This document shows positions 1 through 61,002 of a stretch of 61,002 nt of DNA, in pieces. The position numbers were made by a program, and so were the translations under genes. The DNA is from a virus. Position 1 is the first letter of the stretch. Each line of letters begins with the position of its first letter. The stretch covers positions 1 through 61,002 of the IMG/VR virus record IMGVR_UViG_3300010396_000049, one strand, 5' to 3'. The notes under the pieces were generated by a model that was not told where the DNA came from, searched no databases, and worked only from the letters and a program-made list of their open reading frames with translations.

Positions 1-123
1 CATCTATCGAACCCCTTACATCATTCCTGCATTTTCACATAATTCATTAATTCTTAAACAAAAAGAGCTACTCGTAATAGAAGAAAAAAAGGGGCTTTCG
101 TTGAAAGTCCCTCAGGGTGGAGC
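1..123. repeat. Terminal direct repeat, left copy
   Basis: Identical to 60880-61002. The recombinase reading frame continues through this segment to a stop at 188-190, so the repeat is best explained as the overlap of a circular sequence; a true direct terminal repeat of a linear genome cannot be excluded from the sequence alone. Confidence 0.95.
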
Positions 124-190
124 CCAGGGGACTATAATCGAACCCCTAACCAATCTCCTCTCCTTCCTTCATTCTACTCGAGTGGCGTAG
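1..190 (+). CDS. Serine recombinase, C-terminal end (continuation across the circular join)
   Basis: This is the tail of the recombinase that starts at 59483. Counted once through the 123-bp overlap the gene is 1587 nt (528 residues). Bases 124-190 add the last residues and a TAG at 188-190, 7 nt before the next start codon. The tail beyond the coiled-coil region looks like a non-functional extension: it is read from DNA that resembles, on the other strand, a tRNA/tmRNA 3' end plus its terminator (84-147). Such odd C-termini are typical of integrases whose gene runs into the attachment site. Confidence 0.85.
   Translation, partial: IYRTPYIIPAFSHNSLILKQKELLVIEEKKGLSLKVPQGGAQGTIIEPLTNLLSFLHSTRVA
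84..111 (-). terminator. Rho-independent terminator on the minus strand, inside the recombinase 3' end
   Basis: A 9-bp stem (91-99 with 103-111, one G-T pair) has a 3-nt loop. On the minus strand it is followed by a run of seven T (90-84). It lies 6 nt beyond the tRNA/tmRNA-like end at 118-147, the normal arrangement for a stable-RNA gene. Confidence 0.75.
118..147 (-). other. tRNA/tmRNA 3'-end-like sequence, candidate attachment site
   Basis: Read on the minus strand: a 5-bp T-stem-like helix AGGGG/CCCCT (147-143 with 130-126) whose loop begins TTCGATT, then GGGCTCC as a possible 3' acceptor strand, then A. The loop is 12 nt, not the usual 7, so this is not a complete functional T arm. An 11-bp copy of ATCGAACCCCT also occurs at 6-16. 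Position at the recombinase 3' end suggests attP derived from a host tmRNA or tRNA gene. This is inference. Confidence 0.5.
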
Positions 191-197
191 TAGCGCT

Positions 198-806
198 ATG
201 TACGAAGCTTTTCCATTACAATGGCCTGTAGGCTATAAGCGGACTCCGGAAAGGGATAGGTTCTCTTCTCAGTTCAAGCAAACTATGCCCGGGGCGCAGG
301 CATTTCTCAAAAAAGAAATCGAGCGCCTGAAAGCTACTGATCTCATTATTTCAACAAATATACCGGTACGCAAAAGTGACGGCGGATTTTATTCCGACTG
401 GATGAGCCGGCGCATGGAAGATCCTGGCGTGGCTATCTATTTTAAAGTGGATGGCAAAGACAGGTCTATGTGTTGCGACCAATACCTTAAAGTTTGGGAA
501 AATATGTACGCACTTGGAAAAGGGCTGGAAGCTTTGCGCGGCATAGAGCGGTGGGGAATCAGCGAATTTTTAGAACGAGCCTTCACCGGGTTCCCGGCGC
601 TGCCTGAGTCGTCAACGCTCGTTGAAGAAAGAATTTGGAATATCCTGGGATTAAGTAAAAGAGCTTCATCACCTGCAGAGATAAGGGAAGCATACAAACG
701 ACAGGCAAGAAAATGCCATCCTGATGCCGGAGGCACCGCTGATCAGTTTGACTTACTGCAGAAAGCCTACAAACAAGCCTTATTTCAATTTAATGAACAA
801 ATTTAA
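198..806 (+). CDS. J-domain (DnaJ-like) protein
   Basis: 202 residues. The C-terminal third is a J domain with the diagnostic HPD tripeptide at about 174-176, preceded by a helix of the REAYKRQARKC type and followed by a last helix ending in ALFQF. J domains stimulate Hsp70 ATPase; the partner here would be host DnaK. The N-terminal 140 residues match no domain I recognise, and there is no zinc-finger or peptide-binding region as in full DnaJ. It starts 7 nt after the recombinase stop, so it may be co-transcribed with it in the circular genome. Confidence 0.8.
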   Translation: MYEAFPLQWPVGYKRTPERDRFSSQFKQTMPGAQAFLKKEIERLKATDLIISTNIPVRKSDGGFYSDWMSRRMEDPGVAIYFKVDGKDRSMCCDQYLKVWENMYALGKGLEALRGIERWGISEFLERAFTGFPALPESSTLVEERIWNILGLSKRASSPAEIREAYKRQARKCHPDAGGTADQFDLLQKAYKQALFQFNEQI

Positions 807-871
807 AATAACGAATGAATAGGGAACATAAAATAAAAACAGGCTAAAACGCCCCAGCCAGGCAAACCATA

Positions 872-923
872 CAGTTTTATTTATTGCTGTAAATAAAACT
901 GAATCGCCGCCCAAATCGGGCGG
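872..923. other. Two adjacent hairpins in the 807-1062 gap
   Basis: The 256-nt gap holds a perfect 12-bp inverted repeat (872-883 with 890-901, 6-nt loop) and immediately afterwards CCGCCC/GGGCGG (907-912 with 918-923). The rest is a GC-richer stretch and then an AT-rich leader before 1063. Role unknown; it could be a termination or processing region, though no clear U-tract follows. Confidence 0.5.
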
Positions 924-1062
924 ACAGACAGGCTCTTCGGAGGCGTGCCACTGGCTATGCCTTTACCCTTTTTAAACAGGGCCGGAGACGGGCTGTAGCA
1001 ACGCCTTTGCGCTTTCAACGTAAAGTTAGCAACAATATTATATCTATTTAAAATTTATTAAA

Positions 1063-1815
1063 ATGCAACATACAGAGTCTTCCATTAAAGTTTATCAAAC
1101 GTACGATTATGACCGTTTCCGAATGATTAATGGCAACCGCGGCATCAATCTTAATAAGATTCAAAAAATTATAAAGGACGTACAGGGCGGTAATAACATG
1201 CTTCCTTATAAACCAATCGAAACAAATGAGCGCGGAAACATGCTGGATATACTCGATGGGCAACACAGGTATATTGTCAGTAAAAAAACAAATAATCCTG
1301 TTTTTTATTTCCTGGTGGCCGAAGAAAAAACGATGAATAATATCGCTACTGTAAACAGCCTGGTAGATAAATGGAAATACACTGATTATATAAATTGTTA
1401 CAGTGCCCAAAATAGCCAGGATTACAAGGAATTGGGTGAAGCCCTGAACCGTTATAAAACAACTCCTGGAATTACGATCGTATTATTCGAAACCGGCATT
1501 CCTGGTAAAACAAGTGCCGGAAAGTTGTCAGAAAATTTCTTTTCAGGCAAGTTTAAGATCCGCCATAGAATGGAAGCGCTTGAACTTTTAGACTTGGCAA
1601 AATCATTTGATTTTTACGATCAATGGAACTGCCGGGAATTCATAATTTCTATTTATAAAATCAAGAAGGCAAATTTAATTTCAATGGATGAATTGAAAGA
1701 TCAATTGCATAAGCATAAGGATAAGCTGCTGCCACAAAAATCATCCAAACAATTTTTATTTCACCTGGAACAAATTTTCAACACCGGTAAACAAAAAAGA
1801 TGCGTGATATCATGA
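1063..1815 (+). CDS. ParB-like N-terminal domain protein
   Basis: 250 residues. Residues about 60-90 carry the ILDGQHRY motif of ParB/Srx and DGQHR-type folds, with an upstream region (INLNKIQKI) in the position where these proteins bind nucleotide. The C-terminal half lacks a recognisable ParB HTH. In phages such proteins are usually annotated as ParB-like nuclease or regulator; the true activity here is unknown. It overlaps the next gene by 16 nt. Confidence 0.7.
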   Translation: MQHTESSIKVYQTYDYDRFRMINGNRGINLNKIQKIIKDVQGGNNMLPYKPIETNERGNMLDILDGQHRYIVSKKTNNPVFYFLVAEEKTMNNIATVNSLVDKWKYTDYINCYSAQNSQDYKELGEALNRYKTTPGITIVLFETGIPGKTSAGKLSENFFSGKFKIRHRMEALELLDLAKSFDFYDQWNCREFIISIYKIKKANLISMDELKDQLHKHKDKLLPQKSSKQFLFHLEQIFNTGKQKRCVIS

Positions 1816-2261
1816 TGGAATTTTCTGAAACAGAACGCTCCATCATTCAAAATATGATGGCTACTAAATCTCATAAGGAGATTGCTTTTATGGTTGATAG
1901 AAACATAGAAGATGTAGCCGCATTCATAAAAAAACTTTGCGCGGAAACGGGATTGCCTGCCAGGCAGCAAAAGCTTGATGATAAAAGAAAGCACAGGCCG
2001 GACAAAGTTTCTTTAAAAAAACTTGAAAAGAAATCAGAAGCGGCACTGCTAAACCGCGAACAAAAAGAGCGAAACCGGCAAGAGCGCAGAAGAATAAATC
2101 ACGAGAAGGAAAAGGAACGCATAGAAAATGAGCAGCGGTTTGAAACCAAAAAAGAGGATTATTCCAACAAGGTGATGGTAAAAGTTGACCGCAATACTTA
2201 CATCTACGCCGAGCGTGGAAAAGAACAGCAGGCACGTAATGAATATTTAAATAGGTATTGA
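1800..2261 (+). CDS. Small HTH protein with charged coiled-coil tail
   Basis: 153 residues. The N-terminal 45 residues look like a helix-turn-helix of the resolvase/sigma-region type (ATKSHKEIAFMVDRNIEDV). Residues 60-120 are extremely rich in K, E and R and probably form a long helix. Overlap with the ParB-like gene suggests translational coupling. No specific family recognised. Confidence 0.65.
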   Translation: MRDIMMEFSETERSIIQNMMATKSHKEIAFMVDRNIEDVAAFIKKLCAETGLPARQQKLDDKRKHRPDKVSLKKLEKKSEAALLNREQKERNRQERRRINHEKEKERIENEQRFETKKEDYSNKVMVKVDRNTYIYAERGKEQQARNEYLNRY

Positions 2262-2280
2262 CTGTAATTAAAAATAAATC

Positions 2281-3195
2281 ATGGCTACATCAAAAATAGA
2301 ATGGACAGATAAAACCTGGAACCCTGTAACCGGTTGCACCAAAGTAAGCCAGGGCTGTAAAAATTGTTATGCAGAAAAAATGTATGAGCGCTTTCACACA
2401 AAAGGATCTTTCAAAATTGTCGTAATGCATCACGATAGGTTAAGTCAGCCGGCGGACTGGAAAAAGCCATGCAAAATATTTGTCAACAGCATGAGCGACC
2501 TTTTTCATGAAGAAGTATCTTTTGTGTTTATCAACGCCATTTTCTCTGTAATGTCAGATTGGAGCAATCACATTTTCCAGGTGCTGACCAAGCGCCCGCA
2601 AAGAATGCTTGAATTTTTTGAATGGAAATACAGGCAATTTAATATTCAATGGGAGCCGTCTGATAATGTTTGGCTCGGAGTGAGCGTAGAGGATCAGGCA
2701 ACCGCCAACGAAAGAATTCATTACCTGAATTACATACCTGCAGCCGTTAAATTCCTATCATGCGAACCATTACTCGGGCCAATTGATTTTGAAAAATCTA
2801 TTGGCGAAAGTTTAAAATGGCATGCAGGCGGATTAAAGAACTGCATTAGCTGGATAATCGTTGGCGGCGAAAGCGGCCCCGGAGCCAGGCCCATGCATCC
2901 GGATTGGGCAAGATCCATTCGCGATCAATGCGAAGCTGCAGGTGTTCCTTTTTTCTTTAAGCAGTGGGGCGAATTTGGCTATTTCGAACGGTTTCCGATT
3001 GAAGTTGATTACCTCAGAAAGATCAAACATTATTGGTCGGATGGGCGCTATTACATTGTTGAGAAAAGTACACCCGCCATTAATATAACCAACTTTCCTA
3101 TCGCTTGCCGTCTTGGTAAGAAAGCCGCAGGCAATCATCTCGACGGTAAACAATATCTCGAATTCCCTAAAACAAAAAATCAACTTATAAGTTGA
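2281..3195 (+). CDS. Phage Gp37/Gp68-like protein (DUF5131 family)
   Basis: 304 residues. The N-terminus has WNPVTGC followed by CKNCY (Cys at about 19, 26 and 29), the radical-SAM-like cysteine cluster of the Gp37/Gp68 phage family. Further family blocks are LTKRPQRM, NVWLGVSVEDQ, FLSCEPLLGP and IIVGGESGPGARPM. The reaction is not established; it is common in the early region of phages from many phyla. The length is slightly above the usual 240-280 residues because of an extended C-terminus. Confidence 0.9.
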   Translation: MATSKIEWTDKTWNPVTGCTKVSQGCKNCYAEKMYERFHTKGSFKIVVMHHDRLSQPADWKKPCKIFVNSMSDLFHEEVSFVFINAIFSVMSDWSNHIFQVLTKRPQRMLEFFEWKYRQFNIQWEPSDNVWLGVSVEDQATANERIHYLNYIPAAVKFLSCEPLLGPIDFEKSIGESLKWHAGGLKNCISWIIVGGESGPGARPMHPDWARSIRDQCEAAGVPFFFKQWGEFGYFERFPIEVDYLRKIKHYWSDGRYYIVEKSTPAINITNFPIACRLGKKAAGNHLDGKQYLEFPKTKNQLIS

Positions 3196-3216
3196 TTTAC
3201 TATAAAAAATAAAATC

Positions 3217-3483
3217 ATGTGCAATTGCATCAAAGAAACAACAAAAACCGCCAGCAAACATATTGTTGAAAAGATAGAAAAGGAAACCAATGTTGCTGAG
3301 TGGCTCAACAAAGGGATTTTTGATAATGTAGGCTATTCTCCGAACGGCGGCAGCAAAATAGGAATGCCTTTCATCGTTAATTACCGAAGACGGAAATCGA
3401 ACGGCGAACCAGAAAAAAATGTTACTACGAAGCACACTTTTATTTACCCAACTTATTGCCCGTTTTGCGGTGAAAAATGTTAG
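3217..3483 (+). CDS. Small zinc-ribbon-like protein
   Basis: 88 residues with CNC near the N-terminus and CPFCGEKC at the extreme C-terminus, which together could bind zinc. Its last 7 nt overlap the start of the next gene. Function unknown. Confidence 0.65.
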   Translation: MCNCIKETTKTASKHIVEKIEKETNVAEWLNKGIFDNVGYSPNGGSKIGMPFIVNYRRRKSNGEPEKNVTTKHTFIYPTYCPFCGEKC

Positions 3484-4418
3484 AAGCTGCTACCATACCG
3501 TTCGTTGAAGTTTCCGTGCCGGAAGAGCTGGTGAACTATGCATTGACAGAAACGAAGGTGTGTGGGCAATACCTAACCACAAGAAAAAAAGGGAACCGGA
3601 CGCATCCTTACATGAAGGTGCTAGGGTTATACCTTCTTTTAAAAGCCGAGAGCCCTGGCTCCGGATTGATCCAAAACTATGTAAAACAAATTCCGGCGTT
3701 GTGCGCCAACTTCTCTCTTTCGCGGCGATCGTTCTACTACCTTCTTGGTGCGCTTGAGCGAATGAAGCTGATAACGAAAGAAGATGGCAATCTCCGGATC
3801 GCCAGTTGGCAGCAACTCGGAAAAACACTCAATATTTCAACAAAAGGAAAAACCAAAATACAATTCAATTATGATGGTAAACAAAAAATTCATTGGTGGT
3901 TTGCCGCCTTAGATATTAAAGGCAACCAGGAAACCCAGCAGTATATGATCTGGAAAAAAGTGAACAAACATTCGGAAGCAAAAAATGAACTACTAACGGC
4001 AATGCGTAAACGCGGTTTTGATGATAGCAAAATCAACAACCCGGAATATTTTTCCGGCCGCTTATTCGAGCTGTATGTAGAAGATTTCCGCACCGGCACA
4101 GAAGTCCACGACATCCTCATACATATACGGTCGGATACCAACAGGAGCGTAAAAAAATTAGCGTATGACTGGTGCATTAGCTCGCAGTTGACGAGCTATT
4201 GGAAAAAGAAAATGCGCCAGCAGCAGATCATAGATGTGGTAAAAATGCAGGTAGTGAGCGAGTGGACGCGCGGTACCAATGAGTGCCATAAGAACAAATT
4301 TTGCCATGTTATTTGGAACGATAAACTAAAAGAAAGAGTATGGTTTTTATGCGATCAGATAAGCGTACTGATGCCCTGGAAGTGGCAGGAATTTTTGGAA
4401 AATTTAAAGGCCGCGTAG
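3477..4418 (+). CDS. Winged-helix phage protein, possibly replication-related
   Basis: 313 residues. Residues about 40-110 look like a winged helix (LSRRSFYYLLGALERMKLI), a form seen in phage replication organisers and regulators. The remainder is basic and rich in W and K, with no catalytic motif. It lies immediately upstream of the AT-rich palindrome region at 4486-4534, where an origin or operator would fit. No helicase, primase or polymerase is seen in this genome, so replication would depend on the host. Confidence 0.55.
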   Translation: MLEAATIPFVEVSVPEELVNYALTETKVCGQYLTTRKKGNRTHPYMKVLGLYLLLKAESPGSGLIQNYVKQIPALCANFSLSRRSFYYLLGALERMKLITKEDGNLRIASWQQLGKTLNISTKGKTKIQFNYDGKQKIHWWFAALDIKGNQETQQYMIWKKVNKHSEAKNELLTAMRKRGFDDSKINNPEYFSGRLFELYVEDFRTGTEVHDILIHIRSDTNRSVKKLAYDWCISSQLTSYWKKKMRQQQIIDVVKMQVVSEWTRGTNECHKNKFCHVIWNDKLKERVWFLCDQISVLMPWKWQEFLENLKAA

Positions 4419-4485
4419 CGCGCCCAACCGCCCAGTGCAAAAAATTGTATGAACAGTAAGTGGATAAATGTTGTTAAGAATATTT

Positions 4486-4534
4486 TACATACTCAGCATA
4501 CTTAACATAATACTGTGCATAATATGCATAGTAT
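4486..4534. promoter_or_regulatory. AT-rich palindrome with CATACT-type repeats; candidate origin or operator
   Basis: A 25-bp near-perfect palindrome centred on TGCATAATATGCA lies at 4510-4534, with one mismatched pair. It is preceded by two CATACT copies (about 4488-4505), all within a 190-nt intergenic region after a winged-helix gene. It could be a dimer-binding operator or part of a replication origin; the sequence cannot decide. Confidence 0.45.
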
Positions 4535-4608
4535 GTACAGTAGCGGCTTTCAAAAGTTTTCAACATGTGCATTAATCAAACGAATAAAACCCTTAAATGT
4601 GAACAACT

Positions 4609-4953
4609 ATGGACGAAAAACGAACACCATGCCGGTTTGATATGTTTACCAGGAGAAAAAAGACGGCAACGGCGCCGGTAAAAAATGCGAAAGAAATCTT
4701 TACCTACCGTGGGGACCGGTATTCGAGCGAGCCGGAAAAGATGCTGCAGCTGCTGATCGGGATGGTAAAAAACCACCGGCGCCAATTTGCAGTGATGATG
4801 ATAAGGGATAATAGTAAACCGCCGGGTAACCCGGAACATATCATCCTGAAAATTTTAAATGGAGAACCGAAAATTAACCGGCTGCCGGAATATTCAGAAC
4901 TGATAAAAAATTATTCTCTTCCGGAATATTTGAGTTATGAAATAACCGACTAA
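4609..4953 (+). CDS. Hypothetical protein
   Basis: 114 residues, basic N-terminus, no recognised domain. It starts at ATG after a leader ending in ATGTGAACAACT. It is the first gene after the palindrome region and may begin a new transcript. Confidence 0.6.
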   Translation: MDEKRTPCRFDMFTRRKKTATAPVKNAKEIFTYRGDRYSSEPEKMLQLLIGMVKNHRRQFAVMMIRDNSKPPGNPEHIILKILNGEPKINRLPEYSELIKNYSLPEYLSYEITD

Positions 4954-4964
4954 AAAATTTAAAT

Positions 4965-5264
4965 ATGGTTTATATAGACAATTTCAATGCGCCATTTTTA
5001 AGAATGAAAATGTGCCACATGATTGCTGATTCAACTGAAGAATTGTTAGCCATGGTTGATAAAATTGGAGTTAGTAGAAAATGGATTCAATACCCTGGCA
5101 CCTACAATGAACACTTTGATATTTGCTTAACTAAAAAACGTAAGGCATTAGAATTAGGAGCCACAGAAGTTTCTGCAAGAGAATTAGCAAAAAAGATTAA
5201 CGAAAGAAATTTATTAAACTCAATTAATCAAAATGAAACTACTCCTCACGCGCCAATACCTTGA
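4965..5264 (+). CDS. DUF4031 family protein
   Basis: 99 residues. It matches the DUF4031 pattern closely: MVYIDNFNAPFLRMKMCH, MIADSTEELLAM, then a GVSRKWIQ...H.DI block and a later EVSARELA. The family is small and frequent in phages and actinobacteria; its activity is unknown. The 3' end overlaps the next gene by 32 nt. Confidence 0.85.
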   Translation: MVYIDNFNAPFLRMKMCHMIADSTEELLAMVDKIGVSRKWIQYPGTYNEHFDICLTKKRKALELGATEVSARELAKKINERNLLNSINQNETTPHAPIP

Positions 5265-5565
5265 TGACCTCTGCGGGTATTTTCTGCCCTACATGATCAT
5301 GGTGTTAGAAAGCCGGCTGAAGCTGAGCCGAAATACCGAAAACGAATTGGCTGAAATCGTTTGCCTCAGCGTGTTAGAAGATTTGGAAATCATGTTTCAA
5401 AGAAAAACTTTGACCGTGCAACAAAAGTTTACCATCAAATTAAAAAAAGCGGAAGCCGTGATACTGATGAAATTAATGATGCAGTTTCCGCTCAATGCGG
5501 AAGAATTCTGGCGCATGAATTTAAGAAACCAAATTATAGAACAGCTACACAAACAACTCGTATGA
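5233..5565 (+). CDS. Hypothetical protein
   Basis: 110 residues, mostly helical and Leu-rich, with no recognised domain. It overlaps the DUF4031 gene by 32 nt and ends in an ATGA-type overlap with the next gene, supporting a translationally coupled unit. Confidence 0.65.
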   Translation: MKLLLTRQYLDDLCGYFLPYMIMVLESRLKLSRNTENELAEIVCLSVLEDLEIMFQRKTLTVQQKFTIKLKKAEAVILMKLMMQFPLNAEEFWRMNLRNQIIEQLHKQLV

Positions 5566-5864
5566 TGCCCACATTTTTAGGCGAGCCATTTTATCCCTGG
5601 GGATTCCCATTGCCAGCTAAAGAAATAGTTTTTCAATTTAAAGATACGCGTCAATCTGTTGAAGAAATAAAGTTGAAGTATTATGAAGAAAAAACCTCTG
5701 AAAAGGAAGTGGAATTGATAAAAGAATATGTGTTGTATTACATCGGCGCGCCGGTTTTCAAAGTAGAATTTGATAACCAGGCCCAGGAAGAATTTTTTAA
5801 AACACAAATGCCTTTGGACGATATGCTGGATTTCTTGTTAGATGCAGGGATAGATCCTTTGTAA
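5562..5864 (+). CDS. Hypothetical acidic protein
   Basis: 100 residues beginning MMPTFLGEPF. This start is preferred because its ATG overlaps the upstream TGA; a longer open frame back to 5361 would run inside the previous gene. Acidic, no recognised domain. Confidence 0.6.
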   Translation: MMPTFLGEPFYPWGFPLPAKEIVFQFKDTRQSVEEIKLKYYEEKTSEKEVELIKEYVLYYIGAPVFKVEFDNQAQEEFFKTQMPLDDMLDFLLDAGIDPL

Positions 5865-5865
5865 A

Positions 5866-5900
5866 CCTCACCCCGGCCCTCTCCCGAGGAGAGGGGGAAG
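5866..5900 (+). repeat. Palindromic intergenic element, copy 1
   Basis: It opens with CCTCACCCCGGCCCTCTCC and continues into GGAGAGGG, giving an 8-bp stem with a 3-nt loop. Related copies are at 25329-25368, 30088-30121 and 53886-53922 (minus). This style of REP-like element recurs in many bacterial genomes. Confidence 0.75.
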
Positions 5901-5933
5901 AAATTAATTTAATAACATTTAAAAATAAAAACG

Positions 5934-6191
5934 ATGACTTCACTTCAAAAAGCAATTGTAAAAAACCTGCTGGAAGGCGCTACCATCGCCAACTGTAAAA
6001 GCAGCGGCTTCAGGCTGCGCACGCACAACGGTTCGGTAATAGCAAAATTTTATTCGCCCACATTTTATTCGCTAAAAAAATATTTGCGAAAAGAAAAGAG
6101 CGGATTGTTTGTGATCAATAAAAATGAAGTGCGCCAGCTTCATGGCAAGTCCTGGATAAAGAAAGAGTATAAAAAATTACAAACCGCGTGA
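5934..6191 (+). CDS. Hypothetical basic protein
   Basis: 85 residues, strongly basic (many K and R), no recognised domain. Its TGA overlaps the GTG of the next gene (GTGA). Confidence 0.6.
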   Translation: MTSLQKAIVKNLLEGATIANCKSSGFRLRTHNGSVIAKFYSPTFYSLKKYLRKEKSGLFVINKNEVRQLHGKSWIKKEYKKLQTA

Positions 6192-6418
6192 GGCTTGAAT
6201 TACATATCAACGGATCTTTTTTTTATGCTGCAGAGATAGAGGAAAAGAAAATGGCACCATTTGCATTTCAATTTAAATCAAGAGTCAGCATGAACCAGGA
6301 AACAGTAAATATGTTGGTAATGGTACTAAAGGCACATTTCTACAAGCAGCTTTCAAACGTAAGTGAATACGAAATATATTTTGTAGCAGAGAGTAGAGGG
6401 GATTCAATTATCATTTAA
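6188..6418 (+). CDS. Hypothetical protein (GTG start)
   Basis: 76 residues. GTG overlaps the upstream stop, so coupling decides the start. No domain recognised; contains several alternating strand-like segments. Confidence 0.5.
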   Translation: MRLELHINGSFFYAAEIEEKKMAPFAFQFKSRVSMNQETVNMLVMVLKAHFYKQLSNVSEYEIYFVAESRGDSIII

Positions 6419-6430
6419 AAAATTAAAACC

Positions 6431-6727
6431 ATGTTTTTTCCTAGAACTTTAGATGAAGCCGTAGATTATTTACTACCAAAATTTGACGGCATGGAAAAAT
6501 ATTTCGGGATGAATGAAGAAGAATTTACATCTTTTTGCCACAGCCAAAGAAGTGGTGGAATAGGAATGTCTATTAGAAATGAAATGGGTTTCTGGACCAA
6601 AAACACGCTAATTTATAAGCACATGATTGAAGTGCAGAAATTGGATCATCCGGATGCGATGAGCAAGTTAATTCTAACCATGATTTACAGGAAAAAAGTA
6701 TCTCAAATTAATCAACTTAAAAAATAA
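6431..6727 (+). CDS. DUF6794-like protein
   Basis: 98 residues. The pattern PRTLDEAVDYLL near the N-terminus and GMSIRNEMGFW in the middle fits the DUF6794 family (TLEEAVDxLL ... IRNEFGLW). Function unknown. Confidence 0.65.
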   Translation: MFFPRTLDEAVDYLLPKFDGMEKYFGMNEEEFTSFCHSQRSGGIGMSIRNEMGFWTKNTLIYKHMIEVQKLDHPDAMSKLILTMIYRKKVSQINQLKK

Positions 6728-6729
6728 AA

Positions 6730-7101
6730 ATGCAATACAGCCCAAAATTAAAAATAGCAATGGAGGAGATTAAAGAAATTCTCAACAAGCATGATATCGC
6801 CGGATTTATTATTCTTCATACGCCCGGCTTTTCTGAATACCTGAATCATTTAATGGCTTCATATTCCTGCGCGAAAGTTATGCCTGATGGAATCAGGCTA
6901 AAATTAAAACAAAGCGAAGTTGGAAAAGAAAAAGCTGAACAGATAGCAAATGACACTTTTAATATGATCGTTCATTTAACCAGGCATCTCTCGAATAATT
7001 CAATGATGTATATGAATTGTGAAAAATTATTAAAAGAAAAATTAGGTGGAACTGAATTACCTGGAGGCGGCCATACTTCGCATGAGCAACAAAATAATTA
7101 A
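6730..7101 (+). CDS. Hypothetical protein
   Basis: 123 residues with no domain recognised. Two nt separate the previous stop from this start, so it is in the same operon. Confidence 0.6.
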   Translation: MQYSPKLKIAMEEIKEILNKHDIAGFIILHTPGFSEYLNHLMASYSCAKVMPDGIRLKLKQSEVGKEKAEQIANDTFNMIVHLTRHLSNNSMMYMNCEKLLKEKLGGTELPGGGHTSHEQQNN

Positions 7102-7133
7102 AACTAAATATATTTTTCAAAAAATCTAAAATA

Positions 7134-7700
7134 ATGAAAGTAATATCACTCCTTCAGCCATGGGCAACACTTGTTGTTACCGGCGCTAAAAAAATTGAAA
7201 CTCGTTCCTGGAACACTACTTATAGAGGCCCATTACTCATTCATGCAAGTAAGAAAATGACCAAGGCCCAGAAAGAACTAACACATTCAAAAATGTTTTG
7301 GAGCAAATTAAAACATTTGGAAGAGTTACCACTAGGTTGTATTGTTGGTAAGGCTGACATCATAAAAACTGCTTCAACAGAATATTTCAATTGTTTCTTT
7401 CAAGTAAAAAAATTTAAAGAATTACAGGCTCTTACCGGGCCGGGATCGGTTAATTTAAAAACAAAAGACGAGCAGGCGTTCGGTGATTTTTCAAAAGGAA
7501 GATTTGGCTGGCTTCTTAAAGATCCTGTTTCATTTGAACATCATTATCCTGTAAACGGGAATAGAAGCTTGTGGGATTTCAATGAAAGAATTTGTTTACA
7601 ATGCGGATGCTCAGAAAGCGACGCCTGCGTAGACCCGGACTTTGGTTCGTGCTGGTGGGCGGAAGATTATTTATGCAGCCACTGCACAAAAATAGTTTAA
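7134..7700 (+). CDS. ASCH domain protein with C-terminal zinc ribbon
   Basis: 188 residues. The start (MKVISLLQPWATLVVTGAK) and the segment KIETRSWNT...RGPLLIHASKK are the classic ASCH/PUA-like RNA-binding fold. The C-terminus (CLQCGCSESDAC ... CSHC) adds a cysteine-rich zinc ribbon. This fusion occurs in other phages. ASCH proteins are thought to bind RNA or modified nucleosides; the target here is unknown. Confidence 0.85.
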   Translation: MKVISLLQPWATLVVTGAKKIETRSWNTTYRGPLLIHASKKMTKAQKELTHSKMFWSKLKHLEELPLGCIVGKADIIKTASTEYFNCFFQVKKFKELQALTGPGSVNLKTKDEQAFGDFSKGRFGWLLKDPVSFEHHYPVNGNRSLWDFNERICLQCGCSESDACVDPDFGSCWWAEDYLCSHCTKIV

Positions 7701-7716
7701 AACTAAAAATTAAATC

Positions 7717-7959
7717 ATGAATATTTATTTCCATCCTGATATTGACAAAAAACAAAAAAGGTTTTTGTTTATGGAGCCCAAATATTATGAAATGCTTGCG
7801 ATGATTTCAAATGGGTTTACGGCTAAGGAATGCAGCAAAGAATTAAAAATTTCATCACGCACTATCGAGGCAAGGCTGGTAACGCTGCGGGAAGAATTTG
7901 AATGCAAAAATACGATTCATCTAATTGCAGAATTAGTCAGAAAAGGAATCATAAAATAA
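7717..7959 (+). CDS. LuxR-type HTH-only regulator
   Basis: 80 residues. The C-terminal half is a GerE/LuxR helix-turn-helix (EMLAMISNGFTAKECSKEL then SSRTIEARLVTL). There is no sensor domain. A stand-alone HTH of this type is a candidate activator for the phage late promoters, but nothing in the sequence ties it to them. Confidence 0.75.
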   Translation: MNIYFHPDIDKKQKRFLFMEPKYYEMLAMISNGFTAKECSKELKISSRTIEARLVTLREEFECKNTIHLIAELVRKGIIK

Positions 7960-7970
7960 CACTTTACTTC

Positions 7971-8405
7971 ATGGAATTAAAAAACATCGAAGCCGCCAAC
8001 AAATTATTTGAGCAATTAAAAAACGTGGACGCGGCCATCCACGCAATCAATAAGCTGGCGAAGAAAGTAGTGAATACAGAAACCACTTCTTTACTGAAGC
8101 TAACGGTCATAGATGAACGTAAAAAAAATGAGGAAGCTTCAAAAGCTTCTTTTGATGAAGACGGCTCATTGATCGGCCCCCAGGAAGAAATGTTGAGGAG
8201 GCACCTAACCCAGTCTTTTAGTTTGAATTTTGGAGGATTTTTTGGAGGCTTTGCAAAAGGTAGCCAGGATAAACCTGCGGAAGAAATCTCTCACGATCTC
8301 ACAGAAGGGGAAACGATGGCGCTTTTGCAAATGCTGCTGCATATAAAAAATAAAACACGCAAAGCAATTATTGAACAATTAAAAACCTTGGGATTCCGGG
8401 AATAA
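7971..8405 (+). CDS. Hypothetical protein
   Basis: 144 residues starting MELKNIEAANKL. This ATG is preferred; a longer frame back to 7902 would lie inside the HTH gene. Helical, with a Gly/Phe-rich centre (FGGFFGGF). No domain recognised. Confidence 0.6.
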   Translation: MELKNIEAANKLFEQLKNVDAAIHAINKLAKKVVNTETTSLLKLTVIDERKKNEEASKASFDEDGSLIGPQEEMLRRHLTQSFSLNFGGFFGGFAKGSQDKPAEEISHDLTEGETMALLQMLLHIKNKTRKAIIEQLKTLGFRE

Positions 8406-8417
8406 AAATTTTTAAAA

Positions 8418-8525
8418 ATGAAAACAATATTTTTTATTGATGAAGTGCGCGAGCTGGTTGATAGTTACGCGAATAAAAAAATAACGATTGCAAAACTCAC
8501 AGAAGCCAAATTAGTAAAAACTTAA
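8418..8525 (+). CDS. Small hypothetical protein
   Basis: 35 residues, beginning MKTIFFIDEV and ending in TKT-like residues before TAA. It has an A-rich leader like its neighbours and sits 12 nt after one gene and 11 nt before the next. It immediately precedes the first cassette gene. Confidence 0.45.
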   Translation: MKTIFFIDEVRELVDSYANKKITIAKLTEAKLVKT

Positions 8526-8536
8526 AATTTAAAATA

Positions 8537-9316
8537 ATGCAAAACGACATCTCATTCTGGAAAAAGTTCATCGAACTTAATTTGAATTATAACATAGATT
8601 ATATGGTTGAAAATTCAATAAAAGATTTCCATTTCAAAGGATTGAACTACATCTGCTTTCAGTTTATGCCACATTTAACTGTGAGGCTTTATGTAATTGA
8701 ACCGTCAGAACCTGTGGACACAAAAAACGTAAACATTCATAATCATTTGTACGATAGTCAAATTTTGGTTTTGACAAGTAGTATTACGAATAATGTTTAT
8801 AAAAAAATAGATGGTGAAGATTACAACCATTACTATTTGACAAGTGCATTATGCCCAACGAATGAAAGTAAAAAAATAAAACTGGATACGCTTGGGAAAT
8901 GCAGCTTAGAGCAAATTAAAAGTATTCAGTTATTTCCAGGCGATTCGCATTTTCAAGACCATACAGAAATTCATAACGTAGAAAACGACACCACAAAATT
9001 GACAGCCTTTATGGTGTTTGAATTTCCAACTGTAAAACACAATTCAATACTATTTAGCAAAAAAGATTACGGGAAAACAATACCAACAGATAATTGCTAT
9101 AATAGATTTTCAGCAACTGAAATTAAAAAACATTGGGAAGAAGTTGAGCCCGGATATTTTGATAGAAACAGAAAATTTATAGACAAAGATGGATGGCTTA
9201 ATGCAAACATGTTCTTTTTTAAAAAACTCACTAAAAAAGGTGAAAAACTTATTGATGTAAAAGATGGCTGTTTTTTACGTCCTAAAACTTTAGGGGTTGT
9301 TTTAAATGGCGCCTAA
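8537..9316 (+). CDS. Cassette 1: cupin-like hypothetical protein
   Basis: 259 residues. The blocks NIHNHLYDSQILVL and FPGDSHFQDHTEIH have His/Glu/Asp spacing like a cupin or cysteine-dioxygenase fold, so a metal-binding beta-barrel is plausible. Composition is more AT-rich than the genes before it. Its TAA stop (9314-9316) lies inside the inverse core of the attC-like site that follows. No matching core is seen upstream, so the left boundary of this cassette is undefined. Confidence 0.6.
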   Translation: MQNDISFWKKFIELNLNYNIDYMVENSIKDFHFKGLNYICFQFMPHLTVRLYVIEPSEPVDTKNVNIHNHLYDSQILVLTSSITNNVYKKIDGEDYNHYYLTSALCPTNESKKIKLDTLGKCSLEQIKSIQLFPGDSHFQDHTEIHNVENDTTKLTAFMVFEFPTVKHNSILFSKKDYGKTIPTDNCYNRFSATEIKKHWEEVEPGYFDRNRKFIDKDGWLNANMFFFKKLTKKGEKLIDVKDGCFLRPKTLGVVLNGA

Positions 9317-9443
9317 CGGACGGGTGTTGCCGATGTACCGGCAATAGCGTTTCGTCAGCTTGGTAAGTTAGATGAAGTTCTTAAATAGTACAACAGTTCA
9401 ATACAATTCCGTCAGCCGGTATATTGGCAACACAATGTTACCG
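9311..9443 (+). other. attC-like site 1
   Basis: The inverse core GCCTAAC (9311-9317) fits RYYYAAC exactly; the core GTTACCG is at 9437-9443. Between them, TGTTGCCGATGTACCGGC (from about 9325) is imperfectly complementary to GCCGGTATATTGGCAACA, which ends near 9433. The 5' arm is 3 nt longer than the 3' arm. Length 133 bp. Confidence 0.85.
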
Positions 9444-9465
9444 GAAGGGCGGCAAATTATAGAAA

Positions 9466-10179
9466 ATGATGAATACAAATAAACCACTTGGCAAAAAGGC
9501 TTACGGCTCAATTCCGCATCTTCCAGGTTCAAGACTTGGACCCGGCGATTATTGCATAAGTGAAGGGCAGGCACGAATAGCAACCGAAAAGCCAAGAGAT
9601 AAGCACGACCTAATAATTGTGCAAGAAAAACTGGACGGTTCAAATGTAGCTATTGCCAAACTGGATGGTAAAATACTTGCCTTAACCAGGGCAGGATATT
9701 TGGCAAATACATCTCCTTTTAAACAGCATCATTTTTTTGCAAAATGGGTAGAAGAAAATAAAGCCAGATTTGTTGCTTTACTGAATGAAAAAGAAAGATT
9801 ATCAGGTGAATGGCTTGCAATGGCGCACGGAACACGTTACGATTTACCACATGAGCCGTTTGTTTGTTTTGATTTAATTACAGGAACCGAAAGAATTATT
9901 TATAAAAACTTTGAAGCAAGAGTAAGGAAACAGGATTTTATTATCCCAAATCTGCTTCACATTGGCGGCAGCTTTTCCATTGAAAGTATGATAAGGGCAA
10001 TTTCAAAAAGTGGACATGGTGCGATTGATGAAGTAGAGGGTGCAATTTGGCGTGTTGAAAGAAAAGAGAAAGTTGATTTTTTATGTAAATATGTTCATCA
10101 TAATAAACAGGATGGAAAATATTTTGAAGAAGTTACAGGTAAAGGTGAGGTTTGGAACTGTGATGTTTCTCGCTGGTAG
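9466..10179 (+). CDS. Cassette 2: RNA ligase family protein
   Basis: 237 residues. Nucleotidyltransferase motifs of the RNA ligase family are visible: motif I EKLDGSN (Lys at about 55, the adenylated residue), LSGEWLAM, VCFDLITG, EVEGAIWRV, and motif V DFLCKYV. It would join or repair RNA ends using ATP, as in tRNA repair against host anticodon nucleases. The C-terminal extension is short. The gene is bounded by two attC-like sites, so it behaves as a mobile cassette. Confidence 0.88.
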   Translation: MMNTNKPLGKKAYGSIPHLPGSRLGPGDYCISEGQARIATEKPRDKHDLIIVQEKLDGSNVAIAKLDGKILALTRAGYLANTSPFKQHHFFAKWVEENKARFVALLNEKERLSGEWLAMAHGTRYDLPHEPFVCFDLITGTERIIYKNFEARVRKQDFIIPNLLHIGGSFSIESMIRAISKSGHGAIDEVEGAIWRVERKEKVDFLCKYVHHNKQDGKYFEEVTGKGEVWNCDVSRW

Positions 10180-10184
10180 CCTTG

Positions 10185-10275
10185 CCGGTAACGTTGAAGC
10201 ATTGGCGATGGCCGCCAATGCGAACACTGAATAATCACAGACTGTCCGGCGGCTATTGCCAATGCAATGTTATAT
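10185..10275 (+). other. attC-like site 2
   Basis: Inverse core CCGGTAAC (10185-10192), core GTTATAT (10269-10275). The arms contain GCATTGGCGATGGCCGCC and the complementary GGCGGCTATTGCCAATGC. The 5' arm has 3 extra nt after the inverse core. Length 91 bp. CCGGTAAC is the exact complement of the start of this cassette (GTTACCGG, 9437-9444). Confidence 0.88.
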
Positions 10276-10307
10276 GCTGTGTATTTTAATCTTTAAAAAA
10301 TGAAAGA

Positions 10308-10667
10308 ATGGAAGTAAATCAAAGAAACTTAATGGCTGGTAATTACATTGATGTCATGGGAACTTTTCAAATTGTATTAGGTATCGTTTTTCGTGAAGAA
10401 CTCGGTAATTGGTTCATTCAGCACACTGGAAGCGATTCTGAAAATATACCAATACCTTCTGGAATTGAATTTACAGGAAAAGGTATTTATGCGACTAAAG
10501 AATGGAAAAAATGGCTCGGGGTAGAAAAAAGACGTTTCCCGAAACATATAAAGTTTGTGCATGAAATTCAAAACTATTGTCTTTGGCATTTCGGAATTAT
10601 GCTTTCTGAAAATGTAGACTTTGATTTATTGCCTGAAATATGTAACGTTTCGGGGCATAGCATATAA
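10308..10667 (+). CDS. Cassette 3: hypothetical protein of the ELRIGN-type family
   Basis: 119 residues. AGNYIDV near the start and FVHEIQNYCLW near the end resemble the pattern ELRIGN ... LHQLQNLY seen in cassette 5 and in the gene at 31641. So it is probably a distant member of the same small family, whose function is unknown. The TAA stop lies inside the following inverse core. Confidence 0.6.
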   Translation: MEVNQRNLMAGNYIDVMGTFQIVLGIVFREELGNWFIQHTGSDSENIPIPSGIEFTGKGIYATKEWKKWLGVEKRRFPKHIKFVHEIQNYCLWHFGIMLSENVDFDLLPEICNVSGHSI

Positions 10668-10795
10668 CGTGTTAGGGCTTTGTGCAGTATGGGAAATCAA
10701 GGAACAAAAGTTCAGCTCTTGCACACAGCCAAATTGAAAAACTAAAGTTCAGAATGTGTGCGTCTGCCCATATTGCACAAAACCCCTTGTTATCG
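10662..10795 (+). other. attC-like site 3
   Basis: Inverse core ATATAAC (10662-10668), core GTTATCG (10789-10795). The arms GGGCTTTGTGCAGTATGGG and CCCATATTGCACAAAACCCC are complementary with few mismatches, and the 5' arm is 3 nt longer. AGCATATAAC is the exact complement of the cassette start GTTATATGCT (10269-10278). Confidence 0.88.
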
Positions 10796-10850
10796 GTTCG
10801 TGCCGGGCTATTTGAAAAGAATTGTCAAACCAAAAAAGTAAAACTATAAA

Positions 10851-11141
10851 ATGAAAAAATGCTACATAGCCGGGAAGATTGGCGACTTGCCCGAAGCTGA
10901 ATACAAAGCCGCGTTTGAAAAAGCAAAAGAAGAAGTAAAAGCATTGGGCTTTGAGCCTGTAAGCCCTGTTGATTTGCCACATAAGCATGGAAGAAGTTGG
11001 GGCGAATACATGAGGGAGGATTTAACTGAAATGCTTAAATGTGATAGCCTTTATGCTTTAAGAAATTGGCGGCTGTCACCCGGTGCAACGATTGAAATTA
11101 ATACGGCTATGTCTGTCGGATTACACATCATCCATCAATAG
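10851..11141 (+). CDS. Cassette 4: DUF4406 protein
   Basis: 96 residues. KKCYIAGKIG at the start, then DLPHKHGRSWGEYMREDL and a C-terminal LSPGATIE with an IN.A..VG ending, are characteristic of DUF4406, a nucleoside 2-deoxyribosyltransferase-like fold. It might act on nucleotides, but activity is not proven for the family. It is flanked by attC-like sites. Confidence 0.85.
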   Translation: MKKCYIAGKIGDLPEAEYKAAFEKAKEEVKALGFEPVSPVDLPHKHGRSWGEYMREDLTEMLKCDSLYALRNWRLSPGATIEINTAMSVGLHIIHQ

Positions 11142-11157
11142 GACTGGTAGGCATGAC

Positions 11158-11288
11158 CGATAACGTTTCACGGCTTTCTGATGCGGGGATTCAATGAACG
11201 TCAGCCCACTAACGCACCACAGCCAGTAAACGAACAAATGTTCAGGATTTGCACTTTCGCCACCGTATCAGAAAACCGATTGTTGGCG
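11158..11288 (+). other. attC-like site 4
   Basis: Inverse core CGATAAC (11158-11164), core GTTGGCG (11282-11288). The arms CGGCTTTCTGATGCGG and CCGTATCAGAAAACCG pair with few mismatches, and the 5' arm is 3 nt longer. ACCGATAAC (11156-11164) is the exact complement of the cassette start GTTATCGGT (10789-10797). Confidence 0.88.
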
Positions 11289-11334
11289 GTTCGTTTTTTC
11301 CGCTGTGAATTTTAAAGACTATAAAATAAATTAT

Positions 11335-11679
11335 ATGATAAAAGCAAATGAGTTAAGAATTGGGAATTATGTTCAACATGAACCGTACCCGGATGAAAGA
11401 TGGCTGGTTGATATGCGGTTACTTGAATCTATAGACCTCGAATTAGTGGAATGCGTGGGTATTCCTTTAACGACTGAAATATTAGTTAAATGCGGGTTTG
11501 AGTTATTCCCCTGGGGATGGGTAAGCAGAGTAGCAAACAAAAGAAGTGTTCGCATCACAGCGTTTCACTTTTTGTTTGAAAGAGAGGGACAAACGTCTTT
11601 GAAAATAAAATCGTTGCATCAACTTCAAAATTTATATTTCGCTTTAACTGGTGAAGAGTTGGAAGTCTCGTTAAAATGA
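11335..11679 (+). CDS. Cassette 5: ELRIGN-type small protein
   Basis: 114 residues from MIKANELRIGNYV; an in-frame GTG at 11305 would add ten residues but is less likely. The opening ELRIGN and closing LHQLQNLYFALTGEEL are shared with the gene at 31641, so the phage carries relatives both inside and outside the cassette array. Function unknown. TGA overlaps the extended inverse core of the next site. Confidence 0.75.
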   Translation: MIKANELRIGNYVQHEPYPDERWLVDMRLLESIDLELVECVGIPLTTEILVKCGFELFPWGWVSRVANKRSVRITAFHFLFEREGQTSLKIKSLHQLQNLYFALTGEELEVSLK

Positions 11680-11680
11680 C

Positions 11681-11804
11681 CGCCAACGTTGAAGCATTGG
11701 CGTCTGTTGCCGCTTCCTGTTGCTAAATTGAAATACAAATGTTGATTATTTATTCGTCTGCTGAATAGCGAACCTGCGGCAATAGCGCCAATGCAGTGTT
11801 ACAG
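11681..11804 (+). other. attC-like site 5
   Basis: Inverse core CGCCAAC (11681-11687), core GTTACAG (11798-11804). The arms GAAGCATTGGCG...TTGCCGC and GCGGCAATAGCGCCAATGC pair; the 5' arm shares GTTGAAGCATTGGCG with site 2. ACCGCCAAC is the exact complement of the cassette start GTTGGCGGT (11282-11290). Confidence 0.88.
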
Positions 11805-11876
11805 GCAGGCGGGCAAAAAAAATAGTTCTTTGAAATTGAAGGGAAAAATATTTTTTTAAAAAAAGTTGAAAAATAT

Positions 11877-11907
11877 TTTGTTGGTATCAAAAATGATACT
11901 ATATTTG
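11877..11907 (+). promoter_or_regulatory. Bacteroidota-type promoter with internal operator
   Basis: TTTG (11877-11880), 19 nt, then TATATTTG (11900-11907), matching the -33/-7 consensus TTTG / TAnnTTTG. The spacer contains GTATCA-AAAA-TGATAC, a 6-bp inverted repeat (11883-11898) well placed for autorepression by the HTH protein of this cassette. It is the clearest dedicated promoter in the array. Confidence 0.85.
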
Positions 11908-11924
11908 TGTAACAAAACAATTAA

Positions 11925-11960
11925 AGCAGGCGGCAACTGGGTAAATACGGCGAAAAGAAA
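11925..11960 (+). promoter_or_regulatory. Leader motif, copy 1 (CAG-loop-CTG then GGTAAATACG)
   Basis: A short hairpin with a purine/C-rich loop is followed by GGTAAATACGGCGAAAAG and the start codon. Related leaders precede the genes at 30704 and 38143. Confidence 0.55.
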
Positions 11961-12314
11961 ATGGCACGTCAATTAACTTCAACAGAAAAAAAAGAATTAA
12001 GAAGCTGGGCTAAACACAATAGTCTTAATCTTGATTACAACAAAAAATTAGATTTTGGACACGGATTTTGGCAAGGTGAGGATATTGCTTCATTAAAGGC
12101 GGCTTTATTAGACTTACAAGACGCTTCTGCCCTTAGGCAGAATGCAAGAATTGCCGTTGGTGAAAAATATGTTGCTTATGATGTGGTAGCCCACCTGGGT
12201 AATGAAAACGGTTTAGAATTGATTGGCTATGAAGGCAAAGAGTATTGGATAAATTTCAAAAGCCTTCCTTATGTGAATGGTTATTTGGCAATTCCTAAAT
12301 TACTTTTGAAATAA
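11961..12314 (+). CDS. Cassette 6a: hypothetical partner of an HTH protein (possible toxin)
   Basis: 117 residues, basic N-terminus, no catalytic motif that I recognise. It shares a promoter and a 1-nt stop/start overlap with an XRE-type HTH gene. The toxin-first order, autoregulatory operator and own promoter are typical of type II toxin-antitoxin cassettes of the HigBA style, but this protein is not an obvious RelE/HigB. The toxin label is inference. Confidence 0.6.
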   Translation: MARQLTSTEKKELRSWAKHNSLNLDYNKKLDFGHGFWQGEDIASLKAALLDLQDASALRQNARIAVGEKYVAYDVVAHLGNENGLELIGYEGKEYWINFKSLPYVNGYLAIPKLLLK

Positions 12315-12526
12315 TGGACGAAAAAAAATTAAATGAAAGCCGTCAACAAATAGCGGCTTTCATTCAAAATAAACGCAACGAATTAGGCATCTCTCAAGCC
12401 GTATTAGCCGAACAAACCGGAATGGGAATTGCAACAATAAAGCGTTTTGAAAGCGGTAAATATTGGTTAAATATGAAGCAGTATATTTTGCTTCGTGACG
12501 CACTACAACTGCCTACTTCTTTTTAG
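12314..12526 (+). CDS. Cassette 6b: XRE-family HTH protein (possible antitoxin)
   Basis: 70 residues. A complete Cro/CI-type HTH: IAAFIQNKRNELGISQAVLA, then EQTGMGIATIKRFESGK. No C-terminal domain. It probably binds the GTATCA/TGATAC operator upstream of its own operon. ATG overlaps the previous TAA. Confidence 0.85.
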   Translation: MDEKKLNESRQQIAAFIQNKRNELGISQAVLAEQTGMGIATIKRFESGKYWLNMKQYILLRDALQLPTSF

Positions 12527-12588
12527 ATTTTCCCCTCAATTTATTTTATAAAAAATTACAGTGCCTGCAATCGCTGATGGTGGTAGCT

Positions 12589-12640
12589 TGCCTGTAACGT
12601 ATTCATTAACGAACTTAAACCAATACACAATGTTTTACAG
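12589..12640 (+). other. Incomplete attC-like site at the right end of the array
   Basis: TGCCTGTAAC (12589-12598) is the exact complement of the cassette 6 start GTTACAGGCA (11798-11807), so it is this cassette's inverse core. The expected long complementary arm is absent. ACAATGTTTTACAG (from 12625) looks like a decayed core. The array therefore ends in a degenerate or truncated site. Confidence 0.65.
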
Positions 12641-12860
12641 CGAAAATGTGCCGTTGATAGCGGCAAAGCCTGCCCTTGTTGAAGGCAGGTATAAAATCAC
12701 AACCGAACAAAAAGAACGGTTGAAAGAGCTGGAAGAAAAGTTACATATTCCGGCATCGGCTTTAATCCGCATGGCGCTGGATAGTTTTTTGCCAAAAACA
12801 AATAACCAGGGATTTACTGAGAAAGGAATTAAAGCCGGGTACTTAAATGGAAATTATTAA
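12630..12860 (+). CDS. Ribbon-helix-helix-like protein
   Basis: 76 residues from MFYSENVPL. The pattern GRYKITTEQKERLKELEEKL then IPASALIRMALDSFL suits a ribbon-helix-helix DNA-binding fold. A longer frame from a GTG at 12561 is rejected, because it would translate the cassette-end sequence. Confidence 0.65.
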   Translation: MFYSENVPLIAAKPALVEGRYKITTEQKERLKELEEKLHIPASALIRMALDSFLPKTNNQGFTEKGIKAGYLNGNY

Positions 12861-12876
12861 CCCAAAAATCAATATC

Positions 12877-13119
12877 ATGAAAAAATCAGATTACATTTTA
12901 ATTTCTATCCTAACGGTGCTGGCTATTGCCGGCGTAATTATCAAAGGGTATTTTGGCGGCCTCCTCACCGGCAGCTGCGCGGCTACTTTGCTTTTTGTAA
13001 CTATTGGTAAAATAGCTTACCACAAGGCAAAGAAAAGAATGGACAATTTAAATGAAGCGATCTATCATGCCAACAGCGTGGCGAAGCAAATGGATGATAG
13101 TGAACCCACAAATAAGTAA
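12877..13119 (+). CDS. Small membrane protein
   Basis: 80 residues from MKKSDYILIS. Two predicted membrane helices (about 5-25 and 28-48), then a basic, coiled tail. The internal ATG is preferred because an A-rich leader precedes it. Function unknown; last gene of the rightward early block. Confidence 0.6.
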   Translation: MKKSDYILISILTVLAIAGVIIKGYFGGLLTGSCAATLLFVTIGKIAYHKAKKRMDNLNEAIYHANSVAKQMDDSEPTNK

Positions 13120-13131
13120 CATTTTAATTTT

Positions 13132-13398
13132 CTACGATTCCGGGTCCTGCAATGCATCAAATTCGTCCTGGAGCGCATCTATCTGGCTTTGCACTTCGGC
13201 AACGGCCTGGGCAAGCAAAAAGCTTTCCATATCAGCCAGCGAAGTAGTGAGCGCTGCGGGTGGCGCCGATGGCTGCGGGCGCTTCTTAAGCACAATTACT
13301 TTTTGTGTGTCCGGCAGCGCCAATTCTGCTTTGATTACATTTAAATAATCGAGCGTTGTTTTAAGGCCAGTTGCCGTGATGAAGGTGGTGTTTAGCAT
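13132..13398 (-). CDS. Hypothetical protein at the end of the tail operon
   Basis: 88 residues; Pro/Ala linker around 45-55 and a C-terminal heptad-like helix (AEVQSQIDALQDEFDAL). Last gene of the minus-strand tail block, converging on the early operon. No family recognised. Confidence 0.55.
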   Translation of the reverse strand: MLNTTFITATGLKTTLDYLNVIKAELALPDTQKVIVLKKRPQPSAPPAALTTSLADMESFLLAQAVAEVQSQIDALQDEFDALQDPES

Positions 13399-13400
13399 TT

Positions 13401-13442
13401 TGTTTAATTGTTAATTGTTAATTGATAATTATTAATTGATAT
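13401..13442. repeat. Period-7 tandem repeat (TTAATTG type)
   Basis: About six imperfect units of TAATTGT/TAATTGA between two minus-strand tail genes. Confidence 0.7.
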
Positions 13443-15254
13443 TTATAGAACTATTAATTGTACGTCCATCGTTTCTTTCATCGGGATCGTTTTCTCTGTC
13501 AGGTTTAGCAGGTAGAAACAATTTTTTATTTCTAAAAAATTATTATTCTGAATTCCTGCCATCACGCGGCGGTCTATATCGAGTGACGTTTTTACGGTTT
13601 CCTGGTTTTGTTTTATTTGCTGCCAATCGTCATGAAATATTTTTGCAATACCGGTGTCACCGCTCCAGGCCAGGGAGAAAGAATTGATCAATACATTATT
13701 GCTGTCGCGGTTATGGTTCCAGGAAAAAGGCACCAGTACATTGCTGCTGTTATTCCTTCGCCCGGCAAAAAATATTTTGTTGCCAAAATCTGATTTTACC
13801 AATATGCCTTTGTTGTTGATATAAGAGCCCGTCAGCCGCGCGCCTACATAATCTTTTCTTACATACAATTGTGAATCAGGATCCAGTTCTATATAAGTGC
13901 AAAGTGTGCTGATGGTAATATCTACATTGCGGGCGCCAGCGCCGGATACATAAGAATCCAACGCTTCTGCATACGCATCCCATTTAACCGGGCTGGTGGT
14001 AGCATCTGCTACTTCATAATAAATATTTTCTGCAGTTACAAAAACGATATCATCTGTAGTCAGCTGGCGCCCTGGGTTTACGTTTGCCAAATCGTCCCAG
14101 CGCGAAACAGTAGCTACTAAAGTTTTATCCTTTAAATCTTTTACCCAATCGCCCTGGTAATTATCATTTCCCCATTGGTAAGCCAGCGTGTACCCATCAC
14201 CGTTATTAACTGTTTGTTTGTCGCTGGTAAATAATTCTGCTGCAATTCCGTTCAGCGAAAAAATCTTTTTTTCTGTTTTTAAATTCTTCCTGAATTTTAA
14301 TTGCACCAGGTTGCTGCCGCTAAAAACAGGGTACATATTAAAAAAGCTGAAGAGGCCCTTTAAATAATCTATTAGCAGGATATCCGGAACATGGTTCGTA
14401 GGAAAAATGTACCGGTTATAATCATGATGGTCCGGGGAATAATTTTCTATGGCGTAATTATTAAAGGTTGCCAAATCATCAAAATCGGCGCTATCAAAAA
14501 ATTCCCCTGAAACAATATAGCCTTGCTCTTCAAAAACTTTTCGCAGTAAGTATTTTGTTTTAATAAAAGGAATAGTGCGGTAATCAGCATATTCTTCATT
14601 GCCTTCTACTGCAGCGATTGAAGGGTCCTCTTCGGTAGGCCTGCCAAACATCCATGCATCCGGGCCTGCGCCGGTAACCATCACGGTATTCACCGTATCT
14701 TTTGCCAGGAATTCATCATCATAATCAGGGCGCGAAGTATCGAAAAAGCTTTCAATGGCCACGGGCACGAACGTAATATAATTGTACGCCGGGTAACCGC
14801 CTTTCATCAGGCTCTCAGCAAAATGGCGGCTGTCCAGGCCTTCCCAAGATATTTTGCCTCCGAGTGAAAGATCGGTCAGTTTTTTATTTTTTATCTGGCT
14901 TCCGAATAAACCTTTTGTGCCGGTAATAACCGATTGAAAAGTTCCCTTGGTACCTGAGAAATTTCCATTTTTGCCGATGATAGAAAATTGAGCGGCGGTA
15001 AGCTCCGGGTAAAAATCGTCATACACCGCCGCCTTGTAGGCCATACCAGTGTAATTAAAATTTTTAAACCGTTCTGCGTTGCCCAATAACCTGCGGTTAT
15101 GTTCTGTCCATGGCACATCCATCGGCAACGAATATTCACCCAGCGTAAGTTCCTCATCGAAGATATCTGAAAGGGATTCAATGTCCAATTCGGTATTGGG
15201 AAGGAGCTCGAGAAAACCAGATTCTATGGGGCCGTAAATATATATCTGTAGCAA
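13443..15254 (-). CDS. Large tail protein, probably distal tail/baseplate
   Basis: 603 residues, no signal peptide. It starts with a strand-rich N-terminus (MLQIYIYGPIESGFLELLP) and a LTLGEYSLPMDVPWTEHNRR block that I associate with baseplate or distal tail proteins of Bacteroidota siphoviruses. Position directly downstream of tape measure and a 717-residue tail protein supports a role at the tail tip. No enzymatic motif seen. Confidence 0.6.
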   Translation of the reverse strand: MLQIYIYGPIESGFLELLPNTELDIESLSDIFDEELTLGEYSLPMDVPWTEHNRRLLGNAERFKNFNYTGMAYKAAVYDDFYPELTAAQFSIIGKNGNFSGTKGTFQSVITGTKGLFGSQIKNKKLTDLSLGGKISWEGLDSRHFAESLMKGGYPAYNYITFVPVAIESFFDTSRPDYDDEFLAKDTVNTVMVTGAGPDAWMFGRPTEEDPSIAAVEGNEEYADYRTIPFIKTKYLLRKVFEEQGYIVSGEFFDSADFDDLATFNNYAIENYSPDHHDYNRYIFPTNHVPDILLIDYLKGLFSFFNMYPVFSGSNLVQLKFRKNLKTEKKIFSLNGIAAELFTSDKQTVNNGDGYTLAYQWGNDNYQGDWVKDLKDKTLVATVSRWDDLANVNPGRQLTTDDIVFVTAENIYYEVADATTSPVKWDAYAEALDSYVSGAGARNVDITISTLCTYIELDPDSQLYVRKDYVGARLTGSYINNKGILVKSDFGNKIFFAGRRNNSSNVLVPFSWNHNRDSNNVLINSFSLAWSGDTGIAKIFHDDWQQIKQNQETVKTSLDIDRRVMAGIQNNNFLEIKNCFYLLNLTEKTIPMKETMDVQLIVL

Positions 15255-15259
15255 ATTTT

Positions 15260-15295
15260 AATCGTTGATTATTAATTATTAATTGTCAATTATTA
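15260..15295. repeat. Period-7 tandem repeat (TTAATTA type)
   Basis: Imperfect units of AATTATT/AATTGTC between two tail genes. Confidence 0.65.
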
Positions 15296-17446
15296 TGGGT
15301 TTACCGGTACATAGCCTGTGCCTGGCAATACAGTGAATTTTATTATTGCAATCAGGTAAGGAGGATTATTAACTGAGATAAATGTGTTAACTATAAACAT
15401 TTCTGAACCGGTTCCAACTTTTGAATAATTTGAATAATAGTCTGTGCCACTTGTCGTTGTTTTTATTTGTGCTGAAATCGTAATACCAAATGCAGTAATG
15501 TCAACCGGGATAGTACATGCCGGGTCACTAAAGAAACCCCACCAGGCATCTCCGGATGATTGAGTTGAAGTGGTTACTACATTTTTGAAAACCCATTTTA
15601 CATAAATCGCCTGAGGCCCGTCGCCGAAATTGATATACACTTTCGCGGAACTTGCCAGCGCGCCATCCGGGTTTTTAATCCAGTAAGTAAAATTCAATTG
15701 AGTGTTGGTGGCCGGCGTATTATAAACCGTAACAATACCATCTTTATCAATTGCATAGTAGGAACTATCGCCAAACGGCCCCTGGTCTACCCCAGCTTCG
15801 ATATCATCGCCATCGGGGTCATAATCATTAAGCAATACACTGTAAGGCAAAGTGCCCTGGAAGCGGGCAGGCACCGTGAAATAATCATCTACCGCTACAG
15901 GAAGCGTATTGGGGTGCACCGATAAAGTAGTGGTGGTGAAAGCGCCATATTCAACGGGCACTGCGTCCGGGTTGCAAATGCAACGCGCTTTTACGGTGAT
16001 ATCTACATTGCCATCAGTAGCAGGATTCGTGAATGGCTGAATAACCATGCCGGTGTTTCCCTGGTAAGTATAAACGGTAGTAGTACCGCCAATGATTACC
16101 TGCACTTCAATTTGATCATAAGGGTCTTCCAGGCTCCAGATAAACTGCAAAGAAGTAGAATTCAATTGCGAAGGAATAAACTTCTCCACGGCAGGGCAGG
16201 TGCGCGTTTGCGGCATTACCGTGCCCGGGGTGAAAAATGAATTGATAAAAGCGTTTTGCCATTCTATGGATGCGGAAACAAGAGAATCTTTATTAGAATA
16301 AAAAGCCGCTTTGTTGCTGGTGACCACAACAGGAAGAAGCCTTACGCCTGTGCCCTCGCCACCGGTAATGGATTGAACCATGTACCTTTCTTTTGACAGG
16401 AACAAATCGCGAAGCTTCATTAATTGTTCTTTACTCATAAAGCCGGTATCGGCCGTATAATTAAAAGTTTCTTCAGTGGCTTCATCTTTTATTTCTGCAG
16501 AATTAAACCAATCAGGCGGCAACACCCTGCGTGCTTGTTGCCGGTCGTAAGCTGCCGCCAAATCTACCTGGCCAAGAAGGCGCACGGTTTCCATGCCGCC
16601 GGTGCTGGTGCGGTAAACAAGAAAATATTTATCATAAAAATTCCTGTAATCCAGGTTAAAAAAATATTCTTCGACAATGGTATTATCGCCCGCGGTTACT
16701 TTTATAGAATATTTTACGGCTGATTTGCCACTGCTTACCTGCGCCGCCAACCCGGAACGTATAAACCCGGCCGGGGCGCAATTGACAGACCATTTGCCCG
16801 CAGCAACGGTATTTGAATTTACCATAGTAACGGTAGTGCCGTCGCTTAAATAAGCAGTGTAGGTAACGGTTTGGGCTGCATTATCATCTAATGGGTAAAC
16901 CCAAAAAATAAATTTTAAGGCATCCGGGTCCACCAGCTCCCGTGCTGCAGAAAAAAGAAGTGGCATTTTATCTACTGAAACTACCTGGGTAAAAAATTCT
17001 TTGTAATGCCAGGCTTCTTTTGCCAGGCCGCCTTTGATAGCATAATAATAAACCGGAGGAACATACACCTCACCCAGGTCAGGATCGCCGAAAGGGAAAT
17101 AACCTGGTGCAGAAAAAGTAGTTGTTACCTGGTATCTTTTGCGCTGGCCTGCAGCTTCTACTGGCTTTGATAAATCGGTACGCGGCGTATAATAATCGAG
17201 GTAAGGGCCAACGATAGAGGCTACATCAATCGTGAATGTACCATCATCGGCGGGGTATAAAGTTTGCGTATAAGCTTCATTAAAAACACCGGAGCCAAAA
17301 GTATTTTCTATCAGCACACGAACCGTAAGAGTGATATCGCTGGTGCGTTCCTTATTACCATAAGGCGATACCTGCCAGATGAAAGGCATTGGGTTGCCGG
17401 TGAAGGAAACTTCGTAGGGTTGTTTTATGAGTGTTATTGATGGCAT
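15293..17446 (-). CDS. Large tail protein with Ig/cadherin-like domains
   Basis: 717 residues, almost entirely beta-strand and Thr/Tyr-rich. Around residues 515-610 the segment VAVDDYFTV ... VLLNDYDPDGDD ... YWIKNPDG is a cadherin/VCBS-like bacterial Ig domain, typical of surface-binding modules. The N-terminal half likely attaches to the tail tip. Together this suggests a receptor-binding or tail-tip adhesin, downstream of the tape measure gene on the same strand. Confidence 0.65.
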   Translation of the reverse strand: MPSITLIKQPYEVSFTGNPMPFIWQVSPYGNKERTSDITLTVRVLIENTFGSGVFNEAYTQTLYPADDGTFTIDVASIVGPYLDYYTPRTDLSKPVEAAGQRKRYQVTTTFSAPGYFPFGDPDLGEVYVPPVYYYAIKGGLAKEAWHYKEFFTQVVSVDKMPLLFSAARELVDPDALKFIFWVYPLDDNAAQTVTYTAYLSDGTTVTMVNSNTVAAGKWSVNCAPAGFIRSGLAAQVSSGKSAVKYSIKVTAGDNTIVEEYFFNLDYRNFYDKYFLVYRTSTGGMETVRLLGQVDLAAAYDRQQARRVLPPDWFNSAEIKDEATEETFNYTADTGFMSKEQLMKLRDLFLSKERYMVQSITGGEGTGVRLLPVVVTSNKAAFYSNKDSLVSASIEWQNAFINSFFTPGTVMPQTRTCPAVEKFIPSQLNSTSLQFIWSLEDPYDQIEVQVIIGGTTTVYTYQGNTGMVIQPFTNPATDGNVDITVKARCICNPDAVPVEYGAFTTTTLSVHPNTLPVAVDDYFTVPARFQGTLPYSVLLNDYDPDGDDIEAGVDQGPFGDSSYYAIDKDGIVTVYNTPATNTQLNFTYWIKNPDGALASSAKVYINFGDGPQAIYVKWVFKNVVTTSTQSSGDAWWGFFSDPACTIPVDITAFGITISAQIKTTTSGTDYYSNYSKVGTGSEMFIVNTFISVNNPPYLIAIIKFTVLPGTGYVPVNP

Positions 17447-17451
17447 TTATG

Positions 17452-17527
17452 GTGGAGATGGTTTAGGTGTTTAGATGTTTAGACAGTTTAGACGGTTTAG
17501 ATGTTTAGACGGTTTAGATGGTTTAGG
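17452..17527. repeat. Period 8-9 tandem repeat (GTTTAGAY)
   Basis: About nine units of GTTTAGAT/GTTTAGAC spaced 8-9 nt between the tape measure gene and the next tail gene; the period differs from the heptamer tracts elsewhere. Confidence 0.75.
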
Positions 17528-20500
17528 TTATTGGCTCATGCCGGATGCTTTGCGGGCGTTGTCATATTGTTTTTCTTTATCACGGTATTCTTTTATAGAC
17601 ACTACTGCATGAAGCTGTTTTTTTTGATTTTTTACTTCCTCAATTAATTCATCCAGCTTGGCTGCTAATTCATTGTTGTTATTTTGAATGGCCGCAGCAG
17701 CCTGCCTGTTGCTGCCCAAGCCGCCCAGGGCCATGATGCGCGGCATTTGCGGATTTATTTGTGCAGGGCGTTGCATAAATTTTGGAAGGCTTATTTGCGC
17801 GCCGGTTTCCCAGTTTACGCCGCCGTGCATTGAATTTAATTTACTGGTGATCTGTGACGGTGTGCCGGTGACGGTGTAATGATTTCTATCCGTCATGGCA
17901 TCGGCTTTTATTACCGCCTCATCGCGCTCGATCATTACCGGTATGCCGCCTGAAGGGTCGGAATGTTTATCACCCGTGCGGAACCAGTTACCCTCGGCGG
18001 CAGGTGGAGCCTCGGTGGCTATGGCTGCTATCTGTGCGAGAGTTGCAACCCCCATGGCGATAGCAAAAGGAATTCCAGCCGGCCAGCCAAATTCCGCAAA
18101 TGTTTTTTCTACAGCAATTGCGCCATCAATAAGAGCTTCAGCAATCCCTAACTCCTGCTTGCGTTTGAAAGCTTTAACATCAGCGTCATGTTGTTGTTTG
18201 GCTAACACCGCATCCGCCTCAGCTACTTTTTTATCATATTGTTTTTGAGAAATAAGTTTCGAATCCAGCTGCTTTTGATAATTATTTTTCTTCGCGGTAT
18301 TTATAGCAGCATCTTTTTGAAGGGCTCTTTGATCAAGGTTATTAAGTGCGGTTATTAAATTGCCTGCAATACTCAAAGCTTCATCAGCAAAAAACTGCTG
18401 GTTGTCAATTCGATGTTTTTTCAAATCATCGTCTGCGGCTTTTAAGGCCTCAGTATATTTTAACCAAATCTCTTTGCCTTGTTCAGTTGCATTTACACTG
18501 GCATCATCATAAGCAAGCCCGGCATCCTTTAATTTCTGTTTTAAAGCCTCAAGCGAATTGTCTTTATCATCAGTTGCATTTTGCTTTTGAAGAGTGGCTC
18601 TTGTTTTAGGTGAGGTATCAGGGTCATTGATTTGAATATCCCGTATACCCTTAATAGCCTTTGCTTCATCCTGGATAAAAGCAATTCGCAATTCTTTTTG
18701 CTTTTCCAGGTTTTTAGTAATAAAATCTTCCTGCTGAATGGTATACGTTTTTACATCTGCGGCCGCTTTTTTTACAGTAGTAGAATAATCATTGGCAATG
18801 ATCAACCGGTTATTTATTTCAAGCCCTTCAATATTGGTGAGCGCTTTTTCATAATCGCTTTTACTTATTTTTCCTTCAGCTTCGCTTTCAGCATATTGGC
18901 GCTTTAGTGTGGCAAAATATTCGTCAGAAGCTTTTATTGCATTAGCATATTCTTCGCTACTATGCGCATCAAATTGTTTTTTCTGAAGCGTGGCCAAATC
19001 TTTATTAAAAGCATCTACAATTAATTTTTCTTCTTCAGTGTATTTTTTGCGGCTGGTAACATTTTTCTGAAAATATTCCAGCGCTTTGGCGTGCAAATCA
19101 TTGTATTTCTGTTCCAGGTTTACCAAATCTTTTTCATCCTGGCTTTTACTGGCCGCATCGGCATCTTCTTTTAATTTTTGTAACTGTTTATAAAATTCCT
19201 GCGCTTCTTTTAAGAGGCGTTTGTATTCAGCATTGTCTTTAGGTTTTTTATTATCCAACTCATCTAACTCTTTTTGGTATTTGGCGCGCAGGGCAAGGTT
19301 GGCCAACTGGCCGGCTTTATCATTTGCATTTAATGTTTCATAAGCCGCCTTGGAATCTTCAATCATTTTTTCTAATTCCTTACGGCGGGCAGCTACAGAA
19401 GGGTCTTCTTTAATTGCAGATACACCGGTATCTGTTGGAAGGGTAAATTCTTTAGGGCCTCCATTAAGCGCATCAATTATTTTCTGATCAAAAAAATCTT
19501 TCGCTGTCTGCAGTGCTTTTATTTTTGCATCAATCTGCGAAATGTCAAACTGATAAGCGACGGATCCTTTGCCTCCTAAAATGGTAGCATCGCCCTGAAG
19601 GCTTCGCTGGTATTTTTCCTGTTGCAATTGCAGTATCTGTTGATTTTTTTCATTGCTCAGTTGTTGTGCAGCCTCAGCTTCACCTTTTCTTTTTAGTGCT
19701 TTAATGTATTCATCAACCGCAAAAGCTCCCTGTAAGTGCCCGTTAATATCCAGCTGTAATGTTTTTACAAAATCAGGATTTAGCGAAATCAATTCCTGGT
19801 AGGCTTTCTTTTTTGTTTCAAGCGATGTGTTGTTATCTTCCAGGGCTTTTTTTAATATCTGCAGTTTATTCACCTGGTCGCCATAAGAGTCTGCTGCTTT
19901 GTTGGCAAGGTCAGACTGGGCTTTCATCTGTATGGCTATTTTGCTATTGTTTTGGAAGATCTTACTTAACACTTCAGCCAATGCAACTCCGGCTACAATG
20001 ATTACTCCGATTGCACCAGCTCCCAGGGTGCTGGCGACATTCCACAGCCTTTGAGCTGCAGTTGCCAGTTTTATTCTACCGGTTAACAAATCTGTTACAA
20101 CTATATAAGAAGCCTGGGCTGTTTCTAAAATGGCGGTGGCAATTGCTGCCGCTTTATTGGCTAATGAGTTTGCGATCGTTTCAATTCGTAATGCAGTAGT
20201 AACTACTGCACTTTTTATCATAGCTGCATTATAAACAGCGATGCCGATGAGGGTAAGAAAGGAAGCCTTGTTATCACTAATTGTTTTTGGGAGGTTTTTT
20301 AATACTCCAATAAAATCAGATACGCCGCCAACAGCATCTTTTAGAAATGTGCTGATACCACTACTATAAACAAATGCATAAAATTGTTTTCCCAATTTGT
20401 CTAGTGTAGCACCCAGAGTTTCATTTTTTAATGAGAACGCGTTGGTAATAGCATCGGTAGTTTTTAATGCCTCTGCAGTATCCGCTATTTTCTGATTGAA

Positions 20501-21718
20501 GAAATCTGTTTTAGTTCCTAAAATAGACAAGGTAGATACAACCCTTGCCCCTTCTTCGCCAGCGTCTTTAAAGCTGGCAGCAATTTCAGCGAACGAGGCT
20601 TTGTTTTTTTGCAGGCCTGCAGCATATTGCAATAAAGCCTCCTGTGGTTTGCTTGCAAATAAATCTGTAAACTCTTTTACATTTTCCCCGGCAATTTTTG
20701 CTGCCTTGGGAACATCAGCACCGATAGTTACAATTAATTTTTGAATAGCGGTGGAGGAAGCTTGTACCCTTGCACCATTTTCTTCAAGGCCGGCTCCCAG
20801 GCCTAGAACAGAAGCGAGGCTTAAGCCAGATGCTTTTGCAAGGCCGGAAAGCCTTTGTGCAAAATCAACAATGAAGCCGCCTGTGGCTACGCCTTTATTG
20901 GCAAGGTCAACTATTGCATTACCAAGGTGAGTGATATTATCACCGGTTATTTTGCCATCAAATACATTTAATATTTTACCGAGCTGGGTGGTGATCTCAT
21001 CCGCATTGCCAAGCTCATCGCCGAGCGCGACCACTAATTGGTCAACCGCTTTTGTAAATCCAAAAATATCATCTTTGGCTACACCGAGTTTACCGGCAAC
21101 TAGCGCGATTGCCCTAAGGTTAGTAACAGAAGTTCGTGTATCAATTTTGCCCAACGCACTATTAAGCATAAGGGCTTCATCAGCAGTAAGGCCAGAAACA
21201 CGGCGAAGGTCTGCGAGTTGATCGCTCAATGCTCCGGCACCTTTTATAATATTTTGAAATTGAGTAGTGATGAATTGAAAGCCCAGGTAACTGGCGGCGA
21301 GTACGCCGAACTGTTTAACAGAATCACCCAGTTTAGAAAAGACACTGGCAAAGCCGGTAACGCCATTTCTAACATCATACAGCCTGCTATTAACTGCATT
21401 GATCTGAGTTTGTAAATCTTTAAATTCCTGTGAAAATGGCTGAACAGACCCTTTCAGGGCCACCAGTTTTTTTAATTCTGCAGTTAATTCTTTTTGATTT
21501 AATGAAGTAATTCCAATGGACTGTTTTAATTCCACCATTTGTGCATTCACCTGCGACAACTCTTTGCCGGCGGCTATATAATCATCAGTGCCTTTTTTAA
21601 GGCCCTTCATTTCAACAGTAATATCTGAGGCCTTTTTTCTAAGGTCTATTAATTGATTTTGTGCAACGTTTCCATTAATATTTACATTAAGGTTGATGGT
21701 ATCTGTACGAACGCTCAT
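17528..21718 (-). CDS. Tail tape measure protein
   Basis: 1396 residues from MSVRTDTINL. Long amphipathic helices throughout, Gly/Ala-rich hydrophobic segments in the middle (GAGAIGVIIVAGVALAEVL), a TP901-like region with LRRVSGLTADEALML, and a C-terminus with an IPFAIAMGVATLAQIAAIA membrane-active stretch. It sets tail length and helps DNA entry. The start at 21718 is chosen because it lies 4 nt after the -7 box of the minus-strand late promoter; the seven additional upstream residues would be read from promoter DNA. Confidence 0.92.
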   Translation of the reverse strand: MSVRTDTINLNVNINGNVAQNQLIDLRKKASDITVEMKGLKKGTDDYIAAGKELSQVNAQMVELKQSIGITSLNQKELTAELKKLVALKGSVQPFSQEFKDLQTQINAVNSRLYDVRNGVTGFASVFSKLGDSVKQFGVLAASYLGFQFITTQFQNIIKGAGALSDQLADLRRVSGLTADEALMLNSALGKIDTRTSVTNLRAIALVAGKLGVAKDDIFGFTKAVDQLVVALGDELGNADEITTQLGKILNVFDGKITGDNITHLGNAIVDLANKGVATGGFIVDFAQRLSGLAKASGLSLASVLGLGAGLEENGARVQASSTAIQKLIVTIGADVPKAAKIAGENVKEFTDLFASKPQEALLQYAAGLQKNKASFAEIAASFKDAGEEGARVVSTLSILGTKTDFFNQKIADTAEALKTTDAITNAFSLKNETLGATLDKLGKQFYAFVYSSGISTFLKDAVGGVSDFIGVLKNLPKTISDNKASFLTLIGIAVYNAAMIKSAVVTTALRIETIANSLANKAAAIATAILETAQASYIVVTDLLTGRIKLATAAQRLWNVASTLGAGAIGVIIVAGVALAEVLSKIFQNNSKIAIQMKAQSDLANKAADSYGDQVNKLQILKKALEDNNTSLETKKKAYQELISLNPDFVKTLQLDINGHLQGAFAVDEYIKALKRKGEAEAAQQLSNEKNQQILQLQQEKYQRSLQGDATILGGKGSVAYQFDISQIDAKIKALQTAKDFFDQKIIDALNGGPKEFTLPTDTGVSAIKEDPSVAARRKELEKMIEDSKAAYETLNANDKAGQLANLALRAKYQKELDELDNKKPKDNAEYKRLLKEAQEFYKQLQKLKEDADAASKSQDEKDLVNLEQKYNDLHAKALEYFQKNVTSRKKYTEEEKLIVDAFNKDLATLQKKQFDAHSSEEYANAIKASDEYFATLKRQYAESEAEGKISKSDYEKALTNIEGLEINNRLIIANDYSTTVKKAAADVKTYTIQQEDFITKNLEKQKELRIAFIQDEAKAIKGIRDIQINDPDTSPKTRATLQKQNATDDKDNSLEALKQKLKDAGLAYDDASVNATEQGKEIWLKYTEALKAADDDLKKHRIDNQQFFADEALSIAGNLITALNNLDQRALQKDAAINTAKKNNYQKQLDSKLISQKQYDKKVAEADAVLAKQQHDADVKAFKRKQELGIAEALIDGAIAVEKTFAEFGWPAGIPFAIAMGVATLAQIAAIATEAPPAAEGNWFRTGDKHSDPSGGIPVMIERDEAVIKADAMTDRNHYTVTGTPSQITSKLNSMHGGVNWETGAQISLPKFMQRPAQINPQMPRIMALGGLGSNRQAAAAIQNNNNELAAKLDELIEEVKNQKKQLHAVVSIKEYRDKEKQYDNARKASGMSQ

Positions 21719-21722
21719 GAGG

Positions 21723-21757
21723 TAAAAATGCTGCATCAACCATGTTTTGAAAAGGAC
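21723..21757 (-). promoter_or_regulatory. Late promoter, minus strand (tail operon)
   Basis: On the minus strand: GTCCTTTT (21757-21750), 19 nt, CATTTTTA (21730-21723), then 4 nt to the tape measure ATG. Same architecture and spacing as six plus-strand promoters; the only one on this strand. Confidence 0.75.
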
Positions 21758-21858
21758 ACGGCAACCAAATACCCACTAATTGCGGGTTTGAGCAACTTTT
21801 ATACAATAAAATCCATCATAATTAGTTAGTTTAGAGTATCATAAAAATAAAATCTGCT

Positions 21859-22368
21859 TTGAAAGGATATTTCCCTATTGAAATCCCCACCAAAAAATAC
21901 ATAAAGGCGTATATACACGCCCAACTGGGGGAGCAACCCATCATCAACACAGAGCACCGCATCGGCAATAAATTATATGATGTGCTGACGAGGCATAGCA
22001 ATGAAAGAAAAAGTGAATTTCCGGTTTACAATGCGCGCGTAAAAGTTTTCGTGAACCATCACACATTTTATCACCGCGGCGCCAACCTGAATGAAACCAA
22101 CATCAAAAATTTCAACCTCTTTATAGAAGATGAAATAAAAGCTTCGTACCGCATGCTGATGGATTTTTACATTGACCTGCTTCCGTCGTTCGAGGCCAAC
22201 TTGCCTGCAGTACGCAAAAGAATTGGCATAGATTTGGAAGCATGGGATACTGATAGCATCAAAAAAGACTATTACCGCTACCGCAAACGAAACGGCAAAG
22301 CGCTTCTTTATAAAAATAATTACGACCGCGTTATCACGGTTAAAAAATTCCTCGACCCAGGGTTTTAG
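21859..22368 (+). CDS. Hypothetical protein (TTG start)
   Basis: 169 residues, basic, rich in Y, N and K; no domain recognised. The frame opens with TTG and no ATG is available near the N-terminus. It lies alone between the divergent tail promoter and the head genes. Confidence 0.6.
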   Translation: MKGYFPIEIPTKKYIKAYIHAQLGEQPIINTEHRIGNKLYDVLTRHSNERKSEFPVYNARVKVFVNHHTFYHRGANLNETNIKNFNLFIEDEIKASYRMLMDFYIDLLPSFEANLPAVRKRIGIDLEAWDTDSIKKDYYRYRKRNGKALLYKNNYDRVITVKKFLDPGF

Positions 22369-22448
22369 CGTTAAATTAAAAAAAACTAAATCTTTGCCCG
22401 AAGTGTCCCATCGGTAGGTTTCCCTGATATTCCTTCTAATTTTACATC

Positions 22449-23003
22449 ATGAAACAAGTTTATGCAGACCTCGCTTACCTCCAGGAGCCACACTCCGCCG
22501 GATTATGTTCGCTACAGGTAACGCCGCGCGAATGGCTCGCCAGCGATCCTGTTATAGATTTTGAAAGCGGGCGCGTAATGCAAACGATTCCTTTGCAGGC
22601 CGGAAAATTTTGGCTGGGCATGCAATTAACCCAGGGAAGCTATTATTATTTAGAAACGCCCAAAAACGATAAGGCCGGAGATTCTTATGTAGTAACAGCG
22701 GGCGGGCTTTTGAACACATTCAATTACCAGTTTCAGCAAGTGTTGGAAACCATGAAACAAAGCGAGTTGGTAGCAGTACTAACAGACAGGAACAAACGTA
22801 AAAAAATAATCGGCGACACAGCCGGTGGATTAAAAATGGTTGTTACCCATTCTCATAAAAATAATCCCGGCGAAGAAAAACTATCTATAGACTTCACTTA
22901 CCAATGTGAAGGCCTTCCTCCTTATTATAATCCGGATAACACACCCGATGGCATTGGCAACTTCCTTATTAATGCTAATGGTGATTTCCTTTTAATAGGT
23001 TAA
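22449..23003 (+). CDS. Hypothetical virion-associated protein
   Basis: 184 residues, strand-rich, no signal peptide. The position just before the maturation protease suggests a head-tail or tail protein. A TAATTTTA box ends 4 nt before the ATG, the geometry of the late promoters, but a good GTCCTTTT box is missing. Confidence 0.55.
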   Translation: MKQVYADLAYLQEPHSAGLCSLQVTPREWLASDPVIDFESGRVMQTIPLQAGKFWLGMQLTQGSYYYLETPKNDKAGDSYVVTAGGLLNTFNYQFQQVLETMKQSELVAVLTDRNKRKKIIGDTAGGLKMVVTHSHKNNPGEEKLSIDFTYQCEGLPPYYNPDNTPDGIGNFLINANGDFLLIG

Positions 23004-23027
23004 AAACCTCGTTACCCCCTCTATTCA

Positions 23028-23062
23028 GTCCTTTTGATTTGGCTTGCGCCGATACATTTTTG
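23028..23062 (+). promoter_or_regulatory. Late promoter (head operon)
   Basis: GTCCTTTT (23028-23035), 19 nt, CATTTTTG (23055-23062). The protease ATG follows after 13 nt. Confidence 0.75.
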
Positions 23063-23075
23063 TAATCCTAAACCT

Positions 23076-24272
23076 ATGGAAAACAAAAAATCTTATATCG
23101 GAATTAAAAATTCTGTTGATGACTCAACCCTTGAGTTGTTTTTTACCGACTATATTTTCGACGGCTTTGACTGGAACACATTTGAAGCAACCAATATGGT
23201 GCAGGATATGATTGATAAAATCAAAGCTGCTAATCCGTCAAAAATAAAAGTAACCATCAATTCATTAGGCGGCGACGTTATGATCGGGCTTGCCATTTAC
23301 AATTTCCTCAAAAATTATAACGCAAAAGTCCAGGTAGAAATCATCGGATTTGCGGCTTCCATCGCTTCTATTATTGCGATGAGCGCAAGCAAAGGGAAAT
23401 TGATGATTGCTAAAAACGGTTTCATGATCATTCATGCGGCTTCTTCATTTGCCGCTGGAAATGCAAAAGAATTAAGAGACCAGGCAGAAGTGCTTGATAA
23501 AATCTCAACTGAAATGGCAGACATCTATGCGCTTCGCTCAGGCAAAGACGCTAAATATTTTACCGACTTATGGGCAGATGGTGGCGATGTATGGCTCACC
23601 GGCGCGGAAGCGAAGGAAATGGGCCTTGCAGACGAACTGATTAATGCCACTGCCATGACCGCCAAACTCAATCTTGAAGATTTCGGCTATAAAAATATTC
23701 CTAAAAAAATTACTTCATCAATCATTCAAAACCAAAAATTAAATATGGCTTTCAAAAAAACTATTGCCGCCTCCAAAGCTGAGAGCTTTGCCGTGGTAGA
23801 TGGCGGATTTCTTTTAGAAGAAACCCAGCTTAATAATATCGAAAACGCTTTGACTGTAGCAGAAACCGCCGCCGGCGAAGCTGCTGCCACCTTAGCCAGC
23901 GTGAATGCTTCTTTGGAAGAAAAGAACGCTTCGCTCGTAGCGCTTACTGAAGAAGTAGCAGCTCAAAAAAAGATTGCAGAAACATTGACTGCTGAAAAAG
24001 CAGCCGCTGCACAAAAATTAACTGAAACAGAAACTGCACACGCAACCGCTTTAGCAGCTAAAGATGAAAAGATTGCTTCGTTGGAAGCTGAAGTAGTAAC
24101 GCTCGGAAAAAAACCAAGCGGTACCGGCTCTGCAGTAGTTTCCACAGAAGATGAAAAACCGGAAGAAGCTGCAACAGGCAAACCTGGTTTACTGGACGCT
24201 GAGCATCCGCTCAATAAATATGCGGCTAATAAAATTGCCAACGCAGCCAAAACGCACAAATCAAAAATCTAA
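23076..24272 (+). CDS. ClpP-type prohead protease fused to scaffold
   Basis: 398 residues from MENKKSYIGI. Residues 1-210 are a ClpP/SppA-like serine protease: INSLGGDV, the nucleophile Ser at about 95 in GFAASIAS, and His at about 120 in FMIIHAAS. Residues 224-398 form an Ala/Glu-rich coiled coil with a charged tail, as in fused scaffold domains. It would cleave scaffold and capsid during head maturation. A frame extending back to 23034 is rejected because it covers the promoter. Confidence 0.9.
   Translation: MENKKSYIGIKNSVDDSTLELFFTDYIFDGFDWNTFEATNMVQDMIDKIKAANPSKIKVTINSLGGDVMIGLAIYNFLKNYNAKVQVEIIGFAASIASIIAMSASKGKLMIAKNGFMIIHAASSFAAGNAKELRDQAEVLDKISTEMADIYALRSGKDAKYFTDLWADGGDVWLTGAEAKEMGLADELINATAMTAKLNLEDFGYKNIPKKITSSIIQNQKLNMAFKKTIAASKAESFAVVDGGFLLEETQLNNIENALTVAETAAGEAAATLASVNASLEEKNASLVALTEEVAAQKKIAETLTAEKAAAAQKLTETETAHATALAAKDEKIASLEAEVVTLGKKPSGTGSAVVSTEDEKPEEAATGKPGLLDAEHPLNKYAANKIANAAKTHKSKI
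23745..24272 (+). CDS. Nested scaffold protein (internal start)
   Basis: 175 residues, in frame with the protease, starting MAFKKTIAAS. The DNA just before this ATG (AACCAAAAATTAAAT) looks like the A-rich leaders of independent genes in this genome, unlike ordinary coding DNA. Lambda C/Nu3 uses the same design. Inferred. Confidence 0.5.
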   Translation: MAFKKTIAASKAESFAVVDGGFLLEETQLNNIENALTVAETAAGEAAATLASVNASLEEKNASLVALTEEVAAQKKIAETLTAEKAAAAQKLTETETAHATALAAKDEKIASLEAEVVTLGKKPSGTGSAVVSTEDEKPEEAATGKPGLLDAEHPLNKYAANKIANAAKTHKSKI

Positions 24273-24325
24273 ATCCTAATTCAAAATTTATAAATCCTTA
24301 ATCCCAAATCCTAATTCCTAAAAAA
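24270..24325 (+). repeat. Period-7 tandem repeat (AAATCCT type)
   Basis: About seven imperfect units (AAATCCT, AATTCAA, TAATCCC, AATTCCT) between the protease and capsid genes. Confidence 0.7.
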
Positions 24326-24335
24326 ACCCAAACCT

Positions 24336-25325
24336 ATGGACACCAATAAAATTACCCTGGAAATTGATGACGTTGTTGAAGCATGGGGCGACTATTACCT
24401 CAATAGTGGCCAGAACATGGACAACCTGCACCAACTTCCTTTTGAAGCTAGCGATACACAAACAGGCGGAACTGTTATAGAAACAGACCAAACCGTATTG
24501 CGCGAAGCCAATGTAGAAACTGATGAAGTACTACAGCCCTTCCAGATAGATTTTACCAGCAAAGGCGGTGTTACCATCTTGCCGGTTGAAATCAAATTGC
24601 AGAACATCAAAATAGATGTTGGAGTTACTCCACATACTTTGATCAATGCCTGGACTGGTTTTTTAACCAACAGCGGCAACGACCCATTAACCTATCCTTT
24701 CATCCAGTGGCTTACTCAAAATTACCTTATCGCTAAGGCGAAAGAAGATTTTGAATTGAAAGCAATCTATACCGGTGTGCATGCCGCACCAACTGACGGC
24801 ACAGCAGGAGCTGCTACCGCAGTAATTGACGGTATCGAAAAAATCCAGAATGACCTGGTAGCTGCCAGCAAAGTGGATCCGTTCACTCTCGGCAATGTAG
24901 CAGGAATGAGCGACGAGGCATTTGTAACCGCAGTAGAAACCAGTTTCGCACAGGCTATCCCTGAGAAATACAGGTATAACTACGAAATGGAGCTGAGCAT
25001 GAGCCGTAGCTTAAGGGATAAATTCCGCAGAGGAATGAGAACCAAATACAACGTGAACTACCAGCAAACCGACATGCTGAACAGGTTGATGGATTACGAA
25101 AACATCACCGTGGTAGGGCGCGCCAGCATGACCGGCAAAAACCGTATCTGGACTACACCTAAGTTTAACCTGTACTTACCTGTAAAAGGGTTCAGCAACA
25201 AGAACGTCTTCGACGTTCAGAAACAGGACAGGAAGGTGAAATTCCTTACTGACTGGTGGCAGGGCGTAGGTTTTGTTCAACCAGAACTCGTGTTCATGAG
25301 CGAAGCTGAAGTACCGGAATCTTAA
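24336..25325 (+). CDS. Major capsid protein
   Basis: 329 residues. The position directly after the protease/scaffold gene, the size, and a long alternating strand/helix layout support the major capsid protein with an HK97-type fold. No cleavage site or delta domain can be defined by eye. The assignment rests mainly on context. Confidence 0.75.
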   Translation: MDTNKITLEIDDVVEAWGDYYLNSGQNMDNLHQLPFEASDTQTGGTVIETDQTVLREANVETDEVLQPFQIDFTSKGGVTILPVEIKLQNIKIDVGVTPHTLINAWTGFLTNSGNDPLTYPFIQWLTQNYLIAKAKEDFELKAIYTGVHAAPTDGTAGAATAVIDGIEKIQNDLVAASKVDPFTLGNVAGMSDEAFVTAVETSFAQAIPEKYRYNYEMELSMSRSLRDKFRRGMRTKYNVNYQQTDMLNRLMDYENITVVGRASMTGKNRIWTTPKFNLYLPVKGFSNKNVFDVQKQDRKVKFLTDWWQGVGFVQPELVFMSEAEVPES

Positions 25326-25328
25326 AAT

Positions 25329-25368
25329 AACCTCACCTCCGTCCCCTCTCCGAGGGAGAGGGGGGAAG
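25329..25368 (+). repeat. Palindromic intergenic element, copy 2
   Basis: Begins CCTCACCTCCGTCCCCTCTC and pairs with GAGAGGGGGGA; located just after the capsid stop. Confidence 0.75.
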
Positions 25369-25394
25369 GCATAAAACGATAACCGCCAAACCCA

Positions 25395-25419
25395 ACCCTC
25401 CCGATGTAATCGGGAGGGT
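25395..25419. other. Perfect 11-bp hairpin
   Basis: ACCCTCCCGAT (25395-25405), 3-nt loop, ATCGGGAGGGT (25409-25419). No U-tract, so it could attenuate or protect an mRNA end rather than terminate. Confidence 0.65.
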
Positions 25420-25444
25420 AGAGGATGGCACAAAACAAAAATTC

Positions 25445-25861
25445 ATGGGAGAAACAAAAACAGAAACACCGACAACAGCAGAGGAACTGCAAACGATTAT
25501 TGCAGAACGCGATGCCACTATCGAGGCACAAAATGCAACGATAGCAGAACAGGAAAAAACCATCACTGGCCAGGAAAACACCATTGCTGACCAGGGCGAA
25601 ACGCTGTCAAAGCAAGCCGCCATCATTAAGCAATTGCAAGCCGGAAAACCGGAAGTAAAAACAGCTGCGCCGGTGGCTAAGAAAAAACCTGAATTGCCGA
25701 AAGAACCGGTAGAAGTGGATGGAAAAAAATACCGTTTCCGTTTCGCGGCCTTTTATTTTAAAGCAGTACGTTACGAAGCACAGGATGCAGCTCTAGATGA
25801 AAAACTTCTGAAAGAGATCCTGGCTGTAGAAGGGCAAATGATTCTAATCGAAATTTTTTAA
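25445..25861 (+). CDS. Coiled-coil head-associated protein
   Basis: 138 residues. Residues 12-70 are a regular coiled coil with repeated (E/D)xTIxxQ motifs; a Pro/Lys linker and a compact C-terminal domain follow. It could be a head decoration or completion protein. No family recognised. Confidence 0.6.
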   Translation: MGETKTETPTTAEELQTIIAERDATIEAQNATIAEQEKTITGQENTIADQGETLSKQAAIIKQLQAGKPEVKTAAPVAKKKPELPKEPVEVDGKKYRFRFAAFYFKAVRYEAQDAALDEKLLKEILAVEGQMILIEIF

Positions 25862-25921
25862 ACTCAAAAACATCTTTTCTCAAAACCCAATCCTTATCCA
25901 AAAATCTTAAAACAATATCCT

Positions 25922-26482
25922 ATGGATTATTCACTCATTAGAAACCAGCGTGCCTGGAGCAATTCCGATAGCGGCATTGCCTCACATGCCTTAATTGCCC
26001 CTGTCTCATTTTTTGTGCCCGACACCGGGTTGAAAAATCCTGTAGCACCATTCAATACGGCAGGCGATGGCATTACCATAAAAACCCCGCATGAATTTAA
26101 TGCAGGCAAAGGCTTCATTTATTTTGCCCTGGCTCCTCAAAAGAATTCCTTGACGGCGCCTATCAGTGGCGACCTTGGTTTTTATAAACAAAACCAAACC
26201 GCTACCATTTTCATTCCCGGAAGCAACCCTGCGATTCATGAAACTTACCAGAGTTTGGTAAATGTTCCCCTGATCGTGTTGGTAAAAGATACTAATGTCT
26301 GCACGCTGAAACAATACCTGCAGCTCGGTACCTCTTGCGAACCGGCATTCCTTGGCGGAAGCTTCGACACTGGTACTACCAAAGACGGCGTTAAAGGCTT
26401 CAATGTACAGGTAAGCTACGACGGCCCTATTCAGTACTACATCGTAGATGATGGCCCGGAAATTTTAGCTGACGAAAGTTAA
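25922..26482 (+). CDS. Hypothetical virion protein
   Basis: 186 residues, strand-rich and Gly/Pro-rich, no signal peptide or catalytic motif. Possibly a tail tube or head protein by position, last of the head block. Confidence 0.55.
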   Translation: MDYSLIRNQRAWSNSDSGIASHALIAPVSFFVPDTGLKNPVAPFNTAGDGITIKTPHEFNAGKGFIYFALAPQKNSLTAPISGDLGFYKQNQTATIFIPGSNPAIHETYQSLVNVPLIVLVKDTNVCTLKQYLQLGTSCEPAFLGGSFDTGTTKDGVKGFNVQVSYDGPIQYYIVDDGPEILADES

Positions 26483-26484
26483 CC

Positions 26485-26530
26485 TGAAAGCTGAAGGCTA
26501 AAAGCTTAAAGCCAAAAGCTTAAACTTTAA
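26485..26530 (+). repeat. Period-7 tandem repeat (AAAAGCT type)
   Basis: Six imperfect units (GAAAGCT, GAAGGCT, AAAAGCT, TAAAGCC) just upstream of a terminator. Confidence 0.75.
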
Positions 26531-26544
26531 GTATAAAAAAAATA

Positions 26545-26571
26545 AAGGCTGGTTGCAATACCGGCCTTTTT
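26545..26571 (+). terminator. Rho-independent terminator after the head operon
   Basis: AAGGCTGG (26545-26552), 8-nt loop, CCGGCCTT (26561-26568), then a T-run. One G-T pair in the stem. Confidence 0.75.
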
Positions 26572-26583
26572 CTATAACAAAAT

Positions 26584-27249
26584 ATGAAGTGCGTAATTCC
26601 TTATAAAGAGAATGGCGGCGTAGAATTAAAATATTGCCTCAGGGGAATAGAGAAGTTTGTTGAGAATCCCGAAATAATAATTATCGGCTCGGAGCCGGCG
26701 TGGATTAAAAATGTAAAAGTTATTTTTTTCCCTAACGGCAGGGCGCTCAGGTTTAAAGAGTGGAATATTTTTAGAAAAATATGCCAGGTAAAAGAAGACT
26801 TCTTATTTTTTAATGATGATCATTTTTTGCTGCAGCCCTTTGATAAAGGCACTTACCATTTTTCCGGAAAGCTTAGTAAACGGATGAAAGACTATGGCAG
26901 CAATGAATACTGGAAAACCATTCAAAACACCATCAACATAATAGGCGATGCTGATAATTATTTCAGGCATGCGCCGATTTTTATCAGGCATGAAATTTTA
27001 GAAAAAATTAAAGAGCTGGATTGGAACGCCTGGTTTGGCTATTGCGTAAAATCGCTCTACTGCCATTATGCAGGCATACAAGGAACCGAATACCCTGATT
27101 TAAAAATTACTGCCAGGCTACCGCTTTCACACCTCAGGGAAGCAACCAAAGGCCGGCAATATTTCTCTACCGGCAATTTTGTTATTAACACCGATATGGT
27201 CACTTTTTTAGAAGAAACTTATCCTCACAAAAGCAAATTTGAAAAATGA
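26584..27249 (+). CDS. Stealth/glycosyltransferase-like protein
   Basis: 221 residues. The central FLFFNDDHFLL with preceding KEWNIFRKI resembles the conserved region of Stealth-type sugar-phosphate transferases and related enzymes. The acidic NDD would bind the metal-nucleotide sugar. First gene of a six-gene cluster for glycan modification; overlaps the next gene by 4 nt. Confidence 0.65.
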   Translation: MKCVIPYKENGGVELKYCLRGIEKFVENPEIIIIGSEPAWIKNVKVIFFPNGRALRFKEWNIFRKICQVKEDFLFFNDDHFLLQPFDKGTYHFSGKLSKRMKDYGSNEYWKTIQNTINIIGDADNYFRHAPIFIRHEILEKIKELDWNAWFGYCVKSLYCHYAGIQGTEYPDLKITARLPLSHLREATKGRQYFSTGNFVINTDMVTFLEETYPHKSKFEK

Positions 27250-27779
27250 TATTGAGTTGCCAGCCATACCGTGAAGACAGAAATTTAGGCAAAGCTTATA
27301 ACGATGCTTTTAAATTAATTGGAGATGATGATTACCTCATCATTACCGATTATGATGTATTGTACCTGCTTCCGGACCAGATAAAACACATAACAGAATA
27401 TTGCAACCGTTTTCCCGATGGGGATTTATTTGTAAGCTGGGCCAATAGGACGTTTGTGCCCAATGCGCAAATTTATAGCGGCAAGCTTGATGAAGAAGCG
27501 GACATAAGAAAACACCTGGCCACAGCTCAGGAGTGTTATAAAAATTTGTACAACGTTACAAGAATAAGAGAAAATATTTCCGGCTTCCTTATGGCTATAC
27601 CAAAAAGAACCTGGAATGAAATTCCTTTTACGGAAGACCTCAAATGCCTGGGTGTAGATACTATTTTTTCACAAAAGCTTTTATCTGCTGATAAAATTAT
27701 TTACCGCATGGACGGCATTTATATCTGGCATACTTACCGCCTGCTAAATGGTGTAAAAAATAAATCTCATTTACTTTAA
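27246..27779 (+). CDS. GT-A-type glycosyltransferase
   Basis: 177 residues. YLIITDYDVLYL contains the DxD motif of GT-A enzymes; NLGKAYNDAF and GFLMAIPKRTW are other typical GT-A segments. It would transfer a sugar from a nucleotide donor, acceptor unknown. ATGA overlap with the upstream gene. Confidence 0.75.
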   Translation: MILSCQPYREDRNLGKAYNDAFKLIGDDDYLIITDYDVLYLLPDQIKHITEYCNRFPDGDLFVSWANRTFVPNAQIYSGKLDEEADIRKHLATAQECYKNLYNVTRIRENISGFLMAIPKRTWNEIPFTEDLKCLGVDTIFSQKLLSADKIIYRMDGIYIWHTYRLLNGVKNKSHLL

Positions 27780-27790
27780 AAACTAAAATT

Positions 27791-28285
27791 ATGATATTCA
27801 GAAACGACGACGTAAGCTACAAAACAGAAGTAGGGCAGTTTGCAGAAATACAGAAACTTTTTAAGAAAGAAATTATTCTCCACACCATTGCTTTGATATG
27901 CAAAAACATTGAAAAGAACCCGGAATTGATCACGTTTATCAATAATAATAATATTGATGTGCAGATCCACTGTTGGGAACATTACAATTTTATTGAAAAC
28001 AAAAAACAGTTAGCTGCAGACCTGCCCAGGTGTATAAAAACTATTGAAAAACATTTCAATCACAGCCCTTCAATTGTTTACCCGCCCTGGAACCAAAGCG
28101 ACGATGAAGTAGTAAAAATATGTGAGGCAAACGGGCTGCAAATAAGCAAAAAGAAAGTAAGCCTAAGCCAATACATACGATGCGAAGGCGATGTAGAGGA
28201 AGATGTGATCAACTTCCATTCGTGGAGCTATGATGAAATTATTGTTTTGGAAAAGGCATTAAAAATTTATTCTAAAAAAAGATGA
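27791..28285 (+). CDS. Polysaccharide deacetylase-like protein
   Basis: 164 residues. FRNDDVS at the start is the NodB catalytic/metal motif, VQIHCWEHYNF supplies the His pair, and VYPPWNQ matches the RxPW/YPPW block. It would remove acyl groups from sugars. It is shorter than typical NodB domains (about 190-200). Overlaps the next gene by 4 nt. Confidence 0.75.
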   Translation: MIFRNDDVSYKTEVGQFAEIQKLFKKEIILHTIALICKNIEKNPELITFINNNNIDVQIHCWEHYNFIENKKQLAADLPRCIKTIEKHFNHSPSIVYPPWNQSDDEVVKICEANGLQISKKKVSLSQYIRCEGDVEEDVINFHSWSYDEIIVLEKALKIYSKKR

Positions 28286-28767
28286 AGATATCAGACTTTG
28301 CGCCGCGCACCGGAGCGTTAGAATATTATTTATCCGGAAATAATTTAACCGGCATAGAAGTGGGCACCGATGTTGGCGCTCATGCTGAATCATTATTAAC
28401 AAATTGTGATATCCAAAAACTATACCTCGTCGATACCTGGGAAAATGACTATTGCCGGGGATATTGCGAAGGCAGGCTTTCACGCTGGTTTCATAAAATA
28501 GAATTGTTGAAAGGCCGATCGCTTGAGATGCAAAAGAAATTTTTGACAAATACTTTTGATTTTATCTATTTAGACCAGCAACATGATTACCAGTCTGTAA
28601 AATCTGACCTGGTGGGCTGGTGGGAAAAATTGAAAACCGGCGGAATAATGGCATTAAGAAATTACGCCGAATCAAATACAGAACTCAAGAAAGCTGCAGA
28701 TGAATTTTGCATTGATAAAAAATTTAAGGTAGAACGTTACCATGGAGAAATAATAATTTTTAAATGA
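28282..28767 (+). CDS. Class I SAM-dependent methyltransferase
   Basis: 161 residues. GIEVGTDVGAHAESLL is the SAM-binding loop, LYLVDTWEND the second motif, FDFIYLDQQHDY the third. Likely a sugar O-methyltransferase given its neighbours. Overlaps neighbours by 4 nt on each side. Confidence 0.8.
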   Translation: MKISDFAPRTGALEYYLSGNNLTGIEVGTDVGAHAESLLTNCDIQKLYLVDTWENDYCRGYCEGRLSRWFHKIELLKGRSLEMQKKFLTNTFDFIYLDQQHDYQSVKSDLVGWWEKLKTGGIMALRNYAESNTELKKAADEFCIDKKFKVERYHGEIIIFK

Positions 28768-29396
28768 AAGTTTGTTACACCGCCCTATTTGGAAATTATG
28801 AAGAGCTCAAAGAGCCTGCAATAATTACACCCGGTTGGAAATATGTCTGCTATACGGACCAGCCTTTAAAAAGCGATGTATGGGAAATAAAGCAGTTAGA
28901 ATTGCGTAATGGCGCAACACCTCAAAAATTAGCCAGGTGCTACAAAATAAAAGAGTTTGCAGAATGGGAGCAAAGCATTTGGATAGACGCCAGCTTCGTT
29001 ATCAATACTGACCTGAATGCCTGGTGGGAAAAATATTTTAAAAAAGGATTCAGTGCGCCAAAACATCCATTAAGAAATTGCATTTACGATGAAGGAAAGC
29101 ATTGCATGAGAATAAAACGAGGCGCAGAGGGAATAGAAAAGCAATTAACAGAATATAAATCGTTGGGCATCCCGAAGAAAAACGGCCTTATCACCAGCGG
29201 TTTATTGATGCGGGAAAACACGCCAGAGGTAATTGCATTGTGCAAAGAATGGTGGACGGAAATGAGCACGCAAAGCATCCGCGACCAGATTGCCTTTGGA
29301 AAAGCAAGCCTAAATGCAAATTGCGTGTATACATACCCGTGGGATTATAGGGAAAGCAACTATTTTATTTATAAAAAACATTACCATTTAAGATGA
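28764..29396 (+). CDS. DUF616-type glycosyltransferase-like protein
   Basis: 210 residues. The start YTALFGNYEELKEP with YVCYTDQ and then SIWIDASF is the DUF616/TOD1-like pattern, regarded as GT-A-fold. Part of the same coupled operon. Confidence 0.75.
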   Translation: MKVCYTALFGNYEELKEPAIITPGWKYVCYTDQPLKSDVWEIKQLELRNGATPQKLARCYKIKEFAEWEQSIWIDASFVINTDLNAWWEKYFKKGFSAPKHPLRNCIYDEGKHCMRIKRGAEGIEKQLTEYKSLGIPKKNGLITSGLLMRENTPEVIALCKEWWTEMSTQSIRDQIAFGKASLNANCVYTYPWDYRESNYFIYKKHYHLR

Positions 29397-29962
29397 TAAC
29401 ACACCACACACAATTACTGAATTCATTAATTGAAAGAAACAATTTGAAATCTTATCTCGAAATTGGCGTGCAAGATCCTGCCAATAATTTTGATAAGATA
29501 AAATGTGAAATGAAACATGGCGTAGATCCGGAAGTGGATGGTTGCCGCATTTCAAAAGTTGGAAGCGACGAATATTTTTCAATAATGCAGGAAGAAATAA
29601 AATTCGATTTAATTTTTATTGATGGCCTTCATCATGAAGCCCAGGTAAAAAGGGACTTTGAAAATTCATTGCGCTGCCTGAATGAAAACGGGTTTATTGT
29701 TTTGCATGATTGCCTGCCAACAAATGAAGCCGGCACCAAAGTTCCGCGTGAAACAAAAGTTTGGTGGGGAGATGTTTACAAATTTGCGATGACGCTAAGA
29801 AGATATGATGGCATTGATTTTAAAACCATTGATATTGATGAAGGTTGCTGCGTGGTTTGGAAAGACGCATCAAAAAAAGGCAGTAATAAAAATATCCGTG
29901 CCAATTGGAATACGTACCAATCAAAAGGCCGAGAGCTTTTGAACGTAGTAAAAACATTATAG
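29393..29962 (+). CDS. Class I SAM-dependent methyltransferase
   Basis: 189 residues. YLEIGVQDPANNF, HGVDPEVDGC and FDLIFIDGLHHEAQV are the successive methyltransferase motifs; FIVLHDCLP follows, as in Methyltransf_24-like enzymes acting on glycans. Last gene of the glycan cluster, followed by a terminator. Confidence 0.8.
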   Translation: MITHHTQLLNSLIERNNLKSYLEIGVQDPANNFDKIKCEMKHGVDPEVDGCRISKVGSDEYFSIMQEEIKFDLIFIDGLHHEAQVKRDFENSLRCLNENGFIVLHDCLPTNEAGTKVPRETKVWWGDVYKFAMTLRRYDGIDFKTIDIDEGCCVVWKDASKKGSNKNIRANWNTYQSKGRELLNVVKTL

Positions 29963-30003
29963 AACTCTTTTTTTCGTTTTCTCGTAATTGTTAGTTTTGG
30001 AAA

Positions 30004-30034
30004 TCCGGTAACTATATACGTGTTAGTTACCGGA
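30004..30034. other. Perfect 11-bp inverted repeat
   Basis: TCCGGTAACTA (30004-30014), 9-nt loop, TAGTTACCGGA (30024-30034), directly before a terminator. Could be an mRNA-end structure or a protein-binding site. Confidence 0.6.
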
Positions 30035-30063
30035 AATCCCCCGAATCAGGGGGATTTTTTTTT
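30035..30063 (+). terminator. Rho-independent terminator after the glycan operon
   Basis: AATCCCCC (30035-30042), loop of 6, GGGGGATT (30049-30056), then T-run. Strong. Confidence 0.88.
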
Positions 30064-30121
30064 GTCATACTGAGCCTGTCGAAGGGTGCCTCATCCCAAC
30101 CCCTTCTCCGAGGGGAGAAGG
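30064..30121 (+). repeat. Intergenic repeat elements (GTCATACTGAGCCTGTCGAA and palindromic copy 3)
   Basis: The first part is a phrase common between genes of many bacteria. The second, CCTCATCCCAACCCCTTCTC with GAGGGGAGAAGG, is the third copy of the palindromic element. The rest of the 29963-30305 gap is AT-rich, then a structured leader. Confidence 0.65.
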
Positions 30122-30210
30122 ACACGCTCTGAAAAATTTATAGAATAGAAATATTACTTATTTCTTCGTTTACTGTTATCTTCGTTCTGCGGCACTTCTT
30201 ATAAAATATT

Positions 30211-30301
30211 GCAGAGCAACCACCTTACTGGTGGTTGGCATACCGGTGCAAGCCCGGCGCTCTGCAATGTAGAGAGGTGTCGCAACCAGACCAACCACCT
30301 T
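30211..30301 (+). ncRNA. Structured 5' leader (three-way-junction-like)
   Basis: An outer stem GCAGAGC/GCTCTGC (30211-30217 with 30259-30265) encloses AACCACC/GGTGGTT (30218-30224 with 30230-30236) and CCGG/CCGG. A second CCAACCACCTT lies at 30291-30301, just before the start codon, and could compete for GGTGGTTGG, giving a switch between two folds. No known riboswitch class recognised. Confidence 0.5.
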
Positions 30302-30305
30302 TATT

Positions 30306-30614
30306 ATGATTACAGCAGGCGATGGCGGCAAATTAGAAGACCTCGAAGATTATTCCGGGATATTGAATAAACTCAGGAATTACCTGTTAGAATATTATGA
30401 ACCTGTTCAGGACCCGGTGAAAGCGGAAATGCATTTATCTACCAGGGAAATATGGCAGCAGCTTCAGAAGCTGGTACCCTGCGAAGGGCTTAATGAAGAC
30501 ATGGTAGCGCAGTGGCTGCATTTGGGCGGATTTACATGGTATGATTATGGGGAGATGAAATTTGAATGGATGATGAGGAAGAAAATGTCAAAATGTGAAA
30601 ATGTGCTAATGTGA
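30306..30614 (+). CDS. Hypothetical protein
   Basis: 102 residues, acidic, probably helical, no domain recognised. Preceded by the structured leader with only 4 nt from the ACCACCTT segment to ATG. Confidence 0.55.
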   Translation: MITAGDGGKLEDLEDYSGILNKLRNYLLEYYEPVQDPVKAEMHLSTREIWQQLQKLVPCEGLNEDMVAQWLHLGGFTWYDYGEMKFEWMMRKKMSKCENVLM

Positions 30615-30665
30615 AAATTAGCAAATGAAACAGCCTGAAAAAAATGTAAATTTACAATCTCATAA

Positions 30666-30703
30666 AGCAGGAGCGCAACCTGGGTAAACACGAGCGGAAA
30701 AAT
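30666..30703 (+). promoter_or_regulatory. Leader motif, copy 2
   Basis: CAGG-AGCGCAA-CCTG hairpin followed by GGTAAACACGAGCGGAAAAA and the start codon; compare 11925-11960 and 38107-38142. Confidence 0.6.
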
Positions 30704-30961
30704 ATGGCAAGAAAATATCCCACCTTTTTATTTGACAATCCTCAAAATACAAAAAACAAAGGCCCTTTTATTGTACGAACAATTTATCCCAAAGCGCTTT
30801 TTTATGTTACAAATGAAAAGGATCCGTCGCACCGGGGATCTCATCATTGTATTATAGTTGAAAAGTGGGACACTGCGTCCGGCCAGGAATATGAAGAGGC
30901 GCGGCTTTTGGCTAACCTTTGGTTTGACAGGCAATTAAAATCAGGAAATATAAAATTATAA
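30704..30961 (+). CDS. Hypothetical protein
   Basis: 85 residues, strand-rich in the middle, no recognised domain. It follows leader motif copy 2. Confidence 0.55.
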   Translation: MARKYPTFLFDNPQNTKNKGPFIVRTIYPKALFYVTNEKDPSHRGSHHCIIVEKWDTASGQEYEEARLLANLWFDRQLKSGNIKL

Positions 30962-30963
30962 AA

Positions 30964-31170
30964 ATGGAAGACGAACTTGTATATAAGCTCGGCGAAGATC
31001 CGCAACTATCTGAAAAAGATTTTAAAGCCTGGATGACAGGTTTATTTATTCAACAATATCCTGACTGGGAACATTTTAATAATGCCCAAGCAGTGAAAGC
31101 GATTGATCTTGCAGAGCAAATCATTTCATTTGGTAAGCAATACGGGCTGCTTAATGTAAATCTTAAATGA
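30964..31170 (+). CDS. Hypothetical protein
   Basis: 68 residues, helical, no recognised domain; 2 nt after the previous gene. Confidence 0.55.
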   Translation: MEDELVYKLGEDPQLSEKDFKAWMTGLFIQQYPDWEHFNNAQAVKAIDLAEQIISFGKQYGLLNVNLK

Positions 31171-31172
31171 CA

Positions 31173-31210
31173 CAGTAAACGAACAAAAAATGTAAATTCT
31201 TATTTTAATG
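31173..31210 (+). repeat. Module leader repeat, copy 1
   Basis: CAGTAAACGAACAAAAAATG then TAAATTCTTATTTTAATG ending in the next start codon. Copies at 31607-31643, 32656-32694 and 33105-33141, with partial ones at 32062-32085 and 39782-39815. Confidence 0.85.
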
Positions 31211-31612
31211 AAAACAACATACAACATTTTATCAATTGACGAATTATCATATTCTCCAGCGGATGATGAACGTATGTTTTGGTTTGAAGGGGAGCTAAGC
31301 TTCTCAATTAAATTTACCTGCAGGGACAAAGAAGAAACAATATTCCGCAAAAGATTTAAAAGCTATTGCAGAAGGGCAGATTCTACGCAAGATGTTTTAA
31401 GAATTTGCATTGAAAAGTTTTTAAACAAAGCCATAGAACATGTTGGAGACGATATATATATGAAAGATTGCAATTGCATTGTAGACAGAAAAAACATTCA
31501 TCAATTAGATGTTCAATTACAGGAGCCTTTCAAATCTCTTTTTAATGACCTATTTGATAAACAAAAATGGGAAATGCCACAAGGATTGCTGCCTGAAGAA
31601 TCTAATCAGTAA
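31208..31612 (+). CDS. Hypothetical protein
   Basis: 134 residues, no recognised domain. Its last codons CAG TAA are the first bases of the next leader repeat. Confidence 0.6.
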   Translation: MKTTYNILSIDELSYSPADDERMFWFEGELSFSIKFTCRDKEETIFRKRFKSYCRRADSTQDVLRICIEKFLNKAIEHVGDDIYMKDCNCIVDRKNIHQLDVQLQEPFKSLFNDLFDKQKWEMPQGLLPEESNQ

Positions 31613-31643
31613 ACAAACAAAAAATGTAAATTCTTATTTTATG
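31607..31643 (+). repeat. Module leader repeat, copy 2
   Basis: CAGTAAACAAACAAAAAATG then TAAATTCTTATTTTATG; overlaps the stop of the upstream gene and the start of the next. Confidence 0.85.
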
Positions 31644-32108
31644 ATAGATGCTAAGGAATTAAGGATTGGGAATTGGTTTAGCGGTTTCGTAGTTGCAGAA
31701 GCTTATTCTACCGGATTTGTAAGAGTAGAAAAGATTTGTCCTGGGAGCGTATATTCGATTTACCAGCATTATGATGTCGTCTGTTTTTCACAACTGGACC
31801 CAAACCATCATTGCATTCTAAAATTGGAAAATATGACTCCAATTAATTTACATTCTGAATTGCTACAAAGGCTTGGATTTAAAAAAACTGTGGCCGCAGG
31901 AATATTTTTTTATGATGATTTCAAATTAATCTTTACTGAAGGCATATTCTATTTTAATTATGGAAAATATTCGCAAATGGAATTGCTATACCTACATCAG
32001 CTTCAGAACTTGTTCTATGCTCTTCGTGGAGAAGAACTTGAAATAAAAGAATCAATTTTTACAGTAAACGAACAAAAACCTAATGGAAAAAGTAAATACA
32101 ATTACTGA
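31641..32108 (+). CDS. ELRIGN-type small protein
   Basis: 155 residues from MIDAKELRIGNWF to the C-terminus. LLYLHQLQNLFYALRGEEL near the end matches cassette 5 (11335-11679). A longer frame from 31509 is rejected. The family is frequent in Bacteroidota phages and mobile elements, function unknown. Confidence 0.75.
   Translation: MIDAKELRIGNWFSGFVVAEAYSTGFVRVEKICPGSVYSIYQHYDVVCFSQLDPNHHCILKLENMTPINLHSELLQRLGFKKTVAAGIFFYDDFKLIFTEGIFYFNYGKYSQMELLYLHQLQNLFYALRGEELEIKESIFTVNEQKPNGKSKYNY
32062..32085 (+). repeat. Module leader repeat, partial copy
   Basis: CAGTAAACGAACAAAAAC then CTAATG; here it is inside the end of the ELRIGN-type gene and carries the start of the next gene. Confidence 0.7.
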
Positions 32109-32568
32109 AGTAAAAAACTTCGTTGAATGCCCACACTGTAATAAATCAAAAAATTCTGTCGGGCATTTATTTTCCGAAAACAAAGAAATAAGTTTTGGGC
32201 CGTGGTACTGTGCTGAGTGTGGTAACGCTTTTCGTGGTGTTGTAAAAGGCAAGGATGTTTTTCTTGAAAAAATGAGTGAAAGAAAAGATAGCGCAATTGT
32301 TTTTCTTAGGAGCGGCAATATTCTACTGGCTGTAAAAGGAATGTATTTCAACGGCGAATTGGATGTTGATAATAGCCGGTATTTCTACGAAGAACATACG
32401 TGCCCCACGAACTATCTTAAGGACGTAGAAATGGTCATTGATTTAAAAAACGGAGATACTGACCCACATGGAATATTTGAATTTGTCGGCGTTATTCCAT
32501 ATCAAGATTTAGACGGCGTTGAAGATTTAAGGAGCCTGCTTCCTTCCGGCTTCTTGGCAGAGATATAG
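32083..32568 (+). CDS. Zinc-ribbon-containing hypothetical protein
   Basis: 161 residues. CPHCNKS and, after about 25 residues, CAECGNAF form a zinc ribbon at the N-terminus. The remainder is unassigned. Overlaps the previous gene by 26 nt. Confidence 0.65.
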   Translation: MEKVNTITEVKNFVECPHCNKSKNSVGHLFSENKEISFGPWYCAECGNAFRGVVKGKDVFLEKMSERKDSAIVFLRSGNILLAVKGMYFNGELDVDNSRYFYEEHTCPTNYLKDVEMVIDLKNGDTDPHGIFEFVGVIPYQDLDGVEDLRSLLPSGFLAEI

Positions 32569-32655
32569 AAATAAAGGGTAACTAAAGATTAAATTTTCTT
32601 CGCCCATTATGTATATAGTTAACGCCTGAACTTCTTGCAGATTTAGGGTTTATTA

Positions 32656-32694
32656 AACTAAACAAACAAAAAATGTAAATTTTTATTTTGTATG
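32656..32694 (+). repeat. Module leader repeat, copy 3
   Basis: AACTAAACAAACAAAAAATG then TAAATTTTTATTTTGTATG. Confidence 0.8.
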
Positions 32695-33024
32695 AATTAC
32701 AATAAAATCATTTTGAGAGGTTCGAAATATACAAATGCTGCTTTATGGAATTGGAGCAGCAGGAAAGACAGATTGATTTCATTGTGGTGCAAAACGGAAG
32801 ACCGGCACGTAAAGAAAAAAACAAATAAAATTATTTCAGAAATTGACAAAAGAGTTAAGGACCTTGTTGATTTAAAAATAAAAATAAAGGCACAGATCAG
32901 GCAGAATGAAAGAGAGACGAAGGAAATGTATATTATGCTTGAATGTCCGAGTATGGCTTGCAGGTATTCGCTTGAAGCAGTTGGGATGGCTGTAAGAACC
33001 AGTGATTACGTTCGGGCAAATTGA
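32692..33024 (+). CDS. Hypothetical basic protein
   Basis: 110 residues, strongly basic, with a probable coiled coil in the middle. No domain recognised. Its TGA overlaps a TTG start. Confidence 0.5.
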   Translation: MNYNKIILRGSKYTNAALWNWSSRKDRLISLWCKTEDRHVKKKTNKIISEIDKRVKDLVDLKIKIKAQIRQNERETKEMYIMLECPSMACRYSLEAVGMAVRTSDYVRAN

Positions 33025-33110
33025 AATGCAAAATATGTGGTTCGGCATTAGAAGACAGGTCTTCGAGAGGCATTGACGAAATGTTGTTTGATTTGAATAT
33101 AAACCAGTAA
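33021..33110 (+). CDS. Small CxxC protein (TTG start)
   Basis: 29 residues beginning with a KCKICGSALEDRSSRG segment and ending INQ. TTG overlaps the upstream TGA, and its CAG TAA end coincides with the next leader repeat, exactly as for 31208-31612. Short but the context is good. Confidence 0.45.
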   Translation: MKCKICGSALEDRSSRGIDEMLFDLNINQ

Positions 33111-33141
33111 ACGAACAAAAAATGTAAATTTTTATTTTATG
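33105..33141 (+). repeat. Module leader repeat, copy 4
   Basis: CAGTAAACGAACAAAAAATG then TAAATTTTTATTTTATG. Confidence 0.85.
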
Positions 33142-33342
33142 ATAGATCCAAAAGAATTAAGGATAGGGAATTGGATTTTGCCTGAACATGATCTGAAGCA
33201 CAAAAAATAAAAGGTGCAGATAAGTTTAGTTTTCAAAGCGACATGGGGAAAACCCGTAATTGATCGTTGGAATGTTGAAGCTTTTAAGCGACTGCAAGAA
33301 TTATCAAAAAAAATAAACCCAATAATCAATAATCAATAATTT
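33139..33342 (+). pseudogene. Truncated ELRIGN-type gene
   Basis: The start (MIDPKELRIGNWI) is nearly the same as the gene at 31641, but a TAA at 33208-33210 stops it after 23 residues. The same frame reopens with 43 more residues (from a GTG at 33214) that do not resemble the intact paralog. Best read as a decayed or chimeric copy. Confidence 0.6.
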
Positions 33343-33392
33343 CCTCTCATTATCACATTTGCTAATTTTCGAATTAGCTAATTAACTTCCCT

Positions 33393-33427
33393 GTCCTTTC
33401 TCAGGCGCACGCCTCGCCTTATACTTG
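33393..33427 (+). promoter_or_regulatory. Late promoter (terminase operon)
   Basis: GTCCTTTC (33393-33400), 19 nt, TATACTTG (33420-33427), 5 nt to ATG. Confidence 0.75.
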
Positions 33428-33432
33428 CATCT

Positions 33433-34215
33433 ATGATGCTCGATTTAATACGCCAATGGCTCAACAGCAAAAAAGATTATGATACCGGTGTGGCCATCTA
33501 TAGTCAAAACAACCCGGATGGAAAATTGCTGGCCGTGCTTCGCAATGGGGAGAATGATTTTAGAAGAAAACGCCTGCTGGATGAAATCCTGGTTATTTAT
33601 AAAAATCTTTCTGCGTTCCCTGCAGAGGCGATTGCACCTGGTGCAAAAAAAATAGCGTCAAACGCCAATAAAGTGGCAAGTGCTGCCAATAAAATTCAGG
33701 AAACCGAAATAAAATATTCCCAAAAAGAGGCGAAAAATATTCCTGCTGTAGCCGAACAAGAGCAAACGCCTGCCAATAAAGAACTCTACGACGCCTGCAA
33801 GCTGGCGGCAGATACCGAATACAAAAAAGTGATGAACGCCCGGGCGGTGCTTTTTAAAAAAGCCAGCCCCGATAGTTTTATTGATGTTAATAAACCGGAC
33901 CTGATTTTTGACCGTGGGGAATTAGCCATTGAAATTTTGCAAGGTTGGAAAAAAGTTTCTGAGCTATACGACAGAGCAGAATTTGTAAAAGAAAGCGGGC
34001 GCCTTCCATCCACTCCGGAAAGCGAACGCCCGGAGAATGAATATGAGCACATTCCTGATAGCCTGGTAAAACAGCAACTCGACAACGCCCGCAAAGCTTA
34101 CAACAAGCTGAAGAAAAAAACATCCACTCCGGAGAGGGTGGCGCTATTGCAAAAGCACGAAGCCAACATTAAAAAATTAAAAGAGAAATGGGATTCGTTA
34201 CAACCAAAACAGTAA
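33433..34215 (+). CDS. Hypothetical protein, first gene of the terminase operon
   Basis: 260 residues; Ala/Lys-rich central linker, helical C-terminus. No domain recognised. Overlaps the next gene by 28 nt. It may take part in packaging, but this rests only on position. Confidence 0.6.
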   Translation: MMLDLIRQWLNSKKDYDTGVAIYSQNNPDGKLLAVLRNGENDFRRKRLLDEILVIYKNLSAFPAEAIAPGAKKIASNANKVASAANKIQETEIKYSQKEAKNIPAVAEQEQTPANKELYDACKLAADTEYKKVMNARAVLFKKASPDSFIDVNKPDLIFDRGELAIEILQGWKKVSELYDRAEFVKESGRLPSTPESERPENEYEHIPDSLVKQQLDNARKAYNKLKKKTSTPERVALLQKHEANIKKLKEKWDSLQPKQ

Positions 34216-34763
34216 ACCAACAAATAAGCGAAAAAGATTTTTTGCATTCCAGCGGACAGCCGGAAGACTTTGTGATTTGTAAGAGTCCCGAGAAACTGAA
34301 GATGCTACTCGATAAACTGGATGCTGAAAAACAATTGCATTATATCAGTGACGGGGATTGGAGCACCCACGACCTCATCATGGAGCTTTTGAAAAAATTA
34401 AAACCTGCAGAACTTTTTTTAACGACGTACGCCATCCGGGAATTTTCTATCAGGCAATTGGTTTTGGCAATCGAACGGCAAGATCTTCTTTCTGTAAATA
34501 TGATTGCCGATTACCGCGCTAAAATCCGAACACCTGAGGTTTACCAGTTAGCCAACCAAAATTTAAAAATATTTCTTTGCGCCATCCACGCAAAAGTAAT
34601 TGTATTGCGCAGCGCCACCGGCTGCGCCACGATCGTAGGGAGCTCAAACCTTACATCAAACCCGCGCATCGAGGCGGGGGTTATCAGTATGGATCCTGAG
34701 GTGGCCGCCTTTCACATTAACTGGATATCTAAAACTATGGAGAATGCAGAGATCTTTAAATGA
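34188..34763 (+). CDS. Phospholipase D-like domain protein
   Basis: 191 residues. The C-terminal IHAKVIVL followed by IVGSSNLTSN is the HKD-like motif of PLD-superfamily proteins. A second HKD is not seen, so it might dimerise or be inactive. Members of this superfamily include nucleases; here it lies between packaging genes. Confidence 0.7.
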   Translation: MGFVTTKTVNQQISEKDFLHSSGQPEDFVICKSPEKLKMLLDKLDAEKQLHYISDGDWSTHDLIMELLKKLKPAELFLTTYAIREFSIRQLVLAIERQDLLSVNMIADYRAKIRTPEVYQLANQNLKIFLCAIHAKVIVLRSATGCATIVGSSNLTSNPRIEAGVISMDPEVAAFHINWISKTMENAEIFK

Positions 34764-35043
34764 TATCACCCAGGAAGAACTGATTGAAGTTGAAAATCTT
34801 GCCGGTTTATTTTTTTCTCCAAGAGAAATATCAGTGATGCTGGAATTACATCTCCCTGAAATCTTAGAGCAATTAGACACAAGCGAAGGAAATTTTCATA
34901 GAGCGTTTCAAAAAGGCCGATTGCAAAATGAAGTGGACCTTAGAAAAGCCATCATGCAACTTGCGCGCGCCGGCAGCTCGCCCGCGCAAACAATGGCCAT
35001 GAACCTATTAAATAAATCAAAAGCCAAAATGCTTGACCGATGA
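34744..35043 (+). CDS. HTH protein, terminase small-subunit-like
   Basis: 99 residues. An HTH-like segment (GLFFSPREISVMLEL) and the ending GRLQNEVDLRKAIMQLARAG plus SSPAQTMAM recall small terminase and phage packaging HTH proteins. Overlaps both neighbours. Confidence 0.6.
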   Translation: MQRSLNDITQEELIEVENLAGLFFSPREISVMLELHLPEILEQLDTSEGNFHRAFQKGRLQNEVDLRKAIMQLARAGSSPAQTMAMNLLNKSKAKMLDR

Positions 35044-35690
35044 AAGAAGATGTAAAAAATGCGCTGCAGAAGCGCGCGGAAGAAGTAAACCGGCAGGCAG
35101 AATTTATCCTGGCTAAAACCCGCGATTGGCAAGTGATAAAACAATACATGAGCAATCGGGTTGCGGATATTGAACTGACACCTGAGCAGCAAAAGAAAAT
35201 GGAGCGGTACCAGTTTATTTATAATGAATTAGTAGGAGGCAAGAGCACTGATCAGCAGGTAGTGAACCTGGCGAAGAATTTCTTTAAAGTTTCTATTGCT
35301 CAGGCGTATGAAGATATCAAAGCAGCTAAGGAAGTTTTTACAGATGTTATTGACTTCGATAAACTTTTCGACCTAAATCTTTCGCTGCAGCTCAATACAA
35401 AATATAAAGCTAAAGCAGAAGAGATGGGAGACCTGAAAGCTCTGGCTATGTTTGAAAAAAACAGGAATGAGTTAAGAAAACAACTTCCGGATAAAGACGA
35501 TACTGATGTTGATCTGTTTAAAGGCCATATTTATGAAATGGTGTTTGACCCGAGCCTTTTAGGCGCGCCTACTAAAGTAGATATGAAAGAAATATTGACG
35601 GCCATTAATGCTAAACGAGGCAAGGCAATAAAACTGGATATGTTTGAAGAATTAAATTACGAAGACGTTCCGGAAGATGACAGTAATTAA
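35040..35690 (+). CDS. Probable terminase small subunit or packaging accessory
   Basis: 216 residues, mostly helical, with no HTH that I can name. ATGA overlap upstream and a 14-nt overlap with the large terminase gene point to a packaging complex partner. Confidence 0.55.
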   Translation: MKEDVKNALQKRAEEVNRQAEFILAKTRDWQVIKQYMSNRVADIELTPEQQKKMERYQFIYNELVGGKSTDQQVVNLAKNFFKVSIAQAYEDIKAAKEVFTDVIDFDKLFDLNLSLQLNTKYKAKAEEMGDLKALAMFEKNRNELRKQLPDKDDTDVDLFKGHIYEMVFDPSLLGAPTKVDMKEILTAINAKRGKAIKLDMFEELNYEDVPEDDSN

Positions 35691-37314
35691 AAAGCATTTT
35701 AATAAACCGCAGTTGCGTAGCATGGCAATTGATGCACCGACAGAAATAGCGGTGATGGGAAGAGGTACCGGTAAAACCGTAGGGATCCTTGCAAGAAAAT
35801 CAGCACAAAGATATTTTGGTACGATGCCCCGTGGAACCGGTGTGATATTGGGAGCCACTTATACGCAATTAGTATCGAGGACGCTTCCGGAATTGATTAA
35901 AGGTTATCAAATGCTGGGCTATGAAATGGACCATCATTTTGTTTTTGGAAAAAGGCCGACTGAAAAGTGGATGAAGAAATGGAAATGGAAGCAACCTTAC
36001 GCACCGCCTCTTGATTATAAATATGTGCTATCCTGGTGGAACAGCGCAGTTGCTAAATTGGTTAGCCAGGAAAGGCCCGGATCTTCAAACGGAATTTCAA
36101 TCGACTGGATTATCGGCGATGAGCTGAAGTACATCAATGAGCAAAAAATGAATACTGAATTGCTGCCCGCTAACCGGGGCATCATTCCGGAATTCAAAGG
36201 AAATATTTATCATCATGGAATGACCTTCACCACCGATATGCCGGTGGGCACCGGTGGCCGCTGGATTCTTGACAGAGAAAAAAAGATGGACCGGGATAAG
36301 GTGAATCAAATTTGGGAGATTCAAACAGTTAAGTTCCAACTAAACCATCTCCTGAAAAAAGAAACAAGGAAAGTTTTTCAGCAGGAATTGAAAAAACAGA
36401 TAGACGTACTCGAGGATGAAATGAATGATCTGAGACGTGGATTGTTATATTACCATGAAGCAAGCACGTTGGATAACATTCATGCGCTGGGTGCGGATTA
36501 TATTAAGCAACAATTGCGTGATACATCCGCTTTTCAGTTTGACACTCAAATATTAAACCTCAGGCCATTGAGATTGGAGGATGGATTCTATCCGGACTTT
36601 GATGAAGAGCTGCACGGCTACTTTGCAGAGAATGAAGATTACTTCAATAACCTGGAATATGACCCATTTAATATAGAACTTGATTGCAGGAAGGATAAGG
36701 ATTTGGATTCTAAAGCTCCACTGCATATCGCCTTGGATTATAATAGACGGATATGGCCGATCGTCACAGGGCAGGTTACAAAGAAAGAGATTCGGACCAT
36801 TAAAGGGGTTCATGTGTTGTATCCGCTCAAATTAAAAGATGCAGTACAGAAGTGGTGTGATTATTATAAGCCACATAAGAGGAGGCTGGTTTACTATTGG
36901 TACGATCATACAGCAGTAGGCGATATGCATGACACCCGGATGTGTGATGACGTGGTGGCGATATTGCGGAAGAATAAATTTGTGGTTCTCGAAATGTATA
37001 TTAGCCAACAACCAGGCCATGAAGAAAGGTACAGGATGTGGGGCGATCTATTAACCAATAGCGGCAAGTATGAGCAGTCTTATAAGATCAATCGTGAGAA
37101 CTGTGATAAGTTGATATTATCTAAGTGCCTGGCAGAAGCTGAGCAAAGGAAAGATGGCTTTGGTAAGAGTAAGAAGACAGAGCATGACCCTAAGTTCCCT
37201 GCAGATGAAAGTACGCACTACTCAGATGCGGAAGATACGTGGGTGTTTGGAGTGTTGGAGTCAGGGTTGTACAAAGGCTATGAAGATAAAGGAACAGGAG
37301 GTTTTATAATGTAG
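35677..37314 (+). CDS. terL: Terminase large subunit
   Basis: 545 residues. Walker A GRGTGKT at about 28-34, Walker B IDWIIGDEL with Asp/Glu at about 148-149. The C-terminal nuclease region has LHIALDYNRR as a probable first metal-binding strand and later DESTHYSDAEDTW. It packages DNA into the prohead using ATP. Confidence 0.92.
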   Translation: MTVIKKHFNKPQLRSMAIDAPTEIAVMGRGTGKTVGILARKSAQRYFGTMPRGTGVILGATYTQLVSRTLPELIKGYQMLGYEMDHHFVFGKRPTEKWMKKWKWKQPYAPPLDYKYVLSWWNSAVAKLVSQERPGSSNGISIDWIIGDELKYINEQKMNTELLPANRGIIPEFKGNIYHHGMTFTTDMPVGTGGRWILDREKKMDRDKVNQIWEIQTVKFQLNHLLKKETRKVFQQELKKQIDVLEDEMNDLRRGLLYYHEASTLDNIHALGADYIKQQLRDTSAFQFDTQILNLRPLRLEDGFYPDFDEELHGYFAENEDYFNNLEYDPFNIELDCRKDKDLDSKAPLHIALDYNRRIWPIVTGQVTKKEIRTIKGVHVLYPLKLKDAVQKWCDYYKPHKRRLVYYWYDHTAVGDMHDTRMCDDVVAILRKNKFVVLEMYISQQPGHEERYRMWGDLLTNSGKYEQSYKINRENCDKLILSKCLAEAEQRKDGFGKSKKTEHDPKFPADESTHYSDAEDTWVFGVLESGLYKGYEDKGTGGFIM

Positions 37315-37315
37315 G

Positions 37316-37389
37316 GCGTTCCCTTCGGGCGGGCTATCCGTTCCAATCTTTTGCTTAGGCAAAAGGATTTCCACTGCTATCCCTAACGC
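37316..37389 (+). other. Structured non-coding element
   Basis: Outer GCGTT/AACGC (37316-37320 with 37385-37389). Inside are CCC-TTCG-GGG-like and AATCTTTTGC/GCAAAAGGATT (37345-37354 with 37359-37369, one bulge). Similar phrases seem familiar from Bacteroidota mobile DNA, but I cannot name the element. Confidence 0.45.
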
Positions 37390-37713
37390 ATAATATGACA
37401 CTGCTCGTAAACGGCAGAGTCACATTAATAAACCCGCAGATGCCAATGCCGGGTTCATTTCGTTTGCGGTTACCACGCGTCCGCTTTGCTCCCGACCGGG
37501 TAATCCTCACTAATGAACCGGCACCCGCATCGCTGCAACAGTCCATCGTACCTCGGACACTTGCAGGCCATGGCACCGGCGCAGATGCATTCGATTGATT
37601 TCGTTTCATATTCGTCCACTGGCCACACTTCCTCTACCGCTCGCTTCGCTCACGACATCAGGCGTTCGCCTGTTCCCTCATAACCTCATCACTCGAATGC
37701 ACCAGCTCCCAAC
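37390..37713. other. GC-richer non-coding stretch
   Basis: No convincing gene on either strand: the short open frames lack leaders and domain-like sequence. Contains the hairpin-like pair CAGGCG/CGCCTG near 37661. Probably part of an acquired island. Confidence 0.4.
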
Positions 37714-37862
37714 AAGGTAAGCTCTGCTTAGTCTATAGTAGGGAGGCGATGCCATCCAATGCAAGGTAAGCTTGCGCTTGTCTCTTATAGGGAGGCGCTG
37801 CCGTCCCATCAATAAGGTAAGCTCTGCTTTTTCTTCATAGGGAGCCGGCTCAACCGCTCCCA
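37714..37862 (+). repeat. Three tandem ~50-bp repeats
   Basis: Units begin at 37714, 37763 and 37814, each with AAGGTAAGCT, a small GCTT-ending hairpin, then TATAGGGAGGCG-like and CCATCC-like blocks. 49, 51 and 49 bp. Could be iterons or a structured RNA array. Confidence 0.75.
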
Positions 37863-38106
37863 GTCTAATTATATAAATCAAAAACGTTATATATGCCTCC
37901 TAAAACGTCTCAGGCGTGCCACCCAAACCGATAGTGCGGTGCGATTTTCAATTGACAATTTTAAAAAAATTGAGTAACAAAAAGACAAGTGATTGAGAAT
38001 CAAAAAAATGTGGATAAATAAACTGGAAAATGGTAAAAATAGTGCTCTAAAAATTTGCCTAATTCGCTGATTTATAGTAAATTAGAGTATTCATTTAAAC
38101 ATAAAA
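37863..38106. other. AT-rich non-coding stretch before DUF932 locus
   Basis: Holds CAATTGACAATTTT and AAAATTG-type complementary segments (about 37950-37976), but no gene. Possibly the promoter region of the next operon. Confidence 0.35.
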
Positions 38107-38142
38107 CAGGAGCGCCACCTGTATAAAATCGGGCTAAAGTTT
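38107..38142 (+). promoter_or_regulatory. Leader motif, copy 3
   Basis: CAGG-AGCGCCA-CCTG hairpin followed by TATAAAATCGGGCTAAAG and then the start codon. Confidence 0.6.
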
Positions 38143-38553
38143 ATGAATACAGTAAAAAACGTTGCCGAAAAAATCGCAACAAAACCCGCTCAATCAAACG
38201 GCCAAGAAACAAAACCCACAAACGCAGCCGTAAAAATTCCCACTATTGAACCCGAAAAAAGGGAAAGTGTTACCACAAAAAAATCACTTCCCACGCTCGA
38301 AGAAAAATTGAATGTGCTCGGCGAATTAAATTCCTTAGTTCAAAAAAGAGACCTTGTCCGCGAAGCATTAAAAGACGTTTCAAAATTTTACATTTCGCCG
38401 TCCGGAAACTGCCAAGTAAAAATGACCGATTCAAACGGCAAATCTTTTACAATCTCTCACCCCGCAGTTATCGAAGAAATTTTGAGCCATGTTACTTTCA
38501 AACTTGAGGAAGAACTTGACAAAGTAGAAACTCAATTTGAATGGTTATTTTAA
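38143..38553 (+). CDS. Hypothetical plasmid-type protein upstream of DUF932
   Basis: 136 residues. N-terminal 45 residues are low-complexity (K, T, P, A); the C-terminal part is compact and acidic. This kind of gene often accompanies DUF932 genes on Bacteroidota plasmids. Function unknown. Confidence 0.6.
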   Translation: MNTVKNVAEKIATKPAQSNGQETKPTNAAVKIPTIEPEKRESVTTKKSLPTLEEKLNVLGELNSLVQKRDLVREALKDVSKFYISPSGNCQVKMTDSNGKSFTISHPAVIEEILSHVTFKLEEELDKVETQFEWLF

Positions 38554-38634
38554 AAAACCTGCCACAGGCGGCGCAGCCTTGCGCCGCTTATTTTTTTTTC
38601 TAACAACTTTTTTTAATTACAAAATTTTTTCATC

Positions 38635-39651
38635 ATGTCACACAATATAAATTTCAACAGCAACACCAACCGTCACAGTTTTTTTTCAGTAAAAGAAAAA
38701 GCCTGGCACGGACTGGGGCAGATAGTACAAGATTACCCAACCAGCGAAGAAGCTATAAAATTTGCTGGCTTGGATTATGAAGTGGTAAAAAAACCGCTTT
38801 ATGTTAATCCTCAATTGGAACTGATACCAATCAAAACCCATTCCGCCACCGTTCGCACAGATACCGCCCAAATTTTGGGAGTAGTCGGCAGCAAATACGA
38901 AATTGTTCAAAACAAAACCGCCTTTACTTTTTTTGATTCTCTTGTGCAGGATGGCAGCGGTATTAAATACGAAACCGCTGGCGCACTCGGCAACGGCGAA
39001 CGTATTTTTATTACTGCAAAATTGCCTGATGTTATCCGCATTGGGAGAAACGACGATATAGAACAATTCATTTTCCTTACAACTTCCCACGATGGCAGCG
39101 GCTCAATTATGGCAGCTTTTACGCCCGTGCGCATTGTGTGCAATAACACACTAAATGCCGCCCTGCGCAATCATTCAAACGCCGTTTACATCAAACACAC
39201 AGCCAATGCAGAAGATAAGCTAAGAGAGGCCGCGCGCATCATTTCTATTTCTCATAATACCGCCGAAATGTTGGAAACCATTTTTAATAAATGGGCAAAA
39301 ATCCGTGTGAACGATTCCGAAACAAAAAAGCTGATTCAATTAGCCATGGCGCCAAATACAGAAGTTTTTAAGGCCATTGCAGAAGGTAACAGCAGCTTTG
39401 AATTTTCACGCCAGTTTGAGGATGTTTGCGGGCAGGTATTTGATTACGCCTTTGCAGCAGAAACACAGCAAATGCAAACCACCGCCGGCACCATTTACGG
39501 CGCATACAATGCCGTAACCGGTTTTTATCAAAATGTGAACGATTATAAAAGCGATGGCCACCGCCTTAAATCAATCATGTTTGGCACTGCCTTAGACAGA
39601 ACAAAAAAGGCTTTTGAAATCTGCAGCAAAGCCAGCGATTTTCTAAACTAA
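38635..39651 (+). CDS. DUF932 family protein
   Basis: 338 residues. KEKAWHGLGQIV near the N-terminus, SATVRTDTAQILGVVGSKY and FTPVRIVCNNTL are the family hallmarks. The family (phage/plasmid-like protein) has no known activity. It lies between the terminase and portal genes, an unusual place. Confidence 0.88.
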   Translation: MSHNINFNSNTNRHSFFSVKEKAWHGLGQIVQDYPTSEEAIKFAGLDYEVVKKPLYVNPQLELIPIKTHSATVRTDTAQILGVVGSKYEIVQNKTAFTFFDSLVQDGSGIKYETAGALGNGERIFITAKLPDVIRIGRNDDIEQFIFLTTSHDGSGSIMAAFTPVRIVCNNTLNAALRNHSNAVYIKHTANAEDKLREAARIISISHNTAEMLETIFNKWAKIRVNDSETKKLIQLAMAPNTEVFKAIAEGNSSFEFSRQFEDVCGQVFDYAFAAETQQMQTTAGTIYGAYNAVTGFYQNVNDYKSDGHRLKSIMFGTALDRTKKAFEICSKASDFLN

Positions 39652-39665
39652 GAACGCAGTGCATA

Positions 39666-39699
39666 GGGCAAGCGCTTACAAACGCTTGCCCTTTTTTTT
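39666..39699 (+). terminator. Rho-independent terminator after DUF932
   Basis: GGGCAAGCG (39666-39674), 8-nt loop, CGCTTGCCC (39683-39691), eight T. Strong. Confidence 0.92.
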
Positions 39700-39781
39700 A
39701 AAATTCGCCGCTCGCGCGGCATAGTGGCAATCATTCGATTGTTCTTTTTGTTTGTGCCGTTGGCTCTCTTAATTGTGTTTA

Positions 39782-39815
39782 CAGTAAACGGACAAATAAT
39801 CTCTATTTTTATTTT
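39782..39815 (+). repeat. Module leader repeat, divergent copy
   Basis: CAGTAAACGGACAAATAATC then TCTATTTTTATTTT, about 15 nt before the next start codon. Confidence 0.6.
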
Positions 39816-39830
39816 CAATTACTGTTCCAA

Positions 39831-40088
39831 ATGGCCTTTTCAATTACCATAATTTTTAATCGAAAGCGTTACACTTACAAAGTGCAGCGCATTGCGCTCA
39901 CTAACCGTGAAGAAAGCTATAAAATAATAGGAAAAAATAAATCCCTCATTTTTACCAATAACCGCCCTCTTTTAAAAGCTAAAAAATTAAAACACTGGAA
40001 ACCCGAATGGAAAATGGAAGGCGAACTTTGGAACGTACATTTTAAAAGCTTAATTATTGAAGCCCTTGACAAAGCCATATCTGAGTAA
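39831..40088 (+). CDS. Hypothetical basic protein
   Basis: 85 residues; strand-rich N-terminus, Lys-rich. No domain recognised. Last gene of the plasmid-like island. Confidence 0.6.
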   Translation: MAFSITIIFNRKRYTYKVQRIALTNREESYKIIGKNKSLIFTNNRPLLKAKKLKHWKPEWKMEGELWNVHFKSLIIEALDKAISE

Positions 40089-40100
40089 AATATCCCGCAT

Positions 40101-40135
40101 TTCTAATTCCTAATTTTTAATTTTTAATTAAAAAA
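40101..40135 (+). repeat. Period-7 tandem repeat (TTTTAAT type)
   Basis: TCTAATT, CCTAATT and two TTTAATT units just before the portal-operon promoter. Confidence 0.7.
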
Positions 40136-40140
40136 AACCT

Positions 40141-40175
40141 GTCCTTTTCCTCCCGCCCCCCTCTCTCTAAATTCA
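40141..40175 (+). promoter_or_regulatory. Late promoter (portal operon)
   Basis: GTCCTTTT (40141-40148), 19 nt, TAAATTCA (40168-40175), 4 nt to ATG. Confidence 0.7.
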
Positions 40176-40179
40176 CACC

Positions 40180-40497
40180 ATGAATTTAAAAAGGGCAGTA
40201 GAAATCATTGATGGCGGCGCCAGGCTAAAGAGCATCCGCTTCATTACCGCCGATATAAATAAAGGCAAAGGCGGCGAAGTAATTGAATTGCTCAATTGCA
40301 GGCTATCGCGCAAAGCTGACGCTCAACAGTCAACCGTCAACCGCGAACCATCAACCGCGAACGGCCAACCGTCAACCATCAACCGCGCACCCAACCACCA
40401 CTACCATTTCACCCGCAACCTTCTCCTGCCTAATAATCAAATCAGGAAAGTACACCCGCTTCTCGTAACCCATTTAAACCAGGAGGAAGTAATATGA
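40180..40497 (+). CDS. Hypothetical protein with a period-7 insert
   Basis: 105 residues. Residues about 48-70 are seven-residue repeats (STVNREP, STANGQP, STINRAP) read from nine heptanucleotide units (40322-40395). A compact N-terminal region precedes the insert, and a His/Asn-rich tail follows. First gene of the portal operon, overlapping the portal gene by 4 nt. Confidence 0.6.
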   Translation: MNLKRAVEIIDGGARLKSIRFITADINKGKGGEVIELLNCRLSRKADAQQSTVNREPSTANGQPSTINRAPNHHYHFTRNLLLPNNQIRKVHPLLVTHLNQEEVI

Positions 40498-41954
40498 GCG
40501 TAACCATGGACGGCCCGGTAGCCTACCTGTCGGATAGCAAAAGTGCGGTTTACTTCTCCCGCGTAAATGCCAAAGCCGGCACTTACCAGGGCAAGAAAGG
40601 CGCAAAAGGCACCGCGCTACCCATACAGCAGCTTCAAAACGAGCTCGGCGTAGCCTTTTGGGGCGAAGACAACCGCTTTCCCCAAAATATAGAACAGCAA
40701 ATGGCGTATTGCGGCGTGGGTAAAGCCGGGCTGGATTGGAAAGCAAGGATGCTCTATGGCAACGGAATTATTCCCGGAAAAATTACCGATATCAAAGAAG
40801 ACGGTAGCGAAGTATTTACGCCTCTTAAAAGGGATGGCGCCGGCAAAGCTATTTATGATATCATTGAGCAGCGCTCCATGTTTCGTTTCTGGATGGAATT
40901 TTTACAGGATTGGTCCTGGTTTGGAAATTGTTTCCCTGAAATTATTTTTTCTAAAGATTGCACCAATATCACCGGCTTTGTTCACCAGGAAAGCTGCGAC
41001 AGCCGTTTTCAACAGATGGCTGATGATGGAAGTTTTTCTAAGGTTTACTTATCTAAAATGTGGGGCGCCAGCTCTGACCAATATGCAAAGTTCGACCCAA
41101 AGAAAAGAGTGCTTGGCCTCATAGACAATCCCAAGCTGGTGGATATGATTGATAAAAAATTCCTGAAAACGCTTGATTGTATTGATATGTACGATGCGCT
41201 AAACAGCGCTAAAGATATTGCTGACAGATTAAAAGGAAGCAAAGGTTTAAAATCTGCCACCCTTCCTGTCAATTATCCGAGCGTCAACAAAACCTATTAC
41301 CAGGTACCCACGTGGGATGGCGCGCGCCTCGCCGGCTGGGTAGAGATTGCCTCTAAAATTCCATCCCTCATAAAAACACTTTTTGCCAAAGCCTTTTCCA
41401 TTCGCTACCATATTGAAATTCCTAAAACTTATTTCGAAGACAAATTCGGCGCGGAAGTATGGGAAGGAATGACAGAACCCCAAAAGACAAAAGCAAAAAA
41501 AGATTTGTTGCAGGAAATGGATAAATTTTTATCCGGCTCCGAAAATGCTTTCAGGTCCTTCGTCTCTTATTTCGACGTGGCCAGGATGGGAAAAGAAGAA
41601 TATGGCCGCGTTAAAATCACCAATATCCCGGACAATTCTAACCTGGATAAAGAAATGATCACCCAGTCCGCAGCCGATTCACAAATCCTCGTTGCCATGG
41701 GCGTTAACCCATCACTCAGCGGCGCCGGAAAAATTGGTACCGGCCAGCAACGCAGTGGCGGCAGTGATCTCGTAGAAAATTATTTGATTTACTGTGCAGG
41801 CTTGAATTTGGAACGGCAGGTATTCCTTGAGCCGCTCTATCTCATGCGCGATTTCAACAAATGGGATTCTGATATCATTTTTCGTGTACGCGACACCGTA
41901 GTAAATAATATTTCCGCCGGCGACAAACCCACCACTAAAAAAACTGTAAACTAA
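40494..41954 (+). CDS. Portal protein
   Basis: 486 residues. Size, position and segments such as GLDWKARMLYGNGI, FLQDWSWFGNCFPE and VAMGVNPSLSGAGKIGTG fit a phage portal: the last resembles the conserved crown/wing region. It forms the dodecameric DNA channel that binds terminase. Unusually for this phage an AGGAGG lies 8 nt upstream of the start. Confidence 0.8.
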   Translation: MSVTMDGPVAYLSDSKSAVYFSRVNAKAGTYQGKKGAKGTALPIQQLQNELGVAFWGEDNRFPQNIEQQMAYCGVGKAGLDWKARMLYGNGIIPGKITDIKEDGSEVFTPLKRDGAGKAIYDIIEQRSMFRFWMEFLQDWSWFGNCFPEIIFSKDCTNITGFVHQESCDSRFQQMADDGSFSKVYLSKMWGASSDQYAKFDPKKRVLGLIDNPKLVDMIDKKFLKTLDCIDMYDALNSAKDIADRLKGSKGLKSATLPVNYPSVNKTYYQVPTWDGARLAGWVEIASKIPSLIKTLFAKAFSIRYHIEIPKTYFEDKFGAEVWEGMTEPQKTKAKKDLLQEMDKFLSGSENAFRSFVSYFDVARMGKEEYGRVKITNIPDNSNLDKEMITQSAADSQILVAMGVNPSLSGAGKIGTGQQRSGGSDLVENYLIYCAGLNLERQVFLEPLYLMRDFNKWDSDIIFRVRDTVVNNISAGDKPTTKKTVN

Positions 41955-41994
41955 CTCAAAACTCATAACTCATAACTCATAACTCATAACTCAA
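41952..41994 (+). repeat. Period-7 tandem repeat (TAACTCA)
   Basis: Six units between the portal and connector genes; the portal TAA is the first base group. Confidence 0.85.
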
Positions 41995-41998
41995 AAAA

Positions 41999-43012
41999 GT
42001 GCTCTTCAAAAAAACCGATACCGTCCTTCAATATGCTGAGCTCGTTTCCGGCATCCAGTTCAACAGCATCCGTTCAACCATTAACCTGGTAGAGCAGCAA
42101 CATATTTTGCCTGTGTTGGGAAGCACGTTATTTAATTCACTCAACACGGCTTACACCGCCGCTGCAGATGAAACTTCCCTGACTGCTGATCTTCAAAACT
42201 TATTGGAAAAATGCCGTTGGGTTATCGGCCCCATGCTTTGTTATTATTACGCGCCAAAGAGTGAAGTAAAAATTGGTGAATCGGGGGCGCAGCGCGTAGA
42301 AAGTGAGACCAACAAGACCGCCTATCAAAACCAGGTAGTAAACTACCGCGAACAAAATCTTCGTGAAGGCGAGCTGGCCACAGAATTATTATTACAATTT
42401 TTAGATGAAAACCAATCTAAATATACCGCTTGGGTAGATAGCCCCGGTTTTCAGAAATACAAAGAGCTCTTTATAAAATCCGGAAGCGAATTCCAGGATT
42501 TATTTACCTCGGCCAGCCCTTACAGGAATTACCTGGCCATGCGTGGCAAAATGCTGGACGTAGAGCAAAACAACATACGGCCTTTGCTCGGCGACGATCT
42601 GTTCAATCACCTGAAAGAACTTGATCAATCAGAGGAAGAGTTTTCTGAGAATGAAGAAGCCATTCTCAAAAAAATAAAAAAGGTAATTGCCTACCTCACT
42701 GTCGCCAGCGCCATTCCATTTTTAAACGTGCGCATGGATGCCAACGGCATTACCGTCATGAACAATTCCACAGCGCAAAATGACCAGTTGGCAAAGCGCA
42801 GCGCCGCGCCGAATGCAATCCTTGATAGCGTGATAAGTGCCTGCAACGATGCTGCAAAAAGCTGGATAAATAATGTTACAACGTTCCTCGCCGCCAACCC
42901 GGAAGATTTCGCAGAATACCTGCCGGATCCTTTGGTAACAGGAACACAAACGCAACCCGAAATAACCGGCTCGCAACCCGAATGCCTCAACGGCTCTTTC
43001 GGTTTAATATGA
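41999..43012 (+). CDS. DUF6712-like head-tail connector (GTG start)
   Basis: 337 residues. Two similar halves each contain a phrase like QQHILPVLGSTLFNSL and QNNIRPLLGDDLFNHL, i.e. an internal duplication. This is the pattern I know from DUF6712 proteins of Bacteroidota phages, next to the portal. Likely a head completion protein. Confidence 0.7.
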   Translation: MLFKKTDTVLQYAELVSGIQFNSIRSTINLVEQQHILPVLGSTLFNSLNTAYTAAADETSLTADLQNLLEKCRWVIGPMLCYYYAPKSEVKIGESGAQRVESETNKTAYQNQVVNYREQNLREGELATELLLQFLDENQSKYTAWVDSPGFQKYKELFIKSGSEFQDLFTSASPYRNYLAMRGKMLDVEQNNIRPLLGDDLFNHLKELDQSEEEFSENEEAILKKIKKVIAYLTVASAIPFLNVRMDANGITVMNNSTAQNDQLAKRSAAPNAILDSVISACNDAAKSWINNVTTFLAANPEDFAEYLPDPLVTGTQTQPEITGSQPECLNGSFGLI

Positions 43013-43129
43013 ACTCATAACCTATAACTCCTAACTCACAACTCATCACTCATAACTCATACCTCATAACTCACAACTCATAACTCCTAACTCATAACTC
43101 ATAACTCACAACTCATAACTCATAACTCA
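43013..43129 (+). repeat. Period-7 tandem repeat (TAACTCA), longest tract
   Basis: About 16 units of TAACTCA, TCACTCA, TACCTCA and TAACTCC between the connector and tail-fibre genes. Confidence 0.9.
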
Positions 43130-43131
43130 GA

Positions 43132-45309
43132 ATGGCATTCGATCAAATAACAGGAACCAAAGCAACAGAACTCGATCCGTTCGTCGGCACCATACCCGAT
43201 GCGCAGCTCATTATTGTTCCAGATCCTGTTACCGGTGAATTATTTCGTACCACTTTCGGCCAGATAAAATCAGATATCATTGCCGCCTTCGGCCCCATTT
43301 CCTATTTGGATCCTATCGTAGAAGTTGACACCGTCGCCGATCTTCCGTCTCCGGGCGCACCGCGAACACTTTATGTCGTAACTATAGGTGTTCCGGAAAA
43401 TGATTATGCCGATGCCAATACACAATGGCGCTGGGCAGGAAGCATGTATATCGAATTTCCTCATGGAGGCACGGGCGATGTTTCAGGCGAAGCCATCATT
43501 CGGGGAAATGCTGATGCAGCCCTTCAGGCGAATATCAATGCAGAAGCTGCCGCCCGCGCCGCAGCCGCTACCGGGCTTCAAAATAATATTAATGCTGAAG
43601 CAACGGCGCGCGCCAATGCAGATAGTACTTTAACGAATAGCATTAATTCAGAAGCGAATACCCGCTCAAATAATGATGCCAGCCTTCTCGGCCTTATCAA
43701 TGGCGAAGGCGTTATTCGTGCCAATGCAGATAATGCCCTCCAGGCGAATATTGATGGAAAAGTGGATAAGGTAACCGGCATGGGCCTTTCATCCAATGAT
43801 TTTACTACCGATGAAAAAACAAAGCTCGCCGGCCTGGAAAGTTCCCGTTTTAAAGGAACTTTTGTAAATAAGGCCGCCTTAGACGCCGCCAACTTAGGCG
43901 GCGAAGGAAACTATGCTGATGTAGATGCAGGAGTTGGCGCCGACGTAGCCCGTTATATTTGGGACAATGACGATGATAAATGGGTATTGCAGCAAGGCGC
44001 CACCACATCCGAAACTGCCGCCTCCATTAAAACGAAATACGAAAGCAACCCTGATACGAATGCTTATACCGATGCCGAAAAAGCAAAGCTTTTAGGCATT
44101 GCCGCAGGTGCACAGGTAAACGATGCAGCCACAACCCTTCAGGGTAACTCCTTCAATGGCAATGCCCAATTGGTAAAAACTGATGCTGGTGGAAAGCTTC
44201 CCGCCATTGATGGCAGCCAACTTACTAATTTACCAGCCGGAGCAGTCAAAGCCACGGCCACCGAATTAAACACCGGTACAGATGATGCAAAATTTGCAAC
44301 AGCTTTAGGGCTTGAAAATTCAAAATACTTAAACCAATCCGGCAGCAAGATTTCTGCCACAGCAACCGGCACTGATACTTATGCAGCTACGATATCGCCA
44401 GCGATTACTGCCTATTCCAATACACAAAGATTTTTTATAAAGTTCACCAACGCGAATACCGGCGCCGCTACGCTTAACCTGAATTCACTGGGTGCAATTC
44501 CCTTAAAGAAAAACGTTTCCACAGCTCTTTCTGCCGGTGATATCGCCGCCGGGCAAATAGTTTGCGTGGCTTATGATGGCACCAATTTTCAAATCATTGG
44601 TGCGCCGGGAAGTTCTTCCGGTGGCGCTGGCGGCTCATCTGTTGGCGTTGCCTCCGGGACAAATACTTATGTTGTCGCCTGTACGCCACCAGTAACAGCA
44701 TTAACGGTAAATCTTTGTATCAGGGTTAAGTTTACTAATGGAAACACCGGTGCCTGTACCATTAATGTAGATGGCCTGGGAGCAATTGCAATTAATAAAG
44801 GCCCATCCACCGCATTAACTGCCGGAATCATTACCTCCGGGCAAATATTCGAACTATATTATGACGGCACGGTTTGGCAGTTAGGAAATACTCAGGCGAT
44901 TCCTTCAACTCCTAATAAGGTAATTACAACCGATGGCAGCGGAAACTTACAAGGAGTTAATGATTTAATTGATGTAAACAGCACAACAACTGAGGCTACA
45001 TTAATTGCCGCTACATGGAGTGCAGGCGTTGCCACAGCCACGGGCACACCAGGCACTTATGTTTTAGGGACAACAAGTAACTATTTCTATTTCTGCACTG
45101 GCACTAATACATGGATTCGAATTCCCGCCTATCTCGATTACTTGGATATATATCTCGGTTCTGTATCTGATAGCGGCGGCACAAAAACAAGCACTCAAAT
45201 GGCTGCATTATACCCTTCGGCAGTAAGAGGGCAATATGCGGTAGGCACCGCGGGAATGTATATGTACATGGGTTTAGTTGGCTGGTATTATTTCGCAAAC
45301 ACAATTTAA
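43132..45309 (+). CDS. Tail fibre protein
   Basis: 725 residues. The N-terminus probably anchors to the tail. Residues about 120-210 are repeats like ANINAEAAARAAAATG and ANADSTLTNSINSEA, forming a trimeric coiled coil. Then KVDKVTGMGLSSNDFT with DEKTKLAGLES (a fibre linker), two further repeats of TGAATLNLNSLGAIPL type, and a small C-terminal domain for receptor binding. Confidence 0.85.
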   Translation: MAFDQITGTKATELDPFVGTIPDAQLIIVPDPVTGELFRTTFGQIKSDIIAAFGPISYLDPIVEVDTVADLPSPGAPRTLYVVTIGVPENDYADANTQWRWAGSMYIEFPHGGTGDVSGEAIIRGNADAALQANINAEAAARAAAATGLQNNINAEATARANADSTLTNSINSEANTRSNNDASLLGLINGEGVIRANADNALQANIDGKVDKVTGMGLSSNDFTTDEKTKLAGLESSRFKGTFVNKAALDAANLGGEGNYADVDAGVGADVARYIWDNDDDKWVLQQGATTSETAASIKTKYESNPDTNAYTDAEKAKLLGIAAGAQVNDAATTLQGNSFNGNAQLVKTDAGGKLPAIDGSQLTNLPAGAVKATATELNTGTDDAKFATALGLENSKYLNQSGSKISATATGTDTYAATISPAITAYSNTQRFFIKFTNANTGAATLNLNSLGAIPLKKNVSTALSAGDIAAGQIVCVAYDGTNFQIIGAPGSSSGGAGGSSVGVASGTNTYVVACTPPVTALTVNLCIRVKFTNGNTGACTINVDGLGAIAINKGPSTALTAGIITSGQIFELYYDGTVWQLGNTQAIPSTPNKVITTDGSGNLQGVNDLIDVNSTTTEATLIAATWSAGVATATGTPGTYVLGTTSNYFYFCTGTNTWIRIPAYLDYLDIYLGSVSDSGGTKTSTQMAALYPSAVRGQYAVGTAGMYMYMGLVGWYYFANTI

Positions 45310-45312
45310 GAA

Positions 45313-46248
45313 ATGAATATAATTAAGACAGGAAGCAAGGTTTTAACGGTCGGCAACCATTTTATGCAGTTTGGGCGCACGCTTGCGTTTTTGAATGCAC
45401 AAAGTCCTATCACGACTGCGCAAGGGGGCTTTAGCTCCCCATTGTCCATTGCCATTGATTCGGCAAACGGTAGAATATTCGTAAGCAATAGCAACACAAT
45501 TTCTATTTTAGATTATACCAACCCAGCAGCAGGAAGCCCAACGGTAATTACACAATCAATGGGCTCGTTCAGCACAATTAGGGGCATAGCCATAGATGCA
45601 GCCAATAACAGAATATTTGTTTGTAACCAAGGAAACAACACCGTTTCAATTTTAAATTATACCAACCCAACGGCAGGAAGCCCAACGGTAATTAGTACAT
45701 CGCAGGGTAGCTTTAGCGCGCCTTACGGCATAGCCATAGATGCAGCCAATAACAGAATATTTGTTTGTAACCAAGGAAACAACACCGTTTCAATTTTAAA
45801 TTATACCAACCCAACAGCAGGAAGCCCAACGGTAGTTAGTACATCACAGGGTAGCTTTAATCAAATTGGGAGCATAGCCATAGATGCGGCCAATAACAGA
45901 ATTTTTGTTTGTAACCAAGGAAACAACACCGTTTCAATTTTAAATTATACCAACCCAACGGCAGGAAGCCCAACGGTAATTAGTACATCGCAGGGTAGCT
46001 TTAGTATATGTTCGTTTATCGCCATAGATGCAGCCAATAACAGAATATTTGTTTCTAACTACGGAAACAACACCGTTTCAATTTTAAATTATACCAACCC
46101 AACGGCAGGAAGCCCAACGGTAATTAGTACATCGCAGGGTAGCTTTAGCGGGCCTTTTGGCATCGCCTTAGACGCAGCCAATAGCAGAATATTTGTTTCT
46201 AATTACGGCAGCAACACCGTTTCAATCATCACAAACATTTTCACATAA
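45313..46248 (+). CDS. Six-bladed NHL/YVTN-like beta-propeller protein
   Basis: 311 residues. About six repeats of 42-43 residues, each with IAIDAANNRIFV, QGNNTVSILNYTN and AGSPTVISTSQGSF. The DNA repeats (about 126-129 bp) are nearly identical, so unequal recombination could change blade number. No signal peptide; probably a tail-tip or receptor-recognition partner of the fibre. Confidence 0.8.
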   Translation: MNIIKTGSKVLTVGNHFMQFGRTLAFLNAQSPITTAQGGFSSPLSIAIDSANGRIFVSNSNTISILDYTNPAAGSPTVITQSMGSFSTIRGIAIDAANNRIFVCNQGNNTVSILNYTNPTAGSPTVISTSQGSFSAPYGIAIDAANNRIFVCNQGNNTVSILNYTNPTAGSPTVVSTSQGSFNQIGSIAIDAANNRIFVCNQGNNTVSILNYTNPTAGSPTVISTSQGSFSICSFIAIDAANNRIFVSNYGNNTVSILNYTNPTAGSPTVISTSQGSFSGPFGIALDAANSRIFVSNYGSNTVSIITNIFT

Positions 46249-46646
46249 TGACACTACAATTCTCCAACACACACATATTTTTTGCCCTCGAAGCCATCTG
46301 GGCGAACCTGGATTATAAATTTAAAAATGTAATTAACCAGCTTATAACGGCAAATAATGACGATAACTTTATGCAGTCACTCGAGATTTCGGAGGATATT
46401 TTAATACAAATATTCTCAACCGTTACCGTACTACCTGAAGGCGTGGCGGCTTCGATGAATGCCGAAATGCTCGCCGCTTTATCGCCACAAATAGCCGAAT
46501 TAAGCAATATCGCCGATGTACAGGCAGGCACCGCCGAGCCAAACGAATCCGCGAGGATTCAAATTGCGATAAATGATATTGATGTGGCAAACAAAGCAGT
46601 AAAAGCTGCAAAGATTTTAAACGGTAAAAATAAAATATTGGCATAA
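46248..46646 (+). CDS. Hypothetical protein downstream of the propeller gene
   Basis: 132 residues, helical, Ala-rich. Start overlaps the previous stop by 1 nt. May be a fibre assembly chaperone, by position only. Confidence 0.55.
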   Translation: MTLQFSNTHIFFALEAIWANLDYKFKNVINQLITANNDDNFMQSLEISEDILIQIFSTVTVLPEGVAASMNAEMLAALSPQIAELSNIADVQAGTAEPNESARIQIAINDIDVANKAVKAAKILNGKNKILA

Positions 46647-46712
46647 CTCACAACTCCTAACTCATAACTCACAACTCCTCACTCATCACTCCTCACTCCT
46701 AACTCATAACTC
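46644..46712 (+). repeat. Period-7 tandem repeat (TAACTCA)
   Basis: About nine units before the gene at 46717. Confidence 0.85.
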
Positions 46713-46716
46713 AAAA

Positions 46717-47115
46717 ATGAACCTCCTCCTCTATCTTATCTCATTCCTCCTCCGAACCCTCTTCGTCACAATAGGCATCATCTACGATATCTGTAAGATC
46801 TTCCGCTATTCCCATTTCGACAGGTCTTTCAAATACATCAATCAAAAATACAGGCGCCTCGCCATCCTGGTTGACCAGTTCGGCAACGCCGCCTGCCCGG
46901 AATTCTGGAACGATATCTTAATAAAAAAAGAAAGCGCCCACCCCTTTGGTATCTTAAATCAAACCATCAGCGCCGTCCTGGGATTAAATTACCAGGCCGG
47001 CACACTTACCAAAACAGGCCTATGGCTCAATAACGCCCTGAACTTCTTCTGGAAAGGCCATACCATCAAGGCTGCGGAGGAAATTAATGCCATTTCAATA
47101 TGTAACACCGGGTAG
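46717..47115 (+). CDS. Hypothetical membrane-associated protein
   Basis: 132 residues; N-terminal membrane helix (LLLYLISFLLRTLFVTIGII), then a compact region. No family recognised. Confidence 0.6.
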   Translation: MNLLLYLISFLLRTLFVTIGIIYDICKIFRYSHFDRSFKYINQKYRRLAILVDQFGNAACPEFWNDILIKKESAHPFGILNQTISAVLGLNYQAGTLTKTGLWLNNALNFFWKGHTIKAAEEINAISICNTG

Positions 47116-47151
47116 CAGGTATGAAATAAATTGTATAAAAAATGTAAAATA

Positions 47152-47237
47152 AAGTAGCAAAAATGCTACTTCATTATTAGTATGTATTACATTTGTCTTA
47201 CGATTATCTTATAAATAGTATGCTAATTATAAGATAA
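47152..47237. other. Two inverted repeats in the 47116-47305 gap
   Basis: AAGTAGCA/TGCTACTT (47152-47159 with 47164-47171) and TTATCTTATAA/TTATAAGATAA (47204-47214 with 47227-47237). Both perfect. They may end the rightward or leftward transcripts. Confidence 0.55.
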
Positions 47238-47262
47238 AAAACCCCATCTGTCACGGATGGGG
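47235..47262 (-). terminator. Terminator for the minus-strand RNA
   Basis: Read on the minus strand: CCCCATC, 7-nt loop, GATGGGG, then T-run (47241-47235). It lies downstream of the tRNA-like gene. Confidence 0.75.
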
Positions 47263-47305
47263 CGAAATTTAAGGGTATGGAGCCCTTGTTTTTACTTGAA
47301 TAAAA

Positions 47306-47375
47306 TGGACCCTGCCGGAATCGAACCAGCCTCACACGCTTGACTAGGGCAGAGAGGTCAACCAGATCAGGGCCC
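47306..47375 (-). tRNA. tRNA-like RNA with unusual anticodon arm
   Basis: On the minus strand the 7-bp acceptor GGGCCCT/AGGGTCC (47375-47369 with 47313-47307) and the T arm GCTGG-TTCGATT-CCGGC are complete, with discriminator A and no encoded CCA. The middle 38 nt do not give a standard D and anticodon arm: the best helix TTGAC/GTCAA leaves a 12-nt loop CTCTCTGCCCTA. Followed by a hairpin and terminator, so probably transcribed. Amino acid identity cannot be assigned. Confidence 0.5.
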
Positions 47376-47385
47376 GCAATTACTT

Positions 47386-47425
47386 AAACCGTTTGGCGAT
47401 AATTCGTTGAACGGTTTTTTATTTT
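47386..47425 (+). terminator. Possible plus-strand terminator
   Basis: AAACCGTT/AACGGTTT (47386-47393 with 47410-47417) then T-rich. The loop is 16 nt, so it is weak. The remainder up to 47612 shows nothing convincing. Confidence 0.4.
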
Positions 47426-47612
47426 GCAATATTAAACCAAAATTTTAGGTTTAAATTAATGGGAAGGCCTTAAACCCTACCAACCAAAACTAAATTCTTT
47501 TTCACTGAAACCAATGAAGAAAATATCAACAAAAAAAGGATAACTTTTTCTAGGTATTATCTACAATCAAAAATATCCCACCACAGCCAGCTTTTTGCAA
47601 CTTTACATGCCT

Positions 47613-47685
47613 CCCACTCATAACTCATAACTCATCACTCATAACTCAAAACTCATCACTCATAACTCATAACTCCTAACTCATA
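47613..47685 (+). repeat. Period-7 tandem repeat (TAACTCA)
   Basis: About ten units just upstream of the lysis-operon promoter. Confidence 0.85.
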
Positions 47686-47692
47686 AAAGGCT

Positions 47693-47727
47693 GTCCTTTT
47701 ACTCTCCGCCCCCATTTCCCATTTTTG
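47693..47727 (+). promoter_or_regulatory. Late promoter (lysis operon)
   Basis: GTCCTTTT (47693-47700), 19 nt, CATTTTTG (47720-47727). Confidence 0.75.
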
Positions 47728-47753
47728 TTCTAAACAACCAATGAAAGAACCGA

Positions 47754-48068
47754 ATGCTCAAGCCAATCTTAAAATACATCGGGCAGCTAAAAACTGCCGA
47801 ACAAAGATTATTGGTCATTCTCCTTTTATCAGCGGTCATAGTTCTTTTTTCCTTGCTGCTGTCAGCTAACAAAAGCGCCGCTTACGAAGACAAGCGCCAG
47901 ATAGAAATATTGCAGCATACGCTTGATTCGACCAGCCGTGCCGACCGCAAAGAGTTAGATGCCTGCAAGGATCAAAACTTTCGCGACAAATTAGACCGTA
48001 TAGCAGAGCTTGAAAAATATGCGCATCAGCAAGATTCTTTAATCGAACAATTAAGAAAAATAAAATGA
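47754..48068 (+). CDS. Membrane-anchored coiled-coil protein (spanin-like?)
   Basis: 104 residues; one membrane helix at about 17-38 (LLVILLLSAVIVLFSLLLSA), then a periplasmic coiled coil. Position before holin, lipoprotein and endolysin suggests an inner-membrane spanin-type or holin accessory. Overlaps the next gene by 4 nt. Confidence 0.55.
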   Translation: MLKPILKYIGQLKTAEQRLLVILLLSAVIVLFSLLLSANKSAAYEDKRQIEILQHTLDSTSRADRKELDACKDQNFRDKLDRIAELEKYAHQQDSLIEQLRKIK

Positions 48069-48490
48069 AAAACCTCTTTATAATATTAATCCTGTCCGTT
48101 TTCATCTTTTGGCCTCAGGTGCAGGGCCCCGCGCAGCCTACTTCCCCCACTTCTTCAGGAGACGGGATGAAGCTGGCTCGTTCGAAGGATTCCATTGCTC
48201 ATCTCAATAAAAAAATAGAATCAAAATTTGACAGCATCACTTCAGAGATCAACCGCATTAAGAACCGGCCTGCCCGATATATAACGCGCACGCACATACG
48301 CAAAGTGAACCATTACCGCATAGACACGGTGCTTGTATTTATTGATACCTGCTTTAACCAGCCACAGATAGATACAGCTTATTTAATGCCTGAAATAAAA
48401 CCGGAACCCCCGAAAAGAACCTGGTTAAAAAGGCTTTTACACCACAAAAAAAAACCACGCGAAAATTATTTAAAAATAGTTGAGCAATAA
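48065..48490 (+). CDS. Secreted or anchored lysis-region protein
   Basis: 141 residues; N-terminal hydrophobic signal (LFIILILSVFIFWPQVQG), then a coiled region and a basic C-terminus. No family recognised. Confidence 0.55.
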   Translation: MKNLFIILILSVFIFWPQVQGPAQPTSPTSSGDGMKLARSKDSIAHLNKKIESKFDSITSEINRIKNRPARYITRTHIRKVNHYRIDTVLVFIDTCFNQPQIDTAYLMPEIKPEPPKRTWLKRLLHHKKKPRENYLKIVEQ

Positions 48491-48566
48491 CTCATCACTC
48501 ATCACTCATCACTCATAACTCATAACCCATAACTCATACCTCCTAACTCATCACTCCTAACTCCAA
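48487..48566 (+). repeat. Period-7 tandem repeat (TAACTCA)
   Basis: About eleven units before the holin gene. Confidence 0.85.
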
Positions 48567-48571
48567 AAAAA

Positions 48572-48814
48572 ATGCTTAAAGAATTAAAAGAAAGATACCA
48601 CGCGGAAACGCCGGTCTGGTTTAAAAAAATACGGAGAGCCAGCCTCGCTTTATCAGGGCTTGGCGTCTCTTTGTTAACCCTCAGCGCCACGGTAAACAGT
48701 TTCGTTTTGCCTGACTTTTTACATACGCTTTGCACCTGGTTTGTAATTGCCGGCACAAGCGTCGCAGCCGTCAGCACCACCGCAAAAAAAGATCCTAATG
48801 AAAAAGATATTTAA
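48572..48814 (+). CDS. Holin-like protein
   Basis: 80 residues; two membrane helices (about 25-45 and 49-70) with a short turn and charged ends. Next to lipoprotein and endolysin genes. Would time release of the endolysin. Confidence 0.7.
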   Translation: MLKELKERYHAETPVWFKKIRRASLALSGLGVSLLTLSATVNSFVLPDFLHTLCTWFVIAGTSVAAVSTTAKKDPNEKDI

Positions 48815-49352
48815 CCTTAGGCCTTCTGCCTTCTGCTTTCTGCTTTCAGCGTTTTGCCTGCTGCTTTTCACTTTATGTAGCTGCTCCTCGTCAAAAAAGG
48901 CAGTAAATATCAACAAGGCCCACACCGACAGCAGCGTCGTTGAGCACGCGCAAAAAAACTTTTCTTCTATCAAAGACAGCATCAGCACCAGGACAGCCAA
49001 TTTTAATTATAAAAAGGAAATAAAAAACACCATGCAGCCTGTTGTAATTGATAACGATGATTCTGTTCCCCCGGGCATTGTGGTTATTACCAATAAGAAA
49101 ACCGGGGGAAAAAAAATTTTTCTCCCGTCCAAAACGATTACCGAATGGGGCAATATTGCTGCCAGCGATCAGGTTCAACTGAGGCAAAAAGTAGATTCTT
49201 CAGTAAACCAACAAAAAAGCACAAATCTTATTTCCGAAAAAAAAACAATCGTAAAACAAAAGGAAAAATCAGGCCTCAGTTTTTTTAACCTGCTTTGGCT
49301 TCTCCTGCTAATACCCGCTTATATAATCTATAAAAAAATTAAGAACCTATGA
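48798..49352 (+). CDS. Lipoprotein with C-terminal membrane helix
   Basis: 184 residues from MKKIFNLRPS. The lipobox LCSCS follows a signal peptide built of a seven-residue repeat (SAFCFLL, SAFCLLL) that comes from heptanucleotide repeats in the DNA (48820-48866). A C-terminal segment (FFNLLWLLLLIPAYIIY) is a second membrane helix. A single protein with both anchors is suggestive of a unimolecular spanin. A longer frame from 48747 is rejected. Confidence 0.65.
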   Translation: MKKIFNLRPSAFCFLLSAFCLLLFTLCSCSSSKKAVNINKAHTDSSVVEHAQKNFSSIKDSISTRTANFNYKKEIKNTMQPVVIDNDDSVPPGIVVITNKKTGGKKIFLPSKTITEWGNIAASDQVQLRQKVDSSVNQQKSTNLISEKKTIVKQKEKSGLSFFNLLWLLLLIPAYIIYKKIKNL

Positions 49353-49930
49353 CACCGCAACAGCAGCACCAGCAGCTTTTTGATACGCTTGAAATCCTTC
49401 CGCAAATAACAAAAGGAAATTCGATAATCATTAGCAACGTCCCGGCCATCATCGAAAGAAAAGTGGCAACTATGCGAAGCAACAAAAACCGCTACGAAGA
49501 AGTATCCCACCGCTTTGTCAATCCCGGGTTAAAATGGTGGCTCGTAGCGCTTATTCATGAAATGGAATGTACTCAGAATTTTAATTGTTACCTGGGCAAT
49601 GGCCAGCCTCTGAATAAAAAAACAACTATCGTTCCTGCAGGCCGCGGCCCATTTGCCACGTTCGCCGATGGTGCCGTAGACGCCTTAAAATTGCAACGCG
49701 CTGATCAGATAACAGACTGGAGCCTAGGCAACGTTCTGTATTTTCTCGAAGGATATAACGGTTATGGTTATTCTAAATATCACAATATTAATTCACCATA
49801 CCTGTGGAGCGGTTCTAATCACTATATTTCTGGCAAATATGTTTCTGATGGAAACTATGATCCTGATGCCGTCAGTTCCCAAATTGGCATTGCCCTTTTA
49901 ATGAAAAGTTTGCTACAACAAGGCGCATAA
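49349..49930 (+). CDS. Endolysin (muramidase-like)
   Basis: 193 residues. WWLVALIHEMECTQNF holds a candidate catalytic Glu (about 71), NGQPLNKKTTIVPAGRGPF and NINSPYLWSGSNHYISGKY then DGNYDPDAVSSQIG are hallmark blocks of this lysozyme family. No signal peptide, so it needs the holin. Overlaps the lipoprotein gene by 4 nt. Confidence 0.88.
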   Translation: MTPQQQHQQLFDTLEILPQITKGNSIIISNVPAIIERKVATMRSNKNRYEEVSHRFVNPGLKWWLVALIHEMECTQNFNCYLGNGQPLNKKTTIVPAGRGPFATFADGAVDALKLQRADQITDWSLGNVLYFLEGYNGYGYSKYHNINSPYLWSGSNHYISGKYVSDGNYDPDAVSSQIGIALLMKSLLQQGA

Positions 49931-49973
49931 TGAGATTATCATTAACCAAATAAAAACCCTATAAACTCATAAA

Positions 49974-50075
49974 ATGAAAAAAATTTTAGAAAACACATTA
50001 GCCTACATGACGCTTGCTTACCTGTTGGCTATAATTGCCGCAATAGTGTATTGTATTTCGCAGGCTAAATTGTAA
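49974..50075 (+). CDS. Small membrane peptide
   Basis: 33 residues, one membrane helix (TLAYLLAIIAAIVYCI). Follows the endolysin with a typical leader. May modulate holin action. Confidence 0.5.
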   Translation: MKKILENTLAYMTLAYLLAIIAAIVYCISQAKL

Positions 50076-50156
50076 AAGTTAGTTGGATTTTTCTTCGAAT
50101 ATACGGCGCTGTGTTTCCACACTGGCGCCTTCTCTTTTATCTATCCATGCTTTTAT

Positions 50157-50223
50157 CAACTCATAACCCATAACCCATAACTCATAACTCAAAACTCCTA
50201 ACTCATAACTCCTAACTCATAAA
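50157..50223 (+). repeat. Period-7 tandem repeat (TAACTCA)
   Basis: About nine units just upstream of a late promoter. Confidence 0.85.
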
Positions 50224-50228
50224 AGGCT

Positions 50229-50263
50229 GTCCTTTTACTTCAAACCAAAATAAACCATTTTTA
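50229..50263 (+). promoter_or_regulatory. Late promoter for a short transcript
   Basis: GTCCTTTT (50229-50236), 19 nt, CATTTTTA (50256-50263). 4 nt later begins a six-codon open frame (50268-50288), and a strong terminator follows at 50371. Confidence 0.7.
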
Positions 50264-50267
50264 TTCT

Positions 50268-50396
50268 ATGAAACCTAATTTAAAATAACCCCAAAGCCAT
50301 TTCCTCCTTTTCACCTGGCTTTAATAAATGTTTTTCCCTATGAAAAACAGGTGACTCATCCACACCAATCGCCCCGGTATCTACCGGGGCTTTTTT
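50268..50396 (+). ncRNA. Short late transcript with six-residue open frame
   Basis: Bounded by the late promoter and the terminator, about 130 nt. The open frame MKPNLK is at the start. Could be a small RNA, a micro-peptide message, or an attenuator for the downstream gene. Confidence 0.45.
50371..50396 (+). terminator. Rho-independent terminator
   Basis: GCCCCGG-TATCTA-CCGGGGC followed by six T. Very strong. Confidence 0.92.
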
Positions 50397-50442
50397 CCGG
50401 CCGGTACCGCAGGCCAGGCCGGTAAAAATAAAAACCACGCAA

Positions 50443-50604
50443 ATGAAATACCAAATTACTTTTTACTATCACAGCGACCCGCATAAACTAACCCATCTCA
50501 AAACCATCTCCGCAAAAAATTACGGCGATGCTTACAACAAATTCTTTGACGAAATAAAGGAGCAGGTATTTTTGTTGGAGATACATGAAGAAACAAATCT
50601 TTAA
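50443..50604 (+). CDS. Small hypothetical protein
   Basis: 53 residues from MKYQITFYYH, with a typical leader (ACCACGCAA). Just after the terminator; no domain recognised. Confidence 0.5.
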   Translation: MKYQITFYYHSDPHKLTHLKTISAKNYGDAYNKFFDEIKEQVFLLEIHEETNL

Positions 50605-50672
50605 CTCATACCTCATACCTCATAACTCATAACTCATAACTCATAACTCATAACTCCTAACTCATAACTCCT
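50602..50672 (+). repeat. Period-7 tandem repeat (TAACTCA)
   Basis: About ten units, starting in the stop codon of the previous gene. Confidence 0.85.
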
Positions 50673-50683
50673 AATTTCCCCCT

Positions 50684-50718
50684 GTCCTTTTGCCGCCACT
50701 CCGCTAACGCTACTTTAG
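50684..50718 (+). promoter_or_regulatory. Late promoter (tail-completion operon)
   Basis: GTCCTTTT (50684-50691), 19 nt, TACTTTAG (50711-50718), 4 nt to the GTG start. Confidence 0.7.
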
Positions 50719-50722
50719 CCCG

Positions 50723-51619
50723 GTGATACCAATTAATTTATACCAGCCCAGGCAACTCGACTTTACCGTCGAATTCCCAACCGCATGGAACGAGCTGGAA
50801 CAAAAAGAAATAATTTTTATCGCGAAATGTTTGCTCACCGAGCCGGATCCAGCAGCCGTGCGCGCGTTATTGCTAAAATTTATTATTGAAAACCGGGTAG
50901 CGGCCGGTACGCCTGGCGTCAGGCCGCGGTTAAAAGAAAGCCGTAACCCTGAGCTTCCCGAAGGCTGGTTTTTATATCTCGATCCGGAACAAATAGTCAT
51001 AGATTGCTACCCCCTGCTGGATTTTATTTTCAAAGAAAATAACCTCACCAATACGCCGGGCCCGCTGACCTTTAAAAAAGTAATTTATTACCCGCAACCC
51101 TTCACAAAAATCACCTGTGCCGAATACGAAGATTGCGAAGTAAAGGCTAATCAATTCAGTAGCAAAAAAGTTCCTGATAAAGATCTTCTTGCAGAAATTG
51201 CTGCCATATTATTTCGCCCTGCTTCAGGAGATGCCCGGGGTGAGGCTTGTGAACCGGAGCATTACACCCTTTTCAACTCCAGAACCAATTACTACTATAC
51301 CTATCAAAGCGGTAAAAAAGTAAAATATTTTAAAACACTTTCACTGGAAGAATTGTACGGAATATTTATTTGGTACGCCTGCAGCCGTGCACAATTGCCA
51401 CTCGATTTTCCTACAGTATATGAGGGCGGCAAAGAAGGAAGCGAACCCGATATCATGGCATTCACCAAATGCATCCATTCCGGGGCGGGCCCAAAAAATG
51501 GAACCAGGCAACAAATAAGAATTATGGAGCTCTATGAATTTATGCTCGACATGGAACAGGAAGCCATTCATGCAAAAGAAATGGAAGCTGAAATTGAAAG
51601 AATGAAAAATCAACCCTGA
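50723..51619 (+). CDS. Hypothetical protein, first gene of the tail-completion operon (GTG start)
   Basis: 298 residues; no family motif recognised. The acidic, helical C-terminus and position suggest a tail assembly protein. Promoter geometry supports the GTG start. Confidence 0.6.
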   Translation: MIPINLYQPRQLDFTVEFPTAWNELEQKEIIFIAKCLLTEPDPAAVRALLLKFIIENRVAAGTPGVRPRLKESRNPELPEGWFLYLDPEQIVIDCYPLLDFIFKENNLTNTPGPLTFKKVIYYPQPFTKITCAEYEDCEVKANQFSSKKVPDKDLLAEIAAILFRPASGDARGEACEPEHYTLFNSRTNYYYTYQSGKKVKYFKTLSLEELYGIFIWYACSRAQLPLDFPTVYEGGKEGSEPDIMAFTKCIHSGAGPKNGTRQQIRIMELYEFMLDMEQEAIHAKEMEAEIERMKNQP

Positions 51620-51927
51620 TGGCAAAATTTTATTTACTCGAAAAAGAAAAAGGGCATTACGTCTTTGATTGCCCCGGATGCGGTTACTCTCATTCCATTA
51701 CCACGTTGGCGCCCAACGAAAGCGGCGCTACCTGGAATTTTAATGGCAACCTGGAAAAGCCAACTGTTTCCCCTTCACTTTTAGTAAATAAAAATCATCC
51801 TGAAAGCCGTTGCCATTCAATAATCACCGACGGCAAAATAAAATTTTTAGATGATTGCTACCACCAATTAAAAGGCAAAACAGTAGAGCTGCCTCCCTGC
51901 GGTTGGGGCAAACAAACAGAAAATTAA
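51619..51927 (+). CDS. DUF6527-like zinc-binding protein
   Basis: 102 residues. CPGCGYSHS, WNFNGNLEKPTVSPSLLV, RCHSIITDGKIKFLDDC and the final KGKTVELPPC form the DUF6527 pattern (two Cys, His/Cys later). Zinc binding is likely; its role is unknown. Confidence 0.8.
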   Translation: MAKFYLLEKEKGHYVFDCPGCGYSHSITTLAPNESGATWNFNGNLEKPTVSPSLLVNKNHPESRCHSIITDGKIKFLDDCYHQLKGKTVELPPCGWGKQTEN

Positions 51928-51931
51928 ATTA

Positions 51932-51953
51932 TAAACAATTAACAATTAACAAT
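51932..51953 (+). repeat. Period-7 tandem repeat (AACAATT)
   Basis: Three units directly before the next start. Confidence 0.65.
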
Positions 51954-51954
51954 C

Positions 51955-52254
51955 ATGGGAAAATCAGCACAATTAAAAAAATTACGAAGGCTCGCCAGCC
52001 AGCTACCAGCCGTAGCCACAAATCAAAAAATGCATGTCCTTATCCAGGGGCACAATTTGCATATTGAAAAGGATAAAGATGGGAAAGCGATAGAGCCAGG
52101 CAAAATTTACAGCGTTGAAAAAACTTTACCGGTAAACCATCTGAAAAAAATGAAAGAGAATTATAATAAAGCCGGAATGGCCGGCGCTGCCCTCTATGCC
52201 CGCTCAGTGATAGAACACGTAAAGCAAAAGAATGCCATCACTCATCACTCATAA
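51955..52254 (+). CDS. Hypothetical basic protein
   Basis: 99 residues, basic. The final residues (ITHHS) are read from the following TAACTCA-type repeat tract, so the C-terminus has probably been extended into it. Confidence 0.6.
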   Translation: MGKSAQLKKLRRLASQLPAVATNQKMHVLIQGHNLHIEKDKDGKAIEPGKIYSVEKTLPVNHLKKMKENYNKAGMAGAALYARSVIEHVKQKNAITHHS

Positions 52255-52286
52255 CTCATCACTCATAACTCCTCACTCCTAACTCA
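52236..52286 (+). repeat. Period-7 tandem repeat (TAACTCA)
   Basis: About seven units; overlaps the end of the upstream gene. Confidence 0.85.
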
Positions 52287-52293
52287 AAAAAAA

Positions 52294-52845
52294 ATGGTCC
52301 TCGATTATATAAATTACTTTAGAAGCCTCGCCATCGCCCACAAAGATTTGCAGCATAACCCGCTCAGCGAAACCGGCGATGGCCCTGTCGGCTCTATGCA
52401 TTTTACAAAAATCTCACCGGATCAGGTATTAAAAGCCTTGCGCACCGGCATTGGTTTTCCCTGCATGGCCATTGAATTGTACGATACTCAAATGGAAAGC
52501 CAGGTAGCGTCTGATATCAGGCCAAAAACATCCGGCGGCTTTATGATCATTGATAATCCGGCCTCACAATCTGCAGCAGATGAAGATGCTGTTTTCGTAA
52601 AAACTGAAAAGATTACCTACGATATTTTAAAACAAATTTACCAGGATGTTCTTGCGCCTGGTGCCGATGATGATTGCGCTGCGCCTTTCGCCTTTTTTGA
52701 TTTTGATAAGTTGAGCATCACACCCGTATTGCGCATATTTGGCGGCCAAAGCGGCTACCGCGTGTTATTTGATTTTGAACTGAAAAAAACTTTAAACATC
52801 ACCGTGCCCCCGGAAGCAGGCACTTTCTTAATGGATGAGTCATAA
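52294..52845 (+). CDS. Hypothetical virion protein (tail completion)
   Basis: 183 residues, mixed strand and helix, no motif recognised. In a short series of genes by position resembling tail terminator/neck genes. Confidence 0.55.
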   Translation: MVLDYINYFRSLAIAHKDLQHNPLSETGDGPVGSMHFTKISPDQVLKALRTGIGFPCMAIELYDTQMESQVASDIRPKTSGGFMIIDNPASQSAADEDAVFVKTEKITYDILKQIYQDVLAPGADDDCAAPFAFFDFDKLSITPVLRIFGGQSGYRVLFDFELKKTLNITVPPEAGTFLMDES

Positions 52846-52881
52846 TTCACCATTCACCATTCACCATTCATCATTCATAAT
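52844..52881 (+). repeat. Period-7 tandem repeat (ATTCACC)
   Basis: Five units. Same period, different unit. Confidence 0.8.
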
Positions 52882-52890
52882 TAAAAAAGA

Positions 52891-53325
52891 ATGCCCGATA
52901 TCAAACTCACCTTCATTCAAAATTCCCTTCGCGAATTTATGCAGCGCGCAGAAGCCGCCATGATTTCAGCCGGGCACAAAGGGAAAATTGACATCAATTC
53001 TATTTCTTATAAAGTGTTGCAAAATGGTGGCGGCGCTTTAGGGCAATTATCATTTAATGATTACCTGCGTTTTGTAGATATGGGTGTTGGCCGTGGCCAT
53101 CCTCTTGGTGGCTTAAAAGCCACAACAGCCGCCCTGCAGGCGAGCAAAAAAGTAGGCCTTATCCAGGTAAAAGACAATGTTCGAAAATCCAAGAAAATTT
53201 ATTCAAAACCCGTTTATGGCGAGCTCGGCTTTTTATATGGCAAACTCCTTTATGGGTTTACAGAAGAAACCATCGCTGTATTAAAAGCAGAATTAGAAAA
53301 TAATGGTGCAACTACCAGTCCTTAG
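52891..53325 (+). CDS. Hypothetical virion protein
   Basis: 144 residues. DYLRFVDMGVGRGHPLGG is a phrase I have seen in head-tail genes, without a named family. The 3' end overlaps the convergent gene by 14 nt. Confidence 0.55.
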   Translation: MPDIKLTFIQNSLREFMQRAEAAMISAGHKGKIDINSISYKVLQNGGGALGQLSFNDYLRFVDMGVGRGHPLGGLKATTAALQASKKVGLIQVKDNVRKSKKIYSKPVYGELGFLYGKLLYGFTEETIAVLKAELENNGATTSP

Positions 53326-53857
53326 TGCTTTCCGATTGTGAGGCCATTGCCTTTTTCAAATCAGAAATAAGGGTATTCATATCGCTTTTAAAAATTTCGT
53401 AAACCTCTTCTGTTTGCTTTTTTGAAAGGTTTTTTCTAAATCCTTTCTCATCTTCAAACGGCACTGTCCTGTTAACCATACTGCTCACCAACGAAAACTG
53501 AAAATTATTAATTGTATATTTATAACGCCCATCCTTACACTGAATTAATATACTGAAGCTTATTCTTTTTGTAATGCCTGAACCGGCTAAACCTTTTGTT
53601 ACAATTTGCACATTGCCATTTCCAGCAACCGTTTTAGCAGCATCATCATTTAATTGAGTTACCGCCTTTCCTGATTTGAAAGCCGTAACAATAAAAAGTT
53701 TTGCATTGCTGTAGAGTTTAGAAGCGCTGGCAGAATCAACATTTACAACTTCAGAATACTCATATCTCCCCTCAGCATTCCTGGGAATAGAATCGCTTTG
53801 GGCTGTGGCTGAAAAAAAAGCCGCAACAGTAAACACACAAATAATCATTTTTTTCAT
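53312..53857 (-). CDS. DUF4468 protein with signal peptide
   Basis: 181 residues from MKKMIICVFTV. A signal peptide ends near SATAQ. GRYEYSEVVNVDSASASKLY and later RYKYTINNFQFSL fit DUF4468, a TBP-like fold common in secreted Bacteroidota proteins. The frame extends 23 residues upstream, but that part is read from a palindromic element and is rejected. In the repressor operon, so probably expressed in the lysogen. Confidence 0.8.
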   Translation of the reverse strand: MKKMIICVFTVAAFFSATAQSDSIPRNAEGRYEYSEVVNVDSASASKLYSNAKLFIVTAFKSGKAVTQLNDDAAKTVAGNGNVQIVTKGLAGSGITKRISFSILIQCKDGRYKYTINNFQFSLVSSMVNRTVPFEDEKGFRKNLSKKQTEEVYEIFKSDMNTLISDLKKAMASQSESTKDW

Positions 53858-53867
53858 TTTCGATAAT

Positions 53868-54581
53868 TTAGGTAAATGTAGTTTTCTTCTCCTCTCCTTC
53901 GGGGAGAGGGCCGGGGTGAGGTTCATTTGGTAAATTTAAATTATAATAAATAACAACGTCGGAATCAATAAACCCATCTATATCAGTTATTCTAAAAATA
54001 AATGCCTTATGGCTTTTATCAATAATTGATTTTACTTCATCTGTTTCATCTCGAGGCACATAACCAATCAGGCCAGATGGTGAGACTACTTTTATTGCGT
54101 TCGGATCGTATTTATTATGAGGTTCTTTTTTCAAAGTTACTTGGTCATATACAACGCAATCTTCGAGTTTTTTTTGATAAGATTTCACCTGTAATCCTTT
54201 TATTCCAAAATAATACTGATCTGAATATTGGCTAAGATTTTCCTTTTCCATTTGATATTCTTTGATATCAAATCCCCAGTAAATTGGCCTATAATATAGA
54301 AGGCTGCAATTAATCTTATCGTGGAATAGTTTATCAAGCTGCTCAGGAATTATAATTCCTTTTTGTTTGAGCTGATGATAAATCTGTCTAACAACATCAG
54401 AATCCCGGGATAAAATAAAACGGACTACATCCTTTGGATTTGCTGTTTCCGGGTTAGGAACTGACAATTCCACGCTCTGTGACTGTATGTTAGTAAAAGG
54501 GATCTTATTATTGTTCCCCCCGGAAGAATAAGCGATACATACAATAAGTACAATACAGGCAATTGCTATAAAAAATAACAT
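53868..54581 (-). CDS. Membrane-anchored HIRAN-like protein
   Basis: 237 residues. An N-terminal membrane helix (FFIAIACIVLIVCIAY), then a helical region. At about 130-215 there is a HIRAN-like domain (VTLKKEPHNKYDPNAIKV then GLIGYVPRDE). The last 15-20 residues (PHPGPLPEGEEKK) are encoded by the palindromic element. HIRAN domains bind DNA ends; a membrane-bound one is odd. Co-directional with the repressor. Confidence 0.7.
   Translation of the reverse strand: MLFFIAIACIVLIVCIAYSSGGNNNKIPFTNIQSQSVELSVPNPETANPKDVVRFILSRDSDVVRQIYHQLKQKGIIIPEQLDKLFHDKINCSLLYYRPIYWGFDIKEYQMEKENLSQYSDQYYFGIKGLQVKSYQKKLEDCVVYDQVTLKKEPHNKYDPNAIKVVSPSGLIGYVPRDETDEVKSIIDKSHKAFIFRITDIDGFIDSDVVIYYNLNLPNEPHPGPLPEGEEKKTTFT
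53886..53922 (-). repeat. Palindromic intergenic element, copy 4
   Basis: On the minus strand it begins CCTCACCCCGGCCCTCTCCC. It lies within the 3' end of the HIRAN-like gene and upstream of DUF4468. Confidence 0.8.
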
Positions 54582-54654
54582 TGCAATATTTTTTGTTAAT
54601 GAAAATTCGTCTAACCATCATCGTTATGTGCAATCAAATCAAAATTCCTCCAAA

Positions 54655-54987
54655 CTATCCTAAGGCTTTTTTTCGGCTGGTACCTTCAGGCCCTGGCTCT
54701 TTTGATTGTAATTCCTTTATTTTTTGGTCTCTTTCTTTTAAAGTTTGCTCCAAAAGTTCAATATATTTCGTTTTATAGTCAGCCTGGCTCTCTTCCAAAA
54801 TTGGAAAGTTTTCCACATTTCCTGACAAAAACCTTTCTATTTTTTGCTGGTCCTCATACAAACTGGGGCGCGTTCCTTTCTCCCATTTATAGATACGGTC
54901 CTTAGGCACAGCAAGCATTTTAGCCAATTTAGGCACTGACAATCCCAGCTCTTTTCGCCTGGCTTTTATTAATTCTCCTTTGTCCAT
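54655..54987 (-). CDS. XRE-family repressor (CI-like)
   Basis: 110 residues. HTH at 5-45 (LIKARRKELGLSVPKLAKML then AVPKDRIYKWEKG), and a C-terminal coiled coil (about 70-100) for oligomerisation. No LexA-like peptidase, so induction must differ from lambda. Divergent from a Cro-like gene; probably the lysogeny repressor. Confidence 0.8.
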   Translation of the reverse strand: MDKGELIKARRKELGLSVPKLAKMLAVPKDRIYKWEKGTRPSLYEDQQKIERFLSGNVENFPILEESQADYKTKYIELLEQTLKERDQKIKELQSKEPGPEGTSRKKALG

Positions 54988-55019
54988 CTAAAAAAAATTT
55001 TATCACTTTCTTAAAATCC

Positions 55020-55053
55020 ATTTGGAAAGTTGGAAAGGTTTCCATTATATTTG
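55020..55053. promoter_or_regulatory. Lysis-lysogeny operator and promoter
   Basis: TGGAAA-GG-TTTCCA (55031-55044) is a perfect inverted repeat; two more GGAAA half-sites are at 55024 and 55055. The plus-strand promoter has TTTG (55021-55024), 21 nt, TATATTTG (55046-55053), so binding here would block it. Confidence 0.8.
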
Positions 55054-55103
55054 TGGAAACAATAAGATAAACATAAAATATTTTAAGGTCAAATACAAGA
55101 AAA

Positions 55104-55334
55104 ATGGAAAATCAATTATCACAGCGCGAAAGAGTTAGGCAGGAATTGATGCAGATCAGCGACAATGTAACTGATGAAGATAAGCGTCAATTTATTGATA
55201 TACATCATTTGACACCAACAACAATTTCCGCGTACCTCAAAGGAGATCAAAGCAGGTTGGAAACCGGTCTAAAAATGCTTTTATTTTTTCGCCAAAGAAT
55301 CCAGGAAAGGGAAAAATTAATTAACGCTGAATAA
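55104..55334 (+). CDS. Cro-like regulator
   Basis: 76 residues, small and basic-acidic mix; the HTH segment (IHHLTPTTISAYLKGDQSRL) is weaker than in the divergent XRE. Position opposite the repressor with a shared operator makes it the Cro counterpart. First gene of the early operon. Confidence 0.65.
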   Translation: MENQLSQRERVRQELMQISDNVTDEDKRQFIDIHHLTPTTISAYLKGDQSRLETGLKMLLFFRQRIQEREKLINAE

Positions 55335-55354
55335 ATGTAAAAAATCTAACTGCT

Positions 55355-55729
55355 ATGGTCCAATTAGACATATATCATAATTACAACGGCAAATTATTCT
55401 GTGATTATTTCAGTTTCCTAACCATTTATACGCCCATGTATTTTGAAAACCAGGAAGTAGAAGTAATTCATCGTGGCATTAACATGGGTGTTGCAAACAT
55501 AGTCAGCATCAAGGTTTTTCCATTCCACGAGCTCCGCGATTCTGTCTCTTACCTCAACATGGGAAAAGCGGCGCAATACCAGGCTGCGGCATTGAACAAG
55601 CAACACAATTATGGAAATACAATTGAACGCAACGAAAGCATAATGCACCTGATCGTGGGGTATGCAAAAAGAAACATGGAAGCGCAAAATGATTTAATGA
55701 AAGATTGGTGGGCAACTCATAACTCATAA
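55355..55729 (+). CDS. Hypothetical protein
   Basis: 124 residues. The last residues (ATHNS) come from a TAACTCA tract. No domain recognised. Confidence 0.6.
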   Translation: MVQLDIYHNYNGKLFCDYFSFLTIYTPMYFENQEVEVIHRGINMGVANIVSIKVFPFHELRDSVSYLNMGKAAQYQAAALNKQHNYGNTIERNESIMHLIVGYAKRNMEAQNDLMKDWWATHNS

Positions 55730-55740
55730 CTCATAACTCA
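55711..55740 (+). repeat. Period-7 tandem repeat (TAACTCA)
   Basis: Four units across the stop codon. Confidence 0.8.
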
Positions 55741-55745
55741 GCCTC

Positions 55746-56180
55746 ATGACTATAATACTCGATACATCACGCACCAACTGTTTTGTCAGTCCGTCCCTAT
55801 GTAAACATTTGGTGGATGCCGGCCTAAGCCCCCAGGTTCAATTTCAATGGAAAGTTTACCACGGCATAGCCAAATTGGTAACGAATGCCTTTGATACAGA
55901 CAATTATTACGCCGAAGGCGAAAGGCTCGCTGATTATGCAAGCCCTCCCGATTATGTGCTGCCGGCATACAGCATAAAAGATGTTGAAAGATTATTGCCC
56001 GTCGGCTGGCTGCAGACCTGCAATGACACTGGCAGGTACGAAGTATCGCTCAGCGACTTGTATTTATGCAATAGCTCTGTGGCAGACAGAATGCCTGATG
56101 CCTTTGCCATGCTTCTTCTGGAAGGGTTAAGAAAGAAAGTTATTGATATTAAAAAATTAAACGCAATACTGGAAAAATGA
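55746..56180 (+). CDS. Hypothetical protein
   Basis: 144 residues; no domain recognised, typical early phage gene. Overlaps next by 4 nt. Confidence 0.6.
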   Translation: MTIILDTSRTNCFVSPSLCKHLVDAGLSPQVQFQWKVYHGIAKLVTNAFDTDNYYAEGERLADYASPPDYVLPAYSIKDVERLLPVGWLQTCNDTGRYEVSLSDLYLCNSSVADRMPDAFAMLLLEGLRKKVIDIKKLNAILEK

Positions 56181-56419
56181 AAATATTTCTTTTTAGTAGG
56201 TCAAATATGCATTTGCTTGTTAAAGGTTCAAATGAATTTATGGCTACTTGTTATGCTAATCAATGGCTTGAAGGAAAATATACTTTCAGGTTTGAAACTC
56301 ATGATGCCGTTGAAGTTGATAATGATATGAGTTTCGGTGTAGTTATTTCAATTTTAGAAGGAGATGTGGGCTGCTATAATTCTGAAAATAAATATTATAA
56401 AAAACAAACACAATCCTAA
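56177..56419 (+). CDS. Hypothetical protein
   Basis: 80 residues; strand-rich. Coupled by ATGA overlap. Confidence 0.55.
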   Translation: MKIFLFSRSNMHLLVKGSNEFMATCYANQWLEGKYTFRFETHDAVEVDNDMSFGVVISILEGDVGCYNSENKYYKKQTQS

Positions 56420-56423
56420 AAGA

Positions 56424-56549
56424 ATGAAATGGAACGGAGAAAAAATATTTTACTGCGTGGTATGTGTGCCATTAGCATTGATGGGCATAGCAGCCGAACA
56501 AATTTATTACTTAGGTACCAGGGTAACGACAATGCTTAAACGAAAATAA
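56424..56549 (+). CDS. Small membrane protein
   Basis: 41 residues from MKWNGEKIFY; one membrane helix (FYCVVCVPLALMGIAA). Confidence 0.5.
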   Translation: MKWNGEKIFYCVVCVPLALMGIAAEQIYYLGTRVTTMLKRK

Positions 56550-56551
56550 AA

Positions 56552-56776
56552 ATGACAGGAAATAACGCGGACGGTAACGCGGAGGATTTAAACATCGCGA
56601 ACATGGTAAGGCGCAAATTGCTGCTTGCGCTTAATAAATATAAAAACGATGAACGGGCAGCGGCAGCACTCGGGATTAGCGAAAGAAGCGTGTGGAAATA
56701 TAAAAGAGAATTTGGCGTCCATCGCAGCCCCAAAACAAAGGAATATTCATTGAATAACAAAGGCAGTTTAGTGTAA
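56552..56776 (+). CDS. Fis/HTH-8-type small regulator
   Basis: 74 residues. KNDERAAAALGISERSVWKY is a Fis-like HTH. A candidate regulator of the late genes, together with the HTH gene at 7717. Confidence 0.7.
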   Translation: MTGNNADGNAEDLNIANMVRRKLLLALNKYKNDERAAAALGISERSVWKYKREFGVHRSPKTKEYSLNNKGSLV

Positions 56777-56796
56777 AGGTTCATTCACAGGTAAAA

Positions 56797-56825
56797 ACCC
56801 TGTATTTCTATACAGGGTGATTTTT
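56797..56825 (+). terminator. Rho-independent terminator within the early region
   Basis: ACCCTGTAT-TTCT-ATACAGGGT, then GATTTTT. Confidence 0.85.
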
Positions 56826-56847
56826 AAAAAAATAAACTAAAAATAAA

Positions 56848-57108
56848 ATGAAAAAATTAATCATCATCTGCTTGTTTCTTTTTCCTGCGGCCGCCTTCGC
56901 CCAGCAGGATACCATCTATGCAAAAAAAGTAAAAGTGGTCAACCTGGTTATCAACAGAAAAACCGGCCATGCCATGAGAAAATGGGTCCGGCACCCCAAA
57001 GTTCAATCAGGCTACATCATCAAAAGAATGGACGGCTTATACGTCATCAACGGAAAAGTAATGGTGCCGGATAATTACAATCCTGATTCATTCATTGTAA
57101 AAAAATAA
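56848..57108 (+). CDS. Small secreted protein
   Basis: 86 residues with a clear signal peptide (KKLIIICLFLFPAAAFAQQ). A basic, strand-rich mature part follows. Maybe a surface or exclusion factor; function unknown. Confidence 0.6.
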   Translation: MKKLIIICLFLFPAAAFAQQDTIYAKKVKVVNLVINRKTGHAMRKWVRHPKVQSGYIIKRMDGLYVINGKVMVPDNYNPDSFIVKK

Positions 57109-57112
57109 AACA

Positions 57113-57358
57113 ATGCAAGAAATCAACACAGTCACTACAGAAGAGCGCAGCGCCCTATTCACCGGCAATAAAAGATTGCTGGACATAGAAGCTGTAGCCA
57201 AACAAAAAAACTTTTTTGAAACTGCGATCGGAAATAAAAAGAAACAAAACGAAGAGGCAATTGACGAAAAAAAGGAAGAAAGGAAATCACTTTCTTCCTG
57301 GAACAAGATGATACGCATGCTGAAAACGAAAGGCGCATTAATCACCACTAATTTTTAA
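57113..57358 (+). CDS. Hypothetical charged protein
   Basis: 81 residues, very K/E-rich, helical. Confidence 0.55.
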   Translation: MQEINTVTTEERSALFTGNKRLLDIEAVAKQKNFFETAIGNKKKQNEEAIDEKKEERKSLSSWNKMIRMLKTKGALITTNF

Positions 57359-57361
57359 AAG

Positions 57362-57490
57362 ATGCAAACATTTATCATTATCGCATTTATCGGTGCTGCT
57401 GTTTCGTTTTTGTTCGCACTCATGCTTTATATCAGCTATTTCAAAGACATGAGAAAAGAACGTAAAAATAATAATACACGCAATTTTTAA
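57362..57490 (+). CDS. Small membrane protein
   Basis: 42 residues from MQTFIIIAF; one membrane helix, then a basic tail. Confidence 0.5.
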   Translation: MQTFIIIAFIGAAVSFLFALMLYISYFKDMRKERKNNNTRNF

Positions 57491-57500
57491 AATAATAAAA

Positions 57501-58016
57501 ATGAACCAAACAATCAGCGAACAGGCACAATTAAACATTTTAAATGCGATATGCCATTTGGAAACAAAAATGGCTGCCGCTGGGGCTAAAGCCCGGCTAT
57601 TTATTTTTGAAAAAGATGAAATCAATGTGGCCATTCCGTCTGAAGCCTTCCAGGAAGTGTTGGGCACAGCCTATGAATTAATTTGCGCAAAGGCTTTCTC
57701 CGAAATAAAGAAAATGTTGCACGAAGCCAAAGCAGCTCCCTTAGCCTCACTCGAATCAAAAGATAAAAAACATTTCTGCACAAACTGCGGCTATGACAAT
57801 TCTTATCATACATGTATAAACGGAGCCGATAGCCCAAAACCTGGCAGCATTTCTATCTGTTATAATTGCGGCCAGGCAGGGATTTTTATGAAAGATATGT
57901 TGGTACGAAAATTATCTGCAGAAGAAATGGAGGAAATAAAATTGCAGCAGCCGGAATTGTGGGAATACATAATGATTGCAAAAAAGGCGGTTAAAAATAA
58001 AATGGTTTACGAATAA
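57501..58016 (+). CDS. Zinc-ribbon hypothetical protein
   Basis: 171 residues. CTNCGYDNSYHTC and CYNCGQAG in the C-terminal half make a zinc ribbon. Confidence 0.65.
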   Translation: MNQTISEQAQLNILNAICHLETKMAAAGAKARLFIFEKDEINVAIPSEAFQEVLGTAYELICAKAFSEIKKMLHEAKAAPLASLESKDKKHFCTNCGYDNSYHTCINGADSPKPGSISICYNCGQAGIFMKDMLVRKLSAEEMEEIKLQQPELWEYIMIAKKAVKNKMVYE

Positions 58017-58029
58017 AAAAAATAAAATC

Positions 58030-58377
58030 ATGAATCAGCAACAGGAAGAAATCAAAAAAAAATTATTAGCCCTTATCGAAAAGGATAGGAAGTCAAAAAG
58101 GTTGTCTGTTAGGTTAATATCCGATGAAAGAGCCAGAAGCGGCAGTGTACTCTCAGAATTAGTTTGCCGTAATGGAGATATGGTATTAATGGTACTTTCT
58201 GATCCGGGGTTCGATGAACAAAAATTAGCCCTATGGGATTCAGCCATCCTCCAGGCCAACGAGTTGTTGGATTTAATTGCACAAGAAAAAATTCATGACT
58301 ACAACAATCCTAATTTTTTCAAAGCAATGCAGGCCATAGTTCCGGATTATGAAAAAGAAATTACTATTGATTTTTAA
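58030..58377 (+). CDS. Hypothetical protein
   Basis: 115 residues from MNQQQEEIKK; start chosen after the previous stop and an A-rich leader. Confidence 0.6.
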   Translation: MNQQQEEIKKKLLALIEKDRKSKRLSVRLISDERARSGSVLSELVCRNGDMVLMVLSDPGFDEQKLALWDSAILQANELLDLIAQEKIHDYNNPNFFKAMQAIVPDYEKEITIDF

Positions 58378-58391
58378 AAGAAAAAAAAGGT

Positions 58392-58628
58392 ATGAAAATC
58401 AGGAGGCTTAATATATCGCTGATCATTTTTATGGGAATATTCATAGGCCTTCTTTTTGATGCCATTCTTGACGTTGGTAAAATTTTTCCTGCTGAAACAA
58501 TGCGCTGGACGGATGTGTTACTGATTGCAATATTTATGATCAGCTTTTTCACTTTAGGATATTTTACTCATAAAGATCAAATGGCTTTGAGCGAAGAAGA
58601 AGATGATGATGAGCCTTTTGATGATTAA
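58392..58628 (+). CDS. Small membrane protein
   Basis: 78 residues; two membrane helices (about 7-25 and 40-60), acidic tail. Confidence 0.6.
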   Translation: MKIRRLNISLIIFMGIFIGLLFDAILDVGKIFPAETMRWTDVLLIAIFMISFFTLGYFTHKDQMALSEEEDDDEPFDD

Positions 58629-58667
58629 TAAAAAATTCAAATAAATATTCACTTTAAAAACAAAAAA

Positions 58668-58928
58668 ATGCCAGGAAAAATAAAAAAAGAAATTGAATTA
58701 GGCAACAAGGTTAAGGACATCGTAACCGGTTTTACAGGTATTGCCTCCTCAAAAATAGAATATCTGAATGGATGCATTCAATTTGGTGTAAAACCTCCCA
58801 TAAAAGACGATGGCACCATGTCTGAAATAATCTATATAGATGTTCAGCAGTTGGAATATGTTTCAAAAGGAGTAGTGGTAGATAAAATAGAAACCGGCGG
58901 CGATCATCCGGATGCGCCACGCCATTAA
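58668..58928 (+). CDS. Hypothetical phage protein
   Basis: 86 residues; ELGNKVKDIVTGFTGIAS is a phrase common in a small phage family, possibly an SH3-like fold. Function unknown. Confidence 0.65.
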   Translation: MPGKIKKEIELGNKVKDIVTGFTGIASSKIEYLNGCIQFGVKPPIKDDGTMSEIIYIDVQQLEYVSKGVVVDKIETGGDHPDAPRH

Positions 58929-58930
58929 TC

Positions 58931-59116
58931 ATGAGTAAATCAGAAAATGAGATGACAGAAAAAGAGTATGTCGATTATTATAAAAAGTTTGACGATTCGA
59001 CTGAATTTGAGAAGTATTACCGGTTAAGGTATAAATGGATGCATCGAAAAGCAGAATGGGCACACGTTATAACAGCTTTTTCTAAAACGAAGTTTTACAA
59101 AAATATTCATCAATGA
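58931..59116 (+). CDS. Hypothetical protein
   Basis: 61 residues; acidic N-terminus, aromatic-rich. Overlaps the next gene. Confidence 0.5.
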   Translation: MSKSENEMTEKEYVDYYKKFDDSTEFEKYYRLRYKWMHRKAEWAHVITAFSKTKFYKNIHQ

Positions 59117-59370
59117 AATACGAAAACTTTAAAAAAGCAAAATCCGCGGTTGAAGAAATTGATAAGAGTAAAAGTATTTTAGCCGATTTACAAAGCGAAG
59201 GGATTTATGTAAAAATAATGAATGGAGGCAGCACGATAATGAGCCTGGATGCAGATCCTTCGTCGTCCGAACATGAATTTAAAAGTAATGCCATCAGCTT
59301 CATCGATCAGCTTAAGCTTCATTACAAACAAAAAATTATAAAATTAACCGCCGAATTAGAAGAATTATAA
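59113..59370 (+). CDS. Hypothetical protein
   Basis: 85 residues, helical; ATGA overlap upstream. Confidence 0.55.
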   Translation: MKYENFKKAKSAVEEIDKSKSILADLQSEGIYVKIMNGGSTIMSLDADPSSSEHEFKSNAISFIDQLKLHYKQKIIKLTAELEEL

Positions 59371-59583
59371 ATGAAAAACCTGGCAACCATACGAACCATG
59401 AATTCAGCGATGCTGTTAACCCCCGGAGAAAAAAGAATTGTAGATTTGATTTCTACTGCAATCATTAAAAAAACTTTCAAAAATGAAAAAAGGAATCCGC
59501 TATTTGCGCTTCAGCAAAGACAAACAAAGTGTGTTAAGCATAGAGAGGCAAGATCTGGTAACAAGCCTGTGGATGAATCATAA
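59371..59583 (+). CDS. Hypothetical protein overlapping the recombinase start
   Basis: 70 residues. The first 38 residues lie before the recombinase start and look genuine; the rest overlaps it by 101 nt in another frame and is of doubtful quality. Confidence 0.45.
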   Translation: MKNLATIRTMNSAMLLTPGEKRIVDLISTAIIKKTFKNEKRNPLFALQQRQTKCVKHREARSGNKPVDES

Positions 59584-61002
59584 TGGCATAGAAATTTTTG
59601 ACACTTTCATCGACGATGGCTATTCGGCAAAAACTTTTGACCGTCCTGATATGAAAAATTTGATGCTTTTTGTAAAGAAAAATTACCGGGAAATTGATTA
59701 CCTCGTGGTCGCAGAGCTCACGCGCTTCAGCCGTGATTTAGGTGATGCCGTTAACCTGGTGAAGAGCATTCAAAAAGCTTATGATATCAGAATTGTAAGT
59801 GCCAGCCGCGGCGCCATCTACGATTGCAGCGATAGCAATTCATTTTTCATGATGTCTTTGGAATTCCTACTTGGCAATTCCGAAAACCTGAAACGCGAAA
59901 GCGATATTAACGGCGGCATATATACCGCAAAAGCAAAAGAAGGAAGGTACATCCATGGGCAACCTCCATATGGGTATTTTAAAGATGGTACCGGAGCAAC
60001 ATCACGGTTATGCATAGACGAAGAAAAGGCAAAAGTGGTTCGTTACATATTTTCAGCTTACTTAAAAAATGTTCCTTTCCTAATCATCTATGAGGAAGCA
60101 AAAAAAATAGGCTTTCCTCATAAGGGCCACGGAGCCATCCAGAAGATCCTCAGCAACCCGCTTTATTCTGCGCAGCAAATGGTAAAGCCCTGGCGCGAGC
60201 ATCCGGGAGGATTGTTCCCGGCGCTTCATCAACCGATCGTCGACATGATCACCTGGAAAGACGCGCAGGTGAAACTGAAAAATAAAAGCCGCCCGGGAAT
60301 ATCTATCTCTGATGAAATGCCTTTGCGTGGCGTCTTACGCTGCCATTGCTCACAACCGGTAACGGGGGCACCGAGCCGCAACCGTTGGAGCAATTATTAT
60401 TACTATTACAAATGCAAGCACAGCCGCCACGTAAATATTTCCGTAATAAAAGCGCATGAGAAGCTCATCGCAGCCTTAAGTTATATGAGCCTTACGGACA
60501 GGATGGCCTATGCAATTCAAATCAGCAGTGAGCAAAAATTTGATGAACAGGTAAAAGAAAACCGAAAAATACTGGCGAAGAAAAAAACAGAGCTCGAAGA
60601 AATTCACGATCGTATCGAGAGCCTCGAAGAAAAATACCTGGCCAACAAAATCGAATTTGAAACTTACAACAAATGGTTTAGTGAGCTACGCCAGCGCCGC
60701 ACCATCACCAGGGCGCATATAGATCAGTTACAACGTGATGACAGCAGCTTATACCTGCTGATGCAAAACAACATTGAGCAGTTCACCGACCTGCCCTATG
60801 TATATAAAAATTTAGAAACAGCAGCAAAGCAGGAATTTATAAGAATAGTGTTCGACAGCAAACTCTACTGGAGAGACAACATCTATCGAACCCCTTACAT
60901 CATTCCTGCATTTTCACATAATTCATTAATTCTTAAACAAAAAGAGCTACTCGTAATAGAAGAAAAAAAGGGGCTTTCGTTGAAAGTCCCTCAGGGTGGA
61001 GC
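59483..61002 (+). CDS. Large serine recombinase (integrase), main part
   Basis: Starts MKKGIRYLRFSKD; catalytic Ser at about 11. ELTRFSRDLGD and the FMMSLEFLLGNSENLKRES segment complete the catalytic domain. The recombinase domain has GQPPYGYF, followed by IDEEKAKVVRYIF. A zinc ribbon (LRCHC then YYKCKH) and a coiled coil near residues 350-410 follow. It runs off the window without stop and continues at 1-190 in the circle. It would integrate and excise the phage. Confidence 0.93.
   Translation, partial: MKKGIRYLRFSKDKQSVLSIERQDLVTSLWMNHNGIEIFDTFIDDGYSAKTFDRPDMKNLMLFVKKNYREIDYLVVAELTRFSRDLGDAVNLVKSIQKAYDIRIVSASRGAIYDCSDSNSFFMMSLEFLLGNSENLKRESDINGGIYTAKAKEGRYIHGQPPYGYFKDGTGATSRLCIDEEKAKVVRYIFSAYLKNVPFLIIYEEAKKIGFPHKGHGAIQKILSNPLYSAQQMVKPWREHPGGLFPALHQPIVDMITWKDAQVKLKNKSRPGISISDEMPLRGVLRCHCSQPVTGAPSRNRWSNYYYYYKCKHSRHVNISVIKAHEKLIAALSYMSLTDRMAYAIQISSEQKFDEQVKENRKILAKKKTELEEIHDRIESLEEKYLANKIEFETYNKWFSELRQRRTITRAHIDQLQRDDSSLYLLMQNNIEQFTDLPYVYKNLETAAKQEFIRIVFDSKLYWRDNIYRTPYIIPAFSHNSLILKQKELLVIEEKKGLSLKVPQGG
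60880..61002. repeat. Terminal direct repeat, right copy
   Basis: Identical to 1-123; see there. Confidence 0.95.

Follow-up and report, generated by a model that had tools for sequence, protein, structure and literature searches.

Bacteroidota sigma-A (sigma-ABfr) promoters carry TTTG at -33 and TAnnTTTG at -7. Elsewhere among phages, T4 middle promoters join a MotA box at -30 to the host -10 element in the arrangement called sigma appropriation, and late activators are encoded beside the late genes that they serve, as with Mor/C of Mu, Ogr of P2, proteins of the ArpU/RinA type and Q of lambda. Late gene control in phages of Bacteroidota is largely undescribed in the literature that we searched, in which we found nothing relevant on a GTCCTTTT promoter, on late promoters of Bacteroidota phages or on leaderless phage genes. 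We analysed a 61,002-nucleotide stretch of viral DNA (hereafter the window) with seven two-box sites that are likely to constitute one class of late promoter, at which a phage regulator would bind a GTC box and hold host sigma-A RNA polymerase; a small protein of a new family probably works these promoters. The sites and the genes around them are as follows.

21723 to 21757, minus strand: late promoter GTCCTTTT-N19-CATTTTTA, driving the tape measure gene (17528-21718), whose ATG lies on the predicted +1 (21718).
21859 to 22368, plus strand: proposed regulator of the late genes (169 aa, starting at TTG), from a conserved family, just upstream of the first late promoter.
22449 to 23003, plus strand: conserved gene between the proposed regulator and the first late promoter, the gene order being kept in relatives G1, G3 and G4.
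23028 to 23062, plus strand: late promoter GTCCTTTT-N19-CATTTTTG, the first past the proposed regulator gene.
23076 to 24272, plus strand: head maturation protease, served by promoter 23028 through a short leader (ATG at 23076).
33393 to 33427, plus strand: late promoter GTCCTTTC-N19-TATACTTG, upstream of the TerL block; the ATG of 33433-34215 lies 1 nt past its predicted +1, and a palindrome, AGGCG-CA-CGCCT, lies within its spacer.
35677 to 37314, plus strand: probable terminase large subunit in the block served by 33393, with Walker motifs read by eye and no Pfam or PHROG match.
40141 to 40175, plus strand: late promoter GTCCTTTT-N19-TAAATTCA, with the ATG of 40180-40497 on its predicted +1.
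40494 to 41954, plus strand: portal protein, after 40180-40497 in the block served by 40141.
47693 to 47727, plus strand: late promoter GTCCTTTT-N19-CATTTTTG, upstream of what is, as judged by eye, a probable lysis cassette (47754-49930).
50229 to 50263, plus strand: promoter GTCCTTTT-N19-CATTTTTA, with an ATG at +1 that opens a six-codon ORF (MKPNLK, then stop).
50371 to 50396, plus strand: intrinsic terminator GCCCCGGTATCTACCGGGGC-TTTTTT, downstream of promoter 50229.
50684 to 50718, plus strand: late promoter GTCCTTTT-N19-TACTTTAG, with the GTG of 50723-51619 on its predicted +1.

All seven sites are intergenic, lie where the original prediction had placed them and keep their two boxes exactly 19 nt apart. 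A scan at that fixed spacing finds 7 matches in the window against a mean of 0.1 and a maximum of 2 in 200 dinucleotide shuffles; GTCCTTTY by itself is not enriched (7 against a mean of 4.6, again over 200 dinucleotide shuffles), and every other spacing from 8 to 31 yields 0 or 1 match. When a matrix was trained on other phages with the window left out, the same seven sites were its top seven in the window, scoring 15.3-27.3 with the next-best score at 8.8; the window has just one further GTCCTTT (within GTCCTTTA, minus strand, 1179), and it lacks a good second box. The geometry is also fixed among relatives, where a spacing of 19 gives 36 matches with a strict box and 53 with a looser one, while no other spacing exceeds 2 and 4, respectively. 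That all seven precede structural, packaging or lysis genes, as had been claimed, is true of most of them, the exceptions being 50684, which leads into a gene with no assigned function (50723-51619), and 50229, which leads into the six-codon ORF and the terminator and might, with that terminator, specify a short late RNA.

To describe the boxes we built a logo from 109 GTCCTTT[TAC] sites in the relatives and the window, the second box playing no part in their selection. Apart from that motif, only three features stand out clearly in it: a T preceding GTCC, a box resembling the -7 element at 19 nt downstream and, a further 4-5 nt on, a start codon. Across these unselected sites the -7 element TAnnTTTG is present in relaxed form: A-11 occurs in 83%, T-8 in 72% and T-7 in 87%, position -5 is G in 58% and A in 28%, and position -12 is relaxed to C or T, with C as frequent as T. 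The host -33 TTTG is absent, its register being occupied by GTCCTTT[T/A/C], such that TTTT, the last four bases of GTCCTTTT, falls in the host -33 register. A single class of late promoter with a -33 element unlike the host TTTG, as originally proposed, is borne out; the idea that the GTC box replaces TTTG stands as regards a distinct -33 element, but the promoter does not look wholly new, since its -7 box is still host-like and TTTT sits in the -33 register. With such a -7 box and the end of GTCCTTTT so placed, the site resembles a promoter of host sigma-A at which another protein has taken over the -33 contact.

Of 206 sites, 85 have a start codon at offset 39, against a background of about 3 per offset. 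In Flavobacterium johnsoniae the distance from the -7 box to the start is 4-5 nt (PMC6847099), which makes offset 39 the predicted +1; we infer a transcription start 4-5 nt past the -7 box here too, so that many late mRNAs of this class should be leaderless. In F. johnsoniae, by contrast, leaders are present on most transcripts, 87% being over 10 nt (PMC6847099). Among annotated starts (NCBI) in the cultured Polaribacter phage Leef_1, those of gp05 and gp46 are at offset 39 and that of gp02 two nt later. Neither the start codon at +1 nor the breadth of the promoter family had figured in the original prediction.

That breadth is considerable. Relatives with 55-62% portal identity have sites in front of orthologous genes, and further phage contigs carry such sites by the dozen; the site upstream of the portal block (40141) has the same place in G1, G2, G3, G4 and G5, and a site equivalent in place to 23028 is also found in relatives. 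Near relatives of the window were absent from INPHARED, and the head protease, used as a search query, returned no loci. In host chromosomes the pattern is at background outside prophages and clustered within them, and in eight host assemblies it is, outside prophages, about at or below a reversed-pattern control. Judged by these comparisons, the promoter class is common to viruses of Bacteroidota bacteria.

The best candidate for an activator of these promoters is the product of 21859-22368. Its family is divergent, with an AlphaFold pLDDT of 90, and has no relatives in Pfam, PHROG, NCBIfam or PDB; solved relatives, sought by sequence and by fold, were not found, and profiles recognised no DNA-binding domain; the C-terminal KKDYYRYRK is put forward as a guess at a recognition helix. 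The family is present in those motif-bearing relatives that cover its region, and it keeps company with the motif in contigs whose GC content runs from 33 to 65%. Taking the motif first, we found the regulator in 30 of 34 contigs with at least three sites versus 1 of 12 with one site (p = 1e-6), or 26 of 30 versus 0 of 11 once contigs contributing rows to the alignment were left out; over the 50 contigs, core-gene co-occurrence was counted for this family alone, and it may stem partly from shared descent of a phage module. Single-site contigs may belong to phages of other phyla. Among the contigs with at least three sites, G430, G439, G453 and G470 have no regulator match; three of these four are short (26-31 kb) and perhaps fragments, and the sites of G470 are shared with G455, which has the regulator. 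The match in G469 is weak (2e-4, part of the protein), and G112 has a homologue at the contig end and no motif site in 40 kb. A partial match to a 518-aa protein in G174, with no motif nearby, was set aside as probably spurious. Remote family members led to new motif sites in 4 of 5 Chitinophagales genomes, and phages 11b, P12024S, P2559S, RAP44 and B124-14 have neither motif nor regulator.

Leef_1 combines six GTCCTTTT sites, at 470, 1809, 2476, 10521, 30639 and 34591, with a regulator homologue, the hypothetical protein gp39, which resembles the 21859 product in sequence and fold but at only 16% identity over the fold alignment. Two further phages, G19 and Flavobacterium phage 6H, have only remote regulator homologues and no GTCCTTT promoters, and carry other repeated GTC elements (GTCACG and GTCTTAAA) in the same or nearly the same register. 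G19, with its remote regulator at 8161-8754, has six GTCATCACGCC[TC]GTCACG-N19-box sites, of which the first lies directly past the regulator gene, four have ATG at +1 and two overlap terminator-like hairpins. Phage 6H has four CATGTCTTAAA-N18-box sites where 0.04 would be expected, one of them directly past the remote regulator; its spacing is 18, not 19, and its predicted messages are not leaderless.

As we picture the mechanism, the 21859-22368 product and its homologues would bind the asymmetric GTC box (consensus TGTCCTTT[T/A]), covering the spot where host sigma region 4 reads the -33 TTTG, and would hold host RNA polymerase with sigma-A to the weak -7 box ([C/T]AnnTTTG), at 19 bp from the GTC box. 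Transcription would begin 4-5 nt past the -7 box; in a sizeable fraction of promoters this start coincides with the first nucleotide of the initiation codon, which would leave those late mRNAs leaderless. The regulator gene lies at the early/late junction, and usually the first such promoter comes next or with a single gene between, an order that would give an early-to-late cascade.

Both the binding of the box by this protein and its role as an activator working with host sigma-A are drawn from sequence, and other readings bear on each. Another phage protein, such as an early HTH, LuxR-like or antirepressor protein, might read the GTC box while the 21859 family merely co-travels as a virion or packaging protein; the family was chosen partly by position, and that position, the early/late junction, would also suit the gene for, say, a small terminase subunit. 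We consider this unlikely, given how the family follows the motif over a wide range of GC content and how its remote members pair with altered boxes. The phage-encoded factor of the original prediction (an activator or alternative sigma) is still the best reading, but the prediction missed 21859-22368, the better candidate, and named the HTH genes at 7717 and 56552, neither of which is conserved with the motif: besides the window, a GerE/LuxR-type HTH, the family to which 7717 belongs, occurs in only 1 of 12 motif-bearing relatives searched, and 56552 has one weak match in one relative. About as unlikely, in our judgement, is a reading in which the regulator replaces host sigma-A as an unrecognised kind of phage sigma factor, recognising both boxes by itself. 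The spacing is as rigid as for a sigma factor, and the freedom at -12 differs from the nearly invariant T-12 of F. johnsoniae promoters (PMC6847099); yet the rest of the -7 box fits the host consensus, 169 aa is small for two DNA-reading domains, no Pfam sigma region 2 or 4 was detected in 48 family members (one of which gave a weak NCBIfam sigma match, E 0.006), and no solved sigma factor matches the fold.

A temperate phage could in principle rely on its host for an alternative (ECF) sigma factor or an activator, but GTCCTTTT is very improbable as the target of either: the background-level pattern outside prophages speaks against a host regulon, and where the box departs from GTCCTTT, in G19 and 6H, the phage regulator departs with it. 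Scarcely credible is a role in packaging, recombination or RNA stability rather than as a promoter element, against which stand the fixed distance to the -7 box and start codon, the gene-wise orientation and the intergenic position; nothing was found in its favour, and a general leader hairpin, sought in sites without a start codon at +1, did not appear (strong folds in 10% versus 13% in shuffles). Returning to activation by the phage regulator, we favour, with some reserve, its broader form: an undescribed activator family of unmatched fold that takes over the -33 sigma-A contact and thereby controls late genes in many Bacteroidota phages, with diverged specificity (GTCCTTT, GTCACG, GTCTTAAA) and with a set of late mRNAs starting directly on the initiation codon.

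There is now a defined promoter class with a candidate regulator, and there are cultured phages, Leef_1 and 6H (variant box), in which both can be tested. If correct, this reading would explain the switch of these phages to virion production. Bacteroidota genetics would gain promoters that are tight and phage-specific, annotators of phage genomes would have a guide to where genes begin, and leaderless translation could be tested directly in a phylum without Shine-Dalgarno sites.

Compared with Bacteroidota sigma-A promoters, the phage class shares the register, the host-like -7 box and the distance from -7 to the start, but it has GTCCTTT[T/A] for TTTG, a rigid 19-nt spacer, a relaxed -12 and, often, a start codon at +1. 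In layout, and we claim likeness of layout rather than membership, it follows T4 MotA promoters, a phage activator box standing in place of the -35 element and the host -10 box being retained; it differs in sequence, in host phylum, in serving late genes and in having no MotA-like family match. Like Mor/C, Ogr, ArpU/RinA and Q, the 21859 product would be a small phage protein at the early/late junction serving late promoters. What differs is that the Mor/C, Ogr, ArpU, RinA and Q families are absent among the Pfam, PHROG and NCBIfam matches of the 48 members; moreover, Q is an antiterminator, and the dyad sites of Mor/C contrast with the asymmetric, fixed-register box described here.

In the window, a 61,002-base IMG/VR virus record with a 12-kb stretch for which INPHARED holds no near match, the predicted arrangement is confirmed: seven copies of GTCCTTT[TC] are each followed by exactly 19 nt and then by a -7-like box, [CT]AnnnTnn.

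21757, minus strand: late promoter
23028, 33393, 40141, 47693, 50229 and 50684, plus strand: late promoters
21859-22368: proposed late regulator gene, encoding 169 aa, between the early and late blocks
47663-47692, 50199-50228 and 50610-50675: TAACTCATAACTCC-type repeat immediately 5' of three promoters, with 30 bases identical ahead of 47693 and 50229
59483-61000: serine recombinase/integrase gene, from which the phage is probably temperate

The GTCCTTT[TC] word alone is not rare (mean 4.6 in 200 dinucleotide shuffles of the window). Word plus box at 19 nt, observed seven times, has a mean of 0.1 and a maximum of 2 in 200 such shuffles, and every other spacing from 8 to 31 yields at most one such pair in the window. 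In a motif scan whose weight matrix came from 60 sites of other phages, the window excluded, the seven sites rank highest (27.3 to 15.3; next, 8.8). We regard them as almost certainly one promoter class.

The class extends well beyond this virus. Five relatives at 55-62% identity, found by portal protein search, all carry the motif, including sites just 5' of the portal block and the orthologue of gene 33433-34215; spacing 19 accounts for 36 strict matches in relatives, any other spacing for at most 2. Searches with TerL and the 21859 family brought in further phages. The 109 sites picked on GTCCTTT[TAC] only gave as informative columns TGTCCTTT[T/A], the box 19 nt downstream, and ATG at offset 39-41. 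Scanning viral contigs for TGTCCTTTT-N19-CANTTTTG gave at least 119 matching stretches; many of those listed have several same-orientation sites, in contigs of 33 to 65% GC, and single-site stretches among the matches listed may be chance. Eight host assemblies show the pattern at about reversed-control level, save for prophage clusters: G390 has 3 of its 10 genome-wide matches inside 17 kb, G099 has 4 of 8 inside 20 kb and G263 has 3 of 8 inside 16 kb. Sites 21474 and 45386 of the relative G001 directly precede, or overlap, an apparent terminator hairpin with its run of T.

The -7 box of Flavobacterium johnsoniae lies at -12 to -5, with the start 4-5 nt beyond (PMC6847099). On that scale the box here would place +1 at offset 39 and the TTTT of the upstream element in the host -33 register, at -35 to -32. 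Counting only start codons that open at least 30 codons, 85 of 206 unique sites have one at offset 39, against about 3 at other offsets. Of the sites in the window, 21757, 40141 and 50684 fit, as does 33393 to within one nt; in the cultured Polaribacter phage Leef_1, gp05 and gp46 have deposited starts that match, and the start of gp02 lies two nt further on. So many start codons at the predicted +1 lead us to predict leaderless late mRNA. At 50229 the start codon at offset 39 opens a six-codon ORF only; with the intrinsic terminator at 50371-50396, this promoter may yield a late RNA roughly 125 nt long. In the promoter ahead of 33433, the 19-nt spacer (33401-33419) contains a GGCGCACGCC / GGCGTTCGCC / CGAACGCC element, present in 9 of 11 orthologous promoters (the window and relatives G1, G2, G3, G4, G6, G9, G11 and G12) and absent from all the other leaderless-type promoters compared. 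We read it as a second element specific to this promoter, perhaps an operator.

Which protein reads the upstream element? The HTH genes at 7717 and 56552, proposed originally as activators, fare poorly: a GerE/LuxR domain like that of 7717 occurs in only 1 of 12 motif-bearing relatives, and 56552 gave one weak match. The product of 21859-22368 is 49-59% identical over the alignment to homologues in G1, G3 and G4, whose genes occupy the equivalent place, one gene ahead of the first late promoter, and its profile found a member in the motif-bearing relatives whose sequence covers that region. As a test, starting from protein alone, we took five remote members from same-order genomes: in G390, G263, G172 and G099 motif sites adjoin or lie downstream of the regulator gene, and G112, with the gene at a contig end, has none. 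Starting from the motif, in 50 contigs of 25-90 kb, the regulator is present in 30 of the 34 that have three or more sites versus 1 of the 12 single-site ones (Fisher p = 1.1e-6), or 26 of 30 versus 0 of 11 without the five contigs that supplied profile rows; the single-site contigs may be chance matches in phages that belong to other phyla. Five cultured Bacteroidota phages without the regulator are also without the motif.

That the protein reads the element is best supported by their joint divergence, in two cases found by looking. Phage G19 (TerL 37% shared), with only a remote regulator (8161-8754), has no GTCCTTT promoter but six copies of GTCATCACGCC[TC]GTCACG-N19-box; the first lies directly 3' of the regulator gene, four have ATG exactly at +1, and the other two (36610, 41457) overlap terminator-like hairpins. 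In Flavobacterium phage 6H, whose regulator is also remote, the late strand carries four CATGTCTTAAA-N18-box sites (expectation 0.04), one just 3' of the regulator gene and one ahead of an S49 protease gene. In both phages, then, a diverged protein goes with a diverged upstream element, the downstream box being kept. The 21859 family is very likely the cognate factor of these promoters.

The family has no convincing assignment in Pfam, PHROG or NCBIfam and no relative among solved structures, either by sequence or in a Foldseek search that used a confident model (pLDDT 89.8, pTM 0.82); among viral folds its sole significant match is gp39, the homologue in Leef_1. In most close relatives the last residue is phenylalanine (GF, AF, TF, PF), preceded by a tail of low confidence, an end like a short docking tail.

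The original prediction had the element bound by a phage activator or an alternative sigma. We favour the activator, and a phage sigma factor less, because the -7 box keeps its host-like form and the -33 contact is covered, in rigid register, by the new box; the activator would take over the contact of sigma region 4. The asymmetric box of 8-9 bases suggests a monomeric reader. The statement as a whole, activator included, seems to us likely. In the literature searched we found no description of the 21859 family, its fold or this promoter class. Phage late activators with promoter boxes of their own are already known, and it is in layout, rather than by any claimed membership in its kind, that the proposed activator is like MotA of T4.
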